A stretch of DNA of 40,223 nucleotides from Verrucomicrobium sp. BvORR106 (GTDB lineage Bacteria; Verrucomicrobiota; Verrucomicrobiia; Verrucomicrobiales; Verrucomicrobiaceae). The DNA is taken from contig NZ_BATR01000011.1 of NCBI RefSeq assembly GCF_000739655.1, positions 1 through 40,223 on the forward strand, written 5' to 3'. This document shows, one piece after another, positions 1 to 40,223 of this stretch (the stretch's first letter is position 1; every line of letters starts with the position of its first letter). The position numbers were made by a program, and so were the translations under genes. Below the pieces are notes generated by a model. That model was not told the origin of the DNA and made no database searches. It saw nothing but the letters and a program-made list of their open reading frames with translations.

Positions 1-125
1 CTTTTCCACACCTGGCTGGTCTGCTGGGTCATCTGGGCGACAACCGCCACCACCAGGGCGAGCACCACCACCGCGAGCATGAGCTCGACAAGTGTGAAGG
101 CCCGGATGGAACGCTGAGGGGACAT
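1..125 (-). CDS. Prepilin-type protein, partial (probable Verru_Chthon cassette protein C)
   Basis: Only the first 41 codons are present and the gene runs off the left edge. The start is the ATG complementary to 123-125. The translation opens with a short basic stretch (SPQRSIRA) followed by FTLVELMLAVVVLALVVAVV, a class III prepilin signal: cleavage would fall before the Phe, with Glu at mature position 5 and a long hydrophobic helix. Such proteins are processed by a prepilin peptidase and usually form pilus-like or secretion pseudopilus fibres. It lies 45 nt downstream of another prepilin-like gene on the same strand that resembles Verru_Chthon cassette protein B. The start of this protein and the MTQQTSQVW that follows resemble cassette protein C as I remember it. 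The prepilin call is firm; the cassette letter is an inference. Confidence 0.72.
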   Translation of the reverse strand, partial: MSPQRSIRAFTLVELMLAVVVLALVVAVVAQMTQQTSQVWK

Positions 126-170
126 GGCTAGGGTGCGGGAGATTGGAGAGCAGGGTGAACCGGTCCGGAA

Positions 171-707
171 CTAGCGGCCGTTGTCGGGTACGAGGAAAGA
201 AACTCTCCTGGCATCCGGGTTTTTGAGGATGTCCGCCACTTTACTGGTCCGCGGCCCTTGTGTGCCCAGGACGCTCACCGTCACCAGCGCCAGTCGCGAA
301 GGAGCACCACTGGAGGGCAGCGCAGCAGATGGAGCCACCTGATAGGCGGCCTTGTAGCGGGCGAGCGAGGGATTCGCGGCACGCCCCCCTTGATCGTCAA
401 AACACCAGGGCTCGGAAGCGGAGTCGGACTGCAACTGGGTCAGACGGGAGAAGTCTGTCTGCTGCGCAGCATGAATCATCTGCTGGGTGATCTGGCTGCA
501 CACCGTGGTGTCAATGGCCTGACGTGAAACATCCAGCCCCACCGGCAGCAGGCCGAAGATGGTGACGAAGGCAAATGAGACAATGCCCATGGCAAGCGTC
601 ACCTCCACCAGCGAGAAGCCGTGGCGGGCACGACGGGAGGCGCCAGACAGGAATGGCAGTCGCATGGCGCAACGTTTTACTTCCTGGAATGTCACGGTGG
701 ACTTCAT
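171..707 (-). CDS. Prepilin-type protein, Verru_Chthon cassette protein B-like
   Basis: A 178-residue protein with a prepilin signal at about residues 29-50: RRARHG, then FSLVEVTLAMGIVSFAFVTI. A Gly lies at -1, Phe at +1 and Glu at +5, followed by a hydrophobic helix. After the helix comes LLPVGLDVSRQAIDTTV and a Gln-rich stretch ending in AAQQTDFSRL, which matches my memory of the TIGR02598 family (Verru_Chthon cassette protein B). It is presumably an inner-membrane pseudopilin assembled with the products of the adjoining gene on the left. The start is uncertain: the ATG at 707 gives a 28-residue leader, while an in-frame ATG at 665 gives a 14-residue leader more typical of prepilins and has a GGAAG 14 nt upstream. 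It diverges from the sensor kinase gene across a 62-nt gap. Confidence 0.8.
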   Translation of the reverse strand: MKSTVTFQEVKRCAMRLPFLSGASRRARHGFSLVEVTLAMGIVSFAFVTIFGLLPVGLDVSRQAIDTTVCSQITQQMIHAAQQTDFSRLTQLQSDSASEPWCFDDQGGRAANPSLARYKAAYQVAPSAALPSSGAPSRLALVTVSVLGTQGPRTSKVADILKNPDARRVSFLVPDNGR

Positions 708-745
708 GCTCGCAGTATGACATCCACACCCGCCCGCTGCCTACC

Positions 746-759
746 TAGCCAGATGGCTA
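746..759. promoter_or_regulatory. Perfect 6-bp dyad in divergent intergenic region
   Basis: TAGCCA-GA-TGGCTA is a perfect inverted repeat with a 2-nt centre, located between the divergent prepilin gene and the two-component system. It is followed by the AT-rich stretch TAATTATTTT. Its position suits an operator, for example for the response regulator encoded just downstream, since NarL/LuxR-type regulators often bind short inverted repeats. No functional evidence is visible. Confidence 0.35.
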
Positions 760-769
760 ATTATTTTGC

Positions 770-2959
770 ATGAGTTATGCAGATATGATGACGCGCATGA
801 AATATTCTGAAAGACTGGTGCGTCATGAAGCCGCCCGCCGTGAGGCAGGATCCCGCTCGTGGCATGTCATTCGAATGATCGCACCTGTCTCTGCAACTCT
901 CTTCCGCTCCCTGGCCCTCTGGTTGACCGCGCTGCTGGTCATGCACTGGAGTGGAGGAATTGTGCGCGGTGCGGAGCCACCCCTCACCTCCATCGTCAGC
1001 ATTCGTGCGCTGACGGCCGAACAGGCCGCGAAGCGGCTGCCGGTGTTGGTGGATGCCACGGTGACCTTTCGCAATTCACGACAGTCCAATCTGATCGCCA
1101 ACGATGGCCGCGAGGGCGTCTATGTGGCTGTGCCAGAAGGAATGGGCGCTGAACTCAAACTGGGCAGCCGCATCCGCATTGAAGGGGTGACGCAGCCCGG
1201 GGGCTTCCTGCCCATCATCGAATGCCACCACATCACTCATCTGGGCGATGGGGCACCGCCACCACCCAAACGCATCGATGCTGCCGAACTTTTTTCACCC
1301 TCATTGGACTGTCAATGGGTGGAGGTGGCAGCGGTCATGACGGGTGTCTTGTGGCATGACAATTCGCTCGTCATCACTGCGGAAATTTCCGGCTGGACCG
1401 TACGGCTCCTCGTGCCTACGGGTGAAGATGCCGTGCAAAAAGCCTCCCAGTTGATGCAGCGGCCCGTGACCATCCGTGGCGTAGTGGGCAGTGTTTTCAA
1501 CAGCCAGCGCCAGCTTGCGGGACGGCATTTCTTTGTGCCCAGTTTTGATCAGATCGTCCCCTCCGAGGCTCCCGCTCCGGAGGGGGAACCGCGCCTGACC
1601 CCGGTGAATGAACTGCTGCGCAGCGATTCCAACTCGAGCACACGTGTGAGAGTACGCGGCGTGGTGACGCACACCACGGATGATGGCCTCTACATGCGGG
1701 GAGAGGGCGGCAGCATCTTTGTCCACACCGCAGCCAAGGACATCGTTCTAGGCACGCGGGTGGAAGCTGAAGGCTTTGCCGCAGTCGCGCCATTTCGTCC
1801 GGTCCTTCGCGCCACCAGGGTCACACCCCTGAGCATTGCCATTCCTCCGCAACCTCAGGTGCTGAATCTTAAGGCCCGGCAACTCGGCACTCAGCAGGCA
1901 GAACTGGTGACGGTGGATGCGCTGGTGCAGGCGCAGCGCGATGGGCCGAACTACGAAAGTACGCTGCAATGCCGCACGGGTGATTGGTTCTTTGAAGCAA
2001 CACTTCCGCCCCGCAGTGATCCCTATCCCCGGTTTACTCCGGACACACGCCTGCGGCTCACGGGCATCTGTGAGCTGACCACCACCCGGCCTCTTCCCTT
2101 CAGCGAGAGCGTGGACGGCTTCCGCCTGCATCTTCGTGGCGGGAACGACGTGGCCATCATCCAGCACCCACCCTGGTGGACACTGCGGCGCACGCTGTGG
2201 GCCCTGGGCATCCTGGGTGCGGCGTCGCTATTGTCCCTGGGTTGGGCAGCCCTGCTGCGCCAGCGCGTGACGGAGCAGACGCGCATCATCGGCACCCAGA
2301 TCGAACGCTCGGCGGTGAAGGATGAACGGGAGCGCATTGCCCGGGAACTGCACGACACCATTGAGCAGGAACTGGCCGGACTCTCCATCCAGCTTCGCAA
2401 CGCACGGCAACGCATCGCCACCGCCCCAGACCAGGCCAGCCAGTCACTGGGTCTGGCGGAGCAGATGCTGCGGCACTGCCGCGAGGAGGCGCGCACCTCC
2501 ATCCGCGATCTGCGGAGCACCGCCCTGGAGCTGCGCGGCCTGCATGGGGCCCTGGAAGAGATGCTCACACCGCTGGCCACCGAGGCCGGAGCGCACTTTA
2601 CCCTGGAGGTGAAAGGGCAGCCGTATCACCTGGCCGGGCCCTCGGAGATCCACCTGCTGCGCATCGCCCATGAAGCGGTGGTGAATGCCTCGCGCCATGC
2701 CTCGCCACGCCTTATCCAGGTAAAACTGGAGTTTACTCCTGAAACCATTTCTCTGGAGGTGCAGGATGACGGTTGCGGCTTTGATACCAACGCCCCGGCG
2801 CCGCGGGGTCACTTTGGCATGCTGGGCATTCGCGAACGCGTCAACAAACTGCAAGGCACGCTCCAGACGCATTCTGAACCCGGCAAGGGCACCCGCATCC
2901 ATGTGGTGGTGCCTTCAGAATTTGCCAAGCGTTCCAATGGTTCCACTCCTCACTCATGA
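770..2959 (+). CDS. Membrane-bound sensor histidine kinase (NarL-type, HisKA_3/HATPase)
   Basis: A 729-residue sensor kinase. A hydrophobic signal/anchor lies at about 41-62, then a roughly 400-residue exported sensor region with two related beta-rich segments (about 75-185 and 270-395) containing G-x-Y-V/M and LG-x-R-x-x-x-EG motifs, which look OB-fold-like. A transmembrane helix follows at about 475-496. The dimerisation motif ERERIARELHD carries the likely phosphorylated His528, and a HATPase domain follows with HEAVVNASRHA (N box) and DDGCGFD (G1 box). It should autophosphorylate and pass phosphate to the regulator encoded next, whose ATG overlaps this stop as ATGA. The start is uncertain: 770 is the longest option, 797 lies 7 nt after a TATGAT (784-789), and 875 gives a compact signal peptide. 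None has a clear Shine-Dalgarno. The signal sensed is unknown. Confidence 0.92.
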   Translation: MSYADMMTRMKYSERLVRHEAARREAGSRSWHVIRMIAPVSATLFRSLALWLTALLVMHWSGGIVRGAEPPLTSIVSIRALTAEQAAKRLPVLVDATVTFRNSRQSNLIANDGREGVYVAVPEGMGAELKLGSRIRIEGVTQPGGFLPIIECHHITHLGDGAPPPPKRIDAAELFSPSLDCQWVEVAAVMTGVLWHDNSLVITAEISGWTVRLLVPTGEDAVQKASQLMQRPVTIRGVVGSVFNSQRQLAGRHFFVPSFDQIVPSEAPAPEGEPRLTPVNELLRSDSNSSTRVRVRGVVTHTTDDGLYMRGEGGSIFVHTAAKDIVLGTRVEAEGFAAVAPFRPVLRATRVTPLSIAIPPQPQVLNLKARQLGTQQAELVTVDALVQAQRDGPNYESTLQCRTGDWFFEATLPPRSDPYPRFTPDTRLRLTGICELTTTRPLPFSESVDGFRLHLRGGNDVAIIQHPPWWTLRRTLWALGILGAASLLSLGWAALLRQRVTEQTRIIGTQIERSAVKDERERIARELHDTIEQELAGLSIQLRNARQRIATAPDQASQSLGLAEQMLRHCREEARTSIRDLRSTALELRGLHGALEEMLTPLATEAGAHFTLEVKGQPYHLAGPSEIHLLRIAHEAVVNASRHASPRLIQVKLEFTPETISLEVQDDGCGFDTNAPAPRGHFGMLGIRERVNKLQGTLQTHSEPGKGTRIHVVVPSEFAKRSNGSTPHS

Positions 2960-3585
2960 AAAGAAAAATCCGTGTTCTGGTAGTCGATGATCATGCGATG
3001 ATGCGCCTCGGCCTGACGGAGGCCATCTCCGGCGAGCGCGACATGACCCTGGTGGGCGAAGCAAGCAACGGCACCCAGGCGATCCAGCTCTACCGTGAGC
3101 ACCAGCCCGATGTGGTGACCATGGACTTCAAGATGCCCGGACAGGATGGTGCGGAGATCACGAAGCAACTGCGCCTTGAGTTCCCCGATGCCCGCGTCGT
3201 CCTGCTGACAGTGTTCGAAGGGGAAGAAGACATCTGGCGGGCGGTGCAGGCGGGTGCCTCAGGCTATGTCTCGAAGTCCGCCGAGGTGGAAGAGTTGTTG
3301 GAGGTGGTGCGAAAGATCTTTGCCGGGGAACAATACTTCTCCCCCAATGTCGCGGCGAAGCTCGCGGCAAGACAGGCGCGGAATGCGCTCACACCGCGTG
3401 AGCTCCAGGTGCTCCGCCACATCGTGGCCGGATACAGCAACAAGGAGATCGCAGCGAAGCTGCACATGTCTGAAGCAACGGTGAAGCTGCATATCTCCAA
3501 CACCCTCGACAAGCTCGACGTCGCCGACCGAACCCAGGCGGCCATTGAGGCCGTGAAGCGGGGCATTGTGCATTTGGACGAGTGA
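2956..3585 (+). CDS. NarL/FixJ-family response regulator (REC + LuxR-type HTH)
   Basis: A 209-residue two-domain regulator. The receiver domain (about 5-120) has the acidic pair Asp11-Asp12, the predicted phosphoacceptor Asp57 in VTMDFKMPG, Thr85 and the conserved Lys107 in YVSKSAEV. The C-terminal LuxR-type helix-turn-helix (about 145-205) is typical, with LTPRELQVLRHIVAGYSNKE followed by IAAKLHMSEATVKLHISN. It is translationally coupled to the sensor kinase through an ATGA overlap and is almost certainly its partner. Phosphorylation should promote dimerisation and DNA binding. Targets are not evident; the dyad upstream of the kinase gene is a candidate for autoregulation. Confidence 0.95.
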   Translation: MKRKIRVLVVDDHAMMRLGLTEAISGERDMTLVGEASNGTQAIQLYREHQPDVVTMDFKMPGQDGAEITKQLRLEFPDARVVLLTVFEGEEDIWRAVQAGASGYVSKSAEVEELLEVVRKIFAGEQYFSPNVAAKLAARQARNALTPRELQVLRHIVAGYSNKEIAAKLHMSEATVKLHISNTLDKLDVADRTQAAIEAVKRGIVHLDE

Positions 3586-3683
3586 TTCGGTAAGAGGTAA
3601 GTGGTGGCAGTGAGTGGACGATGGACCGTCATACACTTGGGACGAAACTCCACCCTCTCCTGACCAACGACGGGGTTGGAGTT

Positions 3684-3697
3684 CCGCGTTTACGCGG
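3684..3697. repeat. Short perfect hairpin in convergent intergenic region
   Basis: CCGCGT-TT-ACGCGG forms a 6-bp GC-rich stem with a 2-nt loop. It lies 99 nt after the response regulator stop and 124 nt beyond the end of the convergent DUF58 gene. With the hairpin at 3721-3739 it may help terminate transcription from either side, but no T-tract follows it. Confidence 0.4.
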
Positions 3698-3720
3698 TCA
3701 GGGCGCATTACCCCTGGCGC

Positions 3721-3746
3721 GCGGGGCCGGAGACCCCGCCTCCTTT
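3721..3746. repeat. Interspersed 26-nt hairpin repeat, copy 1
   Basis: This copy begins with the 19-nt hairpin GCGGGGccggagaCCCCGC (6-bp stem, 7-nt loop) and continues TCCTTT. The identical 26 nt occur again at 17531-17556, also between genes. It sits in the gene-free gap 3586-3820 between convergent operons, where little else is visible. It behaves like a REP-type intergenic palindrome and could also act as a terminator stem. Confidence 0.6.
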
Positions 3747-3820
3747 ACGCCGCGGCTAAGCTCTGTGAGGCCTTGGCCCCCACTTATCACTTTTTACTCT
3801 TAACTTTTCACTTCATCCAT

Positions 3821-4696
3821 TCACCCCAACCACCCTCTCAACGTCGCCACCAACGACTGCTCCGTGGTAGTGCTGTACCAGCGAATGTCGTGAGTTCCTG
3901 CCAGTTGGCTCAGGCCTGCCCGCCACTCCGCCACGCGACGGGCATACGCAGTGCGGATGGGTTCCGCGGCGGTTCGCAGATGGCCGCCGGTTTCGGGTTC
4001 AATGAAATCATAGTCCCCGCCCTCGGGCAGGGAGACTTCCATCGGATCGAGCACCTGGAGGGCAAAGACATCGTGCCCCTGGGCGCGGAAGGCGGCGAGT
4101 TCAGCCACGGTCGCCTCCTCCTGATCCAGGAAATCGGAGATGAACAGGATAAAGCCCCGCTGACGACAGAAGGTCCGCATCTCTCGCAACGCCTCCGCCA
4201 TGTCCCCTGCCCCCTCCGCAGTGCTACCGCCAAGAGCCGCACAGATGCCAGAAACGTGATCCTTGCTGTTGCGCGGCGGCAGGCTCGTCCCATGGGTCAG
4301 ATGCAACGCCGGAGCATCGCCTTGCCTCCGGGCGAGGTGCGCGGCTCCCGCCAGAGCCCGCTTACCGTACTGATGCTTCGAGCTGGGGCCATGCTGGATG
4401 GACATGGACGCACTGCTGTCCAGCACCAGATAAACAGGACGTCTGGATTCGGCGCGGCTCTCCCGCACATAGAGCCGCCGTTGCCGTGCCAGCAACGACC
4501 AGTTCACCCGGCGCAGGTCATCACCGGGCTGATAGGGACGGTGACTGTGAAACTCCACCCCTGGGCCACGCTGCAGGCTCTGATGCTGCCCGTGCCAGAC
4601 AGCGTCTGCCAGGCCACGGCCCACCAGGTCCAGATCTTCCATGGCGAGGAAGACCTCCGGATCTTCCACCGTCATTGATGCGGCGACAGCGTTCAT
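3821..4696 (-). CDS. DUF58 domain protein (VWA-like, MoxR partner)
   Basis: A 291-residue DUF58 protein. The hallmark YQPGDDLRRVNW (55-66) is followed by ARQRRLYVRE and then a VWA-like fold with the MIDAS-type motif DSSAS (Asp93, Ser95, Ser97) after a hydrophobic strand. No transmembrane segment is visible, so it is probably cytoplasmic. DUF58 proteins are nearly always encoded beside MoxR AAA ATPases and are thought to link them to membrane VWA proteins. Here the start overlaps the moxR-like stop as ATGA (4693-4696), and it is the last gene of an eight-gene operon. The hairpin repeats at 3684-3739 lie about 75-140 nt past its stop and might terminate the operon. Confidence 0.93.
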   Translation of the reverse strand: MNAVAASMTVEDPEVFLAMEDLDLVGRGLADAVWHGQHQSLQRGPGVEFHSHRPYQPGDDLRRVNWSLLARQRRLYVRESRAESRRPVYLVLDSSASMSIQHGPSSKHQYGKRALAGAAHLARRQGDAPALHLTHGTSLPPRNSKDHVSGICAALGGSTAEGAGDMAEALREMRTFCRQRGFILFISDFLDQEEATVAELAAFRAQGHDVFALQVLDPMEVSLPEGGDYDFIEPETGGHLRTAAEPIRTAYARRVAEWRAGLSQLAGTHDIRWYSTTTEQSLVATLRGWLG

Positions 4697-5694
4697 GATT
4701 TCTCCTGAGACACCTGTTGCAGCAACTTCGCGACGATCGCGTCCGCATCCACCTTCTCAGCCCGGGCGCGGAAGTTCAGGACCAGACGGTGGCGCAACAC
4801 GGCTGGAGCGAGTGCCCGGATGTCTGCAAAGTCCACATGAGCCCGACCGTTGAGAAGGGCCCGAGCCTTGCCCGCGAGCACCAGTGCCTGGGAGGCACGC
4901 GGACTGGCACCGCACTCGATGAATTCCGTGACGCCCGGCACGCTGCCGGTTTGCGGTCGCGTCGCCGAGGCGAGGCGGACCGCATAACGCCCCACGTCAG
5001 TAGAGATAGGCACCGCCTGCACGCTCTCCTGGAGGGCCTTCAGGGCCTCTGCATCCAGCACGGCATTCACCGCAGCCAGCGCGCTGCCCGGCGCATTCAT
5101 GGCGATGGCCAGCTCGTCCTCCTGGTCCGGGTAGTTCACCCGAATGCAGAAGAAGAAACGGTCGAGCTGCGCCTCCGGCAGTGGGTAGGTGCCTTCCATC
5201 TCGATCGGGTTCTGCGTGGCGAGTACGAGGAAAGGACTAGGCAAAGTGTAGGTCTCCCGTCCAATCGTCACCTGCCCCTCCTGCATGGCCTGGAGCAGCG
5301 CGGCCTGGGTCTTGGGAGGGGTGCGGTTGATTTCATCGGCAAGCAGGACGTTGGCGAAGAGCGGCCCTGGCATGACGATGCGCTGATAGCGCCCCGTGGA
5401 GGGGTCCTCCTCGAGCACCTCAGTCCCGGTGATGTCTCCCGGCATGAGATCCGGGGTGAACTGCACACGATGAAACTCGAGGTGCAACGCCTTGGCCAGG
5501 GCGGCGCTCATGAGCGTCTTGCCCACACCCGGCACCCCGAAAAGCAAGGCATGACCGCGACAAAGCAGCGTGAGCAGCAGGAGCTCGGCGGTCTCCTCCT
5601 GACCCACGACACATTTTTTCATTTCACTGCGCAGCGCTTCGCGGGCGGCAAACAGTCGGGCAGCGGGATCGTTGGAAGTGGCTGGAGTGGACAT
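4693..5694 (-). CDS. MoxR-family AAA+ ATPase
   Basis: A 333-residue AAA+ ATPase of typical MoxR length. Walker A is GVPGVGKT (53-60) and Walker B is VLLADEIN with Asp120-Glu121. ATQNPIEMEGTYPLPEAQLD is the family-typical sensor-1 region with the arginine-finger sequence close behind. The C-terminal lid carries SPRASQALVLAGKARALLNG. MoxR proteins act as cytoplasmic chaperones that help assemble or activate VWA-containing complexes. It is co-transcribed with the DUF58 gene (4-nt overlap) and follows the caspase-like gene by 25 nt. No Shine-Dalgarno precedes the ATG; the upstream stretch is pyrimidine-rich. Confidence 0.95.
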   Translation of the reverse strand: MSTPATSNDPAARLFAAREALRSEMKKCVVGQEETAELLLLTLLCRGHALLFGVPGVGKTLMSAALAKALHLEFHRVQFTPDLMPGDITGTEVLEEDPSTGRYQRIVMPGPLFANVLLADEINRTPPKTQAALLQAMQEGQVTIGRETYTLPSPFLVLATQNPIEMEGTYPLPEAQLDRFFFCIRVNYPDQEDELAIAMNAPGSALAAVNAVLDAEALKALQESVQAVPISTDVGRYAVRLASATRPQTGSVPGVTEFIECGASPRASQALVLAGKARALLNGRAHVDFADIRALAPAVLRHRLVLNFRARAEKVDADAIVAKLLQQVSQEKS

Positions 5695-5719
5695 GATTCA
5701 GGGGAAGTGAGGGGTCGTG

Positions 5720-6565
5720 TTATTCGAACTTTGATTTGCCGCCACCGATGGCGAGGCCGATGCGGGATGCTGGCTCGGCATCCTCCTCCGCCGGGCGCTG
5801 CGTGGCTTTGCCATCGCCGTTGCCATCGAGCTGGGCGTGTTCCTGCACGATGTAGCCACCCTGCTTGTAGAGAGCGAGAACGGCCTCGTTGGTGGCGAGA
5901 TAGAGCTCTGTCAGACTGAGCACGCCGTCCTGGTTGGCATCACTGGCAGGTGCAGCAAGCGCCTGGGCCAGGGCTTTAGGAAACTCCGTCTCACTCTCCT
6001 TGTCCCCGGCGGTGGTGGCGGTCACGACATAACGCCCAGGTCCCGAGGTCCGCCGGACCAGATCCGCACTGACCGTGGTGGTCCCCAGCACCACCAAAGG
6101 CACCTGGGGCGCGCATTCCTTCAGGGCATCCCCCATTTCACGCAGACTCACATCCGGCCCCGGCAGATTGAACATGGCCCCGCCCGTGACAGGGTTGGCG
6201 TGCCCTTGCAGGATGACCCATGCAGGGCCCGCTCCGGCAGTCTTGGTGTGCGCCACCACCTTCGCCAGCTCATCCAGCAGGGCCTCCCGGGTACAGGGGC
6301 CGTCGTAGCCGGCATTCTTGGGGCCGTACAGGACGGTGATATTCCCCGCCGGCACCCCGAAGCGCCCGGTCAGAGAGCTGCGCAGAGACTCCAGATTGGT
6401 TTCATAGAACTCGTGATGCTCGTCATCCCCCGGGGTCCCGTTGAAGATCCACACCTTCGGCATGGCCGTGTTGACGGAGGGCCGGGCAACCGGTTCCTGG
6501 GCAGAACCCTTCGGAGCTGCCAGCAGGCAGATCATGCAGCAGAGGATCAGGCGAGTACTGGGCAT
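5720..6565 (-). CDS. Exported legumain/caspase-fold protein, probably catalytically inactive
   Basis: 281 residues. The ATG at 6565 is preferred because it follows the upstream TGA by one base and gives a clean signal peptide ending near GSAQ; an ATG at 6589 would overlap the upstream gene by 23 nt. After the signal comes KVWIFNGTPGDDEHHEFY, then TREALLDEL, then VILQGHAN with His122 in the place of the catalytic His of clan CD peptidases. In the strand expected to hold the catalytic Cys the sequence is VVLGTTTVSADL, so the Cys appears to be replaced by Thr. SGPGRYVVTAT follows. A canonical EF-hand loop, DANQDGVLSLTE, and a second DGNGDG segment lie near the C-terminus. The fold call is by motif order only. 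It may be a pseudoprotease scaffold for the operon's other exported products. Confidence 0.62.
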   Translation of the reverse strand: MPSTRLILCCMICLLAAPKGSAQEPVARPSVNTAMPKVWIFNGTPGDDEHHEFYETNLESLRSSLTGRFGVPAGNITVLYGPKNAGYDGPCTREALLDELAKVVAHTKTAGAGPAWVILQGHANPVTGGAMFNLPGPDVSLREMGDALKECAPQVPLVVLGTTTVSADLVRRTSGPGRYVVTATTAGDKESETEFPKALAQALAAPASDANQDGVLSLTELYLATNEAVLALYKQGGYIVQEHAQLDGNGDGKATQRPAEEDAEPASRIGLAIGGGKSKFE

Positions 6566-6566
6566 G

Positions 6567-7814
6567 TCAGCGGGCAGAGGGTGAAACACGTTTCTTCCAG
6601 ATCAGGATGCGGTTGTCGAAGGTCTTGGTCGCAAAGCGGTCCGACCCCAGCGGAGTGAAGTGATAACAACCGGCGGGGGCGGGCGGAGCCGTCCAGATCT
6701 CCGTGCCATCCGGCAGGGCCAGTTGGCGCACCGGGGCATTCGCCCGGGCCGAGGTGATGAAGGCGCTCTTGTAGTCAGGCGCATAGGCCACGGAGGTGAG
6801 ATCATCGATAGAGCGGCTGATGGTGATGGCCTGCGGAGCATCTGCGGCACAGCGGACCACCCCGCGCTCCCGCATCGCCACGAGGGCCTCTGAGCCGTCC
6901 AGGTTCACAGCGATCCAGCGCGGAGTGACCGAGATGCGAGACACCCACAAGACCTTCAGGTCAGCCAACGAGATCATGGCCACCAGATCCTCCTCCGGGC
7001 CGGGCACCTCAAACGCCACCCCCGCCGCCTTGCCATCCCGGGATACAGCCATGGATTGCGCGAGGATGTTGCGGGTGATCTCGGGGAAGATCTGCGCCAC
7101 CGGCATCCGCCGCGGACTGCTGCCTCCCGCCGCATGCACGGTGAGGCCAGCGTTTGAAAACACTACGAGATCCTGGGTTCCAGGAAGAAACTCTGCCGCG
7201 ACAGGCGGGGCATTCTGCGTGACCTCCCGAGGCACGCCGTTTGGGTTGACCGTCGTTTTCCGGGTTTCCACCGGGACCGTCAGAACACGCTTTCCAGCCT
7301 CGTCCTCCACCATCACGGCGCCGGACTGGTTGGAGAAGGCGATCCTCTGCCCATCCTTGGACCACGCGAGCATCCTCAGGGTGAGCGTGCCCGTGGTCGA
7401 GCGGCCCAGCGTGCGCACCGTGGTCAGGTCCTGGGTCTCCACGAGGTCGATGCCCTGAGGGTGCAAATTGGCGAGATGCGTCCCGTCTGACATGGCCCGC
7501 AGGGGTCCCCGATCAGGGCCAAGTTTGGTCTCGGCCTGCTGAACCTCGATGGTCCAGAGCCCGTCATGAAAACCTTTGAGGATCCGCTTGAGCCTCAATC
7601 GCGCCTCCTCGCTGGGGTGCGACGCCATGGCATCACGCAGCCGAGGCTCTGCTTCGAGCATCTGCGTCAGCGCTTGCTGTGCCTCATCCCGCAGGCGGAC
7701 CTTGGGCGCAGCCAGTTGCTCAATGAGCGCTGGCACGCGGTCCGCATCCCGCTGTGGTTCCTGAGCAGCAAGAGCAGCCGCCAGACAAAGCCATGTCACG
7801 AAGACTCGATTCAT
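6567..7814 (-). CDS. Exported WD40-like propeller protein with HEAT-like N-terminus
   Basis: 415 residues. The start at 7814 overlaps the upstream stop as ATGA and opens a signal peptide (NRVFVTWLCLAAALAAQ); a longer reading frame to 7928 exists but lacks an export signal. Residues about 25-80 form a helical segment resembling HEAT-type repeats (ALIEQLAAPKVRLRDEAQQA). The remainder has propeller-like blades, with motifs such as MLAWSKDGQRIAFSN, MAVSRDGKAAGVAF and SVAYAPDYKSAFITS, ending in ILIWKK. It is likely periplasmic or envelope-attached, serving as a protein-binding platform. No enzymatic motif is visible. It lies between a VWA membrane protein gene and the caspase-like gene in a tightly packed operon. 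Confidence 0.72.
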   Translation of the reverse strand: MNRVFVTWLCLAAALAAQEPQRDADRVPALIEQLAAPKVRLRDEAQQALTQMLEAEPRLRDAMASHPSEEARLRLKRILKGFHDGLWTIEVQQAETKLGPDRGPLRAMSDGTHLANLHPQGIDLVETQDLTTVRTLGRSTTGTLTLRMLAWSKDGQRIAFSNQSGAVMVEDEAGKRVLTVPVETRKTTVNPNGVPREVTQNAPPVAAEFLPGTQDLVVFSNAGLTVHAAGGSSPRRMPVAQIFPEITRNILAQSMAVSRDGKAAGVAFEVPGPEEDLVAMISLADLKVLWVSRISVTPRWIAVNLDGSEALVAMRERGVVRCAADAPQAITISRSIDDLTSVAYAPDYKSAFITSARANAPVRQLALPDGTEIWTAPPAPAGCYHFTPLGSDRFATKTFDNRILIWKKRVSPSAR

Positions 7815-10264
7815 GCAGCGCCAGGGAGAGGGGTTAAAGGAGTCACACTGGAGCGACCGGCGCGGCGCAGCAGCCACTCCAAAGCAAGCAGAGTCATGAT
7901 GACCGCCCACCACGACCATCGGCTCCACACCGGCTGCGGCCAGGCCCGCGACTCACGTGCGGCATGGGCCTCAGAGGCGGCGAGACTGGCGGCCACAGCG
8001 GACTCCACGGTGGTCAGCACCTCACCGCCGCCCGCTTTGGCCAGACCCGCCATGAGTTCACCATCGGGAGCAGAGCGGGTGTATTCGCGGCTCTGCACCA
8101 GCACGCCACACTGCGCCGCATCCGTGAGGACTTCGCGCCCCGTGTTGGTATCGAAGAGCACCTGCACCTCCTGGGTGGTTATCTCTCTGGGCATTTGCAG
8201 CGTGCCGGCAAACTCCCGCCGGTCCCGGTCATAGGTGAGGCGGACACGGGGACTCCCCGGCAGATCGAGGCGGGCACCGATCTCCTGCACTGCCACCTTC
8301 TCTGGATCCGTCTCCGCCAGGAACTCCACTGCCACAGGCAACTTCCCGCCCGGCTCAGCTTGCGCGACGAGGATCTTTCCCGAGAGCTTGTCCCGTCGCC
8401 AGCGGATGCTGTTTTCCGCGAGCCATTTCATGGTGTTCACCCAGTACGCGGCATAGTACGGGGAGGGATGGGGAGGCCGTGGCGAAGCGGGAGCTTGCGC
8501 CTCGCTGGGATGGGTGGTCAGAGATGCGCCCTGCCCCAGCTCAATGCGATCCCCCAAGGTAGGCGCGTGGTCAGAGCTCCAGCGGATCACTTCTGAACCC
8601 CAGCCACCATTGGGATCCGGCAGGTAGGCGATGGAACGGCCTCGGCCGTAGTTCTGAGCGGCGATGACAGGCTGGTCGAGCTCATCCTTCACCACTGCGA
8701 GAATCGTGGCCCCGGGCTTGGCGCGTCGCACGCGGTTCATCCCGCTAAAGGAGGGGTGCGAGTCCAGGATCGCCGCATTCTCCTTGGGGTCGCTCACCAG
8801 CTGCCAGATGGGATGGTTCCGCACCGAGGCAGGAATGGCCACCTCCAGCGTGCCGCCATAGTTGCCATCGCCGTAATCCACCATGTCCACCGGAGTGATC
8901 TTCTCCCAAGGCGTGCGGTCATAGTTGCCGGAGTCGAAGGCGGTGTTGCCGCCGGCCATGAGGAAGCCCCCGCCCCGCTCCACCACCCACTCCACGACCC
9001 ACTGCATCTGCTCCTCAGAAAAGTTCCCCACCGGCACATCGCTGAACATCATCACATCATAACCGTGCAGCTCCTCACGGGTTTTAGGAAACGGACGCGA
9101 GGAATCCACCAGCATCTCGCCATTGGCGAACTTCACCCCAAAGAGGTTGGGCCGGTCCACATACTGGCTCACCGGGGTGAAGGTGGTGCATTCCATCTCA
9201 CCGGTGCCGGTGCATGCGGAGGTGATCATTTCGATGTCATTGACGAAGTGCCCCTCGGATCCCAGCGAGCGCTTGGCATGGGTGCCTTCCGCCACAAGCA
9301 CCCGCAGCTTGGTGGTCACCACTTCCATGGTGAAGGTGAAGCGGTTGTCCTCCAGCGTCGCCTCCGTGCCTGGTCCCTTGAGTTCCACGGTGTACTTCGT
9401 GGTGCGGGCCGGACTCACGAAGACGAGCTTGCGTGAGGCGGTGGCGACGCTGGCATCAGAAGCAGGCGAAAAGGTGACCGTCTGCCTCGTGATCTCCGCC
9501 CCCTCATCATCCCGGAGGATGAGATCAAAGCCCTCCGTCCTGGAGACACCGCCCGCCTCCAGCTCCACGGGCACCACCACGCGGGAATGGGCACGCACCA
9601 TGCGCGGCGGCAGCACTGAGACCAAGGCCGCGTTTCGCGCTGGCACATCGCGACCCACCAATCGCGTGGACAGCCGAACCCCCGCCTCGTGCAGCGCACC
9701 CAGCGCCGTGCTGAGCCGAGAAGCATCCTGCACACAACCATCTGACACCACTATGACATGGTCGAGATTCGAGGACCCGCTGCTGGCAACCATGCGCTCC
9801 AATGCCGCAGCCAGCCGCGTTTCTGGGCCATCCGGCTTCAGGGTGAGGTCCCCGTTCGTTCCGATAGGCAAAGGCTCCGAATCCCCCGAGAACTGAAGGT
9901 ACTCCGGTGCAGGCAGCCCCGCCTTCTGAAACGCGGAACCCAAGTCAGCCGTCCACCCCAGCGCCTCCTCCCAACGGGTCCCCTGCTCGGTACCCGCCAT
10001 CGTCATGCTCGCAGACGCATCCACCAGCACCACACTGCGTGAGGCCTTTACGGGCGTGCTCACATTCTCCGACGGGTTCAACAAGATGAATGCAATCAAA
10101 GCGATGGCGCTCAGACGCAGCAACAATACAGGAGCCTGGAGCCATGCCGGATGCAATGGTCTGCCCCGGAGCGCCGTCACTACGGCCAGCAGTGCGGCAC
10201 CCACAGCGAGCCCCACGATCAGAGGGACTGGCAGCGCTGGTTGCAGGGTGGAGTACAGATTCAT
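7811..10264 (-). CDS. Membrane protein with VWA domain and class I glutamine amidotransferase-like domain
   Basis: An 817-residue protein. Two N-terminal transmembrane helices (about 13-32 and 44-62) are followed by a VWA domain with MIDAS motif DASAS (Asp82, Ser84, Ser86) and VVSDG downstream. A central region (about 330-600) has a GATase1-like layout: LRVLVAEG, then a segment with YDVMMFSDVPVGNFSEEQ, and a GGGFLMAGGNTAF motif where the amidotransferase fold has its nucleophile turn; no Cys is seen there, so glutaminase activity is unlikely. A third helix lies near the C-terminus (WWAVIMTLLALEWLL). This layout is common among Bat-like proteins of planctomycetes and verrucomicrobia. It starts 24 nt after the protease gene and its stop overlaps the next gene's ATG. 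Confidence 0.85.
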   Translation of the reverse strand: MNLYSTLQPALPVPLIVGLAVGAALLAVVTALRGRPLHPAWLQAPVLLLRLSAIALIAFILLNPSENVSTPVKASRSVVLVDASASMTMAGTEQGTRWEEALGWTADLGSAFQKAGLPAPEYLQFSGDSEPLPIGTNGDLTLKPDGPETRLAAALERMVASSGSSNLDHVIVVSDGCVQDASRLSTALGALHEAGVRLSTRLVGRDVPARNAALVSVLPPRMVRAHSRVVVPVELEAGGVSRTEGFDLILRDDEGAEITRQTVTFSPASDASVATASRKLVFVSPARTTKYTVELKGPGTEATLEDNRFTFTMEVVTTKLRVLVAEGTHAKRSLGSEGHFVNDIEMITSACTGTGEMECTTFTPVSQYVDRPNLFGVKFANGEMLVDSSRPFPKTREELHGYDVMMFSDVPVGNFSEEQMQWVVEWVVERGGGFLMAGGNTAFDSGNYDRTPWEKITPVDMVDYGDGNYGGTLEVAIPASVRNHPIWQLVSDPKENAAILDSHPSFSGMNRVRRAKPGATILAVVKDELDQPVIAAQNYGRGRSIAYLPDPNGGWGSEVIRWSSDHAPTLGDRIELGQGASLTTHPSEAQAPASPRPPHPSPYYAAYWVNTMKWLAENSIRWRRDKLSGKILVAQAEPGGKLPVAVEFLAETDPEKVAVQEIGARLDLPGSPRVRLTYDRDRREFAGTLQMPREITTQEVQVLFDTNTGREVLTDAAQCGVLVQSREYTRSAPDGELMAGLAKAGGGEVLTTVESAVAASLAASEAHAARESRAWPQPVWSRWSWWAVIMTLLALEWLLRRAGRSSVTPLTPLPGAA

Positions 10265-10288
10265 GCAGGAAGAGAGGGATGCGGGGGA

Positions 10289-11746
10289 CTACTCCCTTTC
10301 TGCATTCAGAGGCAGACGGATGGCGAGGGTCTGCTCGTCTGCTCCGGTTCGAGCCTTGACTTGATTCACCCCCTCCACCAGCGCCACCCCGGCGGCGATG
10401 GCATCCGCCACGGGTTTGCCGTTGATCTCCACAATCTCCATGCCCACGGCGAGACCGGTTTTGGCCTTCTCCTTCTTTCCGATCTGCTCGACCACGAGGC
10501 CTTTCCGACCCTTGCGAAAATCAATGCCAGGCAGGCTGTCGAGGCGGAAGGTCGATCCGGCAGGAACTGCCTGGGGGTCATTGCGCCCGGCCGTCAAGGT
10601 GGCCGTCAGTTTCTGACCTGCCCGCTGATAACTCAAGGGCAGCGATTCCCCAGGCCGGATCATGGAGGCGAGGAAACGCAGATCCCCGCGGGTGAAAACC
10701 TTGCCGCCGGAAGCCTCAAGCACGATGTCGCCTGCCTTCAATCCCGCCGCCGCCGCAGGGCCGCCCTCCATCACCTGGCCCAGCTTCGCCCCTGCCATGC
10801 TGACGAGGCCCGCGGCTTCAATGTCCTTGCGCAAGGGCTCCTCAATCTGCCAGCCAAAGAAGCCGCGCTCTACCTGGCCCCGCTCGGCCAGTTGAGTGAC
10901 CACATTTCGCACCAGGTTCGAGGGAATTGCGAATCCGATGCCAACATTAAAACGCCCTGCCGCGCCCCAAATGGCGGTGTTGATCCCGGCAAGCCTCCCG
11001 TGCCGGTCTGCGAGCACGCCGCCGGAGTTGCCAGGATTGATGGCGGCATCTGTCTGGATGTAACTCTCATACCCACCTCGCGTGGTGAGATCCAGGTTCG
11101 CACGACGCACAGCAGAGACCATCCCTTTGGTCGCGGTGATGCCGATCTTGAAGGGATTTCCCACCGCATACACGGGATCGCCCACGCGCACCGAGTCACT
11201 GTCTGCCAGCCTCAAGAAAGGCAGCCCGGTGGCCTTGATCTTCAGAAGAGCCAAATCGGTCAGTGGGTCATCCCCCACGATCTCCGCGTCATAACGCCGA
11301 CGGTCGGCGAACTCCACAGAGATCGCGTCGGCCTGCTTGCCGTTCTGCAGATGGATGACGTGGCTGTTCGTGACAATCCATCCGTCAGCGCTGATCACCA
11401 CCCCTGAGCCTACGCCTTGCACCCGCTCGTTCTCCCGACTGCCGCCATCCCCGCCGCCACCCTTGGGGGCGGAACGGTCCCGGTTAAAGAACTGGTCGAG
11501 CGGGTTCTCCGCATCGGCCCCCTCCACGATGCGGGCGGGAAACACCGAGACCACGGCAGGCGTCACGGTGTCGATCAGGTCGGCATCGCTGGGATAAACA
11601 GGGGCCGTGCCCGTGGGAGCGGCGAAGATCACCGCCCCCTGCCCCGCAGGCAGACGGGGAACCTCCGCCCGCAACGACGACGGCGACAGGAAACAAAGCA
11701 TGCTGGCGAGAGCGGCGGCCTTACTGGGGTTCATTGCCAAAATCAT
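10289..11746 (-). CDS. HtrA/DegP-like S1C serine protease with two PDZ domains
   Basis: 485 residues from the longest ATG; an in-frame ATG at 11734 also gives a good signal peptide ending at SLRAEV. The trypsin-like domain carries a complete triad: His129 (TNSHV), Asp164 (LTDLALLK) and Ser241 (INPGNSGG). Two PDZ-like domains follow: one at about 285-375 (GGPAAAAGLKAGDIVLEASG) and one at about 395-475 (GLAVGMEIVEINGKPVADA). HtrA enzymes degrade or refold damaged proteins in the periplasm. The gene overlaps the end of the DUF4175-like gene by 26 nt (14 nt from the alternative start), so it belongs to the operon. An HtrA protease inside a MoxR/VWA operon is not the standard arrangement. A Gly-rich insert (about 95-103) precedes the catalytic core. 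Confidence 0.93.
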   Translation of the reverse strand: MILAMNPSKAAALASMLCFLSPSSLRAEVPRLPAGQGAVIFAAPTGTAPVYPSDADLIDTVTPAVVSVFPARIVEGADAENPLDQFFNRDRSAPKGGGGDGGSRENERVQGVGSGVVISADGWIVTNSHVIHLQNGKQADAISVEFADRRRYDAEIVGDDPLTDLALLKIKATGLPFLRLADSDSVRVGDPVYAVGNPFKIGITATKGMVSAVRRANLDLTTRGGYESYIQTDAAINPGNSGGVLADRHGRLAGINTAIWGAAGRFNVGIGFAIPSNLVRNVVTQLAERGQVERGFFGWQIEEPLRKDIEAAGLVSMAGAKLGQVMEGGPAAAAGLKAGDIVLEASGGKVFTRGDLRFLASMIRPGESLPLSYQRAGQKLTATLTAGRNDPQAVPAGSTFRLDSLPGIDFRKGRKGLVVEQIGKKEKAKTGLAVGMEIVEINGKPVADAIAAGVALVEGVNQVKARTGADEQTLAIRLPLNAERE

Positions 11747-14700
11747 CGGAGAGGTTGCGGAAATAAGCTTCGATCTCGCGGCGGTGTTTTTCCGGCACGC
11801 GATTCTGCACAGTTTGGGTGGTCACCCGGCCGGGAAGGCTGGCCATGAGGAGGTCCAGACGTTCGATGATACCGTCGAAAGCAGCCGGGGTGGGCACCAC
11901 GGCATCCAGTTGGCTGGCCAGTCCGGTGATCGTCTCATCACCCAGGCGTTTTGCTTCCGCCGAGAAGCGATCAATGTCCGCCTTGGCACTGCCCGCACCA
12001 GATTTGCCCTCCCCTTCGCCTGGACCTTCACCGTTGCCTTGCCCCTTGCCGGGGGCTGGTGGGGTTGGTTTCCCGCCCTGGGCCAGAAGTTGTTCCGACG
12101 GAGAAGCGCCCTCCCCCTGCTGGGCGGCCTTGTCGCGCAGGGCCTTGGCCTTCTCCCTGAGTTCAGTGAGTTGGGCGAGACGTGAGGCATTCAGCCGCGC
12201 CGCCTCCGCATTCAGCACCTGGGCCATCTTCTCCAGCCGCTTTGCAATGCCCGGCCCACCCGTAGGGATTTCGCCTTCACCGGGTTTGCCCCCCTGTCCC
12301 GGAGGGGCGGCGGCGCCAGGCTGGTCGCCAGTTCCCGGTGCCTCCCCCTTGTCCGGATTATTTCCTGTACCTCCGGCGAGTGCTTTCAGATCCTTGGCGA
12401 GGGCTTCGGTGCCAGCGCGGGCGCGAAGGGCGGCGAGCTCCGCCGCTCCCATGCCGGGGCCGGGACCTGCGCCCTTGCCACCCGGTGTCTTGCCGTCGCC
12501 ACCATCGCCTGGCGTCTGAGCCGGCTGGTTGCCGCCTGCGGCAGCGAGCGCCTCCAGGGCCTTGAGGATTTCATCGGCAAGCTCCGCATTCCGCGCGGCC
12601 TTTCCGGCCGTCCGTCGCCCGTCTTTACCCTCCGTCTCCCCCTGCGGGTTCTTCGCCAGCTCCGGGGTTTTCCCTTCTCCGCTCTTTTGGTTATTTCCTT
12701 TTCCAGATTCCCCGCCTTGGGAGGATTCGCCCTCCCCTTTGCCTTTGCCGCTGCCCTGGCCTTGCCCTTGGGAACCGGACTTCTTGGCGTCCGCCTGGGC
12801 CTTGGCGGCCATCTGCTTCAAGGTGTCGGCCAGCTTCTCCTCGATCATCGCACGGATGAAGTCGGAGAGATCCCGCAGCCGCTGCTCCGCATCCGTCAGG
12901 GGTGGCAGCGCCGTGAGATGCTCCATGGAATGGAGGCGCTCGTCTGCATCTCGCATGAAGGTCTCCGCAGCCGCCATCAGCTTCAACATGGGCTCGTTCT
13001 TCTTCGGATGGGTCACGATGGAGGAGAACAATTCACCCGCATCCGCCACGGCCACCTCCTGCTGTCGGCGGGAGGTCTCCAGAGTTGCGATGGGCTTTGC
13101 CACCTCCTGCCCGATCTGCTCCCGGACGGTTCTTTCCTCTTCCGCCAGACGCTGGGCCTCGCGGGCCAGTTCTTCCAGGCTCTTGATTTCGATGTCCTCG
13201 CCTTCGTCCGACTCACCGTCCTTGGCATCGCCAATCAACCAGATGAGATGCTTGCGGATCAGGAGCAGGGAGCTCAGGGCCCGGTCAGAGGACTGGTGGG
13301 CGGGCTCCGTGAGGATACGGGTGAGATGGCGACCGGTCTCCGTCATCTGCGCCACAGCGGTACCCAGCAGGGTCACATCATCCGGTGAGGCATTGGGCAG
13401 TTGTTGCCAGGCGGCGAACAATGCATTTGCTTTGAGGATCACGTCCTGCTGCTTTACACCGGTCTCCTGGCACCTCGGCCCCACGCCCTCGGCATTCTCA
13501 TCCTTGGCCGCCTCCTTCAGCACATGACAGTCTGAGACCACGACCCGCTGGCCGCGGATAAGTTCATTCAGCTTCGCGATCTGCAACGGGGTGCCATTGG
13601 GTGGCCTCCCCTTGCTCAGCGCGGCCAATTTTTTGAAGTCGCGAATGTCGATGCAGCGCAAGGCGCTGACGCTGCGGGGACCGCCCCGCGGCTTGTGATC
13701 CAGCGCATAGGCGTAGAGCTTGATGTTGTCGTTGATGGTCAGCGGCACGGTCTCCAGCATGGCGCGGGTGAGCTCCATCAGGTCGCGCTGGTCCCGCTCG
13801 GTGATGACCTTTTCCAGCGTCCACAAAGTCTGGCCTGCGGCCTCCATAATGAGCCCCACCTCCGCGACCCCAAAGTCATCACGGGCCCGGATGCGCACGG
13901 GCAGCTCTGTCACACACGTGGCCTGGAGGTCCTTCACCGGCTCCAGCAGCTCCACGGTGGGCAGCCGGTCTGCCAGACCGACCACCTCATAGCGCCAGGT
14001 GTCCAGCAGGACGCCCGCTTTGTCGAAGACGTTCAGGACACCGGAGTACTTGCCCAGCGGAGTCTTCCAAGAGGCCTGCACCGCTGCTCCATCGCCCTGC
14101 GTGGAGATCGTTTGGGGCGCACTGGTGTCGGAGGCCAGCGTCCACTCCACCCGGTCCGGCGGGGTGTTGAACCTGAAACTCCACTCCAGGCGGCTGCCCT
14201 CCACCACGCTGGCATCGCCTCCGGGCCGCTCCTCGGCACTGAGCCCCGTGTAGTCTGGGAAGTGCACGGTGACCTTTGCCTCCTCCAGCCGCGGGATGGG
14301 GTGATACTTCACCGTGTGCGTCGGCGTCGCGCCATCGCCCGCGACCACGCGCACCTGGAAGTCCCCCGTCATGCCGGTGAGCACCGCATCATAGGTGTGC
14401 CCGTCTGCCAGGGTCGTCAGCGCGTGGGGCTGCCATTCCCTCGAACCCGCCGCCTGCACCAGCATCTGAGGTTCAGCTTGCCGGCCCGCAACCGCAACGG
14501 CGAGACGTGGAGGATGCCGGTCATCATAGCGTGCTGGTGGCGACTCCCAGGCGACCGTGGTGTAAGTGGGCGCACCGAGAGGCAACAGGATGCGGTGCAA
14601 GGCAGTCTGGAAATCCGGCGACTGCCGGGCCGCTCCCAGCAGAGTGGCCACCAGTACGCCACCAAGAGCAAGCCAAACCAGCAGACGCCCGGACGGTGCA

Positions 14701-15137
14701 AGAGTCTGCCACTTGCCACGACGCAGGCGCTCCTCCGCCTCGCCCAGCAAACGGGAGGACAGGGTTTCCCGGTCACCATCTGTGGGTGCAGGTGCGTCTT
14801 TGCCTGACAGTTCCCAGGCGGTACGCAGCAGTTGCCCGTCTGCCGGGTTCGTAGCCTCCATCGCCTTCACCACGGCCAGGGCATTCCGTCCCTTCCTGCC
14901 AACCAGCCAACGTTGAAGCACGAGCAACAGCACTCCGGCAACGGTGATGCCAAGGAGCCACAGGCGCTTTTGTTCTGACCAGACCTCCGTGAGATCCAGG
15001 TACGCCAGCCCGATGATGGCGGCCAACCCCACCGCCAGCCCTGTAAGCAGGGCGGTCGAGCCATCAAGCAGTCGGCGACGACGCACGACGGCGTGCACTG
15101 GTGACTCATCGAACCTAATCTGGGAGGGACGTTTCAT
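11721..15137 (-). CDS. Very large DUF4175-like membrane protein with Gly/Gln/Lys-rich C-terminal region
   Basis: 1138 residues. The ATG at 15137 is chosen because it overlaps the upstream stop as ATGA; a reading frame from 15218 would lie inside the BatA-like gene. Hydrophobic helices lie at about 27-48, 60-78 and 150-168. A large exported part then shows Ig-like strands, with VTVHFPDYTGL and VRIRARDDFGVAEVGL, both typical of DUF4175-type proteins. Long charged helices follow, likely coiled coil (LAREAQRLAEEERTVREQIG). From about residue 780 to 1060 the sequence is low-complexity, rich in Gly, Gln, Glu, Lys and Pro with blocks such as GQGQGSGKGKGEGESSQGG. It is probably anchored in the inner membrane and reaches into the periplasm. 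The biochemical role is unknown, and the family name is an inference from layout. Confidence 0.78.
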   Translation of the reverse strand: MKRPSQIRFDESPVHAVVRRRRLLDGSTALLTGLAVGLAAIIGLAYLDLTEVWSEQKRLWLLGITVAGVLLLVLQRWLVGRKGRNALAVVKAMEATNPADGQLLRTAWELSGKDAPAPTDGDRETLSSRLLGEAEERLRRGKWQTLAPSGRLLVWLALGGVLVATLLGAARQSPDFQTALHRILLPLGAPTYTTVAWESPPARYDDRHPPRLAVAVAGRQAEPQMLVQAAGSREWQPHALTTLADGHTYDAVLTGMTGDFQVRVVAGDGATPTHTVKYHPIPRLEEAKVTVHFPDYTGLSAEERPGGDASVVEGSRLEWSFRFNTPPDRVEWTLASDTSAPQTISTQGDGAAVQASWKTPLGKYSGVLNVFDKAGVLLDTWRYEVVGLADRLPTVELLEPVKDLQATCVTELPVRIRARDDFGVAEVGLIMEAAGQTLWTLEKVITERDQRDLMELTRAMLETVPLTINDNIKLYAYALDHKPRGGPRSVSALRCIDIRDFKKLAALSKGRPPNGTPLQIAKLNELIRGQRVVVSDCHVLKEAAKDENAEGVGPRCQETGVKQQDVILKANALFAAWQQLPNASPDDVTLLGTAVAQMTETGRHLTRILTEPAHQSSDRALSSLLLIRKHLIWLIGDAKDGESDEGEDIEIKSLEELAREAQRLAEEERTVREQIGQEVAKPIATLETSRRQQEVAVADAGELFSSIVTHPKKNEPMLKLMAAAETFMRDADERLHSMEHLTALPPLTDAEQRLRDLSDFIRAMIEEKLADTLKQMAAKAQADAKKSGSQGQGQGSGKGKGEGESSQGGESGKGNNQKSGEGKTPELAKNPQGETEGKDGRRTAGKAARNAELADEILKALEALAAAGGNQPAQTPGDGGDGKTPGGKGAGPGPGMGAAELAALRARAGTEALAKDLKALAGGTGNNPDKGEAPGTGDQPGAAAPPGQGGKPGEGEIPTGGPGIAKRLEKMAQVLNAEAARLNASRLAQLTELREKAKALRDKAAQQGEGASPSEQLLAQGGKPTPPAPGKGQGNGEGPGEGEGKSGAGSAKADIDRFSAEAKRLGDETITGLASQLDAVVPTPAAFDGIIERLDLLMASLPGRVTTQTVQNRVPEKHRREIEAYFRNLSDDFGNEPQ

Positions 15138-17086
15138 CGGGCGGATGAGGGGTGCAGACGGTGGGTGGCGACGAGGTTCTCCGCCATGAGGAGGATCAGG
15201 AGCGCCACCGCCACCCACGGCCAGAGTTCATGCCGCCAGGGAACGGATGCCTTTGCCAACGAGGGATCATCCTGTGGAGCAGCAGCGGGAAGCGAGGCGT
15301 CCGGAACACCAAAGGCCTGTCGCAGTCCGGAGACTTCGACATCATTCACCACAGACTCCGATGGAGCCGCAGCCACGATCTCCGTGTTGCCTGCGGCATC
15401 GGTGTAGAGGCCAGGAGGGCGATCTTCATGCACACCCGGATAGCGAGGCCTTAGGTCAGGGCTTGCCCCCTCGGCCTGGGCCACATGGGTGAAGAGGCTC
15501 TTTACCAGTGGCACAAACAAGGGATCGCGCGGCAGATCCGTCCACTCCCGGGTCAAGGAATGGGCCAGCACGAGGACGCGCCCCTTTGAGGTGGCGGTGG
15601 GCGTCTTCTCCAGCAGCAGCGCGTGCCCGCCATCCAGCGTGGCCAGCGCCTTCCAGCCCGATTCCACCGGGATGTCGAATCCATCCCGCCACTCTGCCTC
15701 CCGAAGATCGCCGCCATCTTTGCCATCGTAAGGAGCCAGGATGGGATGCGTCCGCTCCCAGGTCGTCAACGTCCGTACGGGGCCGGCCTCCTCTGCCAAA
15801 GCCGGCATACTGTCACCCCCAGCGGGACGGATGCCGGGAGGAAGGAGCCCTGCCGCTTCCAGAACAGCAGAGGTGCCACGAGTCCAACGGGCGTCCAGCG
15901 CGATCAGCAGACCGCCACCCGTCTCCACATATTGGGCGAGGAGGCGCGCATCCGCCGTGGAGACCGCAGGCAGACCGCACAGCGCCACCGCGGCCACTCC
16001 CGATAAATCCGCAGCTCCCTGGCGCGCGGAGAGTCCGTAAACGATCTCGGGCTGGAACGGGGTCTTCCCATGCGCCGCGCCAGAGGCCGTGAGCGCCTTG
16101 TCCACGAAGTAGGCTTGACCTTCAAACGGCGTGTTGCCCGGGTTGCCATCCACCAGCAGGACCCGCCGGGGTTGCACCCACCGCACCGCGAAGGGACGCT
16201 CGTCATCCGCAGACCAGTCATCCCCGCCATTGAGGGAGATTGTGCCACGCACTTCATCACGAGGCGGTTTGAGTTTGAAGATGACCCGGTCTCCGCCCTC
16301 GGGCACGGTCTGGGTGATCGTGATGCCCTCTGCCTTCAAGGTCACGGCGCGGTCAGCTCCAGTGGGCAGGTGCACCTCGACCTCGATCTCCATCTGCTCC
16401 ATCACATAAGGCGTGAGGAGGGTGACCTGACGCACGGCAGCGTTCTGCAGTGAAGGCGGCCGCAGGGCGTGCACCTCCAGCGACACTCCCGGAGGCCAGA
16501 CTCGCGGAGGGCTGGGTGGCACGTCCCCTTCTGCCAGATGCGCGATGAGCACCACTTTCCCAGACTGACCCGCCCCGCCGCCGCCGGCACCGATCCGGTC
16601 CAGGGCCCAGTTCATGGCCCGGGTCAGATCTGTGGGCGCCCCGGCACGAGGGGTCCATTCCCCGGTATCAGAGATCACCGCCACGTCGTCCGAGAACTGG
16701 GCCAGCGTCAGCTTACCGCCCTCGGCGACGTCCGCGGCAGCACGTTGGACAAAATCCATCCCCGTTGTCTTCATCGCCCCGGTCACGCTGCCGGAGGCGT
16801 CCAAAAGGATCACTGTCTCTGCCGGATCAGCCACCGCCTTGACGCTGGAGCTGAAAAAAGGGCGGCAGAAGATCACAGCCAGCAGGATCACGCAGAGAAG
16901 CCGGAGCAGCAGGAGGGGAATCTCCTCAAACCGCGACCGCCGGCGACGCTCCTGCAAGACCTCGTTGAGAAACCGCAAACTGCCCACGGGAAGCTGCCGG
17001 TACTGCATGCGACGACGCAGATGCACCCACAGTGGCACGGCCAACGCGGCCAGCGCCCAGAGGAATCCGGTGTTCAGGAGTGACAT
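15134..17086 (-). CDS. BatA-like membrane protein with VWA domain, first gene of the operon
   Basis: 650 residues. The N-terminus (MSLLNTGFLWALAALAVPLW) is the classic BatA/aerotolerance-regulator start, with helices at about 5-23 and 56-77 separated by a basic RRRRSRFEE stretch. A VWA domain follows with MIDAS motif DASGS (Asp96, Ser98, Ser100). A GATase-like region with GGGLLIALDARW lies near the middle, and a last helix (WVAVALLILLMAENLV) near the C-terminus. Bat proteins are thought to form membrane complexes with MoxR ATPases. The start is secure because the family motif begins at the first Met. A strong promoter-like sequence ends only 8 nt before the ATG, so the mRNA may be leaderless. 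Confidence 0.92.
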   Translation of the reverse strand: MSLLNTGFLWALAALAVPLWVHLRRRMQYRQLPVGSLRFLNEVLQERRRRSRFEEIPLLLLRLLCVILLAVIFCRPFFSSSVKAVADPAETVILLDASGSVTGAMKTTGMDFVQRAAADVAEGGKLTLAQFSDDVAVISDTGEWTPRAGAPTDLTRAMNWALDRIGAGGGGAGQSGKVVLIAHLAEGDVPPSPPRVWPPGVSLEVHALRPPSLQNAAVRQVTLLTPYVMEQMEIEVEVHLPTGADRAVTLKAEGITITQTVPEGGDRVIFKLKPPRDEVRGTISLNGGDDWSADDERPFAVRWVQPRRVLLVDGNPGNTPFEGQAYFVDKALTASGAAHGKTPFQPEIVYGLSARQGAADLSGVAAVALCGLPAVSTADARLLAQYVETGGGLLIALDARWTRGTSAVLEAAGLLPPGIRPAGGDSMPALAEEAGPVRTLTTWERTHPILAPYDGKDGGDLREAEWRDGFDIPVESGWKALATLDGGHALLLEKTPTATSKGRVLVLAHSLTREWTDLPRDPLFVPLVKSLFTHVAQAEGASPDLRPRYPGVHEDRPPGLYTDAAGNTEIVAAAPSESVVNDVEVSGLRQAFGVPDASLPAAAPQDDPSLAKASVPWRHELWPWVAVALLILLMAENLVATHRLHPSSAR

Positions 17087-17094
17087 CGGGCGAC

Positions 17095-17124
17095 ATCATA
17101 GGTGAAAATTTCCGCGACTGACAA
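17095..17124 (-). promoter_or_regulatory. Sigma70-like promoter of the eight-gene operon
   Basis: On the minus strand, TTGTCA (complement of 17119-17124) and TATGAT (complement of 17095-17100) are separated by 18 nt, and each matches consensus at 5 of 6 positions. Transcription would begin near 17088, about 2 nt before the ATG at 17086, giving an essentially leaderless mRNA. No Shine-Dalgarno is present, consistent with this. Confidence 0.6.
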
Positions 17125-17260
17125 GCAGGTATTTCCGCGCGAGGGCCGGGAGCGACCGGTGGCAGGGTGGACTGACGGGGGTGACGGAGGAGGCGCCCTG
17201 GGTTGTTTGAGCAGGGGCTGGTGATGGATTTTAGGAAATATCCCGCCGCTCCGGCAGGCG

Positions 17261-17411
17261 AAAGCGGCGTCGAGCCGCACGCACTCCAAGACGCTGGCGC
17301 GAAGTGCCTGCCGCCAACTGGAAAGACTTTCAAAGGTGATTGGACATCGTTTGCCGCCTGACTCCCAAACACGCGAAGCGCCTTGGAGTGCGTGCGGCTT
17401 GACGCCGCTTT
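17261..17411. repeat. 30-nt inverted repeat with 91-nt spacer
   Basis: The left arm (17261-17290) starts AAAGCGGCGTCGAGCCGCAC and ends GCACTCCAAG. The right arm (17382-17411) is its reverse complement with a single mismatch over 30 nt. Each arm also contains a smaller GCGGC/GCCGC stem. The whole could fold into a long cruciform or stem-loop, or be a MITE-like element or a pair of REP units in opposite orientation. No target-site duplication was recognised. Confidence 0.7.
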
Positions 17412-17530
17412 GACGGTTCTTGTAATAGGCTCGAACCTAAATAAAGCTACAGCGCCCAACACTCCCTCCCGAGACCGCAGGCGGTTACTTGTGCTCCCAC
17501 CAGCAAATCATCTCCCCGCTTCGCTCCTCT

Positions 17531-17556
17531 GCGGGGCCGGAGACCCCGCCTCCTTT
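17531..17556. repeat. Interspersed 26-nt hairpin repeat, copy 2
   Basis: Identical over 26 nt to 3721-3746: GCGGGGccggagaCCCCGC followed by TCCTTT. Immediately upstream, another CCCCGC (17514-17519) can pair with the same GCGGGG, so two hairpins exclude each other here. The copy lies 165 nt before the DUF1800 start. Confidence 0.6.
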
Positions 17557-17684
17557 TCCGGTTCGCGAGGATTCAAGGAAATAGATAAACCTCAGTACCA
17601 CAAATGGGCGAAGCCTCCGGGCTCTCCGCTCCTGCCCCACCTAAGTTTTCATCTCGAAACAATTTCTCACTTGGCGGGGAACCA

Positions 17685-17714
17685 TTGCGCAGGACGATCT
17701 GGCGGTGGTACTTT
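17685..17714 (+). promoter_or_regulatory. Weak promoter candidate for the first DUF1800 gene
   Basis: TTGCGC (17685-17690) and TACTTT (17709-17714) are spaced by 18 nt. The ATG chosen for the gene, 17721, lies 6 nt after the -10 box, again suggesting little or no leader. The match to consensus is modest. Confidence 0.3.
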
Positions 17715-17720
17715 ACTGGC

Positions 17721-20342
17721 ATGCGATCTCGCGCATCGTCGGCCAGCCCCTCCCGCCTCACAGATTCCCGGCCTCCTTGGGCTTTGACCCTGTTGTTCTC
17801 TCTTCTTCCCGGCATGGTAGCCCTGGCCGAGCTGGACAAGAACACCAATCAACTTAGCGACGTCTGGGAACTCCAGTTCAACGCCCAAGGGCTCGCTGCG
17901 GGGCTGGACACGGACAACGACGGTTTTACCAACCTTCAGGAAGCAGCAGGCGGCACCAACCCCTTTGATGCCGCCTCCCGCCCGGCCATCGGCATCGGGG
18001 CAGGACCAGGGAGCGGAGTCGAGTTCTCGTGGCAGTCAGCACCGGGCAAGCGGTACCGGATCGATGTCAGCAACACCTTGGCGCTCAACTCGTGGCAGCC
18101 GCTGCTCACGGTGGACGGCACCGGGGAGATCTTCGACCTGCCAATCTCCACCGGGCAAGAATCCCAGTTTTTCCGGCTCAACGTCAGCGACATCGACACG
18201 GACCTGGACGGCCTGAGCGACTGGGAGGAGCGCCAACTGGGGCTGGATCCACGCAACAGCAACTCCGAGCGCCAGGCCACGTCCGACTTCAGCCGGGTGA
18301 ACACGGAATGGACAGGCACGAGTGTGGTGACCGTCGGCCTGCTGGATGGGGAGATCAATGAAGACTGGCCAGACAAGGGCTTGGTGGCGATCCGCCGGAC
18401 GGGCGGACTCAAACCCATCACGGTCAATCTCACCCTGACGGGCACCGCCACGCGCAACACCGACTACACCTGCCCGGTGATTGGCAGCCAGGTGACGATC
18501 CCCTTGGGAGTACGCGAAGTGTGGGTGGAGTTTACGCCCCTGGCGGACGCACAGACGGAGGGGGCGGAAACCATCATCCTCACGGCCACGACCGGCACTG
18601 GCTACACGCTAGGGACCACGACCGCCGCTACCGTGAATCTGGCAGATGCCAGCGCCCTGCCTAGCCCCAAGGCAGCGGCTCGATTCCTGATTCAAGCTGC
18701 TTTCGGACCAGACTCTGACAGCAATGACGCCGACACCCTCCCGGAGAATGTGGAAGACGTGATGGCGCTGGGGTTTGAGGGCTGGATCGATTCGCAGTTC
18801 GCCATGACGCCCGTGGGCAAGCTGCAACCGTATGTGGACTGGGCGGTTCCCAACGGGCAGGGACTCGCGCTGTACGGGAACTACAAGGAGTTCGCCTGGT
18901 GGGGACGCGTGATGGGCTCCCCCAAACTCAGCCCCACCGCCCCCGCGAGCCCGGCACAGCCCTACGATGCGCTGCGTCAGCGGGTGGCCTTTGCCCTGAG
19001 TGAAATCCTCGTGACCTCCGATCGGCCGGAGCAACTGGCGGTGGAGCAGCAGGGCATGGCCAACTACTACGACCTGATGGTGCAGCATGCCTTCGGCAAC
19101 TACCAGGACCTACTCTACGCTGTGGCCACCCATCCCGTCATGGGCATTTATCTGAGCCACCTGGGCAACCAGAAGGCCAACTCCGCGCTGCGCATCTACC
19201 CGGACGAGAACTTTGCCCGGGAGGTGATGCAGCTTTTCAGCATTGGCCTGTGGGAGCTGAACCAGAACGGAACCAGAAAACTCGTCAACGGCAATCCGGT
19301 TCCCACCTATAACAATGGCGACATCACGGAGCTGGCGCGGGTGTTCACCGGACTCTCCTTTGGCAACAACGCCAACTTCCAGCTCTATCCCCGCGACTTC
19401 ACGGTCCCAATGAAGATGTGGGATGCCTACCACGACTGTGATGCCAAGATCCTGCTGGGAGGATTGAATCTCCCCGTCCGGACGCCCTCCAGCGGCAACA
19501 CCGGCACCGCCGGACTGGCCGATGTGTCGGCGGCGATCCAGAATCTCTTCAACCACGCCAACGTGGGCCCGTTCATCGGGCGACAGCTCATCCAGCGACT
19601 CGTTACCTCGAACCCCAGCCCCGAGTACGTGGGCCGGGTTTCCGCCGCCTTTGCCAACAACGGCAGCGGCGTGCGGGGTGACATGAAGGCGGTGGTCAAG
19701 GCCATCCTTCTGGACCCGGAGGCACGCGATCCCGCCATGATGGAGGTGCCCACCTGGGGCCGGCTGCGAGAGCCCGTGCTGCGGGTGGTGAACATGGCCC
19801 GCGCCTTCAACGCCGCCTCCACCTCCGGTCACTATCCGCTGGACCAGTTCAGCACGGACCACATGCAGGACCCTATGAACTCCCCCAGCGTCTTCAACTT
19901 TTTCCTGCCCAACCACAGTCCACCAGGGCCGATCACGCAGGAGGGGCTGGTGGCTCCGGAGTTCCAGATCATCAACGCCAGCACCGCCATCACCGGACCC
20001 AACTACTTCTGGAACGCGATCGAGGGAAGCCTGCACCGCTATGGGAACGGGAATGCGACCTACATCGTGAAGTTGCAAAACGATCCGGAACTCGGGATGG
20101 TTGTCCCCTCGAACCTCATCAATCAGGACACGCCCTCCGGGGCGTCTGCCATAGATCCCGATCCGTTGCTGCGGCGGCTGGATCTGGCCCTGACGGGCGG
20201 CACCCTGAGCCCGAAGCAGCACCAGATCATCCGGGAGGCGATGTTGCGCATCCCCACCAGTTCATGGCAGTGGCACCGTCAGCGTCTGCGCCTGGCAATT
20301 TACCTCATCGTCACCTCATCAGACTTCAACGTGCAGCGCTGA
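17721..20342 (+). CDS. Secreted DUF1800 protein with Calx-beta and calcium-binding repeats
   Basis: 873 residues from the ATG at 17721, which opens a signal peptide (hydrophobic WALTLLFSLLPGMVALA); the reading frame continues upstream to 17604 but without an export signal. Domains in order: a type 3 thrombospondin-like calcium loop (DTDNDGFTNLQEAAGGTNPF), a beta-rich domain, a second Ca loop (DIDTDLDGLSDWEE), a Calx-beta-like repeat (about 220-310, GTATRNTDYT and EGAETIILTAT) and a C-terminal DUF1800 domain (about 320-873). Landmarks of the last are RVAFALSEILVTSD, NFAREVMQLFSIGLWELNQN, GRQLIQRLVTSNPSPEY and SPSVFNFFLPNHSPPG. It is followed 56 nt later by a DUF1501 gene, the usual partner. 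The biochemical activity of DUF1800 is unknown to me. Confidence 0.9.
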   Translation: MRSRASSASPSRLTDSRPPWALTLLFSLLPGMVALAELDKNTNQLSDVWELQFNAQGLAAGLDTDNDGFTNLQEAAGGTNPFDAASRPAIGIGAGPGSGVEFSWQSAPGKRYRIDVSNTLALNSWQPLLTVDGTGEIFDLPISTGQESQFFRLNVSDIDTDLDGLSDWEERQLGLDPRNSNSERQATSDFSRVNTEWTGTSVVTVGLLDGEINEDWPDKGLVAIRRTGGLKPITVNLTLTGTATRNTDYTCPVIGSQVTIPLGVREVWVEFTPLADAQTEGAETIILTATTGTGYTLGTTTAATVNLADASALPSPKAAARFLIQAAFGPDSDSNDADTLPENVEDVMALGFEGWIDSQFAMTPVGKLQPYVDWAVPNGQGLALYGNYKEFAWWGRVMGSPKLSPTAPASPAQPYDALRQRVAFALSEILVTSDRPEQLAVEQQGMANYYDLMVQHAFGNYQDLLYAVATHPVMGIYLSHLGNQKANSALRIYPDENFAREVMQLFSIGLWELNQNGTRKLVNGNPVPTYNNGDITELARVFTGLSFGNNANFQLYPRDFTVPMKMWDAYHDCDAKILLGGLNLPVRTPSSGNTGTAGLADVSAAIQNLFNHANVGPFIGRQLIQRLVTSNPSPEYVGRVSAAFANNGSGVRGDMKAVVKAILLDPEARDPAMMEVPTWGRLREPVLRVVNMARAFNAASTSGHYPLDQFSTDHMQDPMNSPSVFNFFLPNHSPPGPITQEGLVAPEFQIINASTAITGPNYFWNAIEGSLHRYGNGNATYIVKLQNDPELGMVVPSNLINQDTPSGASAIDPDPLLRRLDLALTGGTLSPKQHQIIREAMLRIPTSSWQWHRQRLRLAIYLIVTSSDFNVQR

Positions 20343-20398
20343 CGCACCACGTCGCCGATTCCCTCGGCCCTCTCTCACTCTTCCTCTTTCCTCCCTTC

Positions 20399-21844
20399 AT
20401 GAAGCCTGCCCCCCCGATGAACCGACGCCAGTTTCTGGGCCAGGCCAGTTGCGCCGGCGTGAGTTCCATCCCGCTGCTAAACACGCTCTTGAACCTGCGG
20501 CTCGCAGAGGGCATCGCCGAGGCCTCATCTCCCCAGCCCGGCAGCTACCGTGCGCTGGTGTGCCTCTTCCTGGCAGGCGGCAACGACTCGTTCAACATGC
20601 TGGTGCCACGCGAACCCGGCGCGTATGCCACGTATCAATCCTCACGGTCCAACCTGGCTTTGACGGACGCACAGCTGATCAACATCCAGCCCGAGGGGCT
20701 GCCGCCCTTTGCCGTCCACGGTGGCATGCCAGAGGTGGCCACGTTGTTCAACAACGGCAACGCCGCCTTTGTGGCGAATGTAGGCACACTCATCGAACCC
20801 GTATTCACGAAGGCCGAGGTGGAACAGAGCCAGAAGCGGCTGCCGCTGGGCCTCTACTCCCACTCAGACCAGATCGAGCAGTGGCAGACCGGCGTGCCGC
20901 ACTCCCGCTCCGGCATCGGCTGGGGCGGGCGACTGGCGGACTTGATTCAGCACATCAACTCCGTGCCTACCGTGCCCATGCAGATCAGCCTGGATGGGGG
21001 CAACGTGTGGCAGACGGGGGAGACGGTGGCGGAATACGCGATCACGCCCCAAGGGGCGGTGAACCTGAGCAACTACAACACCGCCTACGAAGCGAACCAA
21101 GGCGTGCGCAACGCTCTGAGCGCCGCCGTAGACAGCCAGCTGGCGCAAGACTACTCCAACCTGCTGGCCCAGACGTTCAACTCCCGGAAGAAGCAGGCGA
21201 TGGATGCCTACGACATCTTTGCCACGGCCACCGCGCCAGCCCTCCCTGCCGGAGTCACCTTTCCCAGCACCTACGTAGGTCAGCGGCTCGCCATGGTCGC
21301 CAAGGCCATTCAGGGACACAACCACGCCCGGCTTCAGGCCAAGCGACAGACCTTCTTCATCCAATGGGGAGGCTGGGACCATCACAGCGAAGTCCTCGCT
21401 GGTCAGGCATCCATGCTGCCTCAGGTGAGCGCCGCCATTGGTGCCTTCTACAGTGCTCTGGTGGCCATGGGCATGCAAGACAAGGTCACTCTCTTCACGG
21501 CTTCAGATTTCGGCCGCACCCTCACCTCCAACAGCCGGGGCTCAGACCACGCCTGGGGCAGCAATCAACTCATCGTAGGCGGCGACGTAGTGGGCAAGCG
21601 CATCTATGGCCAGTACCCTTCTCTGGTGGTGAATCCCGATTACGGCCCCACCGTTAACGATCTCGACACCGGCCGCGGCCGGTTCATCCCCACCACCAGC
21701 TGCGACTCCCTCTTCGCCGAACTCGCCCTCTGGCTCGGTGCCAACCGCAGCGACCTCCCCCTGATCCTCCCGAACATCGGGAACTTTTACAACACATCCC
21801 AATCGGCCTGGCCGATTGGGATGTTCAAACCTGACCTGGGGTAG
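20399..21844 (+). CDS. DUF1501 protein with Tat-like signal
   Basis: 481 residues from the ATG at 20399 (a second ATG at 20417 is possible); the frame continues upstream into the DUF1800 gene but is not needed. The N-terminus MNRRQFLGQASCAGV is a twin-arginine-like signal, so it is likely exported folded, perhaps with a metal cofactor. Family landmarks: LVCLFLAGGNDSFNMLVPR, SHSDQIEQWQTG, FFIQWGGWDHHSEVL, FTASDFGRTLTSNSRGSDHA and, at the end, LPNIGNFY. DUF1501 proteins are distantly related to the alkaline phosphatase/sulfatase superfamily; the paired His in WDHH and the Asp-rich motifs suit metal binding, but activity here is unproven. It is coupled to the DUF1800 gene upstream and ends in a striking hairpin-forming stretch. 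Confidence 0.92.
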   Translation: MKPAPPMNRRQFLGQASCAGVSSIPLLNTLLNLRLAEGIAEASSPQPGSYRALVCLFLAGGNDSFNMLVPREPGAYATYQSSRSNLALTDAQLINIQPEGLPPFAVHGGMPEVATLFNNGNAAFVANVGTLIEPVFTKAEVEQSQKRLPLGLYSHSDQIEQWQTGVPHSRSGIGWGGRLADLIQHINSVPTVPMQISLDGGNVWQTGETVAEYAITPQGAVNLSNYNTAYEANQGVRNALSAAVDSQLAQDYSNLLAQTFNSRKKQAMDAYDIFATATAPALPAGVTFPSTYVGQRLAMVAKAIQGHNHARLQAKRQTFFIQWGGWDHHSEVLAGQASMLPQVSAAIGAFYSALVAMGMQDKVTLFTASDFGRTLTSNSRGSDHAWGSNQLIVGGDVVGKRIYGQYPSLVVNPDYGPTVNDLDTGRGRFIPTTSCDSLFAELALWLGANRSDLPLILPNIGNFYNTSQSAWPIGMFKPDLG

Positions 21845-21865
21845 GAAAGTCCGAGGTATTCCTCG
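21794..21865. terminator. Long hairpin plus small hairpin at the convergent gene end
   Basis: ACATCCCAATCGGC-CTG-GCCGATTGGGATGT (21794-21824) is a perfect 14-bp stem with a 3-nt loop inside the last codons of the DUF1501 gene. A second stem, CGAGG-TATT-CCTCG (21852-21865), follows after the stop codon and before the convergent PEP-CTERM gene ends. They may act as a bidirectional terminator, but no T-tract follows either one. Confidence 0.45.
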
Positions 21866-21871
21866 AGTCAC

Positions 21872-22552
21872 TTATGGGTGACGATTGCGACGCCTTCTAC
21901 GGCCCAAAACAGCAAACATGGCCCCTGCCATGGCTAATACTGACACGCCCGGTTCGGGAACAGCAGCAACGGTACTATACGCTTGAGTTGGTCCGAACGA
22001 ATCTCCGATGTCGTACGAATAGGTACCGAACTGGCCCCAAAGGAGCTGCGAAGCAGTATTGACTTCATCAGTCCGACTCAGGCTCACAGAACCTGAAAAC
22101 AACGGATTGTCCTGCAGAAACGTCAGCGCACTCTTATAGATCAGCAACTCTGTAGATGCAGACAAGGTGGATGCGTTGCCGACGACCAAATACACGGATT
22201 CATTTATGAATGAACTGCCAGCGTTAATCGCCGCGCTGGAATCATACTGAAATGATCCATCGATGGGGAACGGGGTTCCTGCAGAAGTTGAAGTTCCAAA
22301 CAATACGAAATCCGTCTTTGCCGTAGCGAAGGTGGTGGCGTTCAACGACTGAAGCTGCGCATCGGTGAGCGTGTCGAAATACCCCACCCCAATAAAGCTA
22401 TTGGACGAAGTGAGCCTGACACCAGCAGATGTCGACACCATGTTCGATGCAGCACTCGGCGCATTGACGTTACCGAGACTGATTGTCGCCGCATTAGCTC
22501 CGAGAACGCCTGCAAAGAGCACACTTGCGACTACACTAATAGACTTATGCAT
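21872..22552 (-). CDS. PEP-CTERM sorting-domain protein
   Basis: 226 residues. A signal peptide (KSISVVASVLFAGVLGANAA) is followed by a Ser/Thr/Ala-rich secreted body of beta-strand character with no recognised catalytic motif. The C-terminus has the PEP-CTERM arrangement: VPEPG, a hydrophobic stretch (VSVLAMAGAMFAVLG), then RRRRRNRH. Such proteins are processed by an exosortase and released to, or held at, the outer surface, often with exopolysaccharide production. It starts 10 nt after the TIGR02597-like gene on the same strand, so the two are probably co-transcribed. Its base composition is noticeably more AT-rich than the flanking DUF1800/DUF1501 genes. No exosortase gene is in the window. 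Confidence 0.88.
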   Translation of the reverse strand: MHKSISVVASVLFAGVLGANAATISLGNVNAPSAASNMVSTSAGVRLTSSNSFIGVGYFDTLTDAQLQSLNATTFATAKTDFVLFGTSTSAGTPFPIDGSFQYDSSAAINAGSSFINESVYLVVGNASTLSASTELLIYKSALTFLQDNPLFSGSVSLSRTDEVNTASQLLWGQFGTYSYDIGDSFGPTQAYSTVAAVPEPGVSVLAMAGAMFAVLGRRRRRNRHP

Positions 22553-22562
22553 AGAAATTGGA

Positions 22563-23600
22563 TTAAAGGCCCCCGTAAATAGCCGGATCTGGAGAGATGG
22601 TGACGTTCAGTTCGGTGCCACGCCTCTCGATGATAAACCCCGATGTGAGCGTTGTCCCGCTCTTGTCAACATTCCCGGTGCTGGTCCCCTTCCAGCCTTC
22701 AGTTGTAAATGGGGGAGCGGCAGAAGCGTAGTAGTACTTATCATACCCTCCAGTTGTGTTGGGAAGCCAAACGATGTCTGCGGTGGAAGCATTTCCTGGC
22801 CTTAACGTGGATGCCAGCCCGGAATTCCCCAATGTGGCGCCAACCGGGAAAATCCGGTTAACATAGTTGAAACCTTGGCTTACTCCGATCTTTGCCTGGA
22901 TCTTTTTCACATCGCCCAAACAACCCAACTTGAGATCAGTGGTTCCTCGGCGTTCAATAAAGATCCCTTCAGAATGGAATATCGGGGTCGCCGATGCGTC
23001 GGCATTGCCAGTACTCGTCGTTTTCCAGCCTGCCGTAGTAAACGGAGGAGCGGCAGTTGCATAGTAAACTTTGATGAAGCCGCCTTGCACAGGGATCCAG
23101 ATCACGTCTGCGGTATTTACGTTCCCGCTCTTCAGCCCCACTTCCGTGCTTCCTACATCAGCACCTTTTGCCGAGTCATTAGCAGCGCCAAACAAACCAG
23201 CCACACTGTAAGCTGCACGAACGGAGTAACTGGAGCCTTGCACAACAAAGCTCGACAAATCATCCTCGGTTGTCAAAGACGTAGCGGTGAACGAAGTAAC
23301 ACGACTTGACGCGCCTGCTCCGTTGCCGTTGGTAATTTCGACCCAAAGCCCCGTGGCTCCAGCCAAGACAGTCGTGAATGTAGCTCCATCGTCGACAAGC
23401 GTATTCCCGGATGCCGACTCCAATGCACCAGCAGTCAGCACCGGCCGAAGGAAATTGACCCCAACCAAGTTAAACTGTCCTGCCTTAATCGGAATGGATT
23501 GAAAACCAACCGGGCCCGTAGAAACCTCTGCCGCCGTGGAGATCCCTGGTATTGAGACGGCGGCTAAAAGAGCTGCCAGGAGGAAGGCTGTTGGTTTCAT
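22563..23600 (-). CDS. TIGR02597-like secreted protein with internal duplication
   Basis: 345 residues with a signal peptide ending near STAAEV. The body resembles the verrucomicrobial TIGR02597 family, with VGFQSIPIKAGQFNLVGVNF near the start. Two copies of a roughly 70-residue repeat are obvious: about 157-230 and 267-337. Both contain NTADVIW/STADIVW, YYATAAPPFTTAGWK/YYASAAPPFTTEGWK, TSTGN and FIERRGT/IIERRGT. Function is unknown; an extracellular structural or binding role is likely. It is the first gene of a two-gene unit with the PEP-CTERM gene and has a good promoter just upstream. The sequence before the ATG is pyrimidine-rich, with no Shine-Dalgarno. Confidence 0.82.
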   Translation of the reverse strand: MKPTAFLLAALLAAVSIPGISTAAEVSTGPVGFQSIPIKAGQFNLVGVNFLRPVLTAGALESASGNTLVDDGATFTTVLAGATGLWVEITNGNGAGASSRVTSFTATSLTTEDDLSSFVVQGSSYSVRAAYSVAGLFGAANDSAKGADVGSTEVGLKSGNVNTADVIWIPVQGGFIKVYYATAAPPFTTAGWKTTSTGNADASATPIFHSEGIFIERRGTTDLKLGCLGDVKKIQAKIGVSQGFNYVNRIFPVGATLGNSGLASTLRPGNASTADIVWLPNTTGGYDKYYYASAAPPFTTEGWKGTSTGNVDKSGTTLTSGFIIERRGTELNVTISPDPAIYGGL

Positions 23601-23627
23601 AGAAGGACGAGGGGGAATTTGCGAGGG

Positions 23628-23656
23628 GCTATAGCACTATTGCTTCTGAATCTCAA
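23628..23656 (-). promoter_or_regulatory. Sigma70-like promoter for the TIGR02597/PEP-CTERM pair
   Basis: On the minus strand TTGAGA (complement of 23651-23656) and TATAGC (complement of 23628-23633) are separated by exactly 17 nt. Transcription would begin near 23621, leaving a leader of about 20 nt before the ATG at 23600. The region 23601-23863 is AT-rich with poly-A/T runs that may further help promoter activity. Confidence 0.5.
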
Positions 23657-23737
23657 CAAGAAGAATGGGGTTCTGGCTCACCGTTTAAAAAAATACACCC
23701 TGGACTCGCTGAAATAAAGATTTTTTACAGTTTTTAG

Positions 23738-23750
23738 AGGGGATTCCCCT
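23738..23750. promoter_or_regulatory. Short palindrome upstream of the promoter
   Basis: AGGGG-ATT-CCCCT is a 5-bp stem with a 3-nt loop about 80 nt upstream of the TIGR02597 promoter, next to the AT-rich ATTTTTTACAGTTTTTAG. It could be an operator, or part of the end of the transcript from the preceding fibronectin/cyclophilin gene; neither role is established. Confidence 0.25.
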
Positions 23751-23863
23751 AGGGTAGTTTAACCATCTCATGGTGCAATCATCGAGGCAAGCAATCAAGG
23801 CGATAACGTTGTTAACATCACCTGGTGGCAGTTTTTGAGCGACGGGGATGAAGGAGTTTGCCT

Positions 23864-26710
23864 CTAGGGAATGACCAGCCGGACGCGGAGGAATCGACGT
23901 GAGGAAACGGAGGTAGAGACGCTGTCCCTGACCGTGACGGTGTCGAACCCCGAGCCTGGGACAGCGCTGACCACGGCAGGCGCCAACAGGCCGTCCCCGG
24001 AGGTCCAGACAGGCACCCAGCCTGTCGGGGCCAAGTTGTCACTGCCCTCAACTATATAGGTCAGGCCTGAGATCTGGTGGCGGACGGGAAAAGTCAGCTG
24101 GAGGAAGGTGCCACCCCCGCTACTGGCGGTGCTCGCCTCCGGACGCTCAGTGGCAAGGGACTTGGCAGGATCACCCATGAAAGCGAACTCCTCCAACGCG
24201 GACAGCCCATCTTTATCAAGATCGCCTGTGACCAGCGCGTGCGGACCTGAGAGTGACTGGCGGGACGCCCACTCCGCGAAGGTCTGGGTCACATTGACGT
24301 TCAAGGTATGGGCGGTGGCCTGCCCGTTACGGTCCACCGCACTGACCCGGACGCTGGTGACACCGGGCCCCACAGGTTCGATCTTGAGGGTAGTGCCATT
24401 CTCCACCGACGCCACGGCGACGGCACTGTTGGGCGGCGTGATGATTTCATACACGAGGGCGGGTACCGGTTCCGCGGAGGTGATCTTGATGAGCTTGCTC
24501 AGATCGAGCGAGTGCGGCCCCACCGGAGGGGCGGTAGTGAGCGGCAGATTGTAAAAAGCTGACGAGAAGACATCCTCGGCCCCCGGCCCATACTGAACGG
24601 GAATGTCGTAGTCTCCTACTGGGGCGAGGGCCATCTGCGTGAGGACGGGATAGCTGGCCAGCCCCACCCGGGCGAAGACGGTAAACCCGCCATTCTGAAG
24701 ATCCAGGTTGCCCTGGTTGTCGTTCATGTTGAAGAAGAACTGATTGGTGGCGCTATGCGGGAGGTCCTCCTGCTTGGCCATGGCGACGGTACCTACCGTG
24801 TTCTGCAGACCCGGCTCATTGGGAACTGGCGCATAGGTTGGAATGGGCTCGAACCAGTTCGAGCCATTCACCTTGTAGCCACCGCCCTGGAAAACGAACT
24901 GGTCTTCCGACCAGTGGAACAACGCCCCATCAAACCGGCCTGAGTCCACATAGTGCAGGAAGTTCGCCACCGTCTGGGGCGTGGCCGTCTGGTGGAGCAA
25001 CAGATCCAGGTCGCCCAGGTTGGTGTGCAGACGGAGGACAGATTCTGAGTCAGGATCCGAAAAGTAGTTCTGGAGAGGGACCTGGACGGGTGAACTCAAG
25101 GTGAGGGTCTGGTCCGGCACTGGCACGGGCATACGAGGTGCCGCAGGCTGATGGATGGCCCGAAGAGTCATGGATGTCTGGTGCGATGCCCCTCCCTGAA
25201 ACGTGGCAGAGATGGGGAAGGTGTACACGCCCGGTGTCGTGATCGTCCCAGTCAAAGGACCACCTGGGGGATAAAAAGACACCCCTGCAGGCAAACCGCT
25301 GGCAGACATGCTGGTTCGCGAGGTCTGGCTTAGCGTGGTCACCGGCAGGGTGAAGGGAACGTTGACGAAAACCTGGGCGGCCAACGGACTATTAAATCCA
25401 GGTGGGGTTGTGACAGTCGCCACCGGAGTGAACGCCGTCTCGAGGTTTCCCAGCACGGATCGCAACCGCAACTCATAGGTCGTGCCAGGCCTGAAACCCG
25501 GAAGATCGGTATAGGATGTCTGATAGGGAGAGGTGAGATCCCTGCCGGTGATATACTTCCGGGTCAAAAACGGACCAGGGAGCGCGGCCTCGCGGACCTG
25601 CAACTCATACGCCTCCTCTACTTTTGAGGTGTCTTTCCAGTTGAGGGTGATGTGATAGGGGCTGGCCGTGGCCGTGGCACTGAAATTCGTCGGCGCATAG
25701 AAGGGGGTGGTCACTGACCCGATGGACGACCACGGAGAGTAGGTGCGGGGGCCATTCTGCGTTTCCAGGAAGAAGGAGCGAACGCGGAAATCCAAGGCGG
25801 TGCCAGGGGGCACGCTGTCTGGAAAGGTGAGAGTGTCCAGGCCGGTCACGATATCGACAGGATCCGCCATCGTGGCAAAGGCGCTGAACTGGTTCATTCC
25901 CGCGTAGCTGATCTCCACCTCATAACCGACCGCATTGAAGCTATTGTCCCGTAGCGTCAGAGAAACTGCGGTTTCATCCAGGGCAGTGACCGCAAGATTC
26001 GACGGTGCCACCAAGCCCGGTATCACATCGGTGAGCACCGTATTGGAATACGCCGTGACCGCCGACGGACTGGCCGCGGCCCCCTGATAGGCGCGCATGC
26101 GCACCTCGTAGCGCACTCCGGGCTTCACGATCGGCAGCCACATCCCATCGCTATTGGCCACGCGGGCGGGCGTCACGGGCAGGAAGTTCCCCACTGACTG
26201 TTCTCGCATTTCCACCAGGTAACCCGCCTCTGCATACGAGTTGTCTGACCAGATCATATAAACGGCACCATCCGACTGAAGATAGGTGCCCTTGATTGAT
26301 GGAGCGCCGAATGGCGTCGTGACGATGGTGATGGGTTGCCCCGAATAAGCAGAAACGCCGCTACCGTCGTACGAGCAGACGTCGATCACATACGTGAATC
26401 CCAGCCCCACCGTGACGTTGGACACCAGAGCCCCGGTGGTGCCGGAGAAAGATCCTGCCCCAATGTCAAACGTCTGCTGGGCTCCGCCGTTGACGGTGTA
26501 TCGAAAACGAAAGCCCGTCTCACCCACCGAATTGTCGTTCCAATAAAGGGTGATCTCGGCCTGATTGGTAGAAACCTGCTGAACCACCACGCCATGAAGA
26601 AGCGATGGCGCGGCAGGAGCAGCCGTGGCCGTCCCGATGAGACTGAAAACGCACAGGACGGCGAGAGCACAACAGATGCGGTGGAAGCCCACCACGGGCG
26701 TGTGAAACAT
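23864..26710 (-). CDS. Secreted fibronectin III/cyclophilin multidomain protein
   Basis: 948 residues from the ATG at 26710, which begins a signal peptide (hydrophobic ICCALAVLCVFSLIGTATAA); the frame extends upstream to 26845 without an export signal. Four fibronectin type III-like domains (about 31-430) each show a W/L-x-DNS-x-x-E-x-GY strand and a PGxxYxxRxR strand. An Ig/cadherin-like domain (about 431-520) is followed by a cyclophilin-type peptidyl-prolyl isomerase domain (about 540-720) with TVANFLHYVDSGRFDGALFH, GTVAMA and TNQFFFNMND. The position of the catalytic Arg in FHR is Trp (FHW), so isomerase activity may be lost. A Big-like region and a C-terminal module with DLDKDGLSALEEFAF and RRFLRVRL, typical of exported verrucomicrobial proteins, complete it. 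It is transcribed divergently from the lectin-like/DUF1800 gene. Confidence 0.85.
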   Translation of the reverse strand: MFHTPVVGFHRICCALAVLCVFSLIGTATAAPAAPSLLHGVVVQQVSTNQAEITLYWNDNSVGETGFRFRYTVNGGAQQTFDIGAGSFSGTTGALVSNVTVGLGFTYVIDVCSYDGSGVSAYSGQPITIVTTPFGAPSIKGTYLQSDGAVYMIWSDNSYAEAGYLVEMREQSVGNFLPVTPARVANSDGMWLPIVKPGVRYEVRMRAYQGAAASPSAVTAYSNTVLTDVIPGLVAPSNLAVTALDETAVSLTLRDNSFNAVGYEVEISYAGMNQFSAFATMADPVDIVTGLDTLTFPDSVPPGTALDFRVRSFFLETQNGPRTYSPWSSIGSVTTPFYAPTNFSATATASPYHITLNWKDTSKVEEAYELQVREAALPGPFLTRKYITGRDLTSPYQTSYTDLPGFRPGTTYELRLRSVLGNLETAFTPVATVTTPPGFNSPLAAQVFVNVPFTLPVTTLSQTSRTSMSASGLPAGVSFYPPGGPLTGTITTPGVYTFPISATFQGGASHQTSMTLRAIHQPAAPRMPVPVPDQTLTLSSPVQVPLQNYFSDPDSESVLRLHTNLGDLDLLLHQTATPQTVANFLHYVDSGRFDGALFHWSEDQFVFQGGGYKVNGSNWFEPIPTYAPVPNEPGLQNTVGTVAMAKQEDLPHSATNQFFFNMNDNQGNLDLQNGGFTVFARVGLASYPVLTQMALAPVGDYDIPVQYGPGAEDVFSSAFYNLPLTTAPPVGPHSLDLSKLIKITSAEPVPALVYEIITPPNSAVAVASVENGTTLKIEPVGPGVTSVRVSAVDRNGQATAHTLNVNVTQTFAEWASRQSLSGPHALVTGDLDKDGLSALEEFAFMGDPAKSLATERPEASTASSGGGTFLQLTFPVRHQISGLTYIVEGSDNLAPTGWVPVWTSGDGLLAPAVVSAVPGSGFDTVTVRDSVSTSVSSRRFLRVRLVIP

Positions 26711-26786
26711 GAAGAGTAAAGAGGGGGTTGAGGGAATACCCTTACTGATGACTCCCCCTGTTTCTACGGATTTTATAAGCAAAAAT

Positions 26787-26870
26787 ATTACTCCCCACGC
26801 ATCGAGTGGGTAACAACCCCTCAATTGAGGACTTCCACCCGTCACTAGGAAGGGAGTAATGTTGGCGCGG
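26787..26870. promoter_or_regulatory. Nested dyads in the divergent promoter region
   Basis: ATTACTCCC (26787-26795) and its reverse complement GGGAGTAAT (26862-26870) surround a perfect 12-bp palindrome CCTCAATTGAGG (26819-26830) and a CCCAC/GTGGG stem (26794-26810). They lie between the divergent starts at 26710 and 26960 and could be operators controlling both genes. The region is otherwise gene-free and shorter than 300 nt. Confidence 0.35.
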
Positions 26871-26912
26871 CGATGCTCCCGGCCCCTACTCGATCTTAAG
26901 GCGGCCTGAAAA

Positions 26913-26941
26913 TTGCTAATAATCTAGAACAGTCGTAATCT
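26913..26941 (+). promoter_or_regulatory. Promoter candidate for the lectin-like/DUF1800 gene
   Basis: TTGCTA (26913-26918) and TAATCT (26936-26941) are 17 nt apart, with the ATG 18 nt beyond. The match is partial, but the stretch is AT-rich compared with its surroundings. Confidence 0.3.
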
Positions 26942-26959
26942 CTCCGACTTCCAAAACAT

Positions 26960-27748
26960 ATGCGAATGCCTGCCCTGTTGGTGCTGGTGACTTGGGCGGC
27001 CATTCTGCCCCTGCCTGCGCTCCACTCTCAGTTCACGACACTTTGGTCCATCGGTGTGGAAAACGACGATCCCCAGGAACTGGGGGGCGAGACGTGGCCC
27101 CAAAACAACCTGCCTGGCAACGCGACGGTACGCGACAATGACTACTACTTTGCCGGGACCTACGGCATCGGCACCGTGGCCATCACAGAACCCGCCACGC
27201 AATTCGAGCGGGTGCTGAGCACGACCAACCACACCCAGCGCATCCATTTCAATCTGAATGCCGGGCAGGCCACCCCCACGGCGCGGATCCGCCTGCACTT
27301 CAACCAGGTGTGGGGAGGTTGGTGGCAGGCAGCGACCAGCACCCAAGGGCCTGGCTACGGCAATCACTCCCTGCAGGTGAAACTCAATGGCTCGCTCATC
27401 GGCACGAAGCTCTTCACAACCCGGGGCGAAATGCTGGTGGAGGCCAATGCTGGCACCTTCACTCCGGTGGCGGGGGAAAACGTGCTGGAAATCACGCGCG
27501 TCACCGCCAGCCCCTCCAGCCCGGACGGCTCCATTCAGTTCGACTACCTGCAGCTCGAACTGCACCCCACCGCGCTACAAGATGCGGATGGCGACGGCCT
27601 GCCGCGCTGGTGGGAGGAGGACCACGGATTCGACGACCAGAACGCGGCCGACGCGGGGTATGATCCTGACCAGGACCTCCTCACCAACTCGGAGGAGTTC
27701 GCCCGCAAGACACTCCCCGAAACCCCGACACGGACGGTGACGGTCTGA
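26960..27748 (+). CDS. N-terminal part of a frameshifted DUF1800 protein (signal, lectin-like domain)
   Basis: 262 residues ending at a TGA at 27746-27748. A signal peptide (ALLVLVTWAAILPLPALHS) precedes a beta-sandwich domain (about 25-205) with features of polysaccharide-lyase-associated or carbohydrate-binding domains: LWSIGVENDDPQE, RIHFNLNAG and a C-terminal DYLQLEL strand. A calcium-binding repeat DADGDGLPRWWEE and DPDQDLLTNSEEFARK follow. The last residues (TLPETPTRTVTV) make no sense for this protein, while the +2 frame at the same place reads PRNPDTDGDGLKDGYETHTG and joins the next gene. The natural product is therefore very likely a single protein with the following CDS, broken by a missing base around 27707-27717. 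Confidence 0.8.
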   Translation: MRMPALLVLVTWAAILPLPALHSQFTTLWSIGVENDDPQELGGETWPQNNLPGNATVRDNDYYFAGTYGIGTVAITEPATQFERVLSTTNHTQRIHFNLNAGQATPTARIRLHFNQVWGGWWQAATSTQGPGYGNHSLQVKLNGSLIGTKLFTTRGEMLVEANAGTFTPVAGENVLEITRVTASPSSPDGSIQFDYLQLELHPTALQDADGDGLPRWWEEDHGFDDQNAADAGYDPDQDLLTNSEEFARKTLPETPTRTVTV

Positions 27749-27780
27749 AGGACGGATACGAGACCCATACCGGCACCTAT

Positions 27781-30700
27781 GTGGATGCCACACACACCGG
27801 CACCGACCCCAACAATCCCGACACAGACGGCGACTCGCTCCTGGATGGCGAGGAAGTTTCCTTAAACCCCCGCCCGAATCCCCTCCTGGCCGACACCGAC
27901 AATGACGGTGCCCCAGATGCGTGGGAGGTCCGCACCGGGTTCAACCCGACGAGCAGCAGCAGCAAGCCACCTGCGTTCCCCGGTGCCATCGGCATCAAGT
28001 TTGTGTCCGATCTCACCCCGGAGCACGGCCTGCTGCCCAAGGAGGTGACTGGCATCACCCCCCAGATGAACTGGAACAGTGCGATGCCTCTGAGCACGTG
28101 GAATGATCCTGCGGGATCCGAGGTGGACATCGTGACCCCTCTCGCAGGCAAGGTGGTGTACGCCACGGGAGTGGACTCTGGAGTGAAGTTCTCCTGGACC
28201 AACCCCGGGTACACTTGGGGCACTGGCAACGGGGGCGGCCCGACGCAGAAGCTCTTTGACGGCATGCTTTCTGTCGCAGGCGATTATGCCGCCTCCCTCA
28301 GTGTGACCCAGGTGCCCTATGCTACCTATGATGTCATTGCCTATGTGGGGTCGCAGTCGGAGGCCTCAGTGGGCTACATCCGGCTCAACAACAACACCGC
28401 CTCAGACCGGAGATTCAGCAGTGCCAGCTCCCGGCCGGAGAAGACTTTCATCGAGCAGGGCATCTACAATGCGACCTATCCCCGGCGTGGGAACACCATT
28501 CGCTTCCGCAACGTGACGGGCAGTTCCTTCAGCCTGCAACTGTACCGGACCAGCTACTACAACGTGGGCCTGCACGGGATCCAGATCGTGAATGCTGCGG
28601 CAGACAGTGACACTGACGGGCTGCCTGACCACTGGGAATACCGCTACGGATTCAATCCCGGCTCCAATGCTGATGCCACGCTGGACGCCGACAACGACGG
28701 GCTGAACAACGTGGGTGAAAAGAACCGCGGCACCGATCCCCGTGTGGCCGATACCGATGGTGATGGCTTGAGTGATCTGGTGGAGACTGGAACCGGGACC
28801 TGGGTCAGCGCCAGCAACACGGGTTCCAACCCGCTGCTACAGGATACCGACAGTGATGGCCTGACGGACGGGGCCGAGGTGGCCACCCTGCCGCTGCCGA
28901 CCAACCCCAACAATGCCGACACCGATGGCGACGGCAGGAGTGACCTCCTCGAATCCACGGAACGTACCAATCCCCTGGTCGCAGAGTCCACCACCTTCAG
29001 CATGCCGGTGGTGACCACATCCCCCCGCACCTTCGACTGGACAGTGGAGAACGTGCAGCTCGTCTGGGACCACTCCCGCAACCACTCGGGCTTCAACGAC
29101 GACCTCTTTGCCCTCTCCATCACCAATGCGGCGCGGCCGCGTGAGGATGCTCTGTACTTTGCCCTGCCGGTGCGCAATGGCAATGTCACCTACTATTTCC
29201 ACACGAACTACTGGGGCGCATTCAGCCACCCGGACAATGACACCGCTCATGTCTGGGACAGCGACTGGTCCTCCACGCCCGCCGACCTGAAGATGGCCAT
29301 GGGCTTCAGCGGACGCGGTAAAGTGGACATCTCTGACCGGCTGCGGTTCCGGGTATCGGGCGCCAGCACGGGTTCCCAGACGAGCTGGAACGTGACCTTC
29401 GCCATCATCAATCAGCGCACCGGATCGACCGTGATGAGCCGAACCTACAACGGATGCGCCCTGGCCACCAGCGCGCATAACAACACGGCCACCTGGCAGA
29501 CTCATGATGACCCGGCAGTGGTGAACCGCTTCAACTTCCGGGTACCGGATGCGGTGACCGTTTATTTTCAGACGACGCCGCTGGAGAACACCACCGCCTT
29601 CAGCGCCTACAAAGACACGGACAACGACGGGATGCCGGACGTCTGGGAGACCCAGTACGGGCTGAACATCAACAGCGTGGCAGATGCCATCCTGGACCCC
29701 GACAATGACGGCTTGAAGAACGTGGATGAGTACACCGCCGGCACCTCCCCGCTGCAGCGGGACACGGACGGCGATGGCGCTCCAGATGGGGTGGAAGTCT
29801 CCACCCGGAGCAATCCCCTGCTGGCCACCAGCCTGCCGCCGCTCTACCGCGGCACGGGGACCTCAGGTGAGGACCTCAACGGCAATGGGCTGGCAGATGC
29901 CTGGGAACTCTGGGCCGGAAGCTTCAATCTGGCCGCCAACGTGGACACCGATGGCGACGGCATGAGCAATGCAGCGGAGGCCGCAGCGGGCACAGACCCC
30001 TTTGACCCCACCGACCGTTTGTGGTCGGCCATTGTCGCTCAAGGAAACAACATCGTGGTGCGCTGGCCCGCACTGGTGCAGAAGCAGCAGGCCGTGTGGC
30101 AGAGCGGCAACCTTACCGACTGGAGCCCCGCCACGGGCACGCCTGTCATCACAGATGGCGTGAACCAGCAGACCTTCACCAATGTGCTGACCGGCCCCTC
30201 CCGGACGTTTTACAGAGTGCGGGTGAATGACCTGGACCGGGATGGCGATGGCGTGAGCGACTGGACGGAGAAGAACGTGCTGGGCACGGATCCTCTGGTG
30301 GCCAACAGCTCCCGCAGCGCCACCAGTGTGGACGCCAATCAGGACGGCGTGGTGGACACAACTTACAGCGGTGACTATGTGTCTCTGGTGGAGCACCTTC
30401 AGGGCACCACTGCAGCAGGCGGATTCCCCGGCTCCGGCAGCGGGGGCAGTGGCGGCACCGGCATCGCCAGCGGCAGCACGGCCATTGCCCGCACCCAGGC
30501 AGCGCGGTTCCTCACCCAGTCCACCTTTGGACCGACGGTGGAAGACATCCAGACGGTGCAGGAGCAGGGCTACGCTGGCTGGATCACCCAGCAGGCCGCC
30601 CTGCCTCCCACGCTGCACTCGCCCTACATCCAAGGGATCTATAATGACATCCGCGGGCAGCGTACCGGCCAGGGGTACAGCTATGGCGGCAGTGACAATG

Positions 30701-32073
30701 AGTACTTCCTCTTCGGCAACAACATGATGACGGCCTTTGCCCGGGGCGCGGTGAACGGGCAGGACCAGCTCCGGCAGCGCATGGCCTTCGCCCTTAGCCA
30801 GATCCTCGTGGCCTCACGCCGCGATTCAGCCCTGGAGAACAAGGCGCTCGGCATGGCCAGCTTCTACGACATCTTCGTCCGGAACGGTCTTGGAAACTAC
30901 CTCGACGTCCTGCGTGAAGTGACCTTCCACCCCATCATGGGGCGGTACCTCAGCCATGTGGGCAACCAGAAGGCGCATCCGGAGATCAACCAGTATCCGG
31001 ATGAGAACTACGCTCGCGAGGTGATGCAGCTCTTCACGATCGGACTCTGGGAGCTGAACCCCGATGGCACCCGCAAGCTGGACAGCGGCGGGCACCCCAT
31101 CCCCACCTACACCAACACCGAGATCACCCAGGTGGCCCGCGTGCTCACCGGGCTCTGGTACGGCGGACAGGAGTGGGGCAACGGCGGCTGGGATGATGCG
31201 GCCTTCTCCACCCCCTTGACGATGCATTCCGATCGTCATGACTTTGGGAAGAAGACCCTGCTGCGAGGCTTTGTGGTGCCATCACGCGCCCCGTCCACGG
31301 CCAATGCATTGCGGGACATTGACGACCTTATCCGCATGCTCTTCGAGCATCCCAACACGGGCGTCTTTGTGGGCCGTCAGCTGATCCAGTTCTTCGTCAC
31401 AGACAACCCGAGCCCGGCGTATGTGCAGCGGGTATCCTCCGTCTTTGCCAACAACGGCCAAGGCGTGCGCGGAGACCTGCTGGCAGTGATCAAGGCCATC
31501 CTGCTGGATGAAGAAGCGCGCGACACACGCTACTCCTCCGGAGCATCCTTCGGTCGCCTCAAGGAGCCGGTCATTCGCGCCATGTCCATCGGCCGGGCCT
31601 TTGGTTTGAAGGGGGAGAAAAACCTCCTGTGGTGGGACTGGAATGACTTCTTTAATGTGAGCCGCCAGGAGCCAACCTTCTCCCCCAGCGTGTTCAACTT
31701 CTACCGTCCGGACTACAAGGCCCCGGGCCTGCTGACGCAGAACAGCCTGTCCTCCCCGGTCTTCCAGATCACGGATAGTTTCTCCTCGATCTCCTTCCCC
31801 AATCGGCTCTGGGATCTGGTGCAGTATGGCTACCGTCTATGGAGTGTGTACCAGTTCCCCCTGGACATGGAACGGGAGAAGGCGCTGGCTGCCACGCCGG
31901 AACTGCTGGTGGACCACCTCAATACGATCCTCTGCGCAGGCAACATGGAGGTGGGTACCCGCACCCACATCCTGAATGCGATCAATCAACTGCCGGCCAA
32001 TGAACTGGCGATCCGCGCCCAGGTGGCCGTCTATCTGGCCATCGTCTCCCCGGAAGGGGCCGTGATCCGGTGA
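27781..32073 (+). CDS. Main part of a frameshifted DUF1800 protein with many calcium-binding repeats
   Basis: 1430 residues from a GTG that is only the first possible start; the frame is meaningful from about 27715, so this is the continuation of the preceding CDS, not an independent gene. Many type 3 thrombospondin-like loops (e.g. NPDTDGDSLLDGEE, DADNDGLNNVGE, DTDGDGMSNAAEAAAG) alternate with beta-rich domains, one at about 65-270 resembling a carbohydrate-binding sandwich. From about 905 the DUF1800 domain begins: AARFLTQSTFGPTVEDIQ, RMAFALSQILVASRRD, NYAREVMQLFTIGLWELNPD, GRQLIQFFVTDNPSPAY and SPSVFNFYRPDYKAPG. The stop overlaps a GTG of the DUF1501 frame. With one base restored the whole gene (26960-32073) encodes about 1704 residues. 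It is paralogous to the gene at 17721. Confidence 0.88.
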   Translation: MDATHTGTDPNNPDTDGDSLLDGEEVSLNPRPNPLLADTDNDGAPDAWEVRTGFNPTSSSSKPPAFPGAIGIKFVSDLTPEHGLLPKEVTGITPQMNWNSAMPLSTWNDPAGSEVDIVTPLAGKVVYATGVDSGVKFSWTNPGYTWGTGNGGGPTQKLFDGMLSVAGDYAASLSVTQVPYATYDVIAYVGSQSEASVGYIRLNNNTASDRRFSSASSRPEKTFIEQGIYNATYPRRGNTIRFRNVTGSSFSLQLYRTSYYNVGLHGIQIVNAAADSDTDGLPDHWEYRYGFNPGSNADATLDADNDGLNNVGEKNRGTDPRVADTDGDGLSDLVETGTGTWVSASNTGSNPLLQDTDSDGLTDGAEVATLPLPTNPNNADTDGDGRSDLLESTERTNPLVAESTTFSMPVVTTSPRTFDWTVENVQLVWDHSRNHSGFNDDLFALSITNAARPREDALYFALPVRNGNVTYYFHTNYWGAFSHPDNDTAHVWDSDWSSTPADLKMAMGFSGRGKVDISDRLRFRVSGASTGSQTSWNVTFAIINQRTGSTVMSRTYNGCALATSAHNNTATWQTHDDPAVVNRFNFRVPDAVTVYFQTTPLENTTAFSAYKDTDNDGMPDVWETQYGLNINSVADAILDPDNDGLKNVDEYTAGTSPLQRDTDGDGAPDGVEVSTRSNPLLATSLPPLYRGTGTSGEDLNGNGLADAWELWAGSFNLAANVDTDGDGMSNAAEAAAGTDPFDPTDRLWSAIVAQGNNIVVRWPALVQKQQAVWQSGNLTDWSPATGTPVITDGVNQQTFTNVLTGPSRTFYRVRVNDLDRDGDGVSDWTEKNVLGTDPLVANSSRSATSVDANQDGVVDTTYSGDYVSLVEHLQGTTAAGGFPGSGSGGSGGTGIASGSTAIARTQAARFLTQSTFGPTVEDIQTVQEQGYAGWITQQAALPPTLHSPYIQGIYNDIRGQRTGQGYSYGGSDNEYFLFGNNMMTAFARGAVNGQDQLRQRMAFALSQILVASRRDSALENKALGMASFYDIFVRNGLGNYLDVLREVTFHPIMGRYLSHVGNQKAHPEINQYPDENYAREVMQLFTIGLWELNPDGTRKLDSGGHPIPTYTNTEITQVARVLTGLWYGGQEWGNGGWDDAAFSTPLTMHSDRHDFGKKTLLRGFVVPSRAPSTANALRDIDDLIRMLFEHPNTGVFVGRQLIQFFVTDNPSPAYVQRVSSVFANNGQGVRGDLLAVIKAILLDEEARDTRYSSGASFGRLKEPVIRAMSIGRAFGLKGEKNLLWWDWNDFFNVSRQEPTFSPSVFNFYRPDYKAPGLLTQNSLSSPVFQITDSFSSISFPNRLWDLVQYGYRLWSVYQFPLDMEREKALAATPELLVDHLNTILCAGNMEVGTRTHILNAINQLPANELAIRAQVAVYLAIVSPEGAVIR

Positions 32074-32114
32074 CCCCAAGTGCTCCCCAACTTCAACGCG
32101 ACGCTGTTCTCCGT

Positions 32115-33572
32115 ATGAAAGACCAACGGTCCCCTTTTCACCAGCCCAACCGCCGGCAGTTCCTGGGGCAGTCCGCTTGCGCGGCCTTGGGGAATATCTC
32201 GATTCTCAACACCCTGCTGAATCTGAAGCTGGCCGGATCCGCTGCCGCCCAGTCTGCCCCCACGGACTACCGCACCCTGGTGTGTGTTTTCCTTCATGGA
32301 GGCAATGATTCCTTCAACTGGCTGGTGCCCCGAGATGCCGCCCGGCATGCTGTGTACACGACCACGCGGGACAATCTGGCCCTGCCTCTGAACACCCTGC
32401 GTTCCCTGAACCAGTCTGGAGGCGACGGGCAGGAGTACGGGGTGCATCCGAACTGCCCGGGGTTGCAGGAAATGTTCAACGGCATGAGCGGCGACACCAC
32501 AAAACGCCGGGCCGCCTGGATCTCCAATGTGGGCACGCTGATCGCCCCCGTGACCAAGGCGCAGTACCTGGCGGAAACCGTCGCCCTGCCCCGGGCGCTC
32601 TTCTCCCACAGCGACCAGATCGACCAGTGGCAGACCTCCGTGCCCCAGGGGATGACGCAGCTGAGCGGCTGGGGCGGCCGTGCCGCAGACGTGCTGCACG
32701 CCTCCGCCAACGCGACGAATTTTTCCATGAACCTTTCCCTGGCGGGGAACAATCTCCTCCAGGTGGGCAACCAGACAAGCCAGTTCGTGGTCACCGATCA
32801 GGGAGCGCTGACCTTCACCGGCTCCTACATCGGGGACCCGAGCCACTTCCACCGCATCAAGAACGCTGCGCACCGCAACATCCTGGCCCAGCAGTATGCC
32901 AACATGGTGCAGGAGTCCTTCTCCGGCCTCACGCGGAGCAGCATCGAGCTGCAGGAGTTCTTCCTGCAGCAGTTCAGCTCCTACAACGACAGTGCCGTGG
33001 CCAGCTTGTTTCCGAATTCCTACATGGGCTCCCAGTTCCGGGCCGCGGCCAAGATGATCGGCCTGCGCCAGGCACTGGGGCTGCACCGGCAGACGCTTTT
33101 CATCGGCTTCGGCGGGTGGGATCACCACACGGAGTTGCTGGACTCTCAGGCCCCGATGCTCTCCGTGCTGGACGCCGGGCTGGCGGGCTTTCAGCGGGCG
33201 CTGGATGCCATGGGCATGCAGGACAGTGTCATCACCTTCACGTCCTCCGACTTCAGCCGCACACTGCGCAGCAACGGCCGCGGTACCGACCACGCCTGGG
33301 GGGCAAACGCCCTCGTGATGGGTGGCCCCGTGCAGGGCGGCAGGATCTACGGCACCTTCCCGAATCTGGCGATCGACAGCAACAACGACACCGGCTATGG
33401 CGGGCGGATGATCCCCACCACATCCGTGGACCAGTTCGTGGGTGAGATGCTGCGGTGGTTCGGGGTGAAGGCCTCCGACATGCCCTATGTCCTGCCCAAT
33501 CTGGGCAACTTCTACAACGCCAGCTCCTCCACGCTGCCAATTGGTTTCCTGAAACCCGGCACCTGGAGCTGA
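32115..33572 (+). CDS. DUF1501 protein with Tat-like signal, second copy
   Basis: 485 residues from the ATG at 32115; a GTG at 32070 overlapping the DUF1800 stop would give 500. The ATG places the twin-arginine-like NRRQFLGQSACAA near the N-terminus, as in the paralog at 20399. Landmarks are shared with that copy: LVCVFLHGGNDSFNWLVPR, SHSDQIDQWQTS, FIGFGGWDHHTELL, FTSSDFSRTLRSNGRGTDHA and LPNLGNFYNAS. The coupling with DUF1800 suggests the two are exported and act as a pair. The reaction is unknown. It is followed within 18 nt by a small membrane-anchored protein. Confidence 0.92.
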   Translation: MKDQRSPFHQPNRRQFLGQSACAALGNISILNTLLNLKLAGSAAAQSAPTDYRTLVCVFLHGGNDSFNWLVPRDAARHAVYTTTRDNLALPLNTLRSLNQSGGDGQEYGVHPNCPGLQEMFNGMSGDTTKRRAAWISNVGTLIAPVTKAQYLAETVALPRALFSHSDQIDQWQTSVPQGMTQLSGWGGRAADVLHASANATNFSMNLSLAGNNLLQVGNQTSQFVVTDQGALTFTGSYIGDPSHFHRIKNAAHRNILAQQYANMVQESFSGLTRSSIELQEFFLQQFSSYNDSAVASLFPNSYMGSQFRAAAKMIGLRQALGLHRQTLFIGFGGWDHHTELLDSQAPMLSVLDAGLAGFQRALDAMGMQDSVITFTSSDFSRTLRSNGRGTDHAWGANALVMGGPVQGGRIYGTFPNLAIDSNNDTGYGGRMIPTTSVDQFVGEMLRWFGVKASDMPYVLPNLGNFYNASSSTLPIGFLKPGTWS

Positions 33573-33590
33573 TCCCTCCCCTCAGAGCAC

Positions 33591-34265
33591 ATGGCGACAT
33601 CGGGACAAGTGGACAACAGACCGGCGCCGAAGCGCCCCGGCATCATCATCGCAGCAGCATTGCTGCTGGCGGCGCTGGCAGGGGGGGTGTGGCTGATCTT
33701 CAAGCCGGGGACCACAATGGAACCTCCGGCCACCGTCACCGCCCCTCCCCCGCCTGAGTCCAGCCCGTCCCTCCGACCGCTGCCTCCCCTGCCCCCGCCA
33801 GGCACCAAGCTGCCCGGGGAGATGATCCTCCAGTCGTATGCCAGCTCCGGCTCCCGCCCGCAGGATGATCTGCACGCCGTGGCCCATGCCATCGAAAACC
33901 TGGCGCTCCTGGTTAAAGGAAATGATCCGTTCAGGCTGGGGGCCAACGAGGAGTTTGCCGACGCCCTGAAAGGCCGCAACAAGGCGCAGATGCGGTTCCT
34001 CCGGGATGATCATCCGGCCTTCAACGAAAAGGGCCAGTTGGTGGATCGGTGGCGGACACCGCTCTACATCCATGCCGCCAGCCGGGACCGGCTGGAAATC
34101 CGCAGTGCCGGACCGGACCGGAAGATGTGGACAGAAGATGACCTGCAACGCCAGCCCGACGGTCAGTTTTTGAAAGGGGATAAACTCAATCCCACCAGCC
34201 TGTATCTCCCTCCGGAGCAGAGCCGCCCCACCGGGCAACAGGCACCCGAAGCATCCGGTCGGTGA
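33591..34265 (+). CDS. Single-pass protein with GspG-like C-terminal domain
   Basis: 224 residues. One transmembrane helix lies at about 17-37 (GIIIAAALLLAALAGGVWLI), followed by a Pro-rich linker (PPPPESSPSLRPLPPLPPPG) and a small domain. The C-terminal segment (about 152-185) has D-x-W-x-x-P-L-Y followed by LEIRSAGPD and WTEDDL, which is the pattern of the calcium-binding end of major pseudopilin GspG. The prepilin signal typical of GspG is absent. It probably sits in the inner membrane with the domain outside. It closely follows the second DUF1501 gene and may serve the same export or assembly step. The role is an inference from one motif. Confidence 0.6.
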   Translation: MATSGQVDNRPAPKRPGIIIAAALLLAALAGGVWLIFKPGTTMEPPATVTAPPPPESSPSLRPLPPLPPPGTKLPGEMILQSYASSGSRPQDDLHAVAHAIENLALLVKGNDPFRLGANEEFADALKGRNKAQMRFLRDDHPAFNEKGQLVDRWRTPLYIHAASRDRLEIRSAGPDRKMWTEDDLQRQPDGQFLKGDKLNPTSLYLPPEQSRPTGQQAPEASGR

Positions 34266-34387
34266 ATGGGGCAAAATGTTGTGGCGATTTGTCACACTGG
34301 GAGGAGACTGTAGCGACGTTTCCCCTCCCCCAGTCCATGCTCTCCGCTCCAGCCCAAGGTTTGCTGCCAGTCCTCCACCGCCGCTCG

Positions 34388-35167
34388 ATGAAGCTGGCGC
34401 TGCTGGTCTGCGCTGTGCCAGGCCTGCTGGCATCCGATCTTTCGGCCCAGCAGTCGTTTGTACCGCCTGGGCCGTTCCCGGAGGAAAAATATGAGAATGG
34501 TTGGAGGAAGAACCCGTTCACTCTGAAGACGGCGCCAGTGGCCATCCAGCGGGAGTCCTTTGCCAAGAACCTCGCGCTGGGGAGCATGTATGATGATGCT
34601 GAAGGCGTCACCTGTGTGGTAGTGGTGAACACCAAGACACGGGAGCGAACGCGGCTCAAAGGCCAGGAACCTGCCGCCAACGGCATGCGAGTGACGGAGT
34701 CCGTCATCGCGGACACCCGGCGGGATTCCTACGCCGTGGTCGTCTCGGGAGGTGAAAAGGCCACCCTGCGCTACGACACCGCCTTTCTGAAACAGATGGC
34801 TGCCGGTCAGGGGGGTGGAGGCGCTGCCCAGGGCCAAGCCAACGGCACCGGTCAGAAAAAGACAAACCCCAACGGGGCTGCTCCTGACCCGGCGACAGCC
34901 GCCATGAACATGACCATGGAGCAGGACCAGAGCGGAGCGCCCCAGCCCCCTCCAGGTGCCTATGGCCAGCCGCCTCCGCAGGGTGCAAGTGCAGGCATGA
35001 CGAATGGCGGCGGTGCCCCAACGCCCGTGCCTCCAGGCATTCGCCCCCAACCTGGGCAACCTCCGAATATGGGCGCAGGCCGCCCTAACATTCCCAGCCG
35101 ACGACGTTTGACGGTCCCTCCCGCTCAAATGCAGCCCCCTCCCCAGCCAGTGCTGGAGAATCCGTAG
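34388..35167 (+). CDS. Exported hypothetical protein with Gly/Pro/Gln-rich tail
   Basis: 259 residues from the ATG at 34388, which opens a good signal peptide (KLALLVCAVPGLLASDLSAQ); an in-frame ATG at 34337 adds 17 residues and a GTG overlapping the previous stop (34262) adds more. Residues about 22-130 form a small beta-rich domain: YENGWRKNPFTLK, VVVVNTKTRERTRLKGQE, GMRVTESVIADT. This order loosely recalls GspC/PilP-type secretion components but is not a confident match. The rest is a low-complexity tail rich in Gly, Gln, Pro and Ala. Spacing suggests co-transcription with the preceding gene. I do not recognise the protein with certainty. Confidence 0.6.
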   Translation: MKLALLVCAVPGLLASDLSAQQSFVPPGPFPEEKYENGWRKNPFTLKTAPVAIQRESFAKNLALGSMYDDAEGVTCVVVVNTKTRERTRLKGQEPAANGMRVTESVIADTRRDSYAVVVSGGEKATLRYDTAFLKQMAAGQGGGGAAQGQANGTGQKKTNPNGAAPDPATAAMNMTMEQDQSGAPQPPPGAYGQPPPQGASAGMTNGGGAPTPVPPGIRPQPGQPPNMGAGRPNIPSRRRLTVPPAQMQPPPQPVLENP

Positions 35168-35199
35168 TCCTTTCGGCTCCACCAGGGCCTCACCTTCCA

Positions 35200-35229
35200 T
35201 TGGCCAAAAAAGTCCGTTCCCAGTAGCAT
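35200..35229 (+). promoter_or_regulatory. Promoter candidate for the subtilase gene
   Basis: TTGGCC (35200-35205) and TAGCAT (35224-35229) are spaced by 18 nt and lie 16 nt before the ATG at 35246. Each box matches consensus at 4 of 6 positions. No Shine-Dalgarno is visible before the start. Confidence 0.35.
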
Positions 35230-35245
35230 TGGGGCGATTTTCCTC

Positions 35246-38200
35246 ATGAGCGCACGTTCCTTCCGAATTTCCCCCTTCCTGGCAGGCGGTATCCTGGTGT
35301 TGGCGGGCTTGGCCATCACCACAGCGCTGCTGCTACGTGATACGTACTCCGACAGAAGTGCTGACAGCGACGCTTCGAGAGATCATTCCTCTATGGCGAA
35401 TCCCACCGCGCAGAAGCCGTGGGATCTGAGCCGCTCGACCTCTGGAAGGAAGCAGGAAGCTCCCGCAACCGGATCCGGCTCGTTCCCCGCGCCTGCCGCC
35501 CCTCCCAGCCCATCTCAAGCTGGCGGTCCCAACTCACCCCGCCGCGGCGTGCCTGCCGAAATCGCGAACGGCAAAGTGGTGGCCACGGACAACTCCGCGA
35601 TCTCGCCAGACGGCGTGCAGCGACGGGTGACCCTGCATGAGACGAACTTCAAGTACCCGCACCTTCGCATGGAGGAGCAGGTGCGCCGCTTGGCCAATGG
35701 CGGAGAGGTGCTGGTGAAACGGAATGTGATGGTGGCAGATCATCTCATGGTCACGCTGAAGCCACGCGTGACGGAGCCGGAGTTTCAGACCTGGCTCAGC
35801 CAGCACCAGCTGACCGTTCGCGAGCGCATCCCCAATGCCCCCCTCTATCTGGTAGCCACCAAGGATCCAAGTCTGGAGACTTACGACGCCGCCCTGCTGG
35901 CTTTGGCCGAAGTGGGCAGTCCCATCGCCTATGCGGACCCGGACTACATCGTGCAGAACCAGGCCCAGGCTCCCGCTCCCAACGATCCGTCCTTCAACCA
36001 GCAGTGGGCGCTCTCCAATACGGGTCAAACCGGCGGCCTCGCTGGAGCCGACATCAATGCCCTCACCGCCTGGGCGGTGACGGAAGGCAGCAGCAATGTG
36101 ATCGTGGCCGTGATCGACACGGGCATGGACATGGACCACCCGGACCTCGAGCCCAACCTGTGGACCAATACCGGAGAGATCGCCGGCAACGGCCTGGACG
36201 ACGACAACAACGGCTATGTGGATGATGTCCACGGCTATGACTTCGTCTCGAACGACGCCAATCCTGAAGACGATCACGGTCACGGCTCTCACACCGCTGG
36301 CACTGTGGGCGCGGTGGGGCGCAACGGCACCGGTGTGGTGGGCGTGAGCCACCATGTGAAGATCATGCCGCTGAAGTTTTTGAACTCGGCGGGGTCCGGC
36401 GCGGACTCCGATGCGATCAAGGCCATCTATTATGCCACAGCCAAGGGCGTCTTGCTTTCCTCGAACTCCTGGGGCGGCGGTGACCATGTGCAGGCGATGG
36501 AGGACGCCATCAACCATGCCGGAACCAACGGCGTGGGTTTTGTGGCAGCGTCGGGGAACGACGGGCTCGACAACGATGTGATCCCCAACTACCCGTCCAA
36601 CTACGTGGCGGCAAACCTGATCGCCGTGGCCGCCACGGACGCGAATGACCAACTGGCGTGGTTCTCCAACTACGGGGCCAGCAAGGTGCATCTGGCCGCG
36701 CCCGGTGACAGCATTCTTTCCACGTACCGCGACGGAGGCTACACCCACTCCAGCGGGACTTCCATGGCGACTCCCCATGTGTCGGGTGCCGCAGCGCTGC
36801 TCAAGGCGGCGAACCCGGCGATGAGCTTTGCCCAAATCAAAGCAGCCCTGCTGGCCAAGACTGACCTCGTGGCCAATCTCACCGGCAAGGTGAGCACCGG
36901 CGGGCGACTCGATGTGGGCAACGCGATTGACCTGGCGACCTCTGCCTACCCTGTGCTGGTGAAGACGACAGTGGTGGATGGAGGCACCCCCGGCACGACG
37001 GGCAATGCAGATGGCATCATCAGTCCCGGTGAAACCGCCGCGCTCACGCTGGAGGTGCAAAACCTTGGAGGCCTGCCCACCGGACCGCTCCAGGCCACGG
37101 TGACGATGAACAGCGCCGACCCCAAGGTGACGCTGGGCCACACCACCCAGACCTTCGGGGTGGTGCCAGCCGCCGCCCGACAGGCCAACACCGGCACCTC
37201 GCTGACCATCAGCGTGACGGCCGATCACACGACTCCCGCGAGTCTGCCGCTGAGCATCACCTTTACGGATGGTGCCGGCGTGAACCGGGTCGAGGAGGCC
37301 ACGTTGCAGATCTACACGGTCTCCCAGATCAGCGGCCGCGTCACCAACGTGGGAGATGGCTCCGGTTTGGCTGGAGCCACGGTGCATTTCAACGGCCCTG
37401 TCACCCGGACGGCCACCACCATTGCAAATGGCACCTACAGCGCCAGCGTGGTGGACGGCAGCTATGCGGTGCATGCCAGTGCGGCAGGATTTGTTTCCTC
37501 CAGCCCGCAGACGGTGGTGGTCCCGCCCTCTGCCGAGAACGTGAACATGACCCTGGGCTACTCGGCCCTCCAGATCACGCCCTCCACCCTGGGGGCGACG
37601 GTGGAAGAGGATGACGTGACTACCCAGACGATCACCCTGCAGAACAATGGCAACGTGCCCCTGACCTGGAAGCTGGTAGAGACTCCGCAACCTGACAACG
37701 TGGCCACAGGCAAGGTACTGGCCAATCAACTGGCAGGATTGAAACCCGCGCATCCCCTTGCGTTCCTGCCCACTGGCTCCGCCGTGCAGGCCGTGGAGGA
37801 GGGCCCCGGCCCCGGACGTCTGCTGCCCGCCCGACCCGGTCTCAATGCCCTGGACAACAACACGGCCACCTATCCCTATCTGCCCTTCGCCGATGGGTTC
37901 GAGGATGGAACTTATAACAAGTGGTTTGAGAGCTGGACGGACGCGCATCGTGAGGTGGTCTCCAACACGGCAGGCGAAGGCACGAAGTCCTTCCGCTTCA
38001 ACATGGCCGGGACGGAGGACCATTTCAGCGGGGTGCATCAGGAGTTTCAGTGGGGGCAGCAGCCCGGGCACGTGTCCTTCTGGGTGCGTACGGCGGAGCG
38101 GGATTTGGCCACCGCCTACATGGTGCTGTGCGATGTGAACGGCAACTACCTGGTGGATTTCATCTGGTTCTTCGCCCACCCAAACGGACGTTTCTATCTG

Positions 38201-40223
38201 AATGCAGACGTGGGCGGCAACCAACTGGTGAGCTATGACAAGGACACCTGGTACCACATTGAGTTCCGCAACGTCAACTGGGCCACCAAGTCCTTCGACT
38301 ACTACGTGAACGGTGCGGTGGTGCAGGCAGGGGTGCCCTTCAGAAACCCCTCTCTGGCCAACCAGTGCATTGCCGCGTTTGCCTACAACTACAGCAGCAT
38401 TGTGAACTCGTGGTTGGACGGGGTGGAGTTCTCCAATGACGCGCTGGACTGGATGGGCCTGTCCCAATCCTCGGGCACGATCGCTCCGGGTGGCTCCGCC
38501 ACGGTGACAGTCACATACAATGCCGCCCAGCTCAATGCGGGGACTTACGAGGGATTGCTGACCCTGACCACCAATGATCCGACCAGCAGTACCTCGACCC
38601 TTCCCGTGACACTGCAAGTCACGCCTACGACGAATACCGTGCCTGTGGCCAGTTCCAACACTGTGGCCACAAGCGAGGATTCACTCACGGTATTCAATCT
38701 CAGCGGCTCCGATGCCGATGGCGACACGCTGGAATACTACATCACTCAACTCCCAGCCAAAGGGCGGCTCTTCCAGACCTTTGACGGATTCGAGCCAGCA
38801 GTGCCGATCACCACCGCCCCTACCCTTGTTTTGAGCAGCAGTCACCAGCTGATCTATCTGCCGGAGACCAACGAAAACGGGGTGCCCTACACCAGCTTCA
38901 GGTTCACGACGCGAGACAAACGGAGCGAGTCGGCTCAAGCCACGGTCACCATCAATGTCTCCGCAGTGGCCGATGCACCGGTACTGGAAGCAGATGTGTT
39001 CGCTGCCGTGCCCGGGCAACCGATTCCCTCCCTGAACGTACTTGCCAATGATTACAGCCCGGACAACCTCCCGCTCACGGTCCAGTCCTTCACCCAGCCT
39101 TCACTGGGCACCGTGACCGCGAATCCGGACGGCACCCTGGCTTTCCAGCCCAGCGGCGGTTTCCTGTCCGGCTCCACCAGCTTCACCTACACGGTGACGG
39201 ACGGTGCACGCACCTCCACCTCCGCGGTAACGGTGCATGTGGGCGATCTGCGGGGCGGCACCTGGCCTGCGCTAGGAGGAAACAACCACCGCTCCGGCCT
39301 CTTCCCCGCAGTGTTGAACGGCCCCCTGCAACTGCGCTGGACGCAAACCTTGCAGGGCGTGCCCACCACCCCGGTCGTTGCCAACAACCGCGTCTATGTC
39401 ACAGGGCACAGGGCAGATGGATCCGATGAGATCAAAGCTCTGCATCTGGACACCGGGCTCCCAACATGGAGTCGCAATGAAATCATCTCAGGGGGCATCA
39501 ATCCTCCCCTGGCCTATGGTTCAAGCCTTTACTACGTGCTCAGCGATCCCGGCTACACCTCCAGCATCACGGCGCTCGATGCCGCCACGGGCACGAGACA
39601 ATGGTACGGCACCTTCAGTCCGACGACCAGCGAACTCGGCAAATCCCTGCTGGAATCCCATGGCTTGATCCATATGCCCGGGGGGTCGGGTCCCAAGATC
39701 TACGGAGTGTATCCCTTTGCCCCCTCTGCCGCCTACATCACGACGCTACCGGGGGCCCAGACAGGAACACCCACCGAGGGTGCCGATCTCATCCTGACGG
39801 CCACGGGTGGGGCTATTCACGCGCTCGACGCCAACTATGGCGCGCATCGTTGGACCTTCCGTCCCAATCCCGCCCTGCTGACCACCAACTCGACCGTGGT
39901 GTGGGAGGCGGGTGACGCCATCGTGAATCTGGAAGGCACCCTGTACTGTGTCGCCACCCATCAGGCTCCGTTCACGCGCTGGAGCAGCGCCAGCAGCAAG
40001 CACCAGTTCACCCCGGCCGTGCGACAAGGAGTGGTGTATGCCACGTTTGAGGACGGCACTCCGGGAGTGCACGTGTTTGACCGACGGACTGGCACTTTGG
40101 TGCGCACCGTCCCCCTGCCAGTCACGCCGACCAGCCAGCCTCTCTTCACCCAGGATCGAGTGATCATCAGCACTGCCGCCGCCACCCACATCGTCAGCCT
40201 GTTGGACGGCGCTGTGCAGCAGA
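35246..40223 (+). CDS. Giant subtilisin-family (S8) protease, partial at right edge
   Basis: At least 1659 residues, open to the window end. An N-terminal hydrophobic anchor or signal (about 9-30) is followed by a Ser/Pro-rich linker, a propeptide-like segment (about 150-240) and a catalytic domain with the full triad: Asp291 (VAVIDTGMD), His346 (DDHGHGSHTAGT) and Ser506 (SSGTSMATPHVSG). After it come beta domains: a CARDB-like segment, a carboxypeptidase-regulatory-like repeat (ISGRVTNVGDGSGLAGATVH), a LamG/concanavalin-like domain (about 885-1065), further Ig- and cadherin-like repeats (NTVPVASSNTVATSEDS, VLANDYSPDNLPLTV), and finally PQQ-like propeller strands (VYVTGHRADG, ALDAATGTRQWYG, IHALDANYGAHRWTF). 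It is presumably a large cell-surface or secreted protease. I read it in one frame throughout with no internal stop. Confidence 0.9.
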   Translation, partial: MSARSFRISPFLAGGILVLAGLAITTALLLRDTYSDRSADSDASRDHSSMANPTAQKPWDLSRSTSGRKQEAPATGSGSFPAPAAPPSPSQAGGPNSPRRGVPAEIANGKVVATDNSAISPDGVQRRVTLHETNFKYPHLRMEEQVRRLANGGEVLVKRNVMVADHLMVTLKPRVTEPEFQTWLSQHQLTVRERIPNAPLYLVATKDPSLETYDAALLALAEVGSPIAYADPDYIVQNQAQAPAPNDPSFNQQWALSNTGQTGGLAGADINALTAWAVTEGSSNVIVAVIDTGMDMDHPDLEPNLWTNTGEIAGNGLDDDNNGYVDDVHGYDFVSNDANPEDDHGHGSHTAGTVGAVGRNGTGVVGVSHHVKIMPLKFLNSAGSGADSDAIKAIYYATAKGVLLSSNSWGGGDHVQAMEDAINHAGTNGVGFVAASGNDGLDNDVIPNYPSNYVAANLIAVAATDANDQLAWFSNYGASKVHLAAPGDSILSTYRDGGYTHSSGTSMATPHVSGAAALLKAANPAMSFAQIKAALLAKTDLVANLTGKVSTGGRLDVGNAIDLATSAYPVLVKTTVVDGGTPGTTGNADGIISPGETAALTLEVQNLGGLPTGPLQATVTMNSADPKVTLGHTTQTFGVVPAAARQANTGTSLTISVTADHTTPASLPLSITFTDGAGVNRVEEATLQIYTVSQISGRVTNVGDGSGLAGATVHFNGPVTRTATTIANGTYSASVVDGSYAVHASAAGFVSSSPQTVVVPPSAENVNMTLGYSALQITPSTLGATVEEDDVTTQTITLQNNGNVPLTWKLVETPQPDNVATGKVLANQLAGLKPAHPLAFLPTGSAVQAVEEGPGPGRLLPARPGLNALDNNTATYPYLPFADGFEDGTYNKWFESWTDAHREVVSNTAGEGTKSFRFNMAGTEDHFSGVHQEFQWGQQPGHVSFWVRTAERDLATAYMVLCDVNGNYLVDFIWFFAHPNGRFYLNADVGGNQLVSYDKDTWYHIEFRNVNWATKSFDYYVNGAVVQAGVPFRNPSLANQCIAAFAYNYSSIVNSWLDGVEFSNDALDWMGLSQSSGTIAPGGSATVTVTYNAAQLNAGTYEGLLTLTTNDPTSSTSTLPVTLQVTPTTNTVPVASSNTVATSEDSLTVFNLSGSDADGDTLEYYITQLPAKGRLFQTFDGFEPAVPITTAPTLVLSSSHQLIYLPETNENGVPYTSFRFTTRDKRSESAQATVTINVSAVADAPVLEADVFAAVPGQPIPSLNVLANDYSPDNLPLTVQSFTQPSLGTVTANPDGTLAFQPSGGFLSGSTSFTYTVTDGARTSTSAVTVHVGDLRGGTWPALGGNNHRSGLFPAVLNGPLQLRWTQTLQGVPTTPVVANNRVYVTGHRADGSDEIKALHLDTGLPTWSRNEIISGGINPPLAYGSSLYYVLSDPGYTSSITALDAATGTRQWYGTFSPTTSELGKSLLESHGLIHMPGGSGPKIYGVYPFAPSAAYITTLPGAQTGTPTEGADLILTATGGAIHALDANYGAHRWTFRPNPALLTTNSTVVWEAGDAIVNLEGTLYCVATHQAPFTRWSSASSKHQFTPAVRQGVVYATFEDGTPGVHVFDRRTGTLVRTVPLPVTPTSQPLFTQDRVIISTAAATHIVSLLDGAVQQ

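Follow-up and report, generated by a model that had tools for sequence, protein, structure and literature searches.

The DUF1800-DUF1501 gene pair

An operon of DUF1800 and DUF1501 genes adjoins bacterial chitin synthases in Enterobacteriales and Agrobacterium vitis, and excerpts of the report describing it include a proposal by its authors that these domains of unknown function are functionally linked (PMC5122149). DUF1501 is described as uncharacterised in excerpts of two articles (PMC4452313, PMC5122149). Both families also appear, in an excerpt of a further article, in a table of proteins linked to the T6SS orphan genes found in one Xanthomonas strain (PMC6653060), an association that plays no part in the explanation we favour. 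The DUF1800-DUF1501 unit is known, widespread and uncharacterised, and it looks related to pairs of heme proteins and enzymes in Planctomycetes and Verrucomicrobia.

The window analysed here is a stretch of 40,223 nucleotides from Verrucomicrobium sp. BvORR106. As in the excerpted account of the chitin-synthase-linked operon (PMC5122149), the same two families are adjacent and the DUF1501 protein has a twin-arginine motif. However, no chitin synthase was found among the window ORFs scanned, the DUF1800 proteins here carry long TSP3/CBM-like N-termini, and Verrucomicrobiota add a third, GspG-like gene.

Gene layout of the window

The sequence-only reading described two DUF1800-DUF1501 pairs of like gene order, and Pfam bears this out with both families above their cut-offs in each pair (Table 1). 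Both pairs also lie on one strand. DUF1800 (PF08811, cut-off 26.1 bits) scores 244.9 bits in protein #1 and 272.3 bits in #2, covering positions 2-418 and 1-416 of the 419-position model. The corresponding values for DUF1501 (PF07394, cut-off 27) are 105.4 and 122.8 bits, over positions 2-344 and 2-343 of 390.

Table 1. Features of the two pairs and the genes around them
Feature	Positions	Strand	Remarks
DUF1800 protein #1	17721..20342	+	Sec-like start (by eye), TSP3 repeats, DUF1800 domain ~18684-20339; ATG-bearing open frame from 17604
DUF1501 protein #1	20399..21844	+	Tat-like signal MNRRQFLGQ, predicted alkaline-phosphatase-superfamily domain; ORF called from 20264, probable start 20399 or 20417
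Small protein, PEP-CTERM-like tail	21872..22552	-	under curated cut-offs
TIGR02597-like protein	22563..23600	-	under cut-off
fn3 / He_PIG / cyclophilin protein	23864..26845	-	domain matches; seen in congener G001 but not in G003
DUF1800 #2, N-terminal ORF	26960..27748	+	signal-peptide-like start, CBM-like domain; TSP3-like repeats begin (by eye); frame breaks at end
DUF1800 #2, C-terminal ORF	27781..32073	+	TSP3 repeats, DUF1800 domain ~30505-32055
DUF1501 protein #2	32070..33572	+	Tat-like signal PNRRQFLGQ, DUF1501 domain; alternative start 32115
Third gene of cluster	33591..34265	+	one apparent membrane segment (by eye), T2SS-GspG-like tail RTPLYIH..IRSAGPD..TEDD

DUF1800 #2 had been taken as a single gene from 26960, but it consists of two ORFs, and the reading frame shifts inside the TSP3-repeat stretch. 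In the DUF1800 tree, the gene is a single open frame in all 13 of its closest relatives, with a length of 1,657-1,716 amino acids. Three minus-strand genes do lie between the pairs. The fn3/cyclophilin assignment is firm (fn3 41.5 bits, cyclophilin 88.2 bits in Pfam), but the other two proposed identities fall under cut-off: the PEP-CTERM tail just below it (18.4 against 20.7 bits) and the TIGR02597 match far below (18.6 against 50). When the window protein itself is used as the query, the TIGR02597-like protein is seen to recur beside some of the group's DUF1800 genes.

The third gene follows many verrucomicrobial DUF1800-DUF1501 pairs. Its product in the window has no match to T2SSG (PF08334), and eight of 25 members of its family match this model (best E 1.1e-4).

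Pairing and co-evolution of the two families

A DUF1501 gene lies downstream on the same strand for 180 of the 189 DUF1800 matches in loci L045-L224 plus the window, a count that includes overlapping loci and split copies and comes from a sample biased to strong matches. Four of the nine exceptions have under 1.4 kb of sequence left. The others represent four genes with room but no DUF1501 nearby (L060, L109 = L149, L113 and L168), and thus the link is not absolute. The median distance from the DUF1800 stop to the twin-arginine codon is 44 bases (n=166), and no single ORF with both domains was found among the ORFs scanned. Across the 80 named loci, which are the best of 575 confirmed matches (586 pattern matches) and so biased to strong matches, no families other than DUF1800 and DUF1501 recur widely. 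The GspG-like gene forms the next cluster, found at 6 of the 80, and the idea of a third partner conserved across phyla was rejected. Among 14 control genomes, scored for the presence of each family, Caulobacter vibrioides has both, so work on the pair may be feasible in a laboratory strain.

The suggestion that the partners co-evolve is upheld by distances, splits and paralogue pairs alike, and the two trees do not show unrelated histories. Tree distances for DUF1800 and DUF1501 correlate with r = 0.943 over 174 pairs (maximum 0.16 in 1,000 permutations), and the FastTree trees, built without support values, have 95 of 171 splits in common (mean 0.2 and maximum 2 in 200 shuffles). Between genomes, the best DUF1800 and best DUF1501 matches belong to the same pair in 1,538 of 1,804 cases, where 624 are expected. 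The common history of the organisms themselves may account for much of the tree correlation, an effect that is lowered but not removed by comparing paralogues within a genome, whose DUF1800 and DUF1501 distances correlate at 0.93 (n=148). The window pairs are best read as two copies of an ancient unit whose two proteins are inherited together.

DUF1800: modules and predicted fold

The motifs highlighted as common to the two pairs (NFAREVMQLF/NYAREVMQLF and SDQIEQWQT/SDQIDQWQT) are present in the translations, but they are family-wide rather than special to these pairs. The identity of DUF1800 #1 to #2 is 43%, and its identity to 75 others from named loci ranges over 36-69%. Both window proteins belong to clade A, where the labels A, B and C denote HMM coverage and not a supported tree. 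One split copy (C200) occupies a row in clade A and another in clade C while sharing one DUF1501, and L078 is labelled clade C though its DUF1501 leader resembles those of clade B.

A proposed contrast between lectin-like and Calx-beta N-termini is not borne out as stated. Pfam places a CBM-like domain at the head of #2 (25.0 bits, just below the cut-off of 27), using a model that takes its name from domain III of polysaccharide lyase family 4. Calx-beta is not listed by Pfam at E up to 5, a search whose filters discard most weak matches, and the N-terminus of #1 has what we take by eye to be a Calx-beta look. TSP3 repeats are matched in both window DUF1800 genes. In clade A, 33 to 1,730 amino acids of open frame precede the DUF1800 domain, and beside these variable N-termini the DUF1501 domain keeps a steady length of 351-529 amino acids.

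The DUF1800 #1 domain is predicted to be mostly helical (AlphaFold2 pLDDT 91.5). Foldseek returned no solved relative at E 0.001 or better (best 0.84). The best VIA Z score is 3.0, which does not imply a novel fold because VIA only re-ranks the chains from Foldseek. Two troponin chains found by sequence search (E 0.4-0.5) were taken as chance.

DUF1501: a predicted phosphatase-like enzyme

The AlphaFold2 model of DUF1501 #1 (pLDDT 90.7) has the fold of the alkaline phosphatase superfamily. It aligns by VIA to 7cba with Z 18.7 over 246 residues at 3.4 A, and 488 of 999 chains reach Z 8 or more. Among the matches listed, which include NPP phosphodiesterases, PafA and choline sulfatase, Z is 16-19 and sequence identity just 10-15%. 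DUF1501 resembles these enzymes in the order and conservation of its Asp, Ser and His motifs but differs in being encoded beside a helical partner.

Alignment columns of 174 DUF1800-linked DUF1501 proteins reveal near-invariant residues: the GGxD Asp in 173, the Ser and His of the SH motif in 172 and 174, both residues of DxH in all 174, and both of DH in 172 with two gaps. From their order we presume that these correspond to the known metal ligands and nucleophile of the superfamily. A third His ligand of a two-metal site was not located among the conserved motifs. The model and motifs suggest that DUF1501 proteins paired with DUF1800 are phospho- or sulfo-ester hydrolases.

Export signals

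The assignment of a Tat-like signal to DUF1501 and a Sec-like signal to DUF1800 fits both window pairs and clade A, but it is not general because clade B differs. Both window DUF1501 proteins contain the twin-arginine motif NRRQFLGQ. The NCBI TAT model gives 13.5 bits for #1 (cut-off 16.7) and no match for #2. Judged by eye, DUF1800 #1 and the 262-aa ORF heading #2 have Sec-like starts. An RRx[hydrophobic] pattern precedes the domain in 137 of 139 clade A DUF1501 proteins; of the two other rows, L195 has KR and L125 shows RR by eye. A second RR pattern occurs in 153 of 177 DUF1501 proteins and in 57 of 1,076 control ORFs, with somewhat different search regions.

In clade B, DUF1800 has a Tat-lipoprotein-like signal and several DUF1501 partners have no leader, which hints that these proteins might be exported as a complex. 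Two clade B members (L075 and L080) carry an RR visible by eye that the pattern missed. A rule that exactly one partner carries the Tat signal was rejected, as both partners of some clade B pairs have an RR motif.

Possible function of the pair and alternative explanations

We consider it somewhat probable that DUF1501 is a secreted enzyme held at the surface by DUF1800 as a co-inherited unit. DUF1501 would be a metallo-hydrolase of the alkaline phosphatase superfamily. It would probably acquire its metal and fold in the cytoplasm before export by Tat, a route we infer from the signal motifs, and would probably cleave a phosphate or sulfate ester. DUF1800 would be its exported, mostly helical partner, probably binding it directly, and the long N-terminal region, which varies and includes TSP3, CBM-like and other modules, might hold the enzyme and position it on the cell surface or a glycan. 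In Verrucomicrobiota, the GspG-like protein, which is presumably membrane-anchored, may often join the pair.

In an unlikely but serious alternative, DUF1800 forms no stable complex with DUF1501. It would be an exported protein that helps DUF1501 to mature or fold, or would simply share a pathway and a substrate with it. Adjacency and co-evolution fit a functional link without contact, and the different export signals in the window's clade make cytoplasmic pre-assembly of the partners unlikely. However, the long DUF1800 N-termini suit anchoring better than helping, and the leaderless DUF1501 proteins of clade B would need DUF1800 for export. It is also conceivable, though quite improbable, that DUF1501 here has a binding role without catalysis and retains only the alkaline-phosphatase fold. 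Some members of the family could plausibly have lost activity, because the canonical DUF1501 proteins of this genome have the motif-position Asp in 0 of 28 and the Ser in 1 of 28 (alignment columns). However, unless both residues serve catalysis or metal binding, their near-invariance in DUF1800-linked proteins is difficult to account for.

Also highly improbable is the suggestion that a duplicated pair was split by an inserted block, with the N-terminal modules directing the two pairs to different polysaccharides. The gene order is as this suggestion describes, and the N-termini differ in that no CBM-like domain was found in #1. However, tree distances, identities and synteny all argue against recent duplication and insertion, which is largely refuted. 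The window pairs are 43-45% identical to each other, and each resembles pairs from other genera more closely (62-69%); identity is 38-44% across orthologue groups and 62-69% within them. The tree distance between the pairs is 2.0 for both families, and each window DUF1800 lies 0.04-0.74 from its eleven nearest rows. To either side of the second DUF1800, gene order in the window matches that of two congeners, apart from a stretch withheld in both. The one gene of the minus-strand block seen to be missing is the fn3/cyclophilin gene, which one of the two congeners lacks. Among the matches listed, orthologues of both pairs lie on different contigs in all six other-genus genomes that have both, each confirmed by identity. 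Moreover, Pfam finds no glycoside hydrolase or lyase catalytic domain in the nine window ORFs scanned. Rather than a unit split by insertion, the two pairs are paralogues of ancient origin that are close neighbours in this genus.

Relationship to heme-protein pairs

Another 47 DUF1501 matches of the same genome adjoin PSCyt2-PSD1 heme proteins. In these pairs, known from Planctomycetes and Verrucomicrobia, the PSCyt2-PSD1 (DUF1549-DUF1553) partner is upstream on the same strand for 42 of the 47 matches. Profile comparison suggests that PSCyt2-PSD1 has a C-terminal core in common with DUF1800 clades B/C (hhalign P 4.1e-5; C-half 2.5e-7), whereas shuffled and reversed controls are near chance. 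Single clades give profile P values of 3.7e-5 (B), 7e-5 (C) and 0.098 (A). All clades against 20 PSCyt2-PSD1 proteins give 0.0013, or 0.0011 in the reverse direction, and alignment A3 alone gives 0.06. In global mode the alignment is unstable, with 2.4e-6 for B/C but 0.4 for B, 0.65 for C and 0.02 for A. Weak Pfam cross-matches run in both directions, with PSD1 in 4 of 33 DUF1800 proteins and DUF1800 in 3 of 20 PSD1 proteins. The window's clade A has no direct match to PSD1, and no PSD family appears among the 25 families listed, of 27 matched by 77 of its members.

The heme motif CxxCH is invariant in the PSCyt2-PSD1 alignment (A7), whereas the conserved DUF1800 columns (A3, A6) have no Cys. 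The DUF1501 motifs also differ by partner, being GGPS and NH with PSCyt2-PSD1 but GGxD and SH with DUF1800.

A further arrangement pairs PSD2 (DUF1585) with DUF1552 (HXXSHH), the partner being upstream of 11 of 17 DUF1552 matches, downstream of three and absent from three. Over 196 columns, DUF1552 can be aligned with the DUF1501 of clade B/C at P 1.5e-6; the reversed control gives 0.043, and clade A gives 8e-4. PSD2 proteins resemble DUF1800 weakly, with P 0.002-0.005 against clades B and B/C and 0.044 against A. Tentatively, and with nearly even expectations, we suggest that DUF1800-DUF1501, PSCyt2-PSD1-DUF1501 and PSCyt3/PSD2-DUF1552 could be three branches of one ancient two-gene design. 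This design would comprise a helical exported partner with a common C-terminal core, usually upstream of an enzyme with the alkaline-phosphatase fold. The enzyme motifs would switch with the partner, the heme-free DUF1800 going with the full phosphatase-like set and the heme-bearing PSCyt2 with the altered one. If so, the massively expanded and unexplained cytochrome genes of planctomycetes would be related, as redox-linked forms, to a simpler hydrolase unit that occurs across bacteria.

DUF1501 itself represents a large unexplained expansion in this group, with 60 matches in this genome and 72-77 in three relatives. If most of these proteins use a helical partner and the active site tracks the partner type, the heme-free pair could serve as a model for testing the whole set.

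Gene pairs in the window

The DUF1800-DUF1501 gene pair is already known and uncharacterized, and the two pairs in the window are new members. We take COG5267 to correspond to DUF1800. A passage of one report places the pair with bacterial chitin synthases, describes a Tat motif on DUF1501 and joint transfer, and terms both domains of unknown function (PMC5122149), and DUF1501 stands without characterization in part of another (PMC4452313). Both domains appear in a table of T6SS-linked orphans from a Xanthomonas strain (in a part of PMC6653060), and COG4102, given as DUF1501 in a section of PMC6329079, and COG5267 are both among the abundant SAR202 families whose correlations are set out as a matrix (in a part of PMC6946804).

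Bases 1-40223 of contig C199 make up the window. The draft genome spans 8.69 Mb over 209 contigs, and its closest named relatives among the scan matches listed are Verrucomicrobiaceae and Prosthecobacter MAGs. Both pairs are on the plus strand and, as the sequence-only reading had it, have the same gene order. Genes for a MoxR ATPase, a trypsin/PDZ protease and a BatA-type N-terminal domain cluster immediately upstream of pair 1 (4693-17086). A 1,027-aa ORF on the minus strand (35534-38617) has no Pfam match listed at E up to 1.

Coordinates of the paired genes and their neighbors in the window
Feature	Position	Strand	Remark
DUF1800 #1, pair 1	17721-20342	+	
DUF1501 #1, pair 1	20399-21844	+	
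TIGR02597-like gene	22563-23600	-	
fn3/He_PIG/cyclophilin gene	23864-26845	-	
DUF1800 #2, pair 2, two ORFs	26960-27748, 27781-32073	+	different frames
DUF1501 #2, pair 2	32070-33572	+	
Third gene	33591-34265	+	T2SS-GspG-like tail, no Pfam family

The frame of DUF1800 #2 changes at 27700-27781, within a stretch of TSP3 repeats. Because its 13 closest tree relatives have single open frames (1,657-1,716 aa), the frame was either misread in sequencing or broken recently. Another DUF1800 gene of the same genome (contig C200, locus L066, 14960-18612) is likewise in two frames, and its counterpart in the congener G001 is one open frame of 1,218 aa.

Pairing and co-evolution of the partners

DUF1800 matches were present in 49 of the 57 genomes searched (the organism's own and 56 relatives). 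The loci comprise the surroundings of many of the DUF1800 matches listed, together with 80 named loci, the best of at least 575 confirmed scan matches. A DUF1501 gene lies downstream on the same strand for 180 of 189 DUF1800 matches, a count that includes overlapping loci and split copies. Four of the nine exceptions (L067, L068, L083 and L218) have less than 1.4 kb of sequence remaining, and no DUF1501 was found in the at least 2.6 kb that remain at L060, L109 (the same as L149), L113 and L168. L060 (10771-16017) carries an apparently intact 1,748-aa DUF1800, whose domain is 67% identical to that of DUF1800 #2, with no DUF1501 nearby.

Removal of duplicates left 177 pairs, and trees were built from 174 of these, without the split C200 copy, which accounts for two rows, or a third row that was short. 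Distances in the two trees are correlated (r 0.943; maximum 0.16 in 1,000 permutations), and 95 of 171 splits are common to both (mean 0.2 in 200 label shuffles). To reduce the part played by shared organismal history, paralogues were compared in the 23 genomes that have more than one pair. Between genomes, DUF1800 and DUF1501 agree on the nearest copy in 1,538 of 1,804 cases (624 expected); within genomes, the correlation of paralogue distances is 0.93 (148 comparisons). These results bear out the earlier proposal that the partners belong together and co-evolve.

The 75 unique pairs from named loci are mostly from Pseudomonadota (32), Bacteroidota (19) and Verrucomicrobiota (19), with one each from Lentisphaerota, Acidobacteriota, Chlorobiota, Campylobacterota and an unassigned bacterium. 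Neither domain had a match in any of the six genomes (G036, G043, G047, G049, G052 and G055) of g12, a small-genome genus of the same order as the window organism. Akkermansia muciniphila is described as being without the DUF1501 module in part of PMC4960237. Three further genomes (G026, G027 and G056) have no DUF1800 over the cut-off, yet carry 72-77 DUF1501 matches, and thus the DUF1501 family does not need DUF1800.

Age and placement of the pairs

The three minus-strand genes between the pairs had been read as an inserted block, a view that the congeners do not support, because they are collinear with the window on both sides of the second DUF1800 and, of the block, only the fn3/cyclophilin gene was seen to be absent, from G003. 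Collinearity with G001 extends to either side of the second DUF1800 and includes the fn3/cyclophilin gene (protein 85% identical). In G003 the flanks are collinear, about 280 bases replace the 3-kb fn3/cyclophilin region, and the gene itself was not found in that genome.

Both window DUF1800s have relatives in six genomes of other genera (G011, G012, G013, G018, G024 and G025), with identities of 63-67% within the DUF1800 groups and 38-43% across them. The two relatives are on separate contigs in all six genomes, and in five the contigs require a separation of some 60 kb or more; in G018 one of the two contigs is only 9 kb, and its DUF1800s could be close. No DUF1501 was found near the relative of the second DUF1800 in G024. 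Given the collinear congeners, the low identity across groups and the separate contigs elsewhere, the window pairs are old paralogues that lie close together in this genus. Tandem pairs also arise in other combinations, as at L062 of G011 (5065-17310), where the next genes after a pair 1 orthologue are those of a second, distantly related pair with a DUF1800 of 2,164 aa.

A relative of the TIGR02597-like gene lies upstream of a clade A DUF1800 (the HMM-coverage group that includes both window pairs) in eight of the 177 unique pairs, 134 of which extend 1.2 kb or more upstream. Six of the eight are divergent within 111 bases, one is on the same strand, and one is that of the window, which is 4 kb from the DUF1800 with the fn3/cyclophilin gene in between. 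The organism's own genome has four TIGR02597-like copies, two beside pairs and two on contig C19, where no DUF1800 was found.

Export signals and predicted folds

By pattern, a twin-arginine motif precedes the DUF1501 domain in 137 of 139 clade A, 21 of 21 clade C and 7 of 17 clade B members. Under another pattern, 153 of 177 DUF1501s are Tat-like versus 57 of 1,076 other ORFs at least 300 aa long, for which the regions searched differ somewhat from those of DUF1501. The clade B DUF1800s carry the Tat pattern in 16 of 17 cases, with the seventeenth recognized by eye, and a lipobox-like Cys mostly follows the motif. No leader is evident on several clade B DUF1501s, among them those of L051, L054, L065, L072, L077 and L079. 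If the start sites are right, such a protein would exit the cell only with its DUF1800, and this dependence hints at a DUF1800-DUF1501 complex.

The model of DUF1501 #1 (pLDDT 90.7, 75 sequences) has choline sulfatase as its best Foldseek match (E 8e-6), and VIA gives a Z of 18.7 to a snake-venom phosphodiesterase and values nearly as high to NPPs and PafA. The predicted fold places the protein in the alkaline phosphatase superfamily. The DUF1800 #1 domain model (pLDDT 91.5, pTM 0.94) is helical except for short strands and has no convincing PDB match by Foldseek or VIA.

Possible relation to heme-protein pairs and a partner-linked motif

The most interesting lead is a possible kinship with planctomycete heme-protein pairs, combined with a switch in motif residues; full-text searches of open-licence papers yielded few relevant reports, and in them neither a DUF1800-PSD1 relation nor a partner-linked motif switch was mentioned. 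According to PMC5615132, PSCyt genes adjoin families of which nothing is known functionally, and a carbohydrate link is suggested. Of 60 DUF1501 matches in the organism's own genome, six come after DUF1800 genes and 47 have a PSD1 (DUF1553) heme-protein gene within 6 kb on the same strand, with DUF1501 downstream in 42 of the 47. Of the seven with neither neighbor, three are small fragments, three lie no more than 1 kb from a contig's first base, and one is of another kind.

Because so many DUF1501s adjoin PSD1 genes, DUF1800 was compared with PSCyt2-PSD1 (DUF1549-DUF1553) proteins. An hhalign comparison of 36 clade B and C DUF1800s with 48 PSCyt2-PSD1 proteins gave P 4.1e-5 over 70 columns and a score of 47.5, versus a mean of 15.4 for 60 column shuffles (sd 3.2, maximum 26.8) and 16.8 for reversal. 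With the C-terminal halves alone P fell to 2.5e-7; the match of the N-terminal parts is no more than suggestive (P 0.008-0.05), and the remaining DUF1800 profile runs against PSCyt2-PSD1 were weaker or unstable. Pfam models agree weakly in both directions. The commonest second families on 33 clade B/C DUF1800s are PSD2 (five members, best E 0.007) and PSD1 (four, 0.009), which match L100 at one and the same place, and the DUF1800 model, with a best E of 7e-4, matches three of the 20 PSCyt2-PSD1 proteins searched, a number tied by DUF4214 (best 0.024). Clade A gave no direct hhalign signal to PSCyt2-PSD1 (P 0.098), and no PSD family was among the 25 of 27 Pfam families listed for 77 of its members. 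The window pairs are linked to this argument only because clade A is clearly homologous to clades B and C (P 1.6e-46).

The genome also has 17 matches to DUF1552, with a PSD2 (DUF1585) protein upstream in 11, downstream in three and absent in three. Thirteen DUF1552 proteins, picked by their HXXSHH motif, match clade B/C DUF1501s with P 1.5e-6 over 196 columns (reversed, 0.043).

Of 174 DUF1501s linked to DUF1800, 173 have the Asp of GGxD and 172 the Ser that precedes a conserved His; the His itself is present in all, and DxH and DH are likewise conserved. The canonical set comprises 28 DUF1501s of the organism's own genome, 27 of which have a PSD1 neighbor. Here no member has Asp at the Asp position (25 have Ser, three other residues), and at the Ser position 21 have Asn and just one has Ser. 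All 28 have the His, both DxH residues, an Arg and the last His, whereas 23 have the last Asp. In these sets the motif residues go with partner type. An adjacent Asp or Glu in the canonical class might substitute, so the canonical site is altered and not necessarily dead.

A third gene beside many pairs

Many verrucomicrobial pairs are followed by a third gene, coding for a small protein that has a single apparent membrane segment and whose tail resembles that of GspG, the major pseudopilin. It comes after DUF1501 in 47 of 177 rows, which represent 46 distinct genes (one split copy counts twice) and include pair 2 of the window; none was found beside pair 1. T2SSG is the commonest Pfam match (eight of 25 members, best E 1.1e-4), and four of the five matches to the third gene in the organism's own genome lie beside DUF1800-DUF1501 pairs. 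The protein encoded at 34262-35167 has no Pfam match, and its paralogues, 54-58% identical, are located close to the C200 DUF1800 cluster, both in this genome and in its congeners.
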